The position numbers and the translations under genes are program-made. The notes under the pieces were generated by a model. The model was given only the letters and a program-made list of their open reading frames with translations, did not search any database and was not told the origin of the DNA. A DNA stretch of 64,000 bases from Closterium sp. NIES-65 (lineage: Eukaryota > Streptophyta > Zygnematophyceae > Desmidiales > Closteriaceae). Location of the stretch: NCBI GenBank assembly GCA_948144175.1, contig CANXME010002011.1, positions 124,001 to 188,000 of the forward strand. The letters run 5' to 3'. This document shows, in pieces, positions 1-64,000 of this stretch; position 1 is the stretch's first letter, and every line of letters begins with the position of its first letter.

Positions 1-175
1 GGGTTGAACCACTTCAAGAAATCTCGCCTCAAGATGAAATCTAAACCCTTGATGCTCGTGATCGGCAATGTCGGCTTCCACCTCAGAGCCCCTATGTGCA
101 CCTGCAGTGACGCTTCGCCGTGGATGGGAAGTTTCGTACCGTCCACCATTGTTGCCATAAACTTGGTCTCCTCCT
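1..175 (-). pseudogene. Ty3/gypsy-type aspartic protease remnant fused to copia element A
   Basis: Read on the minus strand, this stretch encodes a run with DGTKLPIHGEA, HIGALRWKP and LDFILRRDFLKW. That resembles the C-terminal half of a gypsy-type retropepsin (flap region and the ILG-RDFL motif; here ILRR). It is joined directly to the copia RNase H end of element A, close to position 175, where both sequences share ccttggtgaag. No other part of a gypsy element is visible because the window starts here. It is most likely a recombination or deletion junction between two dead elements. Confidence 0.5.
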
Positions 176-3100
176 TGGTGAAGATATCAGCAGTGTTGGC
201 CTCAGAGACCACGTACGCAAGACGCAGCTGACCACGCTTCTGCAGCTCACGAGCAAGAAAGTAGCGGAGAGCAATGTGCTTCGTTCTGTGCTCCAGTCTC
301 TGCTCCCGACACAAGGCCAGCATGGCCTTGTTGTCTACGTACAGCACTAGAGGAGAACGAGGCGGCTCTCCGAGGTCAGTCAGCAGGTAGGTGAGCTATC
401 AAAGCTCCTGTGTAGCCATGGCTCCTTCGTAGATCTAAGCCTCACAACTGGAGCCGAGAACAGAAGACGAGCGGGTAGCCTGCCAAGAAACAGAGCCAGA
501 GCTAAGGCTGAAGGTGTAACCCTGTGACGACCGCTGCGTAGCCTGGTCGTCAGCCCAAGAAGCGTCTGCGTGTCCAGTGAGGACCACTGGACTCTGCCCT
601 CCAAGCACAAGCCCCATGCCCGACGTACTGCACAAGTAGCGCAACACCCTCTTCGCTGCAGCCATGTGCTCCGGTCTGTGTCTCCCAGGAGCAACATAGC
701 GTGCGAGAATGCTAAGAGGGTATGCAAGGTCAGGTTTTGTGCAGGTCATCAGGTACATGAGGCAGCCAACAAGCTCTGGGTATGGGCCACTCGACTCTAC
801 GGACTCATCCGAAGGCAGAGCTGAGAGCGAGTGGCGAGTAGACAGAGGAGTGGTCTGAGGCGAGGAGTACGTGAAGCCGAAGCGCTGAAGGACCTTCTGC
901 ACCATGTGTGACTGAGTCAGGGTAATGGTGCGACGTGCTCTGTCCCGGGTGATCTGCAAGCCAAGGTAGCTGCGCAGTTCACCCAGGTCTGTGCACGTGT
1001 GTCTCTTCTGCAGCTCGGACTTCACGTGGGCGAGTCCAGCAGTGTCAGCAGTGGCAAAGACCAAGTCGTCGACGTACACGAGGATGTAGAACGGCGGCAA
1101 AGAGGGTGTCGGTGCGTAGAAACAGCGACGGGTCAGCTGTAGAAGGAGCAAACCCAAGAGCCGCAAGTGTAGTCCTCAGTGTGTCGTGCCACTCATGCGG
1201 TGCCTGGCGGAGACCGTAGTCTGGCCGCCGGAGACTCCACTGGGTGCCAGGAGGAAAAGTCCCAGTCAAGCCAGGTGGGCGGCGCAGCCAGATCTCCTCG
1301 TGCAGGCTGCCCTGCAAGAAAGCAGTGCTGAAGTCAAGAGAGTGTAGCTCGTAGTCACGGTGACCAGCTATGTGCAGCAGCACGAGTGGTCATCTTTGGG
1401 ATGGGAGAGAAGGTCTGAAAGTAGTCAACTCCCTGCCGCTGACTGAAGCCACGAGCCACGTAACGCGCCTTGAAGACAGGCGGAGAACCCGGCGGCCGCT
1501 TCACCCTGAAAATCTACATACCACTGACAATGTTCGCCCAAGGAGGGGGAACGTCGTCAACGTAGGTGCCTGTGGACTTCCAGGAAGCCATCTCTGCGTC
1601 CATAGCTGCCTGCCACTGAGAGGAGTAGGGACCCCCTATCGCCTCCGCGTAAGAGCGCGGAGTCGGGATGTCAAGTGCATCCGGGTCTCTCTCACGGGTA
1701 AGCAGTACAGACACGAGATGAGGTGAAGCAGCAGCCAAGCACTGGAACTCCTCCTGCCTGTCCTGAAGGACGTCCGTGCCAAGGGCACAAACACCCCCGA
1801 CGGACGGAGGACAGACAGACTCAGCAACAAGACTGGCAGCGTAGTCTAGGCGACAGCGAGCAGCAAAGTCGACGAGCTCAACAACTAAGGCAGACGCAGC
1901 AGTGGACTCAAAGGAAGGGTCAGTGGCAATAGTGGCAAGGAGACGCGTGACAGTAGGACTGGCAGCACGAAGAGAGTCCGACTCCGGGTCGGCAAAAGCA
2001 GGAAGAGAAGCCTCAGGAGGAGAAGGCAAAGAGGCACGCAGAGGAGCAGTGGACGGACGCAGAGACATCTTGTGCATGCCAGGGGCAGGAAGAGGACGCT
2101 GACGCGAACCACGACCACTAGTGCAAGCAGCACGGACAGGCGACGCGGGGCGAGACGCAAGCTCACGACGCTCAGCAAGACCTCCAGTAGGACCAGTGTA
2201 GGGAGAAGGAGCAGGCAGTGTGGAAGCTGGCTGTAACTATAGCTGTGACCAGACAGGCTGCGGACATAATAAGGGAGGAGGAGGACCAGTACAAGGTGGG
2301 AGACCAAGAACCTGCTGAAGGAGCGGAACGAAGTACAGCCGAGGCCGCGCGGCGACTCCAGACACAGCAGGAACACCACCAGTACCCCTCGGTGGTAGCA
2401 CCAGCGCCAGCAGCACCTCTAGCTCTAGTACCTACAGCAGCACGAGCAGCACCCCTAGCAGGGGCGCCTCCAAGACTAGCAGCAGTAGCATCGGCGCCAA
2501 CACCCTCAGCAGCTCGAGTACTCCCAATACGAGCACCTCCGGGACCCGCGGCACCAACACCCTAAGCAGCTGAAGAAACTCCAGCTCCAGCAGCACGCCT
2601 CCAGCGCCGGGCAAACCACTCGCGCAGCTCCTGTGGAGAGAGTGGCTCCTGCCGAGATGAAGCACCCGGAGAGCTGCCAGGCACAACACCACCTGACGCC
2701 ACACGAGCAGGCCCAGCTCCCTCAGGCTCCGCAACCCCAGGCTCAGCACCTCCAGGCGTAGGACCCCCAGGCTCAGCACCCCCAGGCGTAGCACCCCCGG
2801 GCTCAGCACCCCCACACTCAGTACCCCCAGACTCAGCACCCCCAGGGTCAGCACCCCCAGACTCAACACCCCCAGGCTCAGCACCCCCAGACTAAGCACC
2901 CCCAGGCTCAGCACCTCCTGGCTTAGCACCCTCAGCAGCACCAGAGTCACCAGCTACCTTGACAGGCTCAACTGCGTCTACCTGGTACACACCTGAAGGG
3001 GCAGGACCCTGAGGGGGAAGAGGGTCTACTTGGGGGGGACCTGGCATACGGAAGAGCGGTGGGGGGGGGGAGGGACGGAGTGCGGTAGGGGAAGAGACGG

Positions 3101-3400
3101 TAGTAGGGGACCGACTCGTCAAACGTGACGTCCTGGGAGGACAGAACACAGCGAGAGGTGGGGTGGTAGAACTGCCACCCTGACGCGTCAGGGGGGAAGC
3201 CAAGGAAGACACAAGGAGCAGCACGAGGGGACAGTTTGTCCGCAGACAAGTCGCGGACAAACGCCCGAGATCCCCAGACACGGAACGCAGACGCATCGCC
3301 AACCTTCCCCGTCCACAGCAAAGTTGGGGAGGTCTCCGGCATGGAGACCACTAGCTGCATCCTGCCACTACAAGCAGCTGCGGAACTACTCACTCCAGGA
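176..3400 (-). pseudogene. Copia A pol remnant (integrase C-terminus, linker, RT, RNase H)
   Basis: Minus-strand fragments in several frames. The integrase C-terminal part (LLWTGKVGDASAFRVWGSRA) is near 3340-3000 and the GAEPGGA-type repeat linker near 2940-2690. The RT starts near 1600. The RT catalytic strand YVDDLVFATAD lies near 1080-1050 and the RNase H part (HADASWADDQATQRSSQGYTF) near 580-500. Breaks seen: a one-base insertion near 1105 relative to B, and a nonsense codon at about 435 where B and C have Glu. No product is expected. Confidence 0.8.
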
Positions 3401-3659
3401 CGACTCCCACTACAGCCACCCCAACAACCCCAACTAGCGTACCACTCACGAAGCTATTGAGGGTTGAGGGACTCACGCGGGCGATGCTGGAGCTGCATCT
3501 GGCCACGCCAGGAGCAGCAGTAGCAGTAGAAAGAACAGCAATAGTAAGAGGAGCAGTAACAGCAGTACAGGCAGGGCAGTGCTCTCCAGTGGCGAGAAGG
3601 GCAGGCATACGACGGCGGAAACGGCGATGCCGCTACCACTGTAGAGCGAGAGCTCCGCG

Positions 3660-4860
3660 GCAGCTGCAGGGATGGCTGCTCCAGGGGCGGCTGCTGCAAT
3701 GGCGGCTGCTCCATGGCCGGCGGCTGCTCCAGGGGCGGCTGCTGTAGTGGCGGCTGCTCCAGGGGCGGCTGCTGCAGTGGCGGCTGCTCCAGAGGCGGCT
3801 GCTCCAGAGGCGGCTGCTGCAGTGGCGGCTGCTCCACGGGCGGCTGCTGCAGCGACGGCTGCTCCAGGGGCGGCTGCTGCAGCGGCGGCTGCTTTAGGGG
3901 TTGGCTGCTGCAATGGTGGCTGCTCCAGGGGCGGCTGCTGCAGTGGTGGCTGCTCCAGGGGCGGCTGCTGCAGTGGTGGCTGCTCCAGGGGCGGCTCGGC
4001 TGCTGGGCGACTCGGCGGCTCAGGTGCTGGGTGGCTCGGTGGCTCGGCTGCCCGCTAGGGGCGGCGACGGGGCCGGGTAGAGGCGGCGACGGGGCCGCTA
4101 GGGGCGGCGACGGGGCCACGTAGGGAGGGGAGCGGCGACGGGGCCGCGTAGGGGCGGCTACGAGGCCGCGTAGGGGGGGCGATGGGGCCGCATAGGGAGG
4201 GGAGCGGCGACGGGGCCGCTAGAGGCGGTGACGGGGCCGCGTAGGGGCGGCGACGGGGCCGCGTAGGGGCGGCAACGGGGCCGCGTAGGGAGGTCAGCGG
4301 TGACGGGGCCGCTAGGGGCGGCGACGGGGCCGCGTAAGGGCGGCGACGGGGCCACGTAGGGAGGGGAGCGGCTACGGGGCCGCTAGGGACGGCGACGGGG
4401 CCGCATAGGGGCGGCGACGGGGCCGCGTAGGGGCGGCAATGGGGCCGCGTAAGGAGGTCAGCGGCGACGGGGCCGCGTAGGGGCGGCTACGGGGCCGCGT
4501 AGGGAGGGGAGCGGCTACCGGGCTGCTAGGGGCGGCGACGAGGCCACTAGGGGCGGCGACGGGGCCGCGTAGGGGCGGCTACGGGGCCGCGTAGGGAGGG
4601 GAGCGGCTACGGGGCCGCTAGGGGCGGCGACGGGGCCGCTAGGGGCGGCGACGAGGCCGCGTACGGGCGGCAACGGGGCCGCGTAGGGAGGGAGGCGGCA
4701 ACGGGGCGGCGACAGGGCCGTTAGGGGCGGCGACGGGGCCGCGTAGGGGCGTCGACGGGGCCGCTAGGGGCCGCGAGGGTCCTGGAAGGGCGGCTACGGG
4801 GCCGCTAGGGGCGGCGACGGGGCCGCTGAGGGTGGCGCGAGGGGCCGTGAGAGGGGCCTC
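3660..4860. repeat. GC-rich tandem-repeat leader of copia A
   Basis: Between the primer binding site and the surviving pol lies about 1.2 kb of GC-rich short repeats. From 4030 to 4850 the unit resembles GGGGCCGCGTAGGGGCGGCGAC with variants. From 3660 to 4000 the unit resembles GGCGGCTGCTCCAGGGGC. Long open frames here are low-complexity products of the repeats. The position matches the leader repeats of B and C, but the repeat units differ. Confidence 0.8.
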
Positions 4861-4996
4861 TAAGAGAGGTCGACAGAAGGGCAGCCCACAAGGCGCGCCT
4901 CGGGCAGGAGCGACTGTCGCTCCGGTCAGAAAAAAAAAAAAGTTTCAGTGGTGGGCCCAAGGAGGCGTTCCCACTAGGGAACCTGCTCTGATACCA

Positions 4997-5122
4997 TGTG
5001 AAGAAATGAGGAATGAATGAACTAGCAAGCAGGTGGGTACAAGTAGGAAAACCTAGAAGTGTTGTACCCCATATTGTCTACCCCACTACAGCCTACATGG
5101 ACTATAGCATATGAGTTTGACA
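4997..5122 (-). repeat. 5' LTR of copia A
   Basis: 126 bp, TG...CA in minus orientation, same length as both LTRs of B and 3 bp shorter than those of C. It shares the block around GGGGTAGACAATATGGGGTAC with them. The primer binding site (4985-4996, complement of TGGTATCAGAGC) touches it. Confidence 0.85.
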
Positions 5123-5617
5123 ATCACTCATCGGTGCTCGCGAATGAAGAGCGCCCGCTACACTTCCTGCACATGTGCGGATCCTTCCGCGTTTTGGGGG
5201 TGGAAACGCTCGTGCTGAGCATTTTTCTTGCGCCGAGTCAAATGGCTGTGCTTGTCTAGTCCTATTACCAAGCCAGCAAGGGCGTGGGAGGGTTGCAAGC
5301 ATCATCGATCATCGGCGCTCGCGAATGAAGAGCGCCCGCTGCACTTCCTGCACATGTGTGGGTCCTTCCGCGTTTTGGGGGTGGAAACGCTTGTTTCGAG
5401 CGTTTTTCTTCCGCCAAGTCACGTGGCTGCGCTTGTCTGGTCCTATTACCAAGCCAGCAAGGGCGTGGGAGGGTCGTAAGCATCATCGGTCATCGAGGCT
5501 CGCGAATGAAGAGCGCCCGGTGCACTTCCTGCACATGTGCAGCTCCTTCCGTGTTTTGGGGGTGGAAGCGCTTATTTCGAGCGTTTTTCTTCCGCCGAGT
5601 CACGTGGCTGCGCTTGT
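5123..5617. repeat. 181-bp satellite array, left part
   Basis: Nearly three monomers. The landmark ctcgcgaatgaagagcgc recurs at 5137, 5318 and 5499, exactly 181 bp apart. The array is interrupted by copia B and resumes at 13197. Monomers differ by a few percent. No conserved gene product is recognisable. Confidence 0.9.
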
Positions 5618-5743
5618 TGAGAAAACTGAAACGAGAATAAAATGACTAAGTGAAAGTTGGGTACAACTGCAACCCTAGAAAGCTGTACCCCATATGTGCT
5701 ACCCCACTATAGCCTACAACAGCTATGTCATACAAATCTGACA
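5618..5743 (-). repeat. 3' LTR of copia B
   Basis: 126 bp, begins TGTCAGA and ends TTCTCA on the minus strand. It differs at 3 of 126 positions from 13066-13191. Confidence 0.9.
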
Positions 5744-5953
5744 CACCCCCATAGGCAAAGTGGGGGAGAACAAGGGGTCACAAGACCACTCAAGCAAAGC
5801 AAAGCAAAGCTCAGGGTGGATCACAAAGTCACCACACATTCCGAGCACAAGTTCAAGGCCAGACGGCCAGTTCACATGCAAGAGCACACACATATATATA
5901 AAAGGCTAAACAAGCAAGAGCAGGAGTATATATATGTGACAGTACAAGCAAGG

Positions 5954-8900
5954 TCAAGAAGTGAGCAAGTGAGGCAAGACAGGCACAAGACCAAGCTGAG
6001 TACAGAAGCGCTGATGATCACAAGGCGCAAGTGCCTTAGTGAAGATATCACCAGTGTTGGCCTCAGAGGCCACGTACGCAAGTCGCAACTGACCACGCTG
6101 CTGCAGCTCACGAGCAAGAAAGTAGCGGAGAGCAATGTGCTTCGTTCTGTGCTCCAGGCGCTGCTCCCGACACAAGGCCAGCATGGCCTTGTTGTCTACG
6201 TAATGCACTAGAGGAGAACGAGGCGGCTCTCCAAGGTCGGTCAGCAGGTAGGAGAGCCAGCGTAGCTCCTGAGCAGCCATGGCTCCGGTGTAGATCTCAG
6301 CCTCACAACTGGAGCGGAGAACAGAAGACGAGCGAGTAGCCCGAAACGAAACAGAGCCGGAACCAAGGCTGAAGGTGTAACCCTGTGACGATCGCTGCGT
6401 AGCCTGGTCATCAGCCCAAGAAGCGTCTGCGTGCCCACTAAGGACTACTGGACTCTGCCCTCCAAGCACTAGCCCCATGCCCGACGTACTGCACAAGTAG
6501 CGCAACACCCTCTTCGCTGCAGCCATGTGCTCTGGTCTGTGTCTCCCAGGAGCAACATAGCGTGCAAGAATGCTAAGAGGGTATGCAAGGTCAGGTCGTG
6601 TGCAGGTCATCAGGTACATGAGGCAGCCAACAAGCTCTGGGTACGGGCCACTCGACTCTACGGACTCATCCGGAGGCAGAGCTGAGAGCGAGTGGCAAGT
6701 AGACAGAGGAGTGGCCTGAGGCGAGGAGTACGTGAAGCCGAAGCGCTGAAGGACCTGCTGCACCATGTGTGACTGAGTCAAGGTAATGGTGCGACGTGCT
6801 CTGTCCCGGGTGATCTGCAAGCCAAGGTAGTTGCGCAGTTCACCCAGGTCTGTGCACGTGTGTCTCTTCAGCAGCTCGGACTTCACGTGGGCGAGTCCAG
6901 CAGTGTCAGCAGTGGCAAAGACCAAGTCGTCGACGTACACGAGGATGTAGAACGGCGGCAAAGAGGTGTCGGTGTGTAGAAACAGCGACGGGTCGGCAGT
7001 AGAGGGAGCAAACCTAAGAGCCGCAAGCGTAGTCCTCAGTGTGTCGTGCCACTCACTCGGTGCCTGGCGGAGACCATAGACTGGCCGTCGGAGGCTCCAC
7101 TGGGTGCCAAGAGGAAAATTCCCAGTGAAGCCAGGTAGACGGCGCAGCCAGATCTCCTCGTGCAGGCTACCCTGCAAGAAAGCAGTGCTGAAGTCAAGGG
7201 AGTGAAGCTCGTAGTCACCCTGAGTGGCTATGTGCAGCAGCACCCGAAGAGTGGTCATCTTCGGGGTGGGAGAGAAGGTCTGAAAGTAGTCAACTCCCTG
7301 CCGCTGACTGAAGCCACGAGCCACGTACCGCGCCTTGAAGACAGGTGGAGAGCCCGGCGGCCGCTTCACCCTGAAGATCCACATCCCACTGACAATGTTC
7401 GCCCCAGAAGGGGGAATCTCGTCAACGTAGGTGCTTGTGGACTTCTAGGAAGCCATCTCTGCATCCATAGCTGCCTGCCACTGAGAGGAGTAGGGACCCT
7501 CTACGGCCTCCGCGTAAGAGCGCAGAGTCAGGATGTCAAGTGCATCCGGGTCTCCCTCAGGGGTAAGCAGTACGGACACGAGATGAGGTGAAGCAGCAGC
7601 CAGACACTGGAACTCCTCCTGCTTGTCCTCAAGGACGTCCGTGCCAAGAGCACACTCACCCCCGGCGGACGGAGGACAGACAGACGCAGACTCAGCAACA
7701 AGACTAGCAGCGTAGTCTAGACGACAGCGAGCAGCAAAGTCGACGAGCTCAGCAATAAGAGCAGACGCAGCAGTGGACTCAAAGGAGGGGTCAGTGACGA
7801 CAGTAGCAAGGAGACGCATGACAGTAGGACTGGCAGCACGAAGAGAGTCCGACTTCGGGTTGGCAAGTGCAGGAAGAGAGGACTCAGGAGGAGAAGGCAA
7901 AGGGGCACGCAGAGGAGCAGTGGATGGACGCAGAGACATCCAGTGCGTGCCAGGGACAGGAGGAGGACGCTGACGTGAACTGCGACCACTAGCGCGAGCA
8001 GCACGAACAGGTGACGCAGGGCGAGACGCAGGCTCACGACGCTCAGCAAGACCTCCAGTAGGACCAGTGTAGGGAGAAGGAGCAGGCAGTGGGGAGGCCG
8101 GCGGTAACTCTGGCTGTGACTGGACAGGCGGTGGACACTCTAAGGGAGGAGGAGGACCAGTAGAAGGCGGGAGACCAAGAACCTGCTGAAGGAGCAGAAC
8201 GAAGTACGGCCGAGGCCGCGCGGCGACTCCAGACACAGCAGGGACAGCACCAGCACCCTCAGCGGCAGCACCAGCGCCAGCAGCACCTCCAGCTGCAGTA
8301 CCTCCAGCAGCACCAGCAGCACCTGCAGCAGGACCGCCGCCAGGACTGACAGCAGTAGCCTCAGCACCAACACCCTAAGCAGCTCCACCTCCAGTCGTAC
8401 CCGCAGGCCCAGTTGCTCCAGCACTCCCAGGACGAGCACCTCCGGGACCGGCGGCACCAGCACCCTCAGCGACCGAAGAAGCTCCAGCGCCAGGAGTACG
8501 CCTCTAGCGCCGGGCAAACCACTCGCGCAGCTCCTGTGGAGAGAGTGGCTCCCGCCAAGACGAAGCACCCGGAGAACCTCCAGGCCCAGCACCGCCAGAC
8601 GCCACACGAGCAGGTCCAGCGGCCGCTGGCTCCGCATCTCCAGGCTCAGTAGCCCCAGACTCAGCACCCCCAGGCTCAGCAGCTCCTGACGTAGCACCCC
8701 CAGGCTCAGCACCCCCAGGCGTAGTACCCCCAGGCCCAGCACCCCAAGTCTCAGCACCCTCAGGCTCAGCACCCCCAGGCTCAGCACCCCCAGGCTCAGC
8801 ACCCCCAGGCTCAGCACTCATTCCCGCAGCACCTCCAGAGTCAGCACCCCCAGGCTCAGCACCCGCAGCAGTACCAGAGTCACCAGCAACCTCGACCGGC

Positions 8901-11900
8901 TCGACTGCGTCTACCTGGGACACACCTGAAGGGGCAGGACCCTGAGGGGGGAGGGGGTCTACCGGGGGGGGACCTGGCACAAGGAAGAGCGGAGGCGGGG
9001 GGAGGGAAGGAGTGCGGTAGGGGAAGAGACGGTAGTAGGGTACCGACTCATCAAACGTGACGTCCTGGGAGGACAAAACACGTCGAGAGGAGGGTTGGTA
9101 GAACTGCCACCCTTGCGCGTCAGGGGGGAAGCCAAGGAAGACAGAAGGAGCAGCACGAGGGGACAGCTTGTCCGCAGACAAGTCGCGGACAAACGCCCGA
9201 GATCCCCAGACACGGAACGCAGACGCATCGCCAACCTTCCCCGTCCACAGCAAAGCTGGGGAGGTCTCCAGCCTAGAGACCCTAGGGTGAAGGTTGATCT
9301 GATGCGCCGCGTACCGAATCGCAAACGGCCACAGAAAATGGGGGGCAGCCGCATGCATCATGGACGTACGAGCGACGTCCATGACCATGCCAATGTGGCG
9401 CTCAGCAATCCCATTTTGCTGTGGAGAGTCCGGAAGCGTAAAGGTCTGGCGGATGCCTTGCGCACGACAGTAGGCTCGCAGAAGGCCAGAGGAGAACTCT
9501 CCGCCTCGGTCAAAGTGCAGACGCAGAACAGGAAAGTCCGAGCCGAAGCTCCTCATGAGCTGGAGACGAGCTGCGCGGATCCAGTCGATCAACACCTCGG
9601 TGACATCACCCTTGCTGCGCAAGGGGAAGACCGTGGTGTAACACGAGTAGTCGTCAACCACCAGCAGGAAGTAGCGCTCGTGACCTTGTCCACGGACGCG
9701 GACCGGGCCCCACATGTCCATGTGAAGCGTCTGTAGCGGGGCCTCTGTCGGGGGAAACTGAGAGGAGTGAGGGGCTGCCCGGAGCTGCCCCTCGACACAG
9801 GGGACGCATGAATGATTAGGCCCCGGAGGAAGGGGAGGGAGGGACCGGGGAAGACCAGAGACAAGGACACAGGAAGCCATGCCTCGAAGACGAGGCAGGG
9901 AGGGGTGACCAAGACGGTGGTGCCACAGGAGAGTCTCGTGAGACAGGAGGCGACACGAGTAGGGGGCAGACTCAGGACCAGACCTGGACGCTGCAGCAAA
10001 CACCTGACCCGACGCAGCTACCTGGCCAGACGCAGGGACAGGAGGAGACTCAGCGGTCAGGGTGTAGAGGCTCGACCCCGGCCGACGCGTAAACGTGGCC
10101 AGGTGCCTGCCTGTGCGAGCGTCCGAGCAGTGGGTCACCCGCTGACTCGCAGGAGTAAACTGGTGAACCCCCGCATCCTGCAGGTCAGCACCACTCACCA
10201 AGTTCGTAGAGAACGAGGGGAGGTAAAGACCAGACAAGGTGCCAGAGGGGGCAGCCGGACACGGGAGGACAGTAGAGAAGTGAGAGAGGACAGGGCCCCC
10301 AGAGGGGTCTGCCAGGGAGACTGCAACCGGCCGACCAAGCGGCGTGAGTGTGGTGCAGTCTCGAAAGAAGGAGCGAGAAGCCCCTGAGTCAAGTGTGAAG
10401 GTGAGGGAGGCCGAAGCCGACTCGGAGACTGAGAGCGCAGACTCACCAGCACCTGAGGACGCAGACGCACTGGCACCTGGAGCAACAGCCTCACCAGCAC
10501 CTAGAGCAGTAGTCGCAATGCCCGAGTCGGGCGGGAAACACCGGTAACAGTCACCCTCATCACTAATAGTCACAGCATACATGGTAGCAAGGATAGCATC
10601 AAAGTCAAGATCATAGATAGCTACACCTTCCCTAGACAGCTCTCCCGAGTGGGGGATCTCTGTAGCCTCCGGGAACTGCTGACGCCAAGCGTCCGTCACG
10701 CGGCCAAAGCAGCGCTGGGTGGGGTGGGCACCCCCACACTGCTCACCTGCGTGGTCGCCGATGCGAAGGACGTAGGTGCACGGACCAAAACCCCCACCAC
10801 GCTGACGCTGCGCGTACCACTCACGAAGCAGCTGAGGGGGGGGGATGTCCCGAGAACGCTGCTGCTGCTGCTGCTGGCGGTGACCACCTCCGGAGTTGCT
10901 CCGCTGGGAAGCGCCACCCCGACCAGCTCCACCTCCTCCACCACCGCCTCCTCCACCTCCACCACCTCCGCCGCCTCCGCTCCCACCGCTCCCGCCTCCG
11001 CCTCCACTGCTGCCACCGACACCTCCACCCCCGCCACCACTCCCACCGCCACCCCCACTCCCTCCGCCACCTCCACCGCCACCTCCACCACCCCCGCTAG
11101 CTCCACCCGCGCCCTTGCCCCCCTTGCCCTTGCCAGAGCGGCGTCTCCCGCTAGGGGCAGACGCCGCACCGACCGACTCAAGACCAACGAGGTCGGCCGC
11201 AGCAGCAGAGGCAACAGAGGGCAACAGGGGGGAAGGGGAACACCCCTCAAAGATGGGGGTGCGAGGGTCACCACGAGAGGCTCCTACAGCGACTATGCTC
11301 TTCTCCGCTGCTATGAGGGCCTTCTCTAGTAGGTCAACAGTGAGAGTGGTGGGACAGACTGAGAGGAAGTGGTCCCTGACTACACGAAGGGAGTCAGGGA
11401 GGCGGGTGACTATGTAATAGAGAGTGATGTACATGGGGGGGGGGGGTTCTTGGCGCAGAAATCAACAGGAAGCGCAGCGCGGTACCGAGTGTCACTAGTG
11501 CGGAGGTGCGTAATGAGGTCAGCGACTGTGGGAAAGGCAGCAAGGTCAGGGAAGAGGTACGGTAGCATGAGGCGGCTCAGTGCAGCAGTGGCGGGGGAAG
11601 AGTAACGCGCAACTACAGCGTCGTACAAGGTCTGAGCACTCTTGTACTGACTAAAGTGCGCGCGCTCAGTGGTAGGTAGGTGGTGACGCACAGCAAGACG
11701 TGCAGCAGCATCGCGAGTGGCCCAGTGGGAGCGAACAGTGGCGTCAGCGTCAGCAGCAGGGGCAGGGGAGGCGCCAGAGATGAGGTCAAAGAGGGAGAGA
11801 CCGTCTCCCCTATCGCACTATAGGAAAAACTGCAGGTCATCTACCCAGACCTCAAAGTCAAAGGCCCGACCCTCAGCGTCAAAAGCGAGAACACTGGGGT

Positions 11901-11906
11901 AGCCAT
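5954..11906 (-). pseudogene. Copia B gag-pol polyprotein, frameshifted
   Basis: Starts at the ATG complementary to 11904-11906. A one-base loss at codon 4 relative to copia C breaks the frame at once, and a 12-base G run near 11435 (10 in C) breaks it again. The stretch 11434-8504 is open for 976 codons. It holds the gag tail with a poly-Gly tract, a C-x13-C-x3-H-x4-C cluster, the protease (LDSGASRSFF) and the integrase (HHRLGHPS, DYSCYTTVFP, DRGGEFSSG). It ends at a Trp-to-stop change in the LREWFARR motif. The linker (8236-7445) and RT/RNase H (7384-5954, YVDDLVFATAD) follow in separate open blocks. Nearly all domains are legible, so the element died recently. Confidence 0.85.
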
Positions 11907-12019
11907 GACAGCAGTAGACTAGCAGCACTAACTCTAGGACAGTGGCAGTGTAGTGACAGAAGCGCTGCTCTCACCAGACAGGGCGGTTCGGTCAGCGCAG
12001 CAGCACAGCACCTCGGCAA

Positions 12020-12870
12020 CATGGCGGCTCGGGCGACTCGGACTGCTCAGCAGCAACTGCGGCTCTGCGGCACCAGCGGCTCGGCTCCTCAGCGGCTCAG
12101 GCGGCTCGGGCGATTCGAGCGGCTTGGGCGGCTCGGGAGGCTCGAGCGGCTCGGGCGGCTCGGGCGGCTCGGGCGGAACGGGCGGCTCGGGCTGCTTAGC
12201 GGTGCGGGCGGCTCGGTGGCGTAGGGCGGCAGGGCCGCTGGTAGGGCGGCGGGGCCACAAGGTAGGTGGCGGGGCCGCAACGAGAGGGGCGGCGGGACCG
12301 CAGCGAGGGGCGGGGGGGGCGCAGCGAGAGGGGCGGCGGGGCCGTAGCGAGAGGGGTGGCGGGGCCGCAGTGAAGGGCGGCGGGGCCGCAAGGTAGGCGG
12401 CGGGGCTGCAGCGAGAGAGGCGGCGGGGCCGCAGCAAAGGGCGGCGGGGCCGCAGAGAAGGGTGGCGGGGCCGCAGCGAAGGGCGGTGGGGCCGCAGCGA
12501 AGGGCGGCGGGGCCGCAGCGAAGGGCGGCGGGGCCGCAGCGAAGGGTGGCGGGGCCGCAGCGAAGGGCGGCGGGGCCACAGCCAAGGGCAGCGGGGCCGC
12601 AGCAAAAGGCGGCGGGGCCGCAGTGAAGGGTGGCGGGGCCGCAGCGAAGGGCGGCGGGGCCGCAGCGAAAGGCGGCGTGGCCGCAGCGAAGGGTGGTGGG
12701 GCCGCAGCGAAGGGCGGCGGGGCCACAGCGAAGGGCGGCGGGGCCGCAGCGAAAGGCGGCGGGGCCGTAGCGAAGGGTGGCGGGGCCGCAGTGAAGGGCG
12801 GCGGGGCCGCAGCGAAGGGCGGCGGGGCCGCAGCGAAGGGCGGCGGGGCCGGGACAGGGCGGCGCCGGGG
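12020..12870. repeat. GC-rich tandem-repeat leader of copia B
   Basis: About 0.85 kb between PBS and gag. From 12230 to 12870 a roughly 21-bp unit like GGGCGGCGGGGCCGCAGCGAA is repeated some 25-30 times. From 12080 to 12200 a 9-bp unit like GGCTCGGGC is repeated. Open frames here are repeat artefacts. Confidence 0.85.
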
Positions 12871-13065
12871 CCGTAGGGCTAGGTGACGGGGCCGTAGGGC
12901 TAGGCGACGGGGCCGTTAGGGCTAGGCGACGGGGCCGCTAGGGCGATTCGACGAGATGAGAGAGAGGAGCGCGACTCGGGCTGAGCGCGCTCCGGGCAGG
13001 AAAAAAAAATATTCGACTTGGTGGGCCCTAGGCACAGTTCCCACTAGGGAACCTGCTCGATACCA

Positions 13066-13191
13066 TGAGAAAACTGAAACGAGAATGAAATGACTAAGTG
13101 AAAGTTGGGTACAAATGCAACCCTAGAAAGCTGTACCCCATATGTGCTACCCCACTATAGCCTACAACAGCTATGTCATACAAGTCTGACA
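13066..13191 (-). repeat. 5' LTR of copia B
   Basis: 126 bp partner of 5618-5743. The PBS adjoins at 13065 and the target duplication CTTGT follows at 13192-13196. Confidence 0.9.
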
Positions 13192-13196
13192 CTTGT

Positions 13197-14115
13197 CTGG
13201 TCCTATTACCAATCCAGCAAGGGCGTGGGAGGGTCGCAAGCATCATCGGTCATCGACGCTCGCGAATGAAGAGCGCTCGCTGCACTTCCTGCACATGTGC
13301 GGCTCCTTCCGCGTTTCGGTGGTGGAAGCGCTTATTTCGAGCGTTTTTCTTCCGCCGAGTCACGTGGCTGCGCTTGTCTGGTCCTATTACCAAGCCAGCA
13401 AGGGCATGGGAGGGTTGCAAGCATCATCGGTCATCGACGCTTGCGAATGAAGAGCGCCCGCTGCACTTCCTGCACTTGTGCGGGTCCTTCCGCGTTTTGG
13501 TGGTGGAAGCGCTCGTTCCGAGCGTATTTCTTCCGCCGAGTCATGTGGCCGCGCTTGTTTGGTCCTTTTACCAAGCCACCACAGGCGTGGGATGGTTGCA
13601 AGCATCATTGGTCATTGGCGCTCGCGAATGAAGAGCGCCCACTGCATTTCCTGCACATGTGCGGCTCCTTCCGCGTTTTGGGGGTGGAAGCGCTCGTTAC
13701 GAGCGTTTTTCTTCCGCCGAGTCACGTGGCTGCGCTTATCTGGTCCTATTACGAAGCCAGCAAGGGCGTGGGAGGGTCACAAGCATCATCGGTCATCGAA
13801 GCTCGCGAATGAAGAGCGCCCGCTGCACTTCCTGCACATGTGCGGGTCCCCGCGTTTTGGTGGTGGAAGCGCTCGTTCCGAGCGTTTTTCTTCCGTCGGG
13901 TCACGTGGCTGCGCTTGTCTGGTCCTATTAGCAAGCCAGCATGGGCGTGGGAGGGTTTCAAGCATCATCGATCATTTGCGCTCGCAAATGAAGAGCAACC
14001 GCTGCACTTCCTGCGGCTCTTTCCGTGTTTTGCGGGTGGAAGCGCGCGTTCTGAGCGTTTTTCTTCCGACTGGTCACGTGGCTGTGCGTCTCTGGTCCTA
14101 TTGCGCTTCTCTAAC
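13197..14115. repeat. 181-bp satellite array, right part
   Basis: About five monomers. The ctcgcgaatg landmark recurs at 13259, 13440, 13621, 13802 and 13981; the last interval is shortened to 179. This is the continuation of 5123-5617. Divergence rises towards 14100, as expected at an array edge, and the repeat stops near gtcctattgcgcttc. Confidence 0.88.
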
Positions 14116-14264
14116 ATTATCAATGGCCGAAACCCCAAAACCCTCAAAAATATTTTCAATTGCATTTCAGCCGTCGGATTCAGCTGATGTGAAGATCTAC
14201 GGCATCCTCTCTAGTGTGGGGTCTGTTTTTAGTACAGGGCTGCCTTATTTAGAAGATGGGAGAG

Positions 14265-14537
14265 TGTAAAGAATTACATTTCCTTACTGTACTCGCACTT
14301 TATCGAGTACATCCCGAGGGTCACGCGGCGAACCTGTTCGGCCTATTTCGTCGGCCTAAGCACTCCCGAGTCGGCCCCCCCTTTAATCGCAACCATCACC
14401 TAGCCATCTTCTCCCTACCTTTCCGCCTAGCTAGGATTTCCCCTATTTAGTTGTGCCATTCTCATTGTATCGTCATTCAGTAGTCAACCATTCTCGTTAT
14501 TCGTTTTACTGCGCACTCTGCAAGTTCATTCATAACA
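14265..14537 (+). repeat. Diverged solo LTR of a gypsy element, upstream of RRP40
   Basis: 273 bp starting TGTAAAGAATTACATTTCC and ending TTCATTCATAACA. Both ends match the gypsy LTR of this window (read on its minus strand: TGTAAGGAAATTCC... and ...CACTCATAACA). The inner part is only loosely similar. No primer binding site follows, hence solo LTR. I see no clear 5-bp target duplication, so it may be old or recombined. It lies 243 bp upstream of the RRP40 start codon. Confidence 0.55.
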
Positions 14538-14779
14538 CTAGTGAGCATATGCACGGTATTGCCGCCAACATCTGAGTCTCGTGTCACGTAGTCCGAAGCA
14601 TAGAACTCTCATTTTCAACAGCAGAAGCCTGAGCATAACGGGTTAGTGCAAGGAGACTTACACCATTCGGCGCTAACTCGAAATCCGTGTCGCTTGCGTA
14701 ACGAGGTAGTGCAAGTACTGCGCGAAAGCTCCCCGTCATATCGCGTGAATCCCGTTTCGTAAACGATCGCGAGAGAGCG

Positions 14780-17700
14780 ATGCACGACGACGCTGACGTA
14801 GGCGGCTCCGCAGATGGGCAGCCCGACGCAAAGGCCGGCACATTATCCCCGTTTGTAGGCCAGATCATGGTGCGTTTACCGGGTTAGTGTTTGCTCTCAT
14901 TAATCTCATTCAGGACTCTTCTGTGCCACCATTTCGTCGTGGTAACATTTCGCATTTCGTCATGTGTCTCTAAATTAGGGTTACTGCCGTATCCTGTGTC
15001 CTGTGCTCGCCCGCAGGTGCCTGGAGACGTAGCGGTGGATCTGAAGCAGGTCACGTCGTCCGTGCTTAGAATCGGACCCGGCCTCCGACAGGTGCGCGCT
15101 GGAATCTCTGTTGCATAGAGCGCTTTGAGTTGACTAAAAAAGGTCCGTGTGAGGTGAGCCGATTTTTTAGTCGACTCAAGAATCGGTCCAGGCCTCCGAC
15201 AGGTGCGCGCTGGACTCATTGTTGCATGAAGCGCTTCGAAGCAACAATGGTCACTCAAGTCTCACGCAGGTCCCTCTTCCCCGCTGCTTGTTGCTCTTCA
15301 CTTCGCAGTACTTGAGCACATCTCGCGCTCCCCAGCCACATGCTACCAACCAACCCACCCTCCCACCCCTACATGCTACCCGTTTTCTTGCTCTTGCCCG
15401 GCAAGCTGGAGGGTGACATGGTGGTGGGCATGCGAGCGGGGCGACTGAAGCTTGCGTCTTCCCCTGTGCCACCCGCCTACCCACTCATCTACCCGAACCC
15501 ACCCACGCACCCACCCTCCCATCTCCGTATCCTTGCCCGGTGAAGCAGGAGGGTGACATGGTGGTTGCCATGAGAGCGGGGCGACTGAAGCCCGCAGGGA
15601 AGAGGAAGCTGTGGGTGGACTGCAGTGTGAAGCGCGTGAGTGGGATGGCGTGTGCGTGTGAAGGTGTGTTAAGGTTTGTGAGGAAAGGGCCTGAGTAGTG
15701 GGGAAGAGGAAGCTATGGGTGGACTGCAGTGTCAAGCGCGTGAGTGGCATGTGCGCGTGATAGTGTGTGGAGGTGATTGAACCTTTGTGAAGGTGTGTGA
15801 GAAAAGGGCTTAAGCAGCAGGGAAGAGAAAGCTGTGGGTGGACTGCAGTGTGAAGCGCGTGAGTCGGTGTGGGAGGGTTGTTGGGGTCCAGTGGGTGAGT
15901 CGGTGAGTGGCATGTTTGAGGAATCCAGTGAGTGAGTGGCATGTGGGTGTGATTGGGGCTGCAGGCAGCGGGGAAGAGGAAGCTGTGGGGGGGATGCAGT
16001 GTGAAGCGCGTGAGTGGGACATGCATGGGAATGTGTGCGGTGTAGCAGATAAAAACATCAGAATCGCATGCATGCCGTTTTTATCTGCCTCCTTGTCTGC
16101 ACTGCATGTCAGCATCACCTCTTTCCCTCTCCCCCCCTTCCCGCCTTCCTTTCCCCAACCTTCTTTCCCCTCGCAAGCCACAAATGCAATAAATGGCCCA
16201 ACGTGCCTCTGCGCTTCCCTATGCAATGTCACACTACCCATTGTCCCTTCTCACCATCAGTACACGCCTGCAGTGGAGGAGGCAGTTATTGGCATTGTGA
16301 TTGATAAACACATGGAGGTATGCTCTCCTGGCTGTCGCCCTCAATCTTCTTATCTGGAATGGTCACTTTATCTCAGTGTCACACCCCTCAATATCACTTG
16401 TCGATACCACACCGCACCATCAGTACACGCCTGCAGTGGAGGAGGCAGTTGTTGGCATTGTGATTGATCAACACACGAAGGTACATTTGGTTTGTCAAAT
16501 GAGTAATGCCCTGCCCACCCCCATGCCCTCTGCCCACCACCAGAACCTAGACGTGGACATCAAGGGCCCAGGCCTCGCCATCCTGTCAGTAGATGTGCTT
16601 GTCTGTCAATGCGTATTGCACATGCCCCATGCATTCTACCCCACACCCCCCCCCCCCGCCTTCCACCAGAACCTGGACGTGGATATCAAGGGTCCCGGCC
16701 TCGCTATCCTGTCAGAACATGTTCCCTCGTCAGACGCAAAATGCATTCCCCCCCTCACCCCTGCCATTCCCCATGAATTCTATCCCACCCTCCTTCCCGC
16801 CTTCCCCCAGAACCTAGACGTGGACATCAAGGGCCCGGGCCTCGCCATCCTCCCAGCACTCGCGTTTGAAGGCGCCACCCGACGAAACCGACCCAACCTG
16901 CAGGTACGGTTTGACCACCACCAGGTTCGGTCCGAACAGACCTGATGATACAGTACAGATCCGGGGTTCAGGGTATTGGGGTGCTGGGAGATGGTTATCT
17001 GTTCATTGGTGTTCTTGTGAGCTGTGGTCATCCTTTTGTTGTTCTTGAGATGCTGGGATAATGCTGGAACATTGTTGCGTGTGCATGTATGTGTGCATGT
17101 CTTCACCGATGTGTGCTTGTATTGACATGTGCGTGCATGTGTATGAACATGTGCATGCCATGCATGCAGATCGGGCAGGCAGTGTACACCCGAGTGGTCA
17201 AGACCCATCGAGATTCCGACCCTGAGCTCTCGTGTGTGGACGGTGAGTGGTGGTGAGGAGCGGTGGTGAGTGGCTGTGAGGGGGACCCTGTGTGTTCATT
17301 TGTGGTGAGTGGCGGATGGTGTGAGGTGGGAGGTCCTCACGTGGCCTGCCTTCTTTGCAAATTTATCCATGTCATCCCACTCATCCTCTACCTCTTGCCC
17401 TTTGTCTCTCTCCCTACCGCCCATCCATCTCGCAGCGAGTGGCAAGGCAGCAGAGTTTGGGCCACTGGTGGGTGGTCACCTCTTTGACTGCTCCACTGCC
17501 CTTGCTCGCCTGTGAGCCTTTCCTGCCATCCATGCATCCATGCGTATGCGTCCATGCATCCATGCATCCATGCCATCCATGCCAACCATGTCATCCATGC
17601 GTTCAAGCATCCATGCAACCATGTGTCCATGCGTCCATGCACTCATGCTCTCCGAACCAAGCACACATCTCTCCATGCATCATATTCCAGTTGTCCCCAA

Positions 17701-18063
17701 TTTGTTCCCATTTGTGTTTGTGGGTTATTCTGTTCCCAGCCTCTTGGCAACACCAACAGCCCCTGTATTGAAGGCACTTGATGCTGCTGGCTTGGCCTTT
17801 GAAATTGCTGTGGGCCTCAATGGAAGAGTATGGGTGAGTTGCGTGACCTTTGGCACTCTCATTGTCGTTGCAGTTGGGGCTGAGTATGAATGACAACGGC
17901 TTGTTTTGATTGTTTCGGTTGTGCTGTGCTGGTGTGCTTTCAGGTGAAGGGGGACACAATAAAGAACACAATTCTTGTTGCCAATGCAGCTCAAAATTCC
18001 GAGTTCCTTTCTGCTGTGCAGCAGCGAGCGATGGTGAAGGAATTAGTCAGGCTGTCACTATGA
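14780..18063 (+). CDS. RRP40: Exosome cap subunit Rrp40 (EXOSC3), nine exons
   Basis: RNA-binding cap subunit of the nuclear and cytoplasmic RNA exosome, which feeds RNA to the degradation core and is needed for 5.8S rRNA 3'-end maturation. Exons: 14780-14869, 15017-15091, 15549-15635, 16261-16317, 16811-16903, 17170-17242, 17436-17511, 17740-17833, 17944-18063. Together they give 765 nt and 254 aa, close to plant and yeast Rrp40. Evidence: VPGDVAVDL and RIGPGLRQ in the N-terminal domain, VDIKGPGLAIL followed by AFEGATRRNRPNLQ in the S1 domain, and the Rrp4/Rrp40 KH signature GLNGRVW near residue 213. All introns are GT-AG. The start ATG opens the only exon that splices in frame to VPGDV. Odd: exons 2, 3, 4 and 5 each have extra partial or complete copies in the introns. 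Exon 4 has a full second copy (16424-16480), so two isoforms are possible. Confidence 0.9.
15068..16010 (+). repeat. Echoes of RRP40 exons 2 and 3 within the introns
   Basis: The 3' end of exon 2 with its donor (from 15068) is repeated from 15179 at about 85% identity over 65 bp. The first 42 nt of exon 3 occur earlier at 15409-15450. The last 39 nt of exon 3 plus the donor (15597-15635) recur at 15701-15739, about 15820-15858 and 15971-16009. Each copy keeps the exon edge and GTGAGT. The copies lack the rest of the exon, so they look like local duplication products and not normal alternative exons. Confidence 0.85.
16261..16903 (+). repeat. Duplicated RRP40 exons 4 and 5
   Basis: Exon 4 exists twice (16261-16317 and 16424-16480). 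Both are 57 nt, phase 0, with AG and GT borders; they encode YTPAVEEAVIGIVIDKHME and a version differing in four residues. Exon 5 (16811-16903) is preceded by two copies of its first about 36-45 nt (from 16544 and from 16680), each behind an acceptor-like cag but without a matching donor or the AFEGATRRNRP half. Confidence 0.88.
17520..17670. repeat. CCATGCAT-rich microsatellite in RRP40 intron 7
   Basis: Irregular array of ccatgcat, ccatgc and tccatg units just after the exon 7 donor. It is open on both strands by chance. Not a gene. Confidence 0.75.
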
Positions 18064-18086
18064 CCATAACAATGCTTCTACTTTTA

Positions 18087-18842
18087 GGGCGCGTGTGGTC
18101 TGTTTAGAAGTTCAAAATAAAGTTCGAACTTTAGGTGGTTACCCTATTCGCTAATTTCATGAAGGGTGCTTCGCGAACCAAGCATTGTATGGGCTCTGCA
18201 AAAGTTCGAGTTTGAAATATGAACTTGACTCGAGTCGGAGGCGGGAACGTGCGTGCGCACGTTCATGCGAGCGTGTGTGATTTGCAGCACGTCCGAACAG
18301 CTGGCGAAACGGGCGAGCGCTTGGCCAGTGCATGAAGTTGCACAACGAAGACACCCCACAATTCGTGCACACAGTGGTAGCCACGTGTCCAGCATCGTGG
18401 CACATTCGAGCATGATGTGGCAACGCGTCCCCCTGCCATACGATGCCGAGAAAGCGGACCAGCTGTAGGGTTGTCATGTTGGGCGAATGACGAGTATACA
18501 AGGTGTTGCCACGGGGGCTATTTGTACCCTGGTTACACACTCGGCGCGGAAGGTGAGTTGGAGCTCTAGGTCCTTGTAAACCGAGGCGCAAAATGTTGAC
18601 GTGGCGCACTGTCAAGACGAGCGAACCGGGTAACCTATGATGTTGACGTGCGGCTCGGCTCGTTTTTACAAGTTCGAATGTCGGGGTTCGACCTTGTATG
18701 TGTGTGTGATTTTTTACAGTGTGGTAAGCCCGATGTGCGAACTTCGATAGAAGGAAATTCGAACTTCTTTCGTTGTAAGTTCAAAACTTAAATTCGCCCT
18801 AAAAACATAAACTTTTACAAATTTCAAAGATCACACACGCCC
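18087..18842. mobile_element. TTA-flanked TIR element (PIF/Harbinger-like, non-autonomous)
   Basis: 756 bp bounded by imperfect terminal inverted repeats: GGGCGCGTGTGGTCT on the left, and GGGCGTGTGTGATCT read inward from the right (13 of 15 matching). It is flanked on both sides by TTA (18084-18086 and 18843-18845), the target preferred by PIF/Harbinger elements. The interior is rich in GTTCGAAC-type palindromic bits and has no transposase frame. It begins 24 bp after the RRP40 stop codon, so it probably supplies the 3' UTR and polyadenylation region of that gene. It is followed almost at once by the gypsy block. Confidence 0.6.
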
Positions 18843-18871
18843 TTATGCTGTGGTGTAAAATATATCTGGTG

Positions 18872-19202
18872 TGTTATGAGTGCAATTGAGTGAACGAACG
18901 AGAATTGCACTATCGAAGCAAGAGTACAATGAGCAAAGGCATGAGCGAAGAATATATAGCGAAACTACAGTGGTAACGGTAATGGTCGCGCGACGAGCCT
19001 GGGACTGAGGTTGGGAAAGTGTCGAAGCGTAGGCCCGGAGCGCGGGTTACCAGCCGAGCCGTGAGGTCGGGATGCGATGTGCGAAATTGGCGGGATGATG
19101 AATGATGCGATGGTCGCGAGTGGTAACGGTGCTGACTGAGGTGCTACAGTGATGTACGCGTTGAGCAGGGATGCGAAGTAAGGAAAAGGGAATTTCCTTA
19201 CA
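18872..19202 (-). repeat. 3' LTR of the gypsy element
   Basis: 331 bp. On the minus strand it starts TGTAAGGAAATTCC and ends CTCATAACA. The flanking TSD TGGTG lies at 18867-18871. Confidence 0.92.
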
Positions 19203-19229
19203 CTACCCCCCCTCCTAAGGAGGTCCTCC

Positions 19230-22193
19230 TTACGAGAGTGCGTGGACGTCTTTGAAGTTTCGGCTGCGCAGATATTCGGTGAGGACAGGGTGGTTTTCAA
19301 TTCTGTCCAGGGGAACCCAGTTGTCCTCAGTGGGTGTACGGTCTTTCCAGCGGAGCAGGAACTCGACTTTTCGAGCTCCTCGAGGGTCGCGAACTCTGTG
19401 GCTCAAGATTTTGTCGGGGGTGATGATGGGTTCGGTTGGCGGCCGTGCCATGCTGGATGGTCGATGTCGTGGGAGTTGGCTGGTGGATGGTACGTAAGGG
19501 CGAAGCAGGCTGACGTGGAACGAGGGGCTGACGTACCAGTCAGCAGGGAGGAGGAGGTGCGCGGTGACGGGTGTGATCATGTGGCTAATTCGAAACGGCC
19601 CACAGTATCGAGGGCGGAGTTTGGGAGTGATGGGCAGGCGGAGGTTTTGAGTGTCGAGTAAAACGAGGTCGTCGGGCTGATAAGTGACGGGTCTGCGGTG
19701 GCGATCGGCGTTGCGTTTAGCGATGATATTTGATTTTTTAATTGCTTCTGCCGCCCTGGTCCGTGTTGCTTGCAAAATCTCGGCGAACTGTTGTGCGCGT
19801 GGAACGGGATTGTTGGGGTTTGGGGTCATGGGTACTATTGGGTCCTGTCCGTAGTTTAAGTAGAATGGTGACTGCTGGGTCGTGGCAGATGGCGCGTTGT
19901 TGTATGCGAACTCGATGAGTGGCAGCTGCTGCTCCCACGTGTTTGGATCGTCGCACGTGGCTCGAATCAGCTGCTCCATGGTCTGGTTTGTCCGTTCTGT
20001 CTGTCCGTCGGTTTCGGGGTGATAGGATGAACTGAATTGAAGTCGCGTGCCGAACTGCTGCCACAGGTTCCGCCAGAAATTACTGGTAAACTTCGTATCC
20101 CTGTCGCTGATGATCGACGATGGTATCCCGTGCAGTCGAACGACGGTGGTGATGAAGAGTCGGGCTGTTTCCTCGGCTGTGATTGATTTCCTGCATGCTG
20201 CAAAATGTGCCATTTTCGTCAGTCGATCGACGACGACCAGGATCGCGTCATTCCCACTCGCCCGAGCTGGTAACCGCGTGACGAAGTCCATCGTCACCTG
20301 CTGCCAAGCACGCTCTGGAGGCGGGATGGGTTGTAATTGTCCCGCCGGTCGCTTCCTGCTTGACTTCATGAGCTGGCAAGTGGGACACGATGCCACGTGT
20401 CGTTGCACGTCGGTCAACATTTTTGGCCAGTAGTAGTACCGTTGCAGCTGCTGCCGTGTTTTTTCTACTCCAAAATGTCCCGAGGTAACTCCGTCGTGTG
20501 CCTCCTGTAACAGTAGTTCCCGTAATAGTGTGAACCCTGGTACCCAGATGCGGTCGGTTCCAGCTTTTACGTAATAGACTCCCTTGGCTGCTGCAAATTG
20601 CTGTGAATTTCCTCCTGTGAAGAATGGGTCTCTTTGATATCCGTGGGTAAATAGTCCTGTCAGTAGCGGGCTGGTCTGGGCGAGTAGTATCGCATGGATC
20701 TGGGCAGTGGGGCGGGTCAGTGCGTCAGCGATGCTCGAGGCTCCTTTTTTATATGTGACCGTATAGTGAAAATTCGACTCGAGGAAATCGAGCCACCGAA
20801 TCTGTCGTGGGTTGAGGTGGGGCTGTGCGCGGAGGTACTGTAGGGATCGATGGTCTGTCCGTACTGTCACGTCTGCGCCGGTCAAGTAGCAGCGCCAAAC
20901 TTTGAAGGCATGCACGATCGCGACCATTTCGCGGTCGTGTATCGGGTAATTTCGCTCAGGTGGATGTAGCTTGCGTGATTCGTAGGCGATGGGTTGGAGG
21001 CCGTTGCCGAAGTCCTGTAACAGTACTGCCCCGATGGCGATGTCACTTGCGTCTGTAACCACTTCGAAGGGGCGGTGTGGGTCAGCGATGCGTAGGACGG
21101 GTGGTGAACAGAGAACCTCTTTCAGGGCAGAGAAGGCAGCATGCTCTTTCTCCCCCCACGTAAAAAGGACCCCCTTACGCAGTAAATCAGTGAGCGGGTC
21201 TGTTAAGCGCGCCATGTCGGGGACGAACCGACGAACGTAATTAACAAACCCTAAAAAACTCTGTAGTTCCGTGATGTTCGTCGGGGGATGCCACGCTTTT
21301 ACCGTATCCAGCTTCTTGGGGTCAATCTCAACCCCAGCCTCCGAAATGACGTGACCTAAAAACTCTAGCCTGTCCCGAAAAAACTCGCACTTGGAGCCCT
21401 TGGTGAGTAACCGATGTGCCTCTAAAATTTTAAAAACTGCTTCGAGATCTACTAAGTGCTGCTGCTGGTCCCGACTGTAAACGAGGATGTCGTCGAGGTA
21501 AACTATCACACATTTATCTAAAAGTGGCCTAAACGCCTCGTTCATGGTCATCTGAAATGTTGCAGGCACGTTGGTCAGCCCGAAAGGCATCACCGTGTAC
21601 TCGAATGACCCGTACCTAGTCCTACATGCTGTCTTGGCGCAGTCTGATGGTTCGACCCGAATTTGATGGTAACCTCCCCGTAAGTCGATTTTCGAAAATA
21701 CTCGTGCGGTTCGCAGCTGGTCGATCAGTTCGTCGGCGCGGGGGATGGGGTATCGCGATTTGACGGTTACCCTGTTAAGCGCTCGGTATTCGATGCACAT
21801 GCGAAACCCTCCGTCTTTTTTCGGTGTGAACAGTATTGGTGCGGCGAACGGTGACGAGCTCGGTCGGATAAACTGCTTCTCTAACAGGTAATCTAACTGC
21901 TTCCTTAGCTCGTCGAGCTCGGGCTGTGTCAGTCGAAATTGGTGCTGTACAGTTGGCTGTGCCCCCGGTTCTAACTCGATCCTATGGTCATGCGCCCGCT
22001 GAGGTGGCAGCCCTTGCGGTAAGTCATCCGGAAAGATACCCGGGAACCGTTTCAGTAGTGCCTGTAGTTCGGGCGGTACGGCTGCCAACAGCTTCTGCAA
22101 ATCACTCGGCTGCTCCTCTTTTTCAACTAATGCGATATCCACTGCGTACACGTCAGCTCCAGCAGCGACAGCCCGTTTCATCGTGATGGCGTT
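19230..22193 (-). pseudogene. Gypsy pol, 3' part: RT, RNase H, integrase, chromodomain
   Basis: One open frame on the minus strand, from the copia C junction to the stop at 19230. In order: RT with the catalytic IVYLDDILVYS (near 21520-21480) and FSKIDLRGGYHQIRV upstream; RNase H (VTDASDIAIGAVLL, near 21060); integrase zinc-binding part (HFGVEKT, CPTCQLMKS, near 20370-20480) and DDE core (MDFVTRLP, SDRDTKF, HPETDGQTERTN, near 20300-19960); C-terminal chromodomain-like segment (FLLRWKDRTPTEDNWVPL, near 19330). No internal stop is seen. The frame is intact apart from the copia insertion, and removing one TSD copy joins it in phase to 29676-30313. Confidence 0.9.
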
Positions 22194-22322
22194 TGTCAGA
22201 TTTATATGACATATTTGCTGTAGGCTATAGTGGGGTAGCACATATGGGGTACAGGGTTTCTAGGGTTGTATTTGTACCCAATCTTTCCTTAGTCATTTCA
22301 TTCCTGTTTTCCTTGCTTCACA
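22194..22322 (+). repeat. 5' LTR of copia C
   Basis: 129 bp, TGTCAG...TTCACA, identical by eye to 29547-29675. Confidence 0.92.
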
Positions 22323-22429
22323 TGGTATAGAGCGGGTCCTGCCTTAGGACCGTTTTTTTAGGGCCCACCGAAGCGCGCCCCGAGGCGCGCCCTTTTTTTT
22401 TTAGCGACCCCTCGGGTCGCCTTTTCCTT

Positions 22430-23340
22430 CGCGGCCCCGCTGTCCCTCAGACGCGGCCCCGCCACCTCTCCTGATCGCGGCCCCGCCGCCTGCTTGACGC
22501 GGCCCAGCCGCCTCCCCTGACGCGGCCCCGCCGCCTCCCCTGACGCGGCCCCGCCGCCTCCCCTGACGCGGCCCCGCCGCCTCCCCTGACGCGGCCCTGC
22601 CGCCTCCCCTGACGCGGCTCCGCCGCCTCCCCTGACGCGGTCCCGCCTCTACTGCCGAGGCCCCGCCGCCGCCTCTGACGGCCCCGCCGCTGCACCCTAC
22701 GGCCCGCTGCTGCATCCTGCCGGCCCGCCGCCTCACCTGACGGCCCCGCCGCTGCTCCTGCCGGCCCGCCGCTGCTCCTGCCGGCCCGCCGCTGCACCTG
22801 CCGGCTCGCCGCTGCACCCAGCGGCCCGCCGCCTCTGACGGCCTCGCCGCTGCACCTGCCGGCCCGCCGCTGCACCCTACGGCCCGCCGCTGCACCCTAC
22901 GGCCCGCCGCCTGCACCTGCCGGCCCGCCGCTACACCTGCCGGCCCGCCTCTGCACCTGCCGGCCCGCCGCTGCACCTGCCGGCCCGCCGCTGCACCTGC
23001 CGGCCCGCCTCTGCACCTGCCGGCCCGCCGCTGCACCTGCCGGCCCGCCACTGCACCGGTCGACCCGCCGCTGCACCTGACGGCCCCGCCCCTGCATCTC
23101 CCGGCCGAGCCGCCCCAGCAGCCGAACCGCCCGGGAGCCGAGCCACCCAACGCCGAGCCGCCCGGGACCCGAGCCGCCCTGCCGCCGAGCCGCCCGGGAG
23201 CCGAGCCGCCCTGCACCCGAGCCGCCCAGCCGCCGAGCCGCCCGGGAGCCGAGCCGCCCTGCGCCCGAGCCGCCCAGCCGCCGAGCCGCCCGGGAACCGA
23301 GCCGCTGTGCACCCGAGCCGCCTGGTCGCTGAGCCGCCTT
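22430..23340. repeat. GC-rich tandem-repeat leader of copia C
   Basis: Three successive repeat blocks lie between PBS and gag. From 22450 to 22660 the unit is like GACGCGGCCCCGCCGCCTCCC. From 22680 to 23090 the unit is like GCACCTGCCGGCCCGCCGCT. From 23100 to 23330 the unit is like GAGCCGCCCGGGAGCCGAGCC. The blocks are not those of A or B. Confidence 0.85.
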
Positions 23341-23437
23341 TCTGCATAGCTGCACGACCTGCCCTGCCTGGTGAGCACAGTCCCACTGACACTGCGAGCC
23401 CTTTCCCTACTGCTTGCACTGCGTCGCTGTCGTCGCC

Positions 23438-26400
23438 ATGGCTACCCCTAGTGTCCTAGCTTTTGACGCTGAGGGTCGCGCCATTGATTTTGAGGTCTGG
23501 TTAGACGACCTGCAGCTGTTCTTACAGTGCGACAGGGCTGACGACCTTTCTCTCTTTGACCTCACCTCTGGCGCCTCTCCTGCTCCTCCTGCTGATGCTG
23601 ATCCCGCTTTCCGCTCTAAGTGGGCCACCCGCGATGCTGCTGCACGTCTTGCTATGCGTCGCCACCTCCCTACCTCTGAGCGTGCGCACTTTAGTCAGTA
23701 CAAGAGTGCTCAGACCTTGTACGACGCTGTAGTTGCGCGCTACTCCTCCCCTGCCACTGCTGCACTGAGCCGTCTCATGCTTCCCTACCTCTTTCCTGAC
23801 CTCTCTGCCTTTCCCACTGTCGCTGACCTCATTACGCACCTCCGCACTAGTGACACTCGCTACCGCGCCGCCCTTCCTGCTGAGTTCTGCGCTAAGAACC
23901 CCCCCCCCATGTACATCGCTCTCTACTACGTAGTCGTGCGCCTCCCTGACTCCCTTCGCGTCGTCAGGGACCACTTTCTCGCAGTCTGTCCCACCACCCT
24001 CACCGTCGACCTCCTCGAGAAGGCCCTCCTCGCAGCGGAGAAGAGCATAGTCGCTGTAGGTGCTTCTCGTGGTGACCCTCGCACCCCCATCTTTGAGGGG
24101 TGCTCTCCTTCCCCCTTGCTGCCCTCTGTTGCCTCTGCTGCTGCTGCCGACCTGCTTGGTCTTGAGTCGGTCGGCGCGGCGTCTGCCCCTAGTGGGAGAC
24201 GTCGCTCCAGCAAGGGCAAGGGGGGCAAGGGCGCGGGTGGAGCTGGAGGGGGCGGTGGCGGTGGCGGCGGTGGCGGCGGAGGGAGTGGGGGTGGCGGCGG
24301 GACTAGTGGTGGAGGTGGTGGTGGCAGCAGTGGCGGAGACGGTGGTGGTGGTGCCAGCGGTGGTGGTGGAGGCAGCGGCGGTGGTGGAGGCGGCGGAGGT
24401 GGAGGCGGTGGAGGCGGCAGCGGAGGAGGCGGTGGTGGTGGAGGAGGTGGGGCTGGTCGAGGTGGTACCCAGCAGCGTAGCGGCGGTGGTGGTGGCCAGC
24501 GCTCGCAGCGGCAGCAGCAGCAGCGCTCGCGAGACATCCCTCCGCCTCAGCAACTTCGTGAGTGGTACGCTGGGCGTCAGAGGGGTGGGGGTACTGGTCC
24601 CTGCACCTACGTTCTTCGTTCCGGCGACCGCGCGGGTGAGCAGTGTGGGGGTGCCCACGCCACCCAGCGCTGCTTTGGCCGCCTGACGGACGCCTGGCGT
24701 CAGCAGTTCCCTGGGGCTAGTGAGATCCCTCGCTGGGATGAGCTTCTCAGGGCTGGTGTAGCGATCTTTGATCTTGATTTTGATGCTATCCTTGCTGCTA
24801 TGTATGTTGTGGATTATAGTGAGGAGAATGAGGGTTACCGTTGTTTCCAGCCCGACCCGGGCATTGGTACTGCTGCGCTAGGTGCTTGTGAGGCTGCTGC
24901 TCTAGGTGCCAGTACGTCTGTGCTCTCAGGTACTGGTGAGACTGCGCTCTCAGGTACTGCGTCGTCCTCGTCCTCCCTCACTTTCACACTTGACTCCGGA
25001 GCTTCTCGCTCCTTCTTTCGAGACCGCACTACCCTTACGCCGCTCGGCCGGCCGGTTGCGGTCTCCCTTGCTGACCCCTCTGGGGGTCCTGTCCTGTCTC
25101 ACTTCTCCACTGTCCTCCCGTGTCCGGCTGCCCCTTCGGGCACCCTGTCGGGTCTGTACCTTCCCTCGTTCTCTACGAACTTGGTGAGTGGAGCGGACCT
25201 GCAGGATGTAGGGGTTCACCAGTTCACTCCTGCGAGTCAGCGGGTGACCCACTGCACGGAGGCACGCACAGGCCGACACCTGGCCACGTTCTCGCGTCGG
25301 CCGGGGTCGAGTCTCTACACCCTAACCGTTGAGTCTCCTCCTGTCCCTGCGTCTAGTCAGGTGGCTGCGTCGGGTCAGGTGCTTGCTGCTTCGTCCCGGT
25401 CAGGTCCTGAGTCTGCCCCCTCTTCTTGTCGCCTCCTGTCTCACGAGACTCTCCTGTGGCACCACCGTCTTGGCCACCCCTCCTTGCCCCGTCTTCGGAG
25501 CATGGCTTCCCGTGTCCTTGTCTCTGGTCTTCCCCAGTCTCTCCCTCCTCTCCCCTCCGGGCCAGGACCTTCCTGTGTCCCCTGTGTCGAGGGTCGCCTC
25601 CGGGCTACTCCTCACTCCTCCCTCTTTCCCCCGACAGAGGCTCCCCTGCAGACGCTTCACATGGATGTGTGGGGCCCAGCCCCCGTCCGTGGGCAGGGTT
25701 ACGAGCGCTACTTCCTGTTGGTGGTTGACGACTACTCGCGTTACACCACAGTCCTCCCCTTGCGCAGCAAGGGTGCGGTCACTGAGGTGCTGATCGACTG
25801 GATCCGCGAGGCTCGTCTCCAGCTCAGGCAGAGCTTCGGCTCGGACTTTCCTGTTCTGCGTCTGCACTCTGACAGAGGCGGAGAGTTCTCTTCTCGCCTT
25901 CTGCGGGACTACTGTCGTGCACGGGGGATCCGCCAGACCTTCACGCTTCCGGACTCACCACAGCAAAATGGGATTGCTGAGCGCCGCATTGGTATGGTCA
26001 TGGATGTCGCTCGTACGTCCATGATGCATGCGGCTGCCCCCCATTTTCTGTGGCCGTTTGCGGTGAGGTACGCGGCGCATCAGCTCAACCTTCACCCCCG
26101 GGTCTCTCGGCCTGCGATGTCCCCAGCCTTGCTGTGGACGGGGAAGGTTGGCGATGCGTCTGTGTTCCGTGTCTGGGGATCTCGGGCGTTTGTCCGCGAC
26201 TTGTCTGCGGACAAGCTGTCCCCTTGTGCTGCTCCCTGTGTCTTCCTTGGCTTCCCCACTGACGCCCCAGGGTGGCAGTTTTACCACCCCTCCTCTCGTC
26301 GTGTTCTGTCCTCCCAGGACGTCACGTTCGACGAGTCAGTCCCCTTCTACCGTCTCTTCCCCTACCGCACTCCTTCCCTCCCCCCTCCCCCGGACTTCCT

Positions 26401-29335
26401 TGTGCCGGTTCCCCCCCCGGTAGACCCCCTACCCCCTCAGGTTCCTGCCCCCTCAGGTGTGTCCCAGGTAGACGCCGTTGACCCGGTCGAGGTTACTGGT
26501 GACTCTGGTGCTGCTGCGGGTGCTGAGCCTGGGGGTGCTGACTCTGGGGGTGCTGTGCGCGGGGGTGCTGAGCCTGGGGGTGCTACTGCTGGGGGTGCTG
26601 GGCCTGAGGATGCTACTGCGGAGGGTGCGGAGCCTCGGGGTGCTGAGCCGGAGGGTGCTGTGCCTGGAGGTGCTGGGTCTGGGGGTGCTGGGTCGGGAGC
26701 TGCTGAGCCTGGGGGTGCTGAGTTGGGAGCTGCTGAGCCTGGGGGTGCTGCGTCTGGAGCTGCTGAGCCTGGGGTTTCTCCTGCTGCCGCGTCTCGCCGG
26801 GAGCCCCTCTCTCCACAGGAGCTGCGCGAGTGGTTTGCTCGCCGCTGGAGGCGTGCTGCTGAGTCTGGAGGTGCTGCTGGAGCTGGAGCTGGAGCTTCTT
26901 CGACCGTCGAGGGTGCGGGTGCTACCGGTCCCGGAGCTGCTGGACCTGCGGGTCCTCCTGGAGCTGGAGCTGCTGAGGGCGCTGGTGCAGAGCCTACTGC
27001 TGCTGGTCCTGCCGCTTGAGGTGTGGGTGGCGCTGGTGCTGTCGCTGAGGGTGCTGGTGCTGTCCCTGCTGCGTCTGGAGCTGCCGCGCGGCCTCGGCCG
27101 TACTTCGTTCCGCTCCTGCAGCAGGTTCTTGGTCTTTCTCCTCCAGTAGAGGGTCCACCGCCTGTCCAGTCACAGTCCCTGCTGGAGCCTTCCTCTCCAC
27201 TGCCTGCTCCCTCTCCTTACACTGGTCCTACTGGAGGTCTTGCTGAGCGTCGTGAGCCTGCGTCTCGTCCCGCGTCTCCTGTTCGCACTGCTCGCGCTAG
27301 TGGTCGCAGTTCGCGTCAGCGTCCTCCTCCTGTCCCTGGCACGCACCGGATGTCTTTGCGTCCGTCCACTGCTCCTCTGCGTGCCCCTTTGCCTTCTCCT
27401 CCTGAGTCCTCTCTTCCTGCGCTTGCCGACCCTGAGTCGGACTCTCTTCGTGCTGCCAGTCCTACTGTCACGCGTCTGCTTGCTACTGTCGTCACTGACC
27501 CCTCTTTTGAGTCCACTGCTGCGTCTGCTCTAGTCGCTGAGCTCGTCGACTTTGCTGCTCGCTGTCGTCTCGACTACGCTGCTAGTCTTGTTTCTGAGTC
27601 TACGTCTGTCTGTCCTCCGTCCGTCGAGGGTGAGTGTGCTCTTGGCACGGACGTCCTAGAGGACAGGCAGGAGGAGTTACAGTGTCTAGCGGCTGCTTCA
27701 CCTCATCTCGCGTCTGTACTGCTTGCCCCTGAGGGAGACCCGGATGCACTAGACATCCCGACTCCGCGTTCTTACGCGGAGGCCGTAGAGGGTCCCTACT
27801 CCTCTCAGTGACAGGCAGCTATGGATGCAGAGATGGCTTCCTGGAAGTCCACAGGCACCTACGTTGACGCGGTTCCCCCTCCTGGGGCGAACATCGTCAG
27901 TGGCATGTGGATCTTCAGGGTGAAGCGGCCGCCGGGCTCTCCACCTGTCTTCAAGGCACGGTACGTTGCTCGTGGCTTCAGTCAGCGCCAGGGAGTTGAC
28001 TACTTTCAGACCTTCTCTCCCACCCCGAAGATGACTACTCTTCGGGTACTGCTGCACATAGCAGCCCAGCGCGACTACGAGCTTCACTCTCTCGACTTCA
28101 GCACTGCGTTCTTGCAGGGTAGCCTGCACGAGGAGATCTGGCTTCGCCGTCCACCTGGCTTCGCTGGGTCTTTCCCTCCTGGCACCCAGTGGAGCCTCCG
28201 ACGGCCAGTCTACGGTCTCCGCCAGGCACCGCGTGAGTGGCACGACACACTGAGGACTACGCTTGCGGCTCTTGGGTTTGCTCCTTCTACTGCTGACCCG
28301 TCGCTGTTTCTTCGCACCGACACTTCCCTGCCGCCGTTCTACATCCTCGTGTACGTCGACGACTTGGTCTTTGCCACAGCAGACACTGCTGGACTCGCCT
28401 ACGTGAAGTCCGAGCTGCTGAAGAGACACACGTGCACAGACCTGGGTGAACTGCGCAGCTACCTTGGCTTGCAGATCACTCGGGACAGAGCACGCCGCAC
28501 CATTACCTTGACTCAGTCACACATGGTGCAGCAGGTCCTTCAGCGCTTCGGCTTCACGTACTCCTCGCCTCAGGCCACTCCTCTGCCTACTCGCCACTCA
28601 CTCTCAGCTCTGCCTTCGGATGAGTCCGTAGAGTCGAGTGGTCCGTATGCAGAGCTTGTTGGCTGCCTCATGTACCTGATGACCTGCACACGACCTGACC
28701 TTGCATACCCTCTGAGCATTCTTGCTCGCTATGTTGCTCCTGGGAGACACAGACCGGAGCACATGGCTGCAGCGAAGAGGGTATTGCGCTACCTGTGCAG
28801 CACGTCGGGCATGGGGCTAGTGCTTGGAGGGCGGAGTCCAGTGGTCCTTACCGGCCACGCGGACGCTTCTTGGGCTGACGACCAGGCTACGCAGCGGTCG
28901 TCACAGGGTTACACCTTCAGCCTTGGTTCCGGCTCTGTCTCGTGGCGGTCTACTCACTCGTCTTCGGTTCTCGGCTCTAGTTGTGAGGCTGAGATCTACG
29001 CTGGGGCCATGGCTGCACAGGAGCTTCGCTGGCTCACCTACCTGCTGACTGACCTTGGAGAGCCGCCTCGTTCTCCTCCAGTGCTGTACGTAGACAACAA
29101 GGCCATGCTGGCCTTGTGTCGAGAGCAGCGCTTGGAGCACAGAACAAAGCACATTGCTCTCCGCTACTTCCTTGCTCGTGAGCTGCAGCAGCGTGGTCAG
29201 TTGCGACTTGCGTACGTGGCCTCTGAGGCCAACACTGCTGATGTGTTCACCAAGGCACTCGCGCCTTGTGACCATCAGCGCTTTTGCACCCAGCTGGGTC
29301 TTGTGCCTGTCTTGCCTCACTTGCTCTCCTCTTGA
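23438..29335 (+). pseudogene. Copia C gag-pol polyprotein with two in-frame stops
   Basis: One frame of 1,966 codons from the MATPS start to the stop at 29333-29335. It is broken only by TGA at 27017-27019 and TGA at 27809-27811 (Trp in copia B). Order: gag (retrotransposon gag domain to about residue 200); a Gly-rich tract encoded at 24220-24470; the motif QLREWYAGR; a C-x13-C-x3-H-x4-C cluster; protease LDSGASRSFF (near 25000); integrase (HHRLGHPSLPR, MDVWGP, DDYSRYTTVLP, SDRGGEFSS, 25450-26000); a GAEPGGA repeat linker (26510-26770); a second LREWFARR; RT (FSTAFLQGSL, LVYVDDLVFATAD near 28360); and RNase H (HADASWADDQ, VDNKAMLALC). The two stops, with identical LTRs, imply copying in trans, tolerated readthrough or base-call errors. 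Confidence 0.88.
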
Positions 29336-29546
29336 CTTTACTTGTACTGTGACATATATATACCTGCTCTTGCTTGTCTAGTTTTATATATATATGTCTG
29401 TACTCCTGCATGTGAACTGGCCTCTGGCCCTGCTCTTGTGCTCGGACTGTGTGGTGACTTTGTGATCCACCCTGAGCTTGCTCTGCTTTGCTTTACTTGA
29501 CTGGTCTTGTGACCCCTTGTTCTCCCCCACTTTGCCTATGGGGGTG

Positions 29547-29675
29547 TGTCAGATTTATATGACATATTTGCTGTAGGCTATAGTGGGGTAGCACATATGG
29601 GGTACAGGGTTTCTAGGGTTGTATTTGTACCCAATCTTTCCTTAGTCATTTCATTCCTGTTTTCCTTGCTTCACA
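29547..29675 (+). repeat. 3' LTR of copia C
   Basis: 129 bp partner of 22194-22322, preceded by the purine tract and followed by TCGTT of the gypsy protease gene. Confidence 0.92.
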
Positions 29676-30313
29676 TCGTTGACCTGGACCGTCGAAGACT
29701 CGGGTGGCTGCCAGCGAGGTAGGACGACCCAGTTACCACTACTTCGCACTGTGCAGCTACCCGTCGTCCAATCAATTCGTGGGTTATACCGTCGCAGCCA
29801 ATCGCATCCCAATAAAATGTCGTGCCCATCCAGTGTCGTTGCGAGCATTTCTTGTGTAAACCCGAAGCTCCCCCCGCAGCGGACTTTTACTCTCTCCACC
29901 TTTTCCCGTATAGCCCGTGGCGTGCCGTCGACTAAGCGTGCATCTATCTCAGGTAAGCATCGGTTAAGTGGTAACTGTAATTTCCGTGCAGTTGCGGTAT
30001 TAACTAAGCTGTGACTTGCTCCTCCGTCAATAAAAATCTTCACTGCTGCTCCCTGTATTTTCCCGTAGATTAGTACCGGGCAATCCGTCGTTGTACCCTC
30101 CTTATTCATCCGAGCCCGATCGATGGCATGAATCGGTACTGTGACTCGGTGAGGGTCGGTGTGGTTGGGCGAGCAGGCAGTCTCGTCAATAGTTGGCCCA
30201 ACTTCTATTGACTGCTGGCGTTTCCCTGCCTCTGAGACTCCCTCCCCTCCTCTGCTCCTCGGCGCCTCAGCTCCTCTGGGCATTCGCTCTTGCGATGGCC
30301 CGGCGTGTTGCAA
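29676..30313 (-). pseudogene. Gypsy pol, 5' part: aspartic protease
   Basis: Upstream half of the same pol frame, cut by copia C. It contains the retropepsin active site written IDGGASHSLV (DGG in place of DSG or DTG) near 30030-30000 and the C-terminal HDILLGCDWLRRYN near 29800. It overlaps the end of gag by about 108 nt in the -1 frame, which fits ribosomal -1 frameshifting for pol expression. Confidence 0.85.
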
Positions 30314-31383
30314 GCAAAGCAGCGCCCCTTAAACGATGCGGCAGCTGCATTCGTTGCGACGGCGTGTACAGTGGCATGCTCGGTCGGTCCCCGAGGACGA
30401 TGTCCGTAATAGGACCCCGGTCTCGGTCGGCGTAGAATGTCGATCTTCTCGGCGAGCGCGAGAATCTCGTTGAAATTAGAGAGTCTGCGCAGCATTATCT
30501 CGTGCGAGATGTCAGGCTTCAACCCTCCGACGTAACGGTCCACCCGCTCCGCTTCGTGCATGTAGCCGACCTGCTCGCAAAGTGCGAGAAAACCGCTGGT
30601 ATAGTCTTGAACCGACCCGAGCTGGCGCCAAGTGCGCAGTTTCTGACGCGCCGAAATTGGAGCCGCGATCGGCTCAAAGCGCGCCCAAAGCCCTGCGCAC
30701 CACGCATCCCACGTGCTGTATTGGGCGGTCTCGCAGAACGAACTCCAGGTGACAGCTGGACCCGAGGGCCCTTCCTCGTGCGACGGTGGCTCGTAGGCGC
30801 GTGGCGACGTCACGATGACTCGCCACCAGTCCATGGCGGGGCCCCTTAGTAGTGAAACCGCATACCGGATCTTTGCGGCGTCCGACTCGACGTAATTGGC
30901 GTCGAAGAAAACGTTCATCGTGAAGACCCACGATTGAACTGTCGAGCCGCCGCGTTGACTTGGGTCGAAGCAGGGCGGGCGTTGCGGCTTGAGCGGCATT
31001 GGTGCCATGTTGGAGTGTTCGCCACTTGTCGTCGCAAATTCCACGAGCCGACGGACTTCTCGAGGCTCCCGTGGGCTTGGTGCGATCCTGTTTCCTCCCA
31101 TGCCAGGCATCTGCTGGGCGGCGCCCTCACTGGCTGCGCCTGAGCGTTGTCCCGTGCTGTCGTGTTGTGTTGGTGTGCCGGACGAGATGATGATTGGCTC
31201 ATCCGAATGTGCAGATGCGTTTGTTGGTGCGTGGGATGTCGTCGGTATATTCATCGTGGACTGTTGACGGGCGGAGTCACGTTCCGCCGTGAGGGTCGCG
31301 ATTTCAAGCGCCGAATCCTCCAGTTGACGCACGAGACGATCAAGTTGCTCCTGCGTCAATGTGGCGAGCGTGAAATCGGCCAT
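30205..31383 (-). CDS. Gypsy gag (capsid and nucleocapsid)
   Basis: 392-residue open frame from the ATG at 31383. The first in-frame Met lies 66 nt upstream, but MADFTLATLTQEQLDRLVRQL opens like a gag coiled coil, so I prefer this start. The middle holds the gag retrotransposon domain (SWVFTMNVFFDA, WWRVIV, YTSGFLALCEQV). The end carries one zinc knuckle CFACNTPGHRKSEC (C-x2-C-x4-H-x4-C) near residues 356-370. The product would form the virus-like particle. It is intact, so the element may have been active before the copia insertions. Confidence 0.88.
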   Translation of the reverse strand: MADFTLATLTQEQLDRLVRQLEDSALEIATLTAERDSARQQSTMNIPTTSHAPTNASAHSDEPIIISSGTPTQHDSTGQRSGAASEGAAQQMPGMGGNRIAPSPREPREVRRLVEFATTSGEHSNMAPMPLKPQRPPCFDPSQRGGSTVQSWVFTMNVFFDANYVESDAAKIRYAVSLLRGPAMDWWRVIVTSPRAYEPPSHEEGPSGPAVTWSSFCETAQYSTWDAWCAGLWARFEPIAAPISARQKLRTWRQLGSVQDYTSGFLALCEQVGYMHEAERVDRYVGGLKPDISHEIMLRRLSNFNEILALAEKIDILRRPRPGSYYGHRPRGPTEHATVHAVATNAAAASFKGRCFACNTPGHRKSECPEELRRRGAEEGRESQRQGNASSQ

Positions 31384-31841
31384 GGCGGGGGTGTCGGGCA
31401 AGCTCAGCGAGAGCCTCGGTCGTGGTCGTGCGTGCTTGCGAGAGAGCACTACGAGCGGCGGTGCTGTATCGCTGAGAGACGTCTACCCCCCCCCCAAAAA
31501 ATTGAGATAGTGGGGAAGCGAAGGTGTGGATGCGGTCCGAGATGGGATCGTAGGCTCTGAATACCAAGTGTTATGAGTGCAATTGAGTGAACGAACGAGA
31601 ATTGCACTATCGAAGCAAGAGTACAATGAGCGAAGGCATGAGCGAAGAATATATAGCGAAACTACAGTGGTAACGGTAATGGTCGCGCGACGAGCCTGGG
31701 ACTGAGGTTGGGAAAGTGTCGAAGCGTAGGCCCGGAGCGCGGGTTACCAGCCGACCCGTGAGGTCGGGGTGCGATGTGCGAAATTGGCGGGATGATGAAT
31801 GATGCGATGGTCGCGAGTGGTAACGGTGCTGACTGAGGTGC

Positions 31842-32289
31842 TGTTGGAAACAATGGAACTTAAACGCTTCAGCAGTGTCAAAACATTGCACCAGAAGCGA
31901 GGCAACCTACACTGAAGCACCTGCGAGTCAACCCTCAGAGGTTGAATCGCCTGCAGGAAGTTACGCGAAAGTCAAAGGTCGCTGACCCTTGACCTGACAA
32001 GAACAGCGCGACAGTTAAGGACACACAACTGACTCGTTACAGAGCAGTTGCCCGAGTCGCACTGTATCGAACCGCAACGGCAACAGTAAAAGTAGTTATA
32101 ACCGTATCTCTTCATATTCCCTGTATTATTATATAAGCTTGTATCCTTTCAATATAATTTAATCTACTTTGCTCTCACACACTAGTGCAAGGTCGGTTCA
32201 CAAAGCTTCATTAAACGCTTCGGCTATTACAAAGTATCCTACCCAGAGTTATCCTCTGTAAAGATCCTTAGGGCCTTTTCAGCCCAACA
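31842..32289 (+). repeat. 5' LTR of copia D
   Basis: 448 bp. It differs from 37501-37948 at five sites, all transitions by eye. Confidence 0.93.
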
Positions 32290-32341
32290 TGGTATGAGAG
32301 CATACAGGGGAAACTCTACCTTTTCAAGATCATTACAAGAC

Positions 32342-35300
32342 ATGGCAACAAACAAGGAAAGGAGCTCCCCTAATGGCTCCTCGGGCACTACTCCTACTCC
32401 ACCGCCAGCCTCTGGCCTGCAGACAGAGGAAGGCACGGCAGCAAGACCAAGGGGAACGTCAACCGAGACCCCCACGAACCATCCTTCTGACTTTGATCAG
32501 AGCATGATGGAGAAATTCTTCTCCTTCATGTCCTTCTACGAGCAACACCAGCAGTCGAGACCTGCACAGACACACAACAGCAACAACGGAGCGACACCCA
32601 TGAGCCTTGATGGGTCGTCATATGCGCGAGGGAATCAATAGCAGCAACCCACCTTCGCCCCGTACGAGCGCGGGTCGATCAGCTTCGTGCCTCAACCTCC
32701 ACCTGCGCAAGACAAACCAATGGACGCATTACAAGTTCAGTCGCAATTCGCGCATGTCTTGAAACTGCAAACATCAAGACCTTTTGACGGAAAGGACTTC
32801 TTCACCTGGTCCTTTGAATTCGAGCTAATGATGGAGGGCGCGTAGATACTCGGTTTCTTCGACGGATCCCTGCAGTATCCAGCAAACGGCACACAGTATG
32901 AGAAGCAGCAGTATACGTATCAATCGATGATGGCGTATACTATTCTACTGAGAAACATCACACCAACTCAGCAGCAGAACATTCGCTCTTACCGGACCTT
33001 CGGCAACTCGGCGGAACTCGCGTATGGCCATCTGAAGAACCTGTATCAAGCAACAGACAGTGTAAACCAGAGCAGGTTAATGGCGCAGTTGACAACAGTT
33101 GAAATGAAACCAGGAGAAAAGGGGTTGGCGTATATCAGCCGATGTCGCGAATTGCGCGACAAGCTTCTTCGATGCGGAGGATCAATCTCTGAAGACGCCT
33201 TCGTAACAGTCATCATCGGTGGCCTCGGTCCTCAGTGGCGCGCCACCAAAGCAATTCTTCGAGCCCACGGAAGAATCTCTGAAGCAGCACTCTGCGCCGA
33301 AATACACGCCGAGCAGCAGGACATGGATCTGCAAGAAGAACGACACAAACGAAAGACGACAACGTTAGAATTCGCTTTCCATACTCAGCGACGACACAAC
33401 AACTACAACAACCGACAGCAGCAGCCGAAGCCAGTACCTCCGTTTTGTCACATCTGCAAGACATCAGGGCACCCACGCACGCACTGCCCGAATCGACAAC
33501 AGGTAACTGCCTTGCAGCGGCAACTACGACCTTCAAGCAGTCAAGTGACTTCAACACAGGCGAACCCGACGACTCAGGTCCAAGCCTCAACTTGACCGGG
33601 ACAACCTGCACAAGGAGCAAGAAACATCATCAGCTGCATGGCAAGACTGAGCGAATCCTGCATCACCGATTCACCGCCACATTACTCACCAGAAGACCAT
33701 CTCGATAACACCACACCTCGCCGCGAAGCACTCAAACCAAATCCAACGTACGCCGCCATCGCCCAAAGCGAGCCTTCAGGGATAGACACGTGGTTCTTGG
33801 ACAGCTGTTGCGGACAGCACATGTGCTCTTCAGGACGCTTCGTACAACAAGAATACCAGCTTCAACGGGAAGTCGTCATAACCGTCGCCAACAACCAGAA
33901 CCTGCGCACACGACGGCAAGGAATCGTACAACTTCAGTCGCGAGAGACAAACGTCATACTACAGATGTCAAAGGTTTTAATTGCAGAAGGCCTCGGCTAC
34001 AACTTACTGAGTGTCAGTCAGCTGATGGCGAAAGGTATTCACCTCGAAGCAGACAGCACCATCCAGGAGTTCAAGTTGTATCATGGGAGAGGAGGTCTCT
34101 ACATCGGGAAGGCGGTCCTCAAGAACAACGTCTTCGTCTTGGACTTCGTTCCCGATCTTGGCACCGCCGACAGTGACGCCATAGTTAACTTCACCAACTG
34201 GACACACCCTCCGGACCTTGACCCTGACTTCAGTCCGGGCGGCTTCTGGTATTCGTATACCATCGTTGAGACAGAGCAAACAAGGGCATTAGCAACAACA
34301 TCGGCAGCAGCAGAGACAACATCGGGAGCAGCAGGAACAACATCGGCAGCAGCAGAGACAACATCGGGAGCAGCAGGAACAACATCGGCAGCAGCAGAGA
34401 CAACAACGGCACCAACAACAACACCAGTCGCTGGTCCTTCAACGGCACCAGTCCTCGTTGACGACGCATCACCGACACCTGCACAACAGTTTCAGCCAGC
34501 ACCACGAGAGTTTCATCACAGCCCCAACTTCACCACCAGCTTCTACTCCAACTCGGATCTGTACCGACGATCACTCGGACACCGTGCCGACGAAGCAACC
34601 TGGCACGCAAGAATGGGACATCCAAGCAACACAGTGTTAAACAACACAATACGAGCAGGAGTGCTCGACAAAGACTCACTCCTATTAACCAACGGACAAG
34701 AACTCCAACGCGTACGCGGCACATGCTTCACCTGCCCAGAAGGAGACCTACCTCATCAACCGTTCCCATCGCACCACAACCCAAGTGCACCAGCTTACAC
34801 ACCACTCGAAAAGGTGTACAGCGACATCCTGTACAACCGTGAACCAGGGCAGAATACGTACCTCTACACGATTACCTTCATCGACGCCGCAACACGCTAC
34901 GTCTGGCACCTGAATCTCCCAAGCAAAGATATGGCGTTCGAGGCGTTCGTCGCGTGGCTTCCCGTAGCAGAGCGGGAATCGGGCGTCAAGTTAAAAAGCT
35001 TCCAAACAGACGGAGGAGGAGAATATACCTCGACGAGGTTCAAGAACTACCTGGCTGAGATAGGCATCAAGCGCCTCATCTCCCTTCCTTACGCCCATCA
35101 ACAACAGGGTGTAGCAGAAAGGCTGAACAGGACCCTCCAAAACACCATGCGGAAACTGTTACGTGGCATGCGGCTTCCCAACCACCAGTGGCCAGAAGCG
35201 ATGGACCACGCTGTAATGCTACACAACTTGCTCTCCTCGTCGTCACTCCCGAACAATGCATCACCGCATCTGCTGTGGACCGGGAAATTGGGCAACACAA

Positions 35301-37522
35301 ACATGTTACGAGTTTTTGGGTGCATGGTACAGTACCGACCACCATCTGCACGGGCCGGCCGATTTTCGCAACGAGCACAGTGGGGGCTACACCTGGGCAT
35401 CGAAAAACACTACAACGCATGGAAAATCTTCGACGTCCACACGAAGGAAACAGTGGCAGCACGTGACATCATCTTCTACGAACGACTCACCATGCAAACT
35501 TATCTTGCCAACCTGGACGAGAACCGAGACCCCACAGGTGGTTTCCGTGGCAACCGAGCCTTCGCATCGGCAGAAGACGAAGCTGACTGGGACGAGCAGA
35601 ACGTGGAAGGAGCCTCGGAAGCAGCCGGACCACTCCCGTACTGCTCTGTCAACGTCCCCATGGATGACGAAAACCCGCGCGACAGTAACAACGCCGAAAT
35701 CTACTACCATTTCGCCGACAACGGTTACGTAACACCTGCAAGAGTCAACACCGACGAAGCTGAACGCATAGGACCAAACTTCATACCTGATCCAGAAGAG
35801 GGAGACAAAGCAGCCTATCCCGAGGACAACACTCTCCCCGGCACACTCCCCCGCTACACACAGAGTGGCCTCCAAATCCTTGGACTCGTCACCGCAGTCC
35901 ATGGCGCCGCCATTCCTAAAGAGCCTGCGATGGTTCAACAGGCTCTGGGGGGGGAACATAGGGAGAAATGGCGTGAAGCCATGGACAAAGAGCTGAAGGC
36001 ACTGGAGGAGCGCAACACCTGGAAAATCGTTCCCATCGGCGTAGCACAAAACAAGACTATCCTTACCGGGAAGTGGGTCTTCCGTGTGAAGACGAAAGCT
36101 GACGGCACCATCGACAAATTCAAAGCTCGCTGGGTCGTGCGCGGCTTTGACCAGGAGCTCGGAAGAGACTACACCGAAACCTTCGCTCCGGTCAGGCGTC
36201 ACACCTCACTCCGAATCCTCATCGCCATCGCCGCCATGAAGAAAAAAAAACTGCGACAAATCGACGTCGCAAACGCTTTTCTCTACGCACCTGTGGATGC
36301 AGAAATCTTCGTCGAGCTCCCGCACGGCTCCCACGGTGAACCCAATCAAGTCTGTCAGCTGCTTAAGTCGCTCTACGGGATCAAGCAGGCACCGCGACTG
36401 TGGCAGCAGTACCTGCACACCCGCCTTATCCGCATCGGTTTTAAACAACTCCCGCATGACCAGGGCATGTACCGCCTCACAAAGGGAAGCGACTACGTTC
36501 TCCTGATCGTCTACGTGGACGATCTCCTCTACATTGGGTCAACCGACGGCATCGCCACGTGGTTCGAAGGGGAGCTGCAGAAGGACCTTACCCTCACCGT
36601 CTCATCTACCGTCACGCAATATCTCAGACTCAACATCCGAGAAGGGAAGGACGCGATCTACCTCAGCGCCGAGAAATACGCCGACACCATCGCGAAACGC
36701 TTCGGTCTCACACCAAGCGCCCTCTCCACGCCTTACCGCTACACGTCAGGAACCGAAAAGGAACGATCTATTCTACTCAAGCCTGCCGGCATACGCGACT
36801 ATCAGAAGAAGCTCGGGTGTCTTCTCTTCGCAGCAGTCACATGCCGTCCCGACTTATCCTACTCCGCGAGTCAGCTCGCCACCTATCTCAAGAAGCCTGA
36901 AGTAGAGCATCTGGCGGAACTCGATCGCGCTCTCCACTACTTCGTCAGCACCGCGACGATCGGACTAACTTATCACAAAAACGCAACTACACCGACCAAG
37001 CTAATCGGCTACGTCGACGCCGATCACGCCGGCGACACCGACAATAGGCGCTCACGCACCGGCTATGTCTACCGCCTCGAGCCTATCGGTCCTATCTCCT
37101 GGCAGTCGAGTAAGCAGGAGTTAATCGCACTGTCTTCAGCTGAAGCGGAATATATCGCACTCTGCTCAGCCACCAAGGAGGGACTTTACCTTCGCGAACT
37201 GCTGGAAGAAGCGAAGTTAGCCGAGTTACCCAGCTTCACCGTGTTCTGCGACAACCAGTCAGCAATTCGCATCGCCAACAAGAACGGCTTCGCAAACAGG
37301 ACGAAACACATTGCCCTGCGCTATTTCTTCGTGAAGGACGAGATCGAGAAGGGGAAACTCGAACTGTCATACTGTCCCACGTCTGAGATGGCAGCCGATT
37401 ACTTGACCAAGAAGCTCGGAAAGCAGAAGTTCGAATACTGCATGCTGCTGACTGGACAGAGCCACGTCACCAGTAGCGACACTCCAGAAGCGAAGGGGAG
37501 TGTTGGAAACAATGGAACTTAA
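32342..37522 (+). pseudogene. Copia D gag-pol polyprotein with three in-frame stops
   Basis: One frame of 1,727 codons (MATNKERSS start) with stops at 32639 (TAG), 32843 (TAG) and 33593 (TGA); the last separates gag from pol. Gag ends with the zinc knuckle CHICKTSGHPRTHC. Pol is then open for about 1,300 codons. In order: protease with the active site written LDSCCGQHM (DSC where DSG is usual); integrase (HARMGHPS, CFTC, YSDILYN, QTDGGGEYTS, HQQQGVAERLNRT); a short TTSAAAETTSGAAG tandem repeat (34290-34430) between protease and integrase; RT (VANAFLYAPV, LIVYVDDLLYIGS); RNase H (YVDADHAGDTDNRRS, SSAEAEYIALC, CDNQSAIRIANK). The stops could arise by C-to-T change. Readthrough of the 33593 TGA cannot be excluded. 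Confidence 0.87.
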
Positions 37523-37948
37523 ACGCTTCAGCAGTGTCAAAACATTGCACCAGAAGCGAGGCAACCTACACCGAAGCACCTGCGAGTCAACCCTCGGAGG
37601 TTGAATCGCCTGCAGGAAGTTACGCGAAAGTCAAAGGTCGCTGACCCTTGACCTGACAAGAACAGCGCGACAGTTAAGGACACACAACTGACTCGTTACA
37701 GAGCAGTTGCCCGAGTCGCACTGTATCGAACCGCAACAGCAACAGTAGAAGTAGTTATAACCGTATCTCTTCATATTCCTTGTATTATTATATAAGCTTG
37801 TATCCTTTCAATATAATTTAATCTACTTTGCTCTCACACACTAGTGCAAGGTCGGTTCACAAAGCTTCATTAAACGCTTCGGCTATTACAAAGTATCCTA
37901 CCCAGAGTTATCCTCTGTAAAGATCCTTAGGGCCTTTTCAGCCCAACA
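37501..37948 (+). repeat. 3' LTR of copia D
   Basis: 448 bp. The polyprotein stop codon (37520-37522) lies 20 bp inside it. Confidence 0.93.
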
Positions 37949-38016
37949 GGTGCTACAGTGATGTACGCGTTGAGCAGGGATGCGAAGTAAGGAAAAGGGA
38001 ATTTCCTTACATGGTG

Positions 38017-38825
38017 CAAATGATCGGATCAAAAGCCAGTGTAATACACGCGTTTCTTCAGGAACCTCGGAAGCTCCGCTCCCGTCAGCCATGTCTCGAT
38101 GATTGTGGAGACCACCTTCCGCCAACTCCATTTTCGGTTCCGCTAGTCCTGGGAACTCCACCCATACACAACCCCTTCGAATCGAAGTGGTCCCTCACTT
38201 CAGGCTCAAAGTTCGGTTGAATACGACGCTGAAAGATCCCAAACGGTTGCCTCATTGACCGCATCGAACCATTGCTAACCTGTCTGAGATTCAATACGCC
38301 TGGAGCTTTTTGTTATCTCCACCATACTCCTGGAACCTAGAAGAGTCAGTATGTAGAAGTGTCTTCTTGATCTATGTTCACCGTGCAGGGTTCATCCGTT
38401 GATCAACGTAGTTGTCAGATCGGACGGCCCTGGGCTTTCGTTAAGGGCCGCAAGCCTCATTGATGCAAGCTTTATGCTCTGGAGTGTCAGGAATGCGATT
38501 TATGGAGGAAAGGTTAAGAAGCTATGCGGAGCAGGAGCAGGAAAGAATCAGGCTTCTGCCTCAGGGATGGAGGATTCGCCGTGAGGTTTGCCAGTTCCAG
38601 GGATTTTTCTTAAGCTGAATATTGTTCGTGCCGTGGTCTCAAGGCTTTCCGGTCTGTTTTCTAAGGTCGCCTGACTGGTAATCTCGTGGCAATCGGTTCA
38701 ATTTTGGTCCAATTCCGAGGCGTTCCAGTGGATTACAAGGGGGCCGGAGCAAGATCGTATCGTAACCGTTTCTACATCGTTCGTTTCAATCAAAGGTCGT
38801 TGCACGAATTATACTCGAAACAGTC
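38017..38825. other. Flank between the gypsy element and the R3H gene
   Basis: About 0.8 kb of moderate-GC sequence with no convincing frame on either strand. It should hold the promoter and 5' UTR of the R3H gene. I see no TATA box at a persuasive distance and no repeat. Confidence 0.5.
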
Positions 38826-41671
38826 ATGGCGACGGCAGCAGCGGCTGGATCTGCGCCACCAGCATCATTACTATCAGCATCATCCTTGTCCTCCTCACCT
38901 TCACTTTCCACCGCAGCAGCTTCCGCACTGCCATCTTCATCCACACCGCCATCCTCGTTATCAGCTACGGAATTGAACGGTCAAGAGCAAGCAGCTCCAG
39001 ACTCGTGGGAGTCGGACAATCTGGACGAGCGGTTGAAGCAACTGCAGATATTCAAACCCGTGATTGTAACGAACGGCGCTACTGGCGAGAACAACAACTC
39101 CATTGACAGCATCAATGGGACCGGCACCGGCGACGAGCAGCAGCAAGCGATGGAGACCAACCAGCTGTCAAGCCAGCAACCCGGGCTTGCGACGAAGAAT
39201 CAATCGGCGGGTCAGCCGCAGGTGATCGACAAGCGCTTGGAGCTCGTCGACAGCTTTCTCAGGGAGGCTCTCGCAAACCCTCGTGATCGACTCACAAGTA
39301 CGTTCGCCGTGTCATTTGGCACTTTTTTTATAGAGCCTTGTTGCCTTCTAAATTTATGCGTTGGCACTTTCTGTTCTCTTATCAAACATTCGTTCGCTTC
39401 TATCGTTGATGCTCTTGCCGCATACGGTGCTCTGCATGGAGCGACGTGAAACGGTTTTAACTGCAAAGCGTCAAGTCTGTTTTTAAAGCGCCTAGAAATC
39501 ATTTGTCCTCTTCCTCCAATGGTATGCGAAATCCTGTCTCTGCCTCGCGTCTTCCCCTCCCCGCCCCCCCTCTCCCCCAACCCTCTAATCCCCCCGGCGC
39601 CAGTTCTCCGCATGGAGCAGGACGTCGAGCGGTTTATCCGGAACCCGAACCTTCAGGTCATGGAGTTCCAACCAATGGCGTCGTCGTACCATCGCGCCGC
39701 CGCGCACCGCGTCGCGCAGCACTACTCGCTACAGACGTCCGCCGCAGATGCCGTCACGCCAAGCGGTGGCGAATGCACTGTCGTCGTCGCGCGAAAGGTT
39801 GGCGAGCTTCGCCCGCCCGCCGTCCGCCTCGTCGATCTCCCTCTCGGCCCGACCAGCAGCGGCGGAAGCGGCGGCGCTCCCGGCGCCGGCGCCGTGAACG
39901 GCGGCGGAGCAGGCGCAGAAGCTGCGCCAGGCCCTGGGGGGTTTAAGCTGGCAATAAGGCGGAGGCCGAGCGGGGGAAGAGGAGGGGCTGCGGGGGATGG
40001 AGGAGAAGGGGGAATGGGCGGAAGTTCCGCGGACGGGGCGGATGGCGCGGGAGTGATCCGATCCGTGGAGGAGCGGAAGGAGATGTATAACCGGGCACGA
40101 GCAAGAATTTTCAATACTGCCCAAGTGGATGCTGTGGACAGCGAGGAAAGCGCGAGCAGCGCGGAAGGGGCAGGCGGAAAGGGCGAAGCGGGTGGGAAGC
40201 AGGAGAAGGAGGGGAAGGCAGTGGGGAAGACAGGTGCGGAGGCAGGCGGAAAGACAGGGGCGAAGGCAGGCGCGGACGCAGGGGGGAAGGGAAGCGGGAA
40301 GGGGAAGGGCAGTGGCGGGGAGGAAAAGGTTGGCGCGGATAAGCAAGGGCTAACCAAGAGCTCGTCAGGCGGGCGGAAAGGGAGGAATGTTGCTATTCTG
40401 CGAGACAGGGAGAAGGAGAAGCAGGACCCCGACTACCAGCGCGGTTATGATCGGTTCTCACAGAGGTTCGACCCTGGCTTTGGTGCCCAGGCGCCTAATC
40501 CGTACGGCATGCAGCCAATATACGCTCCTGTCGTTACCTATGCCTCCGAATTCCCCTCGCTCTCGCCCTCTGCGCCCGCGAATAATGCTGCTGCTGGCAA
40601 CCGAACCGGGCGTGGAGGCCCGGGTGGGGCGGGACCTGCCAGGCCTGGAGGTCCGGCGCCAGGTCCGGCACCAAACGTGTCCGTCCACGGCCCGGGGCAA
40701 TCTCCAGGCTCGGTGGGCGCTGGTTCGGCAGGGTTGATCCAGCCAGGGTTTCCAGGGGCGGGGTTTCCACCGGGCAGTTTCCCCCCGGGCAATCTACCCC
40801 CGGGTGGTTTACCCGTGCATTTCCAGCAAATTCCTACGCTTGGCCCTCCTCATCCGCTGAACGTGTGGAGGGCACATGCTGCTGTGGGAATGATGGCCAT
40901 GCATGGCCGTGGAGTCATGCCAATGCCCGGACCTATTCCCGGACCTGTTCCCGGACCTGTTCCCGGGCCTCTTCCAGGAGCTGTTCCCGGATCTGCCCCT
41001 GGTCCGGTTCCATACGGACTGATCCAACCTCCCAGTTCGATGCCAGGTTCGGCAGGTTCTCCTGGAGGGGTAGGCATGGGAATGACTGGTTCGACAGCAA
41101 CAGCAGCAGGAAGGGGGGTAGGCCCTGGCTTTCCACCAAACCTACAGAGGGATGGCATCATGGGTCCAGGAGCAATTTCCGTTCCTGGTGTTAGTGGTTC
41201 AGTGAGACCAGGTCAGGGAACAGGTTCGGGCCCAGCCTTTTCGCCCGGCATGGTGCCAGGCCCAAACCCAGGCATGGTTGTGAACCGAGGTATGGTTGTG
41301 CCGGGAAATATGGGGTATGGTTATGGAGGAGGGAATGTGGTAAGGCCAGCAGGTTCGGTAGCAGGGCCGGGATTTGGCATGGGGCAAATGGGAGGCTCGG
41401 TTGCGGGTGGGGGGATGCCGTATGTGGTGGGGGGTGTGGGGGTAAACGGGGGAGGGATCGGAGTAGCTGTGAAGGAAATGACGGGAGCACAAGCAGGTGC
41501 AGGTGGTGGTAATGCTGCTGGGAGTGGTGGGGTGGGAGGGGGTGGGGGGGGTGTGCTTGGAGGGGGGCGACGAGAGGTGGTTGGGCCTGGTGTTCAACCG
41601 CCTCCGATCAATTCCCCCTACATGCAACAACATCAACAGCAGTATCAGCAGCAGCAGCAGTTTCATCAGCA

Positions 41672-41741
<70 letters not shown>

Positions 41742-41843
41742 TTTATGCACCAGCAACAAATGCATCAGCAGCACCTGCACCAACAGCAGTTGCACCAGCA
41801 GCAGCAGTGGAGGCAACAGCAGCAGCAGCAGCAGCAGCGCTAA
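38826..41843 (+). CDS. R3H and SUZ domain protein with glutamine-rich tail
   Basis: Two exons, 38826-39297 and 39604-41843, GT-AG intron, 903 aa. Residues about 130-210 form an R3H domain: VDSFLREAL, ILRMEQDVERFI, then SSYHRAAAHRVAQHY with the defining Arg-x3-His, interrupted by the intron between RLT and ILR. Near residues 310-330, RSVEERKEMYNRARARIF resembles a SUZ motif. Both bind single-stranded nucleic acid, as in the R3HDM/ARPP21 family, so an RNA-binding role, probably cytoplasmic, is likely. The rest is disordered: acidic and Lys/Gly-rich (340-460), then Pro/Gly/Met repeats, then a Gln/His tract from about residue 840 to the end. The ATG is the first in frame after a GC-poor leader. 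The polyQ length is probably variable between strains. Confidence 0.85.
41632..41838 (+). repeat. CAG/CAA trinucleotide tract coding polyglutamine
   Basis: In-frame (CAG)n with CAA and CAT interruptions. The longest pure run is about 41672-41735. It encodes the Gln-rich C-terminus of the R3H protein and shifts the other frames into Ser and Leu runs. Confidence 0.9.
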
Positions 41844-42331
41844 TGGCATTCTCAAACAGGTGCCAACTGGAGTAGTACTTCATCTGCAGGGGTCAGGCTT
41901 TGTTAATAATCGTTTTTTGCCTCTTCAAGAACTGACCTTATTCTTGCTGAACTGCTTTGCCAACTGATTTCTGTTAAAGCTTTCTGTGGCTTGGTTGTGT
42001 TTGATTATTTTCCAATGCTGGGATAACACAAACAGGAAAACTGTGTTTCATAACTAATTGACTTCTCAACCTGCAGAAACGCGAGGACGTGGCACCTTGT
42101 GGCACAATGCTGGAAATAATACCGAATAGCAGGCAGGCGCGGCCGACGTACAGCCCAGCAACCGACGGTTCCACGTCTGCATCGTGTGAAAGTTCGCGAA
42201 CTTCAACTAGCCCAAATAGCCTACCCACTTGACCTTCGCTTGGTGGGCATTCACGAGCTTCAACGATGGTATCACGCTTGTAACCGTGTTCATTCATCCC
42301 TCAACTATCCAGCACTCCGGGATTGTGGTTA
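41844..42331. other. Downstream region of the R3H gene
   Basis: No gene seen. It should hold the 3' UTR of the R3H gene. A short frame on the minus strand (41974-42297) shows no family features and is not supported. Confidence 0.5.
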
Positions 42332-42499
42332 GGACGCGGCACCTCAAGCAATTTTGCACGATCGATCGCAGGATCGCTGATTCAACCGTACTGAAATCCT
42401 GCTGAAAGTTTTTAAAGCTTTTGAAACCATTTCAAACTCCTAGATCATTCGATCCTGCGCAGGATCGATCGCAGGGTCGGTGCTGGAGGTGCCGCGTCC
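42332..42499. mobile_element. 168-bp MITE with TTA target duplication
   Basis: Perfect 14-bp terminal inverted repeats GGACGCGGCACCTC (42332-42345, and its complement at 42486-42499), extending to about 20 bp with one mismatch. TTA lies on both sides (42329-42331 and 42500-42502). The interior contains inverted GATCGATCGCAG segments near each end. No coding capacity. Size, TIR and TTA target fit a PIF/Harbinger-derived MITE. The TIR sequence differs from that of 18087-18842, so it is a different family. Confidence 0.75.
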
Positions 42500-42502
42500 T
42501 TA

Positions 42503-43352
42503 GTGGCCACTTGCTATTCACTGTCAAAAAGCTTTGTCGATGAACCACAACGCGGTTGGGTGCGATTTTGTGCGCTTAAAAGTGGTCACCACTTTAAACC
42601 GCTATGCACCTACCCGAGCATTATTTGTACGGAAACTGCGAATGAACCCACTTTTGTGACCCCGTCACCTGTCCGTCATCCTCCCCGACGCGGGCTACTA
42701 CGTTAGCCCTCTGTCGGCCTTTATTTCCACCCACAGCCTCCAGCTTTCCTCACTTTCTAATCCAGTCAGTAGCCCTCACAAACGGCGCGAGCATTGAACT
42801 TCGCGTACTAACTCTGTACATACGAGAGGCAGCGGCATTGGGCTCAGACTCGAAGCGCAATTTGGGCGTCGTGCCTCGTTACCAGCCAAAGGGTTCTCCA
42901 GTCAAACCAATCACTCCCTGAGGAGTCAGCCTGCCGAGAAGCGACTGACGTGAGCAACTGACGTAAGCAACTGGCGTAAGCAGCTGACGTAAGCAACTGA
43001 CGTAGGCAACTGACGTAGACGTGAGCAACGGCCCAGCAGCTGCCAGCCAACTGACGGCACCGGTGACACCATTGGAAGAGCGCCCGAGTAGCGAAGGGGT
43101 CAGCCTGCCTGCGGCAGAGTCCAAGGCAGAGCAGCGGCAGGGCGGCAAATCCTTTTGGGCGCTGCGGGGCGTTCTTTTTAGTCGAGTCAAAAACAGAGTT
43201 TAATCCAAGCTAGAGCAGCGGCAGGGCTGCAAGTACTCTCGGGCGCTGCGGGGCGGCGAGCAGCGCTCGTAGGCCAGCTGGCGAAGGCGAAACCGCTTCC
43301 AGCATTTCACAAAATCAACTGCGTTTCGCAATTTTTATGTTGTGAGGGATAG

Positions 43353-43419
<67 letters not shown>

Positions 43420-43478
43420 AAGAGTTTTTTTTTCAGCATCCTAATCTTTTGGGGAATCGCAATCGCCGCGTCGCGAGG
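42503..43478. repeat. Gene-free region with short tandem repeats before the globin gene
   Basis: Contains about six irregular copies of a 12-14 bp unit like CTGACGTAAGCAA (42945-43030). There is a duplicated 57-60 bp segment (43115-43171 and 43194-43255) with a near-palindrome between the copies (43174-43193). A (TA)n microsatellite of about 60 bp lies at 43353-43415, which may act as or hide the TATA region of the globin gene starting at 43479. No gene is seen. Confidence 0.75.
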
Positions 43479-45887
43479 ATGTACGGCGGGGGCAGCGAGA
43501 TTCCCGCGAATATCCTCTTCGGCCACGTGGGAAGCGACGAGGATTTCGCGGGACCGCCCATTCCCACCGGCACCGCCCCCGCGACTGGCGCCGCAACAGA
43601 CGCCGCGAGTTACGGAGGCGTACCGAAGCGGCAAGAAGTGCTGCTGCCGGAGCAAGCGGCGCTGATCCGCGAGTCGTACGCGCGCATCGAGAAGGACAGG
43701 AAGCAGCACGCGCTCATCATGTACCTCACGTGAGTGACTCGCGTTGACTTGAGTCACTTTGACTTTGCGTTGACTCGCTTGATTCACGCTGCCTTGACTT
43801 AGTTGGCTCGAATTGACTCGCAATGTCTGTTTCGTTCCAACTGGATCAACTCCTGACCATCTCCCTCCGCCCTTCCTTCCCCTTCATTGGCCCAATGGCT
43901 AACCTCCACGTCAGCATATTCGACATCTGCCCCGAGGCGAAGCCCCTATTCTCCATGGTGCGCGAGTCGAGCGAGCCCGCACCCGTCAACCCGCGCCTCG
44001 AGGCGCACGCCACACTCGCATTCACCATGGTGGGTGGGAATGGGAGGGACGCATGCGGTGGAATGGTTGGGCGGATGGGATGGGCTGTTGATGCTGGTAG
44101 TAGTGGTATGAGATCGATGCATCAACAGCAGCGAATGGCTGTAGGCTTACAGTGTGTGTATACAGCGACTCCAGCGAGCCCGCGCCCGTCAGCCTGCGCC
44201 TCAAGGCGCACGCCACGCTCGCATTCACCTTGGTGGGTGGGGCGGATGGGTTGATGGGATGGATCGATGTTCGTGGAATGGTGGGAAGGATGAGGAATGA
44301 GTGATGGTGGGAGCGATGAAGAATGCTGGTAGTACCTTCAGCACTTGGGCTGGCAGGGAGGCTTCGTCATTGCACAATCCCCTATCCCTATGTCCGTGCT
44401 CCTCTCCTCCTCCCCCCTCCCCTTCTCAGATGTGCGAGGCCTTCAGCAACTGGGATGATCCGGAGCGGATTGCCAAGCAAACGCCATTCTTCAAGGCGCT
44501 GGGCGGCCGGCACCTCAACTATGGCATTGATGGGGACGACTTTCCCGTGAGTGGGTGTGAGTGGTTGTGAATGGGTGTGAGTGAGTATGAGTGGGTGTGA
44601 TTGGGTGTGAGCGGTTGTGAGTGCAGAAGTCCGTTGGCTGAAGCACACAGGCAGCGCCCTTTCTTCAAGGCTTTGGGAGGCAGGCACCTCAACTACGGCA
44701 TTGATGGGGACGACTTTCCTGTGAGTGGGTGTGGGTGGTGGATGATGGAAGGGGTGTGGGGAGGGTAGGAGCACACAAGCAAGCGTCCTGAATCAAGGCT
44801 CTGGGAGGCAGGCACCTCAACTACGTCATTGATGGGGACGACTTTCCAGGAGTTGAGGGGTCAATGTTGCAAGTGGGGAGATGAGGGAGAAGGAGATGGG
44901 GGTAGCGTAGCAGCACACAGGGCAACACCTCTCTCTAAGCCGTTGGGTGGCCGACACCTAAACCACAAAGGCATCAACAGGATTTGGCTTCAACTGAGGA
45001 AAGTGTTGTTTTGAGGCGTCTCAACACAACACTTTTATCGCGGGGGTAGCAGCTCACAGGGCAACACCTCTCTCTAAGCCGTTGGGCGGCCGACACCTCT
45101 TTGAACCACGACGGCATCAAGTTCAAGTTGAGAGGATTTGACTTCAAGTTCAACCCCTCTCCCTCTTCCAATCTCCCCCCCACCATGCAGATTTTCCGCA
45201 CTGGCTTCATGAAGGCTTTACAGAGAGCGTTTGGGAAGGAGTGGTTTGGGAAGGAGTGGTTTGGGAAGGAGTGGTTTGGGAAGGAGTGGTTTGGGAAGGA
45301 GTGGTTTGGGAAGGAGTGGTTTGGGAAGGAGTGGTTTGGGAAGGAGTGGTTTGGGAAGGAGTGGTTTGGGAAGGAGTGGTTTGGGAAGGAGTGGTTTGGG
45401 AAGGAGTGGTTTGGGAAGGAGTGGTTTGGGAAGGAGTGGTTTGGGGACTTGGAGGCCGCATAGCGTGCCGCGTTCGACATTCTAGACGACATGGCTTCCA
45501 GCTCAACCGCACTCTCTCTCATCTGTCTCCCCCACACTCCCCCACACTCCTCCCTTCAGATTTCCCGCACTGGCTTTATGAAGGCACTGCAGAGGGCGTT
45601 TGGAGAGGAGTGGTGTGCAGCGCTAAACATCCGCCCTGAAATTCAACCGCTCTCTCTTCCCTTCCTCCACACCTTTCCCTCCCCCCATTTAGATCTTCCG
45701 CACTGGCTTCATGAAGGCACTACAGAGAGCTTTCGGGGAGGAGTGGTTTGGAGACTTGGAGGCGGCCTGGTGTGCCGCGTTTGACATTCTAGAAGACATG
45801 GCTTCAAGTGGCATGGCTGAGAAGGGCGGACAGAAAGTCATCCCGCCTGCTGCTCTTGAGATGCTAGAGCGGATGCAGCAGCAGTAG
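43479..45887 (+). CDS. Globin (plant-type haemoglobin), four exons
   Basis: Exons 43479-43729, 43915-44029, 44430-44546 and 45693-45887 give 225 aa. Haem-binding O2/NO protein, probably cytosolic: no signal peptide, but a Gly/Ala/Pro-rich extension of about 65 residues precedes the A helix (LLPEQAALIRESYARI). The C-D region is IFDICPEAKPLF. His115 in RLEAHATLAF fits the distal E7 histidine and His150 in ALGGRHLNYG the proximal F8 histidine. The last exon carries the G-H helices (IFRTGFMKALQRAF, DLEAAWCAAFDILEDMA). Three introns at these places match plant haemoglobin genes. The start is the ATG giving MYGGGSE; another in-frame ATG lies 30 nt upstream. Odd: exons 2, 3 and 4 all have extra partial copies in the introns or 3' flank. 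Confidence 0.85.
44148..45110 (+). repeat. Echoes of globin exons 2 and 3
   Basis: The last about 75 nt of exon 2 plus the donor GTGGGTGGG recur at 44155-44240, with the final ATG changed to TTG. The last half of exon 3 (LGGRHLNYGIDGDDFP) recurs at about 44655-44721 with a donor and at about 44793-44850 without. Two further shortened copies (LSKPLGGRHL-like) lie at 44925-44975 and 45065-45115. A 36-nt hairpin (about 45000-45036) separates the last two. Confidence 0.85.
45191..45640 (+). repeat. Echoes of globin exon 4, one with a GKEWF expansion
   Basis: Two copies of the last exon precede the real one. The copy at 45191-45500 has an acceptor (ccatgcag) and starts IFRTGFMKALQRAFG. It then carries about 14 copies of a 15-bp unit GGGAAGGAGTGGTTT (45231-45443), coding GKEWF repeats, and ends with Trp changed to stop in LEAAW. 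The copy at 45560-45625 (ISRTGFMKALQRAFGEEW) is cut after about 60 nt. A fourth fragment with the exon end lies at 45970-46078 after the gene. Confidence 0.88.
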
Positions 45888-46658
45888 CTGTAGCAGTGCC
45901 ATAAAATCAGCGAGGGTGGCTGGAGGGCATGTGGTGCAGTGCGGTGCGGTGTGGTGTGGTACGGTGTGGTGCGCAGCGTTTGACATGCAGGAGGGCATGG
46001 CTTCAAGCGGCATGGCTGGGCTGAGAAGGGCGGGCAGAAGGTGGTCCCGAGATGCTAGAGCGGATGCAGCAGCAGTAGCTGTAGCTGTAGCAGTAGCTGT
46101 ACCAATGGAAGGGAACCCAAGAGAACTCATTCTCCCGAATCAATGACCCCCCATGCGGAAGTCCCGGGTCCTCAGGCTGAAGCAGTGTCATTTGTATGCC
46201 AGGAGGAGGGTTGAATGAACGTTTTTTTGTATGTTTCAGGGTCTGGATAAAGTGCAGTCAAATGGGACTTGCCACGTGTGCATGCAACAACTACCAGTAT
46301 GCAAAACATATCCTATCCTACGAATAGTCATCACACATGTTCAACGGCTACCCACTCCACTACTGTAGATAATTTGGTACGTGCCAGTACCAGATTAAAA
46401 CCGCTTCCGGTAGTTTTCTGCGGCTCCTCGAAGCTGACTAATCCAACTTGCTGACTTTTGAGTCGACTCAAAAACTGCTTACGGTAGCTTCTATGGCTCC
46501 TCGAAGCCAATCCAACTTGGCACTATGTGCCAGCTCCCCTTCACCTTTCCCCCTTCTCCTTCCTCCACTCCCCATCCCTCCTGTTTGTTTACCAGGTCCC
46601 TCCTGCGTGTCCTGTGAGCCGAGCTGGCTGGCTTCCACTCCCCGTCCCCCCTCCTGCT
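45888..46658. other. Convergent region between globin and transporter genes
   Basis: Both genes end here. It contains the trailing echo of globin exon 4 (45970-46078). It also holds a duplicated segment of about 50 bp (46398-46450 and 46470-46518) with the perfect 18-bp palindrome TTTTGAGTCGACTCAAAA at 46456-46473 between the copies. No further gene. Confidence 0.7.
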
Positions 46659-49600
46659 CTACCCTTGGGTGTTCTGCGAGCCGGGCTGGCTGGCAATACC
46701 CACGACCAGCATGTAGATGGACGAGCCAATGCTGGTCACACAGATGATGGCAGCCCACACGATCATGGCCCATGAGGTCTTGCGCTCCCACCCATGCACC
46801 ACTCCCGACCGGTCCCTGGCAGCACGATAGGGGGAGAAGAGAGGGGGGAAGAAAGGCAGAAGAGTGAATCAGGCATACAGCAGTGAGCCAATGCTGGTCA
46901 CACAGATGATGGCGGCCCACACGATCATGGCCCATGACGTCTTGCGCTCCCACCCATGCACCACTCCCGACCGGTCCCTGTTGGTGAGTGATTAAGCGAG
47001 ACGGGAGAGGAGAGGTGAGTTGATAGGTGAAGGAAGAGGTGAGGGAAGAGGTGAGGGAAGAGGTTCGCTCACCTGAGAGCACTGACAGCAGGGAACGCCA
47101 TGCCGATGATCATGGTGGGTGGAGGTCGCCCCGGTCAAGTCGAACGCGACCCAGATGTTGGGCATGAGTGTGCCAATAATACAGATCCCCACCAGCTGCT
47201 CTCCAGTAATAATCCAGAACCTCCTGTCACAGTGAGGGCACAGCCCTACCGGGCCCACTCACCTGAGAGCAATGACGGCGGGGAACACCATCCCAATAAT
47301 CATCGTCGAGGTCGCCCCGGTCAAGTCAAACGCCACCCAGATGTTGGGCACGAGCGTGCCGATCAGGCAGATCCCCACCAGCTGCACTCCAGTGATAATC
47401 CAGAACCGCCTGTCATCCTCTGCGAGCGACTTCTCCGCGTTGTAGCAAAACAGATCGTCCGTGACGTTCCGGAGCGAGTAGTAGATGACGGGGAACACGA
47501 GCACCACGTGCAGCGCGTACGAGATGCGCACCACGTCGTTGAGCCACTGCTGCCCCGTGAGGACCGGCGAGGAGAAGTTGGCGAGGACGTCCGGGGCGGT
47601 GGCGTCGCCGAAGAGCAGGTAGCCACAGAGCGAGGTGAGCGTGTAGATGGCGAAGCACGTCGCCATGGAGAAACGGGTTACCGCTGTCATGTTCTGCTCC
47701 GTGCGATCCTTTAACTCCACGTAGATGGGGTGGACTGGAGGGTGGGGGATGTGGGGTGGGGAGAGGAAGGGGAGGGTGAATGTGGAGGGAGGAGGGAGGG
47801 AGGTTGGGCAGGGGCAGAGGGAGAGATAGAGGGAGGGACAGAGGAATCGACAGAGAGAGGGGCGGTGTGGGGAATGGGCGGAGACAGAAGGAGGGGTAGA
47901 GGGAGCAGGGGCGGAGGGAACGCCATACAGAGGGAGTTTGGGGGCAGATGAAGGGGGAGATGAAGAGGGAGAGGGAGGAAGAAGGGAGGGTGGCACCTGT
48001 GTGGGTGGCACCTGGTGTGGGTGGCACCTGGTGTGGGTGGCACCTGTGTGGGTGGCACCTGGTGTGGGTGACACCTGGTGTGGGTGGCACCTGGTGTGGG
48101 TGGCACCTGGTGTGGGTGGCACCTGGTGTGGGTGGCACCTGGTGTGGGTGGCACCTGGTGTGGGTGGCACCTGGTGTGGGTGATACCTGGTGTGGGTGAT
48201 ACCTGGTGTGGGTGGTACCTGGTGTGGGTGGTACCTGGTGTGGGTGGTACCTGGTGTGGGTGGTACCTGGTGTGGGTGGTACCTGGTGTGGGTGGTACCT
48301 GGTGTAGGTGGTACCTGGTGTGGGTGGTACCTGACAGGAAGGGCTACTCACTGTTGAAGTGGCAGATGTAAGCTGTGGCCATGACCTGAACACATTCAGT
48401 CAGGCACGATCCGGGAGGCTGTTACCTGGTGAAGGTGGTATCTGGTATAGGTGGTACCTGCTCATGGCGGTACTCACTGTTGAAGTGGCAGATGTAAGCA
48501 GTGGCCATGACCTGAAAACATTCAAACAGGCACAACACAGATAGGATAACGGAGGAGAGGAGGGCGGTGGTGAGAGGTGTTCATAGCAGACGCGGACAGA
48601 TTGAGGCGAAATTCTGACTATTTAAGAGTCGTTTCAAGCAGAGAAGAGGGCGATGGTGAGGGGGTCGCGGCGGCAATGGATGGAGAAAACAGGTAGATTT
48701 GGGTGGCGCAGAGAGAGGCACGGGGGGAGGCAGGAAGGGAAAGGAGGGAGGAAGGAGTGGGGAGGAAGGGGATGCAAGGGAAGGGGAGGGGAGGGAAGGG
48801 GAGGGAAGGGAAGGAAGAATAGGGGGGAAAAGGGCAGAGAAGGGAACGGAGGAGAAAGGCTGGAGAAAAAAAGGCTGGGAAGGGAACTAGAGGGGAAGAG
48901 CAGGAGAGGGAAGGGCAGGGGAGCGTACTGGGAAGACGGAGCAGAGAGCAGCGAAAAAATTAGGCGCGTTAACGAAGGGTAACCAGCGAGGCGAAGGGAG
49001 AGTGCCCTCGACCAGCTTGATGATGGTGATAATAAGAGTGATCACAACGAAGACGACCGCTAGAATAACGGCGATTGCTGACGTGTAATGCAGTGAATCT
49101 GACAGCGAGGAGAACGGGGAAGAGGGACGGTGGAAAGGAGAGGAGCCATTGGCGAAGCTGATGTGGTGGTGAATGCGACGTGGCGAATGCGATGTGGCGA
49201 ATGTGATGTGGCGAATGTGATGTGGCAAATGTGATGTGGCAAATGTGATGTGGCAAATGTGGTATGGCAAATGTGATGTGGAATTTGACGCGGCGCATGT
49301 GATGTGACGGTGTGTCGAATGCGACTTGTTGATTGTGATGTGGTGGGTGTCGTGAGGTATATTTGATATGCGACGTTTCATGTCGTAAATATGGCACTAC
49401 TATGGCGAATATTGTGTGGTGCACGGGCGAGGATCCTATCCGTCATCCTTGCCTAGACCTAGCAAATCCATAGCGTGCAACTCCACGCCGTGAGAATCGT
49501 ATCTTGATTCTGTTCCTTCCACTCGACTCACCGACGTGACGGAAGGACGCCAGCGGGATGAGCACAACGAGCGTGACAATAACGAGTACAAAGAACCGCG

Positions 49601-50183
49601 TGTTCCACCACGCGGCCTCCCCGCCGTTCCACTCTTTCAGCAGGCCCGGATGCGCCGAACCAATGCTGGACCACGTCCCCGCTAGCACGTCCGCGATAAT
49701 AATCAAATACACGACGCACAACCCGAAGTTGTTAATGAGGACGGATATATCGAGTACGAGCCTCCACTTGGGCCCGCATTCCTGCAGCACCAGGTCGCCG
49801 TACGACCACACCTGCTGCACCGTCGTCGTTTTGATCAGTAATTCCAGAGATACTTGCGTTAATATCCCCATCGCGACGAGCGCGATGATCCCGAGGGGGA
49901 TCCCCAACACGCGCATCGTTCCGGGGAGACCCATGATTCCCGCGCCGACCACGGTGGTCACGAGATTAAAGACGGCGGAGGAGAACGAGGCGCCTTTGAA
50001 ACCGTGGCGGCCTGCGCCCATGTCGAGGAAGCGGTCCTGGCTGTGCTGCAGCGGGTGCGGGGAGGCGGAACCGGCGGAGCTGGTGGAATCTGTAGCGCGG
50101 AGGGAGTCCTTTCCGCCGTCCGCGGACAGGGATGAGCCATAGTCGGAGAATGCTGGGCCCTGGACAAGCTCTATGGCCGACAT
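46659..50183 (-). CDS. AAAP/SLC38-type amino-acid transporter (AVT6-like)
   Basis: Exons, minus order: 50183-49532, 49098-48929, a 34-nt exon (48511-48478, or its twin 48385-48352), 47734-47263 and 46815-46659. They give 494 aa. Polytopic membrane transporter, about 11 helices, moving neutral or acidic amino acids with protons or sodium, probably at the vacuolar or plasma membrane. Evidence: a cytosolic Ser-rich N-terminus of about 60 residues; AVFNLVTTVVGAGIMGLPG (residues 70-88, the family's first helix); LHYTSAIAVILAVVFVVIT; MATAYICHFN; NMTAVTRFSMATCFAIYTLTSLCGYLLFGD; LVGICLIGTLVPNIWVAFDLTGATS; last helix WAMIVWAAIICVTSIGSSIYMLVV. Total coding length divides by three with exactly one of the twin 34-nt exons. 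Exons 3, 4 (tail) and 5 are duplicated. The substrate cannot be told from sequence. Confidence 0.85.
46869..47228 (-). repeat. Echoes of transporter exons 4 (tail) and 5
   Basis: 47228-47073 repeats the last about 155 nt of exon 4 including its donor, with a small insertion that breaks the frame. 46977-46869 repeats the acceptor and first about 95 nt of exon 5, then ends GSLLYA and stop. If this copy were used the transporter would lack its last helix. Confidence 0.85.
47986..48340. repeat. 16-bp minisatellite in transporter intron 3
   Basis: About 20 copies of GGTGGCACCTGGTGTG, grading into GGTGGTACCTGGTGTG, between the downstream 34-nt exon and exon 4. The unit contains CACCTGGTGTG resembling a splice-donor complement (ACCT), so many weak donor-like sites exist on the minus strand. 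Frames here (VAPGVGGTWCGWH and similar) are repeat artefacts. Confidence 0.88.
48352..48511 (-). repeat. Twin 34-nt exons of the transporter
   Basis: 48511-48478 and 48385-48352 have the same length, both have AG before and GTGAGT after, and differ at one site in the exon. Both encode VMATAYICHFN. Because 34 is not a multiple of three, including both would shift the frame, so use must be exclusive. Confidence 0.88.
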
Positions 50184-51394
50184 TGTAACGAGCGTGTGAC
50201 GACTGACGTGCGACGACAATCCTTGTGCGACGCCAGACGTGCAACTTCTTGTTATTGAACAGGAGAAATAACAGGACTACTTCTATTACCCTTGCACTCC
50301 AAATCTGCTTAATCGTGGAATGATGACCGTTTGCAGGAGTCCGTTCACTCGAGGTCTCAAGCCACGAGCACTGAAGAGCTTATCAAACTTCTCACTGCTG
50401 AAGGCTGGAACTGAAATTCTTGGAGATTCAAGTTACTGACCAAACAAAAAGCAGCTGTTTTCGAGGGAGTGTCTCTGTCTGTGTCCCTCAGAAACCTGAC
50501 TGACTGAACGGTTGGGTGGAATGACTTGACTGACTGACTGACTGCGCGCAAACTGGACTTGGGGGGAGGGGCTTGTTCGGGGATTGGGGCAGCGGAAAGT
50601 CCAGAGCAACAAGGAGAGGGGGGGGAAGAGGGGGGGACCGCGGAAGCGCACCCATTTTGAGAACGGAAAGCGGCATGGCGTGGGGGAGATCTGAGAAGTG
50701 GGATGGGGTGGTCTGGGAGACGGGGATTTTCCTCGTGCGGAGGAGATCCCCAGAAGCCATGTTTTGTGCTGCCGGGCACAAACGCGGGGTGACTTGGCTC
50801 CGAGCTGACCCCAAGGCTGTGGAACCTGCGCTTCGGTGACTGAACGAGCATCTTATTGGCTGGCTATTCCCTGTGATGGCTCGGCCCGAACCTCAGGGTG
50901 CTTGCAGAACTTCCAGGGGTGAAGGTCTGACTCTCAAGCAAGAGCGCTTCGGCTCGAGGTTCTGACGCGACGGTCTGACCGAAAAAACCCTGGTGATCGA
51001 CAACCGTCAGCGGATCAACCTCCAAGAGCATCCTGCCCGTTGAACTCGGCACAGTGAAAATCAGAAGCACTGTTACGCTTGTCAGACTGGGCACCTGACC
51101 TGACAAGAAGGCAAGGACTAGGAAAAACTCGTACTCTATACAGAGTACAACAATCGTCATTACAATGACAAGCCCCAGGCAGAACTTTTCGTTCACTGCT
51201 TACACCCGACTTATTTCCAAACAACCTCACGTACCACAATCTCATACCCCCTCAAAACCCTGTTTCCTAGTCTTCATATTCAGGGAAGCACGCAGCATAT
51301 ACTCCAGCCCGTTTCTCGTTACTGTCTTTCCAGCCAAGCTACCCACTAAAGTATTGTCAGCAATTCCGTATAGCTGTCGTCTGCAACTAGCAGC
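50184..51394. promoter_or_regulatory. Divergent intergenic region between transporter and NOB1
   Basis: 1.2 kb between two start codons pointing away from each other, so both promoters and 5' UTRs lie here. I see a (GACT)n run near 50505-50545 and no confident TATA box. No coding frame with family features. Confidence 0.5.
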
Positions 51395-54300
51395 ATGGCC
51401 GCGGCTCCAGATGACGACTTCCCTCCGCTAGTTGCGCAAGAAGCTGTAGCGCCATCCGAGCTCCCCAACCCGAAACCCGCTTGGGGAGCGCCCCGCGCAG
51501 TGTCCCTGCGTGAATCCCTCCTCGAATCCGCGGAAACGGATCAAGGCGGGTCCGGGAGCTCCGCCGCTTTCTCTCACGGAGCCAATGCGGTCTCGAGCGG
51601 AGCTGACGTGGCATCAGGCGGGCAGATACCCTCCGCGTCCGGCGCCGCCGCATCCGGAGCGGTTCAGTGTCTTGTAGTGGACGCGAATGTTCTTATATCG
51701 GGGACGGCCTCGTTACAGAAATTTGCCAGCGAAGCGGAGATTGTGACTGTACGCGAGGTGCTGGCGGAGGTTCGGGATCGCACCGCGCGGCAGCAGCTGT
51801 CCGTTCTCCCCTTCGATATCAAATGTCGAGAGCCCAGTGATGAGGCGATTAAGGAGGGTACGTTAAGGAGCACAAGAAGTTTAACCAGGGTGCGCGGAAT
51901 CAGGAGGGTAGTCTTCTAAAGAGATCGAGTACCCCTTCAAATGTGCCATTCAGTGTTGCCCAGGGTTTCGGTTTTTACGTAATTCCCGCAACTGCATGCG
52001 GCGCGGCTCCCTAGCTCAATGGCTCAGATCAGATTCCCTCCCCCCCCCCCCTTCTCCCCTCCCCACCGCCTCCCTGTAACCCCCTTCCCTCTCTCGCGAA
52101 CTTCCCCTTCTCCCTTCCCGCTGCTTTGTCTCCGCCTCCCCCAGTACTTCGCTTCGCGCGCGCCACGGGTGACGTGGGCACTCTATCCGCCGTCGATTCC
52201 AAGCTGCTCGCGCTCGCAATGACGGAGGAAATTCGGTCTCACGGCCGCGCGAATCTCCGCGCCGCCCCCGCCCGCCCGGTGTTTCAGAAGAGGACAAACG
52301 TCGCGATGCGCCAGGCGCTGCCCGGGTGGGGCGCGGAAAACGTGGCGAATCCGGATGAGTGGGCGGGAATTGACGCGGTAGCGGACGATGGGGGGAGCGG
52401 GAAGGGGAAGCGGAAAGGGGTAGGTGGATCGCGGATTTTAGGGGTGAGGGTTTTGGGGGAGGGGGATGAGAACGCGGAAGGTGAAGAAAAGGGGGAGGAG
52501 GCGGGGGAGACGGAGACTGGCGGGAACGGGGGCGCGGAGAGTGTGGAGGCGGAGCTTCAGCAGATGAACCTGGGCGGAAATAGGGAAGCAGGGGAAGGGG
52601 GGGAAGGAGCGAAAGATGAGGCGCGGAAGGGTGGAGGCGGGGAAGCGGAGCAGGCGGGGGAAATGCCCGGGTGGGAGACAGTTGGGGGGGGAAGGGGGAG
52701 AGGCGGGGGAAGAGGGAGAGGGGGACGCAGATGGGCGCCTCGGGAAATAAAGCCGGTCGTAGCTGAAGAGCGGTTCGAGGGAAAATTAGTAGTGGCTGGA
52801 GTAGACGCCTCTAAGCGGGGAGAGCCAGCTGACGTGGCGGGTGGGCATGCTGACTCAGCAGGACGAGCAGCAGGAGAGGAGGGAGAGGGAGAGGAGGGAG
52901 CGGGTGAGGAGGAGGACGAGGGGGAGTGGGAGGCGGCGAGGGGGAAGAGCGGGCGGCGGAGGTGGAAGCGCAGAGCAGGGAAGCGCGCTGCCATGGAGGA
53001 GCTGGCGCGCATTGCGCAGGAGCAGGCGCAGCGCGCAGCCGCGCTGGCGGGAGGGGCAGTAGCAGCAGGGGGTGATGGTGGCGGGGAGGAGAGTAAGGGT
53101 GGGGAAGAGGAGAGAAAGGATGGGGAGGAAGGGGGAAAAGTTGGGGAAGAGGAGGTGGTGGAGGAGCAAGGGCAAGGTGGGAAAGTGGGTGAGGAAGAAG
53201 GGGAAGGGGAGGAAGAGGAGGGAGGCGGAGAGGAGGAGGATGGAGAGGAGGGAGAGGAAGAGGAGGGAGAGGAGGAGGGAGAGGAGGAAGGGAGTTTGGA
53301 TGGCGGCAGTGAAGCAGCGTCCACGTCATCATCATCGTTATCCGCGTCAGCAGTGGCCCTGATGACGTCAGACTACGCCATGCAGAACGTGGCACTGCAG
53401 ATGGGCCTGCGCCTCCTCTCCGCCCAATCAGGGATGCGCATCGCCCAGGTGCACAGGTGAGCCTTCAGGTGAAGAATCAAGGGCACATGTGAGCCTTCAG
53501 GTGATAAAGCAGGTGCATAGATGAGCTTTCAGGTGAAAAAATAGGTGCACAGGTGCCTTCAGGTAGCTTTCAGGTGTTTTTAGGATGAGCCGACTGCTTA
53601 GCAGGCCTGATCTATCTTTGATTACTCCGCTCACTGTCTCCCCTCCCTTTGCTCCCCTGCCTCCTTTTCTCCTCTGCTGTCCCTTGCTCCTTGCTCCTTG
53701 CCCTTCGCCCCTTCCCTTTTCCTCTCCCCTCCAGGTGGGTGCAGCGCTGCTCTGCCTGCTCTGCGGTAACGCCCGACATGACGAGGGTCTTCTGTCCTGA
53801 CTGCGGCAACGGCACCACACTCAACAAGGTGACGTGGCCTCCCTACTCGCTCTGCGTCACTTGTACAACTTAACAAGGTGAGCGGTCACCTGAAGGTGTA
53901 CGGTCAGCAAGGTGAATAGTCCACAAGAAGATCTCGCCTCACCTGAAATGCACATACTCTCGTGCTCCCTCCCCGCCTTCTCTTTCACACACACACACTC
54001 TCTCGCCCCCCCTCCTCTCGCGCATGCGCTCTCTCTTCCCTTTCTCTCACACACTCACTTCCTTCCCCTCCTCCCACTATTGCACGTGCGTGCAGGTGCC
54101 AGTGACTGTGGGAGTGGATGGTGTGGTGCATGCAGGCGTGCACCTGAAATGCCCTGTTGTCTCTCTCATACTCACTCCACTTACTCTCATACTCACTCCC
54201 ACTCCCTCATACTCTCTCCGCGCTTCCCTCACTTGGCAGGTGACAGTAACGGTGGGAGTGGATGGTGTGGTGCATGCAGGCGTGCACCTGAAATGCCCTG

Positions 54301-55095
54301 TTGTCTCTCTCATACTCACTCCACTTACTCTCATACTCACTCCCACTCCCTCATACTCTCTCCGCGCTTCCCTCACTTGGCAGGTGACAGTGACGGTGGG
54401 AGTGGATGGCGTGGTGCATGCAGGCGTGCGCAAGCGGCACAACATTCGAGGCAGCAAGGTGAGGCTGAGAGGGGGCGCTACAGGGGGGTAGGTGGAAAGG
54501 CAAGGCACACCAAGAATTGGGAGGAGCGAGTGATGAAGGTGGAAGGGTAAGGGGTGGCATGGGGGAGACAAGCACTCATGGGTGTTTGGGGAGTGGATGG
54601 CGTGGTGCATGCAGGCGTGCGCAAGAGACACAGCATTCGTGGGTAGCAAGGTGAGGGAAATAGTGACACAATCACCAGATGAGGCAAGGACCATGACTAC
54701 ACCGGTGACTTCCCCCACTGACGTGCTGGCTCCTGACTCACTCGTTTACCCATGTTCAATCCCACCGCTTTCCCCATGCGCAGTTCTCCCTGCCCATGCC
54801 CAAGGGAGGCAGGGCAGGAGCAGCCAAGGACCCTGTCTTGAGGGAAGACCAGCTGCTTCCCAAAAACGGACGACGGCGATTCACCAAGAAGAAGGGCAAG
54901 CCCACTGACGTGCTGGCACCTGATTTCGTGACGTTCTTTGATGAGGTGGGCGAGGGGAAGGCGGGGGGAGGCGGCGCGGTGAACAGCCGAGCCGTGGTGG
55001 CTACGATTGCGGCAGGCGGGGACACGAGGAGAATGGCTGTTGCTCTGGGGTTGAAGGTTAACCCCAACAGGGTGAAGCGGGGAGGGAACAAGTGA
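51395..55095 (+). CDS. NOB1: NOB1 endonuclease for 18S rRNA 3'-end maturation
   Basis: Exons 51395-51857, 52145-53456, 53735-53828, 54384-54458 and 54784-55095 give 751 aa. Cuts 20S pre-rRNA at site D in the late 40S precursor. PIN domain: CLVVDANVLISG with Asp96, VREVLAEVRDR, then across the intron FARATGDVGTLSAVDSKLLALA with the further acidic residues. Zinc ribbon with Cys597, 600, 612 and 615 (CSACSAVTPDMTRVFCPDCGN). The tail is the family's KRHNIRGSK, FSLPMPKGG, DVLAPDFV and LKVNPNRVKRGGNK. Longer than animal NOB1 (about 410 aa) because exon 2 codes a large Gly/Glu-rich disordered insert (about residues 220-560). All junction phases agree. Exon 4 occurs four times; only 54384-54458 is complete. 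Confidence 0.92.
54095..54741 (+). repeat. Echoes of NOB1 exons 4 and 5
   Basis: The acceptor and first half of exon 4 (VTVTVGVDGVVHAGV) occur at 54095 and 54240 before the full exon at 54384; the period is 144-145 bp and the intervening CTCATACTCACTCC text is copied too. A fourth copy without acceptor, but with the exon end and donor, lies at 54591-54650. A 23-nt piece of exon 5 (PTDVLAPD, 54901-54923) recurs upstream at 54713-54735. A short echo of the exon 3 end lies at about 53865-53878. Confidence 0.88.
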
Positions 55096-56024
55096 GGGAT
55101 ACTTTAGCGGGTGCATTCCTGTAGTGGCTTGATGCTGACTTGTCTCAGGCTGCTTGCGGTGGTGCTGGGGGTCGTGGTGGTGGCGGCGGTGGTGGCCGCT
55201 TTTGAGGTGCCTCGAAAGTGCGTTTCTGTAGTGGCTTGATGCTGACTAGTCTCTGGCTGCTTGCGGTGGTGCTGGTGGTCGTGGCAGTGGCGGCGGTGGT
55301 GGCCGGGGGAGGGGGGTACAGTATGAGGAAGAGGAGTGCTGGGACTGAACTGAATGACGTGGCTTTTGAGGACTTTTGAGTCGACTCGGTACCATACGAG
55401 GATGGCTGGTGCACTGGGCCTGGACCGGGGCTGAACAATAGTGGGGGAAGTGAATAGAGTGTGCTTTTGGCAGATTTGTAGGGGCACGGTTTAGGGTTGA
55501 GGATTGATGGGGATGTCTGGATTCAAGAAACGAAGAGCATGGATTGTGAAGGAAGTGGATTGTGGGTAGGGCCATTATCATTTTGATCTGCATTTCTTTG
55601 TTGTTTTCTATCAATATTCTGGGGGTACCGTTACCCTAAATCAAACCTCCATGTCAAGGAAACGGAGGTACCGGTATGCTTACTGACCAAGTATACATTA
55701 TTCATCAGCCCACTTCTGCCACTCACACAACCAAGCGTCCAACGTTCCCCATCTTGATTCACTACAGCACTTCGCATGTGTAGTTCCTATAACGGGGACG
55801 AGCAGCAGCAGCAGGTGGAGCAGCAGGAGCGTCAGGAGAAGCACCAGGAGGAGGGGGAGAGCAGGCGGAGGGTCAGGAGAAGCACCAGGAGGAGAGGAGG
55901 AGAAGACTGCTGCAACCCACTCGATTCCCATTTGGTCAGCTACCGTGTTATCGACTACACACACACTCAAGCCGGGCCATACAAGTGTAACACGCCCTGG
56001 TTATTAGAGTAAGCACGGGCTCGA
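55096..56024. other. Convergent region between NOB1 and FAS1 gene 1
   Basis: Holds a tandem duplication of about 108 bp (55116-55222 and 55224-55305, GGTGGTGCTGG-rich) just after the NOB1 stop. A palindrome GAGTCGACTC lies at 55378-55387. There is a purine-rich AGCAGGAG stretch (55800-55900). No gene is supported; 3' UTRs of both neighbours are expected. Confidence 0.6.
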
Positions 56025-57738
56025 TTAGACGGGGGGCGGCGGGGACGCCATCCCGCCCGTGGGGGGCGGGGGAGAAGCGATAGTAGCGGGGGGAGGCGAC
56101 GCGGTAACAGCGGGGGGAGGCGACGGTGTAACTACAGGAGGCGGGGGGGAGGCGGTAACCGACGTGGGCGGAGGCGGAGAGCTGACCACAGGAGGCGGAA
56201 GGCTGGGGGAAGCGGGAGGGGTCGGAGGCGGGGACTTGGGCGGGGATTTGGGGGAAGGCGGGGGCGGGGACGCGTCGCCGCCGTCGTCACCGTCGTTGCC
56301 GCCGTCGTTGCCGCCGCCATTCGCGGGCGGGGCGCGGTAGACGTCATCGGGGATGAGGAGCGAGTCGACGAGGTGCAGTTGGAACGACGTGGTGTTGGCG
56401 AGGTTGGGTGCGACCATCGTTGACTTGGAGCGACCGCTGCCCGACCGAAACACCACCGTGAAAAACGCGCTCTCGTCCGACTTGAACACGGGCCTCTTCG
56501 CGAGCGTCGCGAACTGTTCGCACGGGATTGGCGAGGGGGGAATAGTTGGAACGCATGGGAATATTAGGCATGAGAACAGGTAGAAAGGTGGGGGAGGTGT
56601 ATGCGCCTCAGACTCTTACTTACGGACAGAGAGAATGCGGCACACTCTAGCTCATGGACAGAAGAGAATGCGGCACACTCTAGCCCATGGACAAAAGAGA
56701 ATGCGGCACACTCTAGCTCATGGACAAAAGAGAATGCGGCACACTCTAGCTCATCGGCAAAAGAGAATGCGGCACACTCTAGCTCATCCATTCCTATTCG
56801 GCATGTGTCCCGCTACAAGCATACCTTTCTATTAGCCGCGAACTCGACGAGCTTCGTGTAGTCGAACTTGTTTCCGAGAATCATATGGTATCGGAGCGTG
56901 GCGCGCGCTAGCAAAGGGTTATTGATGTACGGCGACGCGGGCGGCAGCGACTGCAGCGCGTCGGGGGACGGCACGAGGAACGTCGCGCCGCTGGTGCCGG
57001 CCTTGACTGTCGCCTCAAGGAGCGTCGCCAGCAGACCTGGAAGATGCACGGAAGGAATGAGAAAGCGTCAGCGCAGTCAGCGAAATCTGCCAGTGCCGGC
57101 CTTGACGATTGACTCTGGGAATTTCTGCAGCAGACTTGATGGCGGAATGGAAGGCGAGGAAGAGTAAACACTCACTTCTGGCACCATGAACAAAGTAACA
57201 CGCAATTCTGAGGCGCCTTGAACAAAGTAAACACTCAAATTCTGAGGCGCCTGAAAACAAGTTGATGTTTACCTGCTTTTTGAAAGAACTCTACGAACTG
57301 CTTCTGCTTGCTCAGCGACATCACCAGCGTGAACACCTTCTGCGCGTCAGCGAGGTTCACCATAGCGGGTCCGCCGTCCCCGGCTTCGGCCTTCTTCCTC
57401 TTCGGAATGAGCCGTTTAATCAGACCCTTCTTTTTTTCCGGCGCTGGTGAGCTTGTCTTGGGTGGCGAGGAGCTCTTTGGCGGGGATGGGGACTTCGGGG
57501 GCGACTTTTTAGGCGGTGATTTATCGCTCGAAGTCGCCAGCGGAGTCGCGGTGGATCCTGCTGCATACGACTTCGATAGAAGCTCTCTACCACTCCTCTC
57601 GCTGCTTGCTTCCAGCTGTGTGGGTAGAGTCGACGCGGCCATGGAATGCCTACCCAGCGCGCATGGCGCGGCGCATAGAGCTACAACGGCCACAAGGAGA
57701 AGGCACGCCCGGAAGGTTAGGCGCGGAAAACGCGCCAT
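56025..57738 (-). CDS. FAS1-domain protein 1 with proline-rich tail
   Basis: Exons 57738-57273, 57036-56825 and 56513-56025 give 388 aa. Signal peptide (RACLLLVAVVALCAAPCALG, residues 9-28), a basic KSPPK region, then one fasciclin domain: DAQKVFTLVMSLSKQKQFVEFF, ATFLVPSPDALQSLPP (H1-like), LRYHMILG with the conserved Tyr-His, and LHLVDSLLIPDDVY (H2-like). The tail of about 110 residues is SPPPP and SPPKSPP, typical of hydroxyproline-glycosylated wall proteins. No C-terminal hydrophobic segment is seen, so no GPI anchor is predicted. Secreted adhesion or wall protein of the FLA type. Exon 2's start is echoed in intron 1 (57092-57137). Confidence 0.82.
56626..56790. repeat. 33-bp tandem repeat in intron 2 of FAS1 gene 1
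   Basis: Five copies of a 33-bp unit containing GAATGCGGCACACTCTAG and CTCATGGACAAAA. It is open in several frames because 33 is a multiple of three. Intronic by position (between exons ending at 56825 and starting at 56513). Confidence 0.88.
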
Positions 57739-59416
57739 GGGCCGTGGATGGTGTTAGAGCAAAGTGCTGTTATATGCGAAGGACTTTATCGGGGTTCCGG
57801 ACTAGCAGTGAAGGTCGTTGCTGTACGGTTCTTATAAGTGTAGCGGAGGCCCGGTAGTTACCGTGGATGCACTTACTACTGTCCTACCTAAGTGGCGTGA
57901 TGTATCTCATTCAGAGGGCTTCTTACTCGAGCGAAGGAATTTGTGGTGGCAAATGGTGTAAATACTAGAAGGGAGTAGCTGGAGGCTCGATACCCTCGTG
58001 GTGTCCGACCAGCCCGCGCGCCAGTTACGAAAGGCAGGCAGGCACTTCCTATCGTGATGTGCAGCGTTCAGGTTTTTCTAAGGCCTCAGTGTCGGCTATC
58101 TGCGCCTCGATTGCTTGCGGAATTTGTTTTTTTACCGATGATGGCTGGTGGAAAAAATATTCCTAGAAGCTAGGTGCACTGAAACGGCTAGTGCTGTGAA
58201 TGTGAGCTCTCTTGGAAGTGGGGCGATACGTCTGCTTGGTTGGGAAGTTGGAAGGAGAAGCGATGAGAAACCAAGTAGCCACGATGCACTCAGCAGATTT
58301 GCGGGACTGATGGAACGCCCGAGTCGCAATATTTCCAATGTGAGAATCGAGCCGCCACATTGGGCGGAAACCCACGGAAAGGTAGATTGAGAGGCTCCGC
58401 ATCTCACGCAACCAATATGGGGTGCGGAAGGTGATGTGGGTTCTCCCTGTCGGTGGCCTCGTGGCACAAAAACGAATTTCCTGTGGTGTCGGCAGGGGAA
58501 TTGTCGGAAATTCTGACAGCCGTCAGGCAATATCGAAGCCATCTAATGTACGTGATAACAAGCCCCTTCTTACGTTCAACATGTTTATTGAAACCATTTA
58601 TGCTCAGTACCTGTGTAATGCTAACCCCTCTTGTCTTTATTCAATTGCTTCATGGTCACTTTTAGCATAAATAAGTTCTATTGAGACCTGTAACATTCTG
58701 TAGAGTCTCAATATAATCGCAAGAACAGTGTTGCATGATCCAGCTCACGTTATACTGAGTGTGCAAATTGTAGTGGTTAATAGTTGGCAGCTGAACCATA
58801 AGGTGTTTGAATGAGCACTGCTGTACACACCGGTGTTCGTGGAAATGCTGTCAAGATCGGCCACATCACACCTTGAAAAGCACGCTGCACGTGTGTGACA
58901 TGAAGGGTTTGATACAGTAGTTCGCTCAGGAACGTTTGAATGAGCACTGCGGTACACTCCTGCGAAAAACGAATTCAAGCTTTTCTACATTACCACAACC
59001 ACCACACATCTGGATAGTGGGCGGACCGCTTTGAATCCACCTTGCCGTGTCTCTTTTAGAGACAAGAGAGTAGTGGTATGTGCTGCTGGCGTTTCTTGCT
59101 TCATGTTTGTGCTAGATGAAATCTTTAATGCCCGTATACTTGATGTACATTCACAACTATACGACACATTGAATCTATCCTAGTTTACGTAAGAGCATGC
59201 CATTCTGGCCTGCCAGCCGTTGGCATTCTTCTAAAGAGTATACGTCGAACGTCTCGACAATGGGGTTGTGGGATGGGGAGGGGATGGGGAGGGGAAGAGG
59301 GAGGGGTTGTGGCTGGAGTGGCCTCAGTAGCGGAAGGGAAGGTGGGGTCAGGGGAGGAAGGCGAAGAGACAGGAAGAGGAGAGATGGGGGAGGGGGGAGT
59401 GAGGGGGGGAGGAGAG
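57739..59416. other. Region upstream of FAS1 gene 1 and downstream of FAS1 gene 2
   Basis: About 1.7 kb without a supported gene. A 136-codon minus-strand frame (58132-58542) lacks any family feature. A pair of about 30-bp direct repeats (GTTTGAATGAGCACTG) lies at 58805 and 58932. The stretch next to 57738 should hold the FAS1 gene 1 promoter. Confidence 0.5.
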
Positions 59417-61892
59417 TCAGGGCGGCGATGGTGTTGCGGATGAGGTTGACTCGTTGGTTGGAGGGGGAGGGGAGGGAGAGGGCGGGGTTGTGGCTTGAGT
59501 GGATTCAATAGGAGCAGATGGAGAGGAGGAGTCAGGGGTGGGAGGCGAAGAGACAGGAGGAGGAGGGGAAGATTCAGGGGGGGGTGGGGAAGGGCTAGGG
59601 GGAGGAGGTGAGGGGTTGACGGTAGGAGGTGACGAGACAGTGGGAGGAGGCGAGGGGTTGAGGGGAGGTGAAGGAACGGAAGGAGAGGGAACTGAAGGAG
59701 GAGGAGAGAGACTGCCAGCACCGGTAGAGTCGCCACCACTGCTGCTCCCGCCTGCATCATTTCCGGTGCCACCACCACCTCCGCTCCCACTACCGCCGCT
59801 CCCAGTGCCACCACTTGCATCACTCCCACCGCTCCCTCCGGTGTCATCACTCCCGGTGCCATCACTCCCACCGGCAGCATCACCGCCATCGGGCATGGAG
59901 TGCAGGATGGCGTCGGGCACGAGGAGCGAGTCCACGAGGTGCACCTGGAAACACACATAAAGAGGAGAGTACAGGTGGAGAGGATTTTTAGTCGACTCAA
60001 AAACCACTTCTGTCACTCCCATCAGCAGCAGAACCACCATCGGGCACGGAGTGCAGGATGGCATCTGGCACGAGCTGCGAGTCCACAAGGTGCACCTGGA
60101 AAAAGGCACAAGTGAGAAATTGGAAACGGGAATGGAGACAGGTGATCAGTCGGGCATCGAATGAAAACGACAACGGGCTTGACACGTGGTGTGCAACGAG
60201 GAAGAAAGCAAAACTCAGCGCGGCGAGCCACCAAGGTACACGTCTGGAAACAATCCGTCTTGGCGGGGCTGTGAGTGCGTAAAGTGGACTCGAGCTTCAA
60301 GAGGATTCTGAGCCAGACTCAAGCACACACCTGGAAAAACTCCGTTTTGGCGAGGTTGGGCGCGAGTAGAGTGGATTTAGAGCGGCCGCTGCCTGAGCGG
60401 AAGACGACCGTGAAGAATGCGCTCTCATCCGACTTGAACATTGACTCCTTGGCGAGCGTGGGGAACTGCGCAAAGGGAGGAGTGGGAGAGGGACATGCAG
60501 TGGTGCATGTGAGGTGCGGAAATTGGCGGAAGAAGGCGCTCTCATCCGACTTGAACATTGACTCCTTGGCGAGCGTGCGGAACTGGTTGGGAGAGGGGGG
60601 CACGCACATGGGTTGCATGTGGGGACGGAGGGAGTCGGTGTTGAGAAAAGATGGGAGGGACGGAAGACGACAGTGAAGAAGGTGCTCTCGGCCGAATTGC
60701 ACCAACACACCCACAGCCCGCCCTATACACTCACGCCGGTGTCCGCGGGTCGCTCGACGAGCGCCGTGTAGTCCATCTGTTTCCCCAAAATCATGTGGTA
60801 CCGCAGCGTTGTTCGCGCGAGCGACGGGTTATTGAAATACGGCGACGCGGGCGGCAGCGACTGCAGCGCGTCGGGGGACGGCACGAGGAACGTCGCGCCG
60901 GCGCCGTTCCCCTTCGTGATCGACTCGAGCAGCACGGAGAGAAGTCCCGCGTTGCTGATATACTTCACGAACTGCTGCTGCTTGCTCAGGCCTTGCACGA
61001 GGTTAAACACCTTCTGCGCCTCCGCGAGATTGACCATGACCTTGGGCTTGGGAACGGTGGAGGAGGAGGTTGAAGTGGTGTTCTTCTTCTTGCCGAACAG
61101 CTTCTCTCGGAGCTTCCCCTTTTTCTTCGTTTCGGTGGTGGCCGGCGATTTGGACGGAGATTTCGACGGCGATTTTGACGGTGATTCGGACGGAGATTTT
61201 GACGGCGATTTTGACGGTGTTTTTGGAGGCGAGACTGACGGTGTCGGAGACGGCGTTTGCTCCTTCGCTGGTGGGTTTGTCGTTGGCGAGTTTTTCTTAG
61301 TCGGCGATGGGCTTGCTTTCGGTGGCGACGGGCTTTTCTTAGGCGGCGAAACATTTTGTTTCGCCGGGGATTTCGCAGGCGACTTTACTGGCGTTTTTGT
61401 CGTCGTTGGCGATGATGGATGCTTTGTTGACGGCAAGGTGGTTTTCTTTGTCGGAGTTTTCGGGGTCTTGGGCAGAGACTTGGTCGACGGCGGCAGCGGT
61501 TTCGGCTTCGTCAATTTCGTTACAGATTTTTTCGAGGATTGGCTAGTTTGCGCCGTAGTCGACTTCACTTGCTTCGTCGCAGCCGAATTCGCTGATTTCG
61601 CAGAAGATTTCGCCGACGTCGCAGCCTTCTTTCCGGCGGATTTCACTGACGACGACGACGATGAGGACTTCGCTGCGACTGTTTTCGCCCCTGCGACTGC
61701 CTCACCCGCAGATTCTCCCCTTACTAGCCGCGGTTTCTTTGCTGGAGATGCGGCTGGTCGGGTGGCAGATTTTGCCGTGGTCTTAGTTGAAGGCTTTGTC
61801 GCTTTACTGAGTGCAGGAGCTGGCGTGCAGATAGCGAGAAATATAACTATGCAGAGAACGGCGGCCAGGACCACCGCCCTTCGGCCCGCCAT
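59417..61892 (-). CDS. FAS1-domain protein 2 with Lys/Ser/Pro-rich spacer and proline-rich tail
   Basis: Exons 61892-60735, 60465-60331 and 59944-59417 give 606 aa. Signal peptide (VVLAAVLCIVIFLAICTPAPALS), a spacer of about 230 residues of SPSK, SPAK and KTP repeats, then the fasciclin domain: EAQKVFNLVQGLSKQQQFVKYI, ATFLVPSPDALQSLPP, LRYHMILGKQMDY, KSDESAFFTVVFRSGSGRSKS, and VHLVDSLLVPDAILHSMPDGG. The tail is Gly/Ser and then SPPPP. It is a close paralogue of the gene at 56025-57738 (shared blocks in every exon). Secreted wall or matrix protein by family. Exon 2 has two extra partial copies upstream in intron 1 and exon 3 has one in intron 2. Confidence 0.82.
60005..60700 (-). repeat. Echoes of FAS1 gene 2 exons 2 and 3
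   Basis: 60582 to about 60531 repeats the acceptor and first half of exon 2 (TLAKESMFKSDESAFF). About 60690-60655 repeats its middle (STFFTVVFR). 60095 to about 60008 repeats the acceptor and start of exon 3 (VHLVDSQLVPDAILHSVPDGG) and breaks off at the palindrome at 59985-60003. Confidence 0.86.
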
Positions 61893-63384
61893 GGTCAGAT
61901 CGACAACGGAGATCTAAAAGCAACCCTGACAATGGTTCGTGGAAAATATTACTCTATATCGGCCTAGCCGTGAGGAGCTAAAGGAGACTCAAGTTCGAAC
62001 TGTGAATGAAGCGGCGTAGTTACAAAAGGATCGAGAAATAAGTTGTACTCGAAAGGAATTTGGCAAGGTAGCAGCGTTGAGCGGAAGTATTATACGCCTG
62101 GATCTAAAACAGTAGAGTCGGGTGCCACATCCGTATGGACAGGGATGCGCGGTGATTGCACGCCAATGTCGGTCGGCGATGTGTGAGCAGGGTGATACTG
62201 GAGCTGACGGGTCAACTATGGCGAGGTAGCTGGATTAGTAACAGGCTTTGCATGAGGCAGTGGGGGGGAGTATTCACAGTTACATCGGGAAGGTGGTTGA
62301 TAGGTGCGAAAACAAGGGAGGGATAGTTGGGGGAGTGAGGAAATTCATGCCGTCGATAGCAAATTGTGCGATGTCGGCTGTTGGGCTGGGGAAACGAGGT
62401 GGAGGGGGAATATTGAATTTGCCATGCCCCGCTTTTCATCCCGAACCGCATCCGGCCATCAATGTGAGACCGATTCGCAAACGTCGAGGCGCCTTGAGAT
62501 TGTTTGGGAAGCAAAATTGATGGCGCGGGAGGTGGGTGCTGGAGGATGCACGATGACAGATTCTGAAGTGGGCGACGGGAATCGCAAAATATGAACGGCT
62601 GAGATAGGTAAAAGGCTCGAAATTCTTCCCGTTTCTTTCGCAAACCAGGCCTGGATTCGTTGAACAAAATTAGCACCATAACTTGTGTGCTGTACCATTA
62701 TGAACGTAGGTAGTGGTTTATTGTACTTGTTATAAGCCATTAGCATAAAGCCCAGCCAGCCTTCTTGTCTTCACATAACAGGGATGTGGTGGAGTTTGTG
62801 GCATAAGCCCATGCATCACAACGTTTGCACGCCCAGCAGTGTCAGCCATAGGTCCTTGACATCTTGTCCTAGCGAAGGCTGATATTACGATCATTCGATA
62901 TTGTTAGACAAACCGTTCAAGAGTTTGTTCAGTACGACGCACCCAATCCTGGTATGGGCAATCCATACCGTGGATATTGCATCGTTGATGATGTAGCAGC
63001 AGGCCAACTGTTGTGAGTATTAGACTGATAGCAATTAATTCGGGTACATATGTGACATCTCTACAAAAGTGTGTACTTGTCAGTGAGATGGCTGTTGCAT
63101 CTGTTTACAACGAGGCACTATACATTGAACAAGGCCACAACGTGCTACAAGGAAAGTGGCACGCCCTGTGACATAAGGGAAAGTAGCACTAGTTACACAG
63201 CCATGGCAGTGACCAGCCAAATAATCTCCAAAAGGAAGCCGAAGAATGGGAAGCAGATGTGTCCATAGAACAAGAAAATCGTAAGCTGCTGTGAGCGTGG
63301 GCAAGTGGGAGCTGCTTCACTGCTGCCTTAAGAGTCGACTCAAGAGTCACCGTGCAGAGGGGGCCTTTGGAGACGTGGCAAGAG
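61893..63384. other. Region between FAS1 genes 2 and 3
   Basis: About 1.5 kb with no supported gene. It should contain the promoter of FAS1 gene 2 and the 3' UTR of gene 3. A 155-codon minus frame (62212-62679) has no recognisable features. A palindrome GAGTCGACTC lies at 63332-63341. Confidence 0.5.
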
Positions 63385-64000
63385 TCACTGCGCAGGTGGT
63401 GCTGGCACTGTGGTGTTGGGATCTGAACTGGACAGAGGAGAAGTTGCTGTTGCCACGGCTGGGATTTGCTTATCTGCTGCCACCGCTGGTGGCGGTGGAG
63501 ATGCTATGGGAGGGGCTGACGGTGTGGATGGTGGGGTAGGGGTTGCTGACGGGGATGGCTGGGGAGGTCTTGGAGGAGGGTTTGGAGGAGGGTTTGGACG
63601 AGAGGATATTGTAGGGGATGTTGTTGGAGGGGCGAAGTAGACCGAGTCTGGGATGAGCAGCGAGTCCAGTACATGCACCTGGTGGAGTGGGGTGCGGTGC
63701 GGTGGGGTGGGGTGAGGTGGGGTGGAATGGAGCAGGGTGAGGTGGGGGGTTTGGTGGGTTGGGATCAGGTGGGGCGGGGTGGAGTGGGGTGGGGTGCAGT
63801 AGAGGGTGGGACTGGCCGGATGTGCATGGAATACGGCAGCAAGGACGAGTGGGGAGTGCTAGACCTGCATGCACTCACGTGTGCCGGATATCCCTCAAAC
63901 CCATATCCCACACCTGCATGCTCTCGTCCGTGTATGTGTTGGGCATAATGATGGTGGCACGGTAAGGCACTAGACCTGCATGCTCTCACGTGTGTCCGAG
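63385..64000 (-). CDS. FAS1-domain protein 3, 3' part only
   Basis: The last exon 63678-63385 follows an acceptor and encodes VHVLDSLLIPDSVYFAPP, the same H2 segment that opens the last exon of gene 2, then a Pro-rich tail of about 80 residues to a stop. A further exon may lie at about 63952-63889 (ATIIMPNTYTDESMQVWDM), ending at a GTGAGT donor, but I cannot prove the frame. The remainder is beyond the window. It is the third minus-strand member of the tandem cluster. A donor-side fragment is duplicated (63859-63885 and 63970-64000), as in the other genes. Confidence 0.6.

Follow-up and report, generated by a model that had tools for sequence, protein, structure and literature searches.

Multi-exon genes of Closterium sp. 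NIES-65 carry, in the introns adjoining their exons, tandem copies of the ends of those exons (hereafter echoes). These echoes are tandem duplications across a splice border, and they are not simple neutral debris: their coding differences from the exon are mostly synonymous and their splice sites score close to real ones. A tentative reading, held at somewhat under even confidence, is that echoes are latent exon ends, kept by selection through collapse or conversion with the true exon. The wider proposal that unspliced partial exon copies would be genome-wide latent ends under purifying selection, part of them made by a new palindromic class of insertion, is more doubtful.

Exon ends are copied into adjoining introns

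The window is the whole stretch of DNA that was analysed (64,000 nucleotides), and feature coordinates (Table 1) are positions within it. Six window genes (29 exons) were modelled together with parts of four CCT genes located elsewhere (19 exons), which makes 48 exons. The models of RRP40, a globin, an amino-acid transporter, NOB1 and two FAS1 genes were all open and in frame. Pfam domains were matched for RRP40, the transporter, NOB1 and fasciclin, the fasciclin match of FAS1 gene 2 being under the Pfam cut-off, and the spliced globin and RRP40 models each aligned to PDB globins or RRP40 as one continuous stretch.

A sequence-only reading of this DNA had described exon fragments, usually with one border kept, echoed in every multi-exon host gene except R3H, and had attributed them to a cause acting widely rather than on one gene. 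Self-comparison put the repeats where that reading had placed them, and echoes were present in 10/10 genes examined (six in the window, four CCT). The R3H exception is expected, since the R3H/SUZ gene lies on one long open frame. The copy numbers counted by eye were about right: RRP40 exon 3 has four copies besides the true exon and NOB1 exon 4 three, while globin exon 3 reaches five with the true exon, three BLAST matches and one copy from the direct repeat at 44.9/45.1 kb. Globin exon 4 has four matches besides the true exon, two of them being parts of one copy.

No near-diagonal match (0) was found in dinucleotide-shuffled stretches, with two shuffles each of 22 stretches (two pieces of the window and 20 assembly pieces of 10 kb, of which six belong to the same contig as the window). 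The RRP40 echoes are present again on a second contig, C1815, and are therefore not a peculiarity of one contig.

Table 1. Echoes, direct repeats and palindromes located in the window
Feature	Position	Strand	Remarks
RRP40 exon 2 echo, donor side, with intron flank	15180..15235	+	56-bp direct repeat of 15069-15124
Foldback insert with two core-like palindromes, between RRP40 exon 2 copies	15125..15179	.	55 bp
RRP40 exon 3 echo, acceptor side, upstream	15409..15451	+	offset -140; AG lost (TG)
Three RRP40 exon 3 echoes, donor side, downstream	15701..16006	+	offsets 104, 224, 371
RRP40 exon 4 second copy, both borders	16424..16480	+	self-comparison
Two RRP40 exon 5 echoes, acceptor side, upstream	16544..16718	+	offsets -267, -141
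Globin exon 2 echo, donor side, downstream	44165..44232	+	hairpin 44084-44129 between copies
Globin exon 3 echoes, downstream	44658..45099	+	BLAST: 2 donor-side, 1 internal; direct repeat: 1 more
Palindromic insert, core-like centre GAGGCGTCTC, between globin exon 3 echo copies	45000..45035	.	
Globin exon 4 echoes, acceptor side, upstream	45191..45620	+	first with 15-bp repeat expansion
Globin exon 4 echo, downstream of true last exon	45962..46086	+	
Core palindrome TTTTGAGTCGACTCAAAA, 3' of transporter gene	46456..46473	.	fails strict direct-repeat test (1 of 15 sites)
Transporter exon 5 echo, acceptor side	46885..46977	-	98% identity to true exon; intron flank unalignable
Transporter exon 4 echo, donor side	47077..47229	-	20 substitutions, 14 third-position; 4-bp frameshift
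Transporter exon 3 second copy, both borders	48478..48511	-	126-bp unit
NOB1 exon 4 outer echo, acceptor side, upstream	54096..54141	+	offset -288
NOB1 exon 4 inner echo, acceptor side, upstream	54240..54285	+	offset -144
NOB1 exon 4 echo, donor side, downstream	54589..54650	+	
88-bp direct repeat around 19-bp core-like insert, NOB1 3' region	55111..55305	.	
FAS1 gene 2 exon 2 echo, acceptor side, upstream	57093..57135	-	74% identity; AG lost
Core palindrome where FAS1 gene 1 exon 3 copies join	59985..60002	.	
FAS1 gene 1 exon 3 echo, acceptor side, upstream	60013..60095	-	
FAS1 gene 1 exon 2 echo, donor side, downstream	60244..60288	-	78% identity; GT lost
FAS1 gene 1 exon 2 echo, acceptor side, upstream	60529..60582	-	

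Geometry and size of the duplications

Across the ten genes, the one-sided arrangement is without exception: echoes that keep only the acceptor border lie upstream of the true exon (41/41) and those that keep only the donor border lie downstream of it (24/24). Both splice borders are kept in 2/89 echoes, those of RRP40 exon 4 and transporter exon 3, and under a stricter alignment 0/49 echoes violated the geometry. In the window alone, 33 echo matches comprised 11 acceptor-only (11/11 upstream), 13 donor-only (13/13 downstream), 2 both-border and 7 internal ones. A border echo was found for 28/48 exons (14/29 in the window and 14/19 in the CCT genes). One border is kept because the two ends of such a duplication fall on either side of the splice border, in exon and intron respectively, and the products are filtered by the need for an intact exon; the same need places acceptor-side echoes upstream and donor-side echoes downstream. 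In the MCM family, the clear one-sided overlapping pairs obey this geometry as well (7/7), and the cause indeed acts widely; these pairs were read by eye, one haplotype each, leaving out pairs with no clear side such as C21 11-47, 75-140 and 169-210. C21 183-223/184-224 is a whole-exon pair.

The offsets of border echoes all fall between 87 and 556, with 26/54 at 120-205 bp, and 18/55 are divisible by three, which is the chance level. The smallest offset was 120-172 bp in 21/27 non-array clusters of the CCT genes and in 5/15 of those in the window; given such variation in unit size, a nucleosome origin is not claimed. Assembly pieces that were not chosen by gene contained 25 non-array clusters in 200 kb versus 27 in 30 kb of CCT genes, figures that give no clean density ratio because several of the 25 look transposon-derived. 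A simulation of random duplications led to an expectation of about 0.87 intron-only duplications per one-border echo; no non-array intron-only duplicate pair was seen in the six window genes, where repeat rows were read by eye. That echoes are simple target duplications with random intron overlap was rejected in a block test that used non-overlapping rows.

The duplicated units did include intron, since 22/54 pairs of echo flanks exceed the 95% level of pairs from different genes; the others are indistinguishable from unrelated introns. At 40-80 bp, a small number of recent units contribute a good part of the mean flank similarity, and most flanking introns are no longer alignable between echo and exon. 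The 144-bp NOB1 unit consists of 46 exon and 98 intron positions, and the paralogous NOB1 locus (C1713:80400-82000) is without one of the two upstream units.

Haplotypes differ at 12/2670 and 26/4096 aligned sites in two pairs; a third pair has 188/4446 raw differences, of which all but 4 are inside one misaligned minisatellite stretch. The CCT genes are mostly present as near-identical pairs, along with one single, one triple and one structurally different pair. In two aligned pairs, CCT haplotype size differences of about 140-150 bp were mostly due to minisatellite copy number and not to echoes.

Coding constraint and splice sites of the echoes

Between echo and exon, pN/pS is 0.13 (bootstrap 0.095-0.17) for 49 echoes under strict alignment and 0.18 for 55 echoes under a looser one. 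About 0.5 or more is expected of a neutral echo against its exon, and the departure has a binomial p of 1e-33 with sites treated as independent. In 8/9 genes the ratio lies at 0.05-0.22, and it reaches 0.41 in FAS1 gene 1; under the looser alignment, nonsynonymous to synonymous differences are 13 to 10 and 7 to 4 in FAS1 genes 1 and 2, respectively. The ratio is 0.11 within 80 nt of the splice border and 0.24 beyond, a modest gradient with 24 nonsynonymous differences in the farther class.

Changes assigned to the echo are split by codon position as 34:24:80 over the ten genes and as 40:32:54 in the window, so that the window alone looks nearer neutral; such lineage assignments are unreliable because echoes of one exon differ in age. 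A frameshift was observed in 11/35 and an in-frame stop in 5/35 window echo matches, internal low-complexity matches included. Divergence between copies is very uneven and affects up to 17/35 third positions. Of five exon differences between the NOB1 paralogues, 4/5 are at first or second codon positions, and this pair therefore gives no support to constraint. Synonymous differences were patchy at p<0.05 in 4/26 echoes (combined p 0.10), and by eye several echoes have one part identical and the rest diverged.

Acceptor scores have a median of 10.2 and a mean of 8.2 in echoes (n=31) as compared with 10.9 and 10.8 in true exons (n=40) and -4.9 for random intronic AG. In the same way, donor scores are 9.3 and 7.9 in echoes (n=24), 8.7 and 8.5 in true exons (n=41) and 0.6 for random GT. 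The scoring matrix was trained on 23 window introns and was also used in choosing CCT borders, which favours the scores of true sites and not those of echoes. The AG is kept in 35/41 acceptor-side echoes, or 25/31 once ten further rows of one recent array are removed, and the GT in 21/24 donor-side echoes.

How echoes may be kept

Echoes arise from short tandem duplications, often of 120-200 bp, that run across the junction of an exon with its intron, and only outcomes with one intact exon survive. In most pairs the intron parts have diverged almost past recognition, the exon part of the echo differing mainly at synonymous sites beside a splice site that stays strong. If echoes are latent exon ends, the echo would normally be unspliced, yet it could still recombine with the true exon, which lies 100-300 bp from it. 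Through collapse between the direct repeats, or conversion, the border part of the echo and its splice site would become the working exon; where the echo of a lineage is broken, broken exons would appear at the rate of collapse, and in a very large population a small rate may amount to effective purifying selection. The one-sided geometry, the NOB1 unit present in one paralogue and absent in the other, the low pN/pS and the strong splice sites of echoes are consistent with latent ends, and constraint looks stronger near the splice border, as collapse predicts. Nevertheless, synonymous differences are not clearly patchy, unlike conversion tracts, and collapse is inferred. Frameshifts and stops in the window, the excess of nonsynonymous differences in both FAS1 genes under looser alignment, the near-neutral codon-position split of the window and the NOB1 paralogues also speak against it, and missing intron-only pairs are accounted for only by a faster decay between introns. 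Conversion alone, without selection, was discarded by steady-state reasoning, as it does not push pN/pS below about 0.5.

The sequence-only reading had proposed either neutral debris or a standing supply of alternative or mutually exclusive exons, and neither debris nor mutually exclusive exons are supported in that form. Tandem duplications that span a splice border and from then on decay freely would fit the geometry, the clean NOB1 paralogue difference, the mild third-position bias of echo changes in the window, some frameshifts and stops, and the FAS1 genes, which lack clear constraint; they are already contradicted by the overall pN/pS and by splice-site strength kept where most flanks have lost similarity, which makes free decay improbable. 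Mutually exclusive or cassette exons from whole-exon duplication are the least credible origin of echoes in general, given the rarity of copies with both borders and the chance-level share of offsets in multiples of three, but RRP40 exon 4 and transporter exon 3 do keep both borders and are possible cassette or mutually exclusive exons. Direct use of echoes as alternative exon ends in some transcripts, which coding constraint and strong splice sites could suggest, seems unlikely: acceptor-side echoes come without a donor and donor-side echoes without an acceptor, and no splice motif is visible at their inner ends. Positions for mosaic joining exist in 28/55, mostly weak and several of them right at the border; a number of the echoes under the strongest constraint have none. 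Mosaic splicing via AG|GT within the repeats was thus rejected as a general account, as were extended isoforms, which stay in frame no more often than by chance. About as unlikely is a recent duplication one side of which came, by exchange or outright transfer, from a functional but much diverged homologue. Such capture would account jointly for the synonymous differences, the strength of the splice sites and the loss of similarity between introns, and echoes that are part identical and part diverged by eye would agree with it, although the patchiness test is not significant. However, there is little difference between the two haplotypes, a search at the DNA level turned up no other long homologue of RRP40, and CCT genes are mostly near-identical pairs. 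Divergence between copies is very uneven, and capture would require many events per gene.

Relation to known systems and significance

Tandem exon duplication and mutually exclusive exons involve whole exons with both borders. Echoes likewise repeat exon sequence in tandem inside a gene, but they differ in that both borders are so rarely kept. In the available part of one report, intron gain by tandem genomic duplication is described, in which a duplicated exon stretch with AGGT creates a new intron (PMC3443670). As far as that part goes, the likeness is that local tandem duplication sets exon copies beside an intron and that splicing hides the extra sequence, whereas echoes lengthen an existing intron and lack a usable AG|GT in 27/55 cases; where present in the duplicated exon stretch, it is mostly weak or at the border itself. 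An excerpt of another study describes how a staggered break followed by fill-in and end joining duplicates the overhang, with overhangs from 43 bp and of 50 bp (PMC8355091). Such fill-in is a plausible origin of echo duplications, and palindrome-linked and other duplications might both derive from staggered-break repair; echo offsets are larger than the overhangs in that excerpt, and the copies look constrained. Among the matches listed, no paper dealt with partial echoes of exons that are conserved, or with palindromes of nuclear DNA that have long target duplications.

If latent ends are real, non-functional-looking copies would be conserved for what they will become and not for their current action, and low pN/pS together with intact splice sites would not prove present use. 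This would matter for gene annotation, in which automatic predictors may label echoes as exons, and such genes would offer a natural system for observing intron growth and exon turnover in progress. The palindromes described below would possibly be a new type of insertion element, one whose target duplications are very long.

Tiny palindromes between direct repeats

The pattern TTTGAGNNNNCTCAAA occurs 38,285 times in the assembly versus 31 for the reversed pattern, and a longer palindrome form 2,838 times versus 0. These palindromes share a GAG-NNNN-CTC core and were found at some echo junctions. In a strict test, they lie between direct repeats of 24-90 bp at 14/15 sites versus 360/1929 random positions, bearing in mind that one repeat is common to three of the 15 sites (in L038) and another to two (in L040), and that L040 (three sites) was chosen because the pattern is present there. 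An earlier lenient test was passed by 15/15 sites but also by 224/400 controls.

Judged from sequence, the palindromes look like an insertion class with long target duplications, and the host genes alongside point to nuclear DNA. Some echo duplications look like target duplications from the insertion of a tiny palindrome, most being without such an insert. Introner elements likewise add intron sequence by insertion, but the present palindromes fall short of intron length and show no splice sites of their own. In the available part of a study on Volvox carteri, organelles contain short palindromic repeats whose nuclear copies are called inert (PMC2670323). Both sets are tiny and dispersed, but the core, the direct repeats and the inferred nuclear location set the present palindromes apart from what that part describes. 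In one case an empty site was found and the palindrome differs between haplotypes, C1133 being without the 30-bp repeat and the 23-bp palindrome of C1657.

Geometry of the echoes

The echoes, partial copies of an exon in a neighbouring intron or flank, have the geometry of tandem duplications that straddle a splice border and leave one exon whole. Comparison of each exon with its own flanks (1.5 kb per side where available, with the modelled exons of the gene masked) gave 89 echo matches in 48 exons of the 10 genes covered by detailed DNA examination. These comprise 41 echoes that keep only the acceptor border, 24 that keep only the donor border, 2 with both borders and 22 internal ones. All 41 acceptor-border echoes lie upstream of their exon and all 24 donor-border echoes downstream. 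A single CCT exon with one recent array of tandem copies supplies 11 of the 41, and the upstream position holds in 31/31 once ten rows of this array are removed. Under a stricter alignment, 26 acceptor-border and 23 donor-border echoes were found with no violation of the geometry. In the same way, rows from an MCM family search, independent of the origin of the idea, showed the predicted order in 7/7 clear one-sided pairs on contigs C637, C1919, C2359 and C21 of the assembly, pairs whose ends do not show the side being excluded. Among the window genes, intron-only duplications of echo-like size are very rare.

Splice sites and reading frame served to model six genes of the window: RRP40 (9 exons), globin (4), an amino-acid transporter (5), NOB1 (5) and FAS1 genes 1 and 2 (3 each). 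All are open, with no internal stops. The spliced globin (residues 55-194) and the spliced RRP40 (residues 48-247) each give one continuous match to PDB proteins, and these unbroken matches support the copies picked as true exons. The globin model has plant non-symbiotic haemoglobins as its nearest PDB match, pointing to a probable streptophyte. Exon borders of four CCT genes came from Pfam matches and splice-site scores, giving partial models with 19 exons. The CCT genes are mostly near-identical pairs, each pair on two contigs, and a 1.7-kb piece of RRP40 is found again on contig C1815 at ~100% identity; both haplotypes therefore seem to be present in the assembly (874 Mb, 2400 contigs).

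Constraint on the echoes

Under tandem duplication, the exonic portion of an echo would be expected to diverge freely. The sequence-only reading had offered neutral debris as one option, which the data contradict: echo-exon differences are mainly synonymous, and the echoes are not plain debris. Among 55 one-border echoes, ten further rows of the recent array being left out, 316 synonymous differences in 1053 sites and 179 nonsynonymous in 3342 give a pN/pS of 0.18, against near 0.5 or higher if the true exon alone were constrained. With strict alignment, 49 echoes give 243/875 and 101/2806, respectively, and a pN/pS of 0.13 (bootstrap 0.095-0.17). By gene, the ratio is 0.05-0.22 in 8 of the 9 genes with strict matches and 0.41 in FAS1 gene 1; FAS1 gene 2 had no match under this alignment.

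The splice sites of echoes also score close to real ones, for acceptors (median 10.2, mean 8.2 versus 10.9 and 10.8) as for donors (9.3 and 7.9 versus 8.7 and 8.5), on a matrix that was trained on window introns and also served to pick the CCT borders. The majority of echo flanks are indistinguishable from unrelated introns, and 22/54 flank pairs are still above the 95% null. For instance, the transporter exon 5 echo has 98% identity over 93 bp and an unalignable intron flank.

NOB1 and the FAS1 gene 2 region occur again elsewhere on their contig, C1713, in pieces 91-98% identical (38 of 1384 candidates scored), and 24/1588 aligned sites differ between the two copies in the fetched part. From the NOB1 exon 4 echo array of the second copy, precisely one 144-bp unit (46 bp exon, 98 bp intron) is missing, while one upstream echo and the downstream echo are common to both paralogues. 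As this unit is missing whole, echoes are gained or lost as whole units. Four of the five exon differences fall at first or second codon positions, and the pair thus gives no support for constraint. Beside window position 55384, the second copy also carries 12 extra bases adjoining a GAGTCGACTC core.

Possible routes to constraint

We tentatively propose, with somewhat less than even confidence, that echoes are latent and that an echo enters use through collapse or conversion with its exon. Either event would make the border-side part of the echo, with its own splice site, a working one, and broken echoes would be removed by selection at the rate of these events. Tighter constraint close to the splice border is then predicted, and the gradient is present but weak (pN/pS 0.11 near the border versus 0.24 farther away). 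Patchy echo-exon differences are predicted as well; patchiness was not clear (4/26 echoes, combined p 0.10).

Two other explanations remain. One side of the duplication may have been swapped with a much diverged haplotype, but heterozygosity in the strain is low, with 12/2670 and 26/4096 sites differing. Echoes may instead be used directly as alternative exon ends, yet they lack the second border, show no visible inner splice motifs and have a random reading frame.

Palindromes at junctions

A short palindrome with core TTTGAGNNNNCTCAAA occurs at several junctions between copies. Its exact form is present 38,285 times genome-wide against 31 for the reversed pattern used as control, and the longer form TTTTTGAGNNNNCTCAAAAA 2,838 times against 0. 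Four centres (ACGT 13, GCGC 13, AATT 10, TCGA 9) cover 45 of the 50 TTTTTGAGNNNNCTCAAAAA sites listed. With one mismatch permitted in non-redundant fetched DNA, direct repeats flank 14/15 palindrome sites versus 360/1929 random positions in the same loci; the 15 sites represent about 12 independent places, one repeat being common to three sites in locus L038 and one to two in L040, and L040, with three of the 15, was chosen for fetching since the pattern is present there. Clean cases have 25-64 bp repeats enclosing 21-67 bp inserts. In one gene, haplotype C1657 carries a 30-bp repeat and a 23-bp palindrome, within an echo and not the true exon, and haplotype C1133 is without both. The palindromes look like insertions that generate long target duplications. 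Such insertions explain a minority of the echoes, as at RRP40 exon 2, among the globin exon 3 copies and at FAS1 gene 1 exon 3. This minute palindrome family merits separate study.

Other repeats and mobile elements

Retrotransposon frames of Copia type (RVT_2) and chromodomain Ty3 type are present, groups 1 and 2 of the table being listed in the same order as these names. The two direct repeats look like LTRs of nested insertions, and a 1-kb piece (window 28000-29000) matches at least 40 times at ≥99%. In fetched loci L019 and L024, ~142-bp direct repeats enclose ~92 bp with TGGTATCAGAGC or a close variant; we take these elements to resemble miniature LTR elements that carry a tRNA primer site.

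Coordinates of repeats, palindromes and duplicated segments
Feature	Location	Positions
Retrotransposon frames, group 1	window	5957-11461 (-), 23390-29332 (+), 33596-37519 (+)
Retrotransposon frames, group 2	window	19233-22259 (-), 30208-31482 (-)
Direct repeat, ~99%	window	31842-32289/37501-37948
Direct repeat, ~99%	window	18871-19145/31568-31842
~142-bp-repeat element	L019	5663-6036
~142-bp-repeat elements	L024	4429-4805, 5907-6282
GC-rich satellite-like arrays	window	4052-4826, 5128-5617, 12219-12851, 13192-14102, 22430-23338
Minute palindromes (TTTGAGNNNNCTCAAA core or near variant)	window	15125-15179, 45000-45035, 46456-46473, 55199-55217, 59985-60002
Segmental duplication with second NOB1/FAS1 copy	window; C1713	51951-58721; 78570-92715

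The satellite-like arrays are big, and one 181-bp unit occurs at two places. One globin exon 4 echo holds an expanded perfect 15-bp repeat of 14.5 copies (window 45229-45445). In RRP40 intron 6 (window 17242-17430; fetched locus L030), the second haplotype has 312 additional bp, about eight 39-bp units, and minisatellite copy number is also unequal between the haplotypes in two CCT gene pairs.
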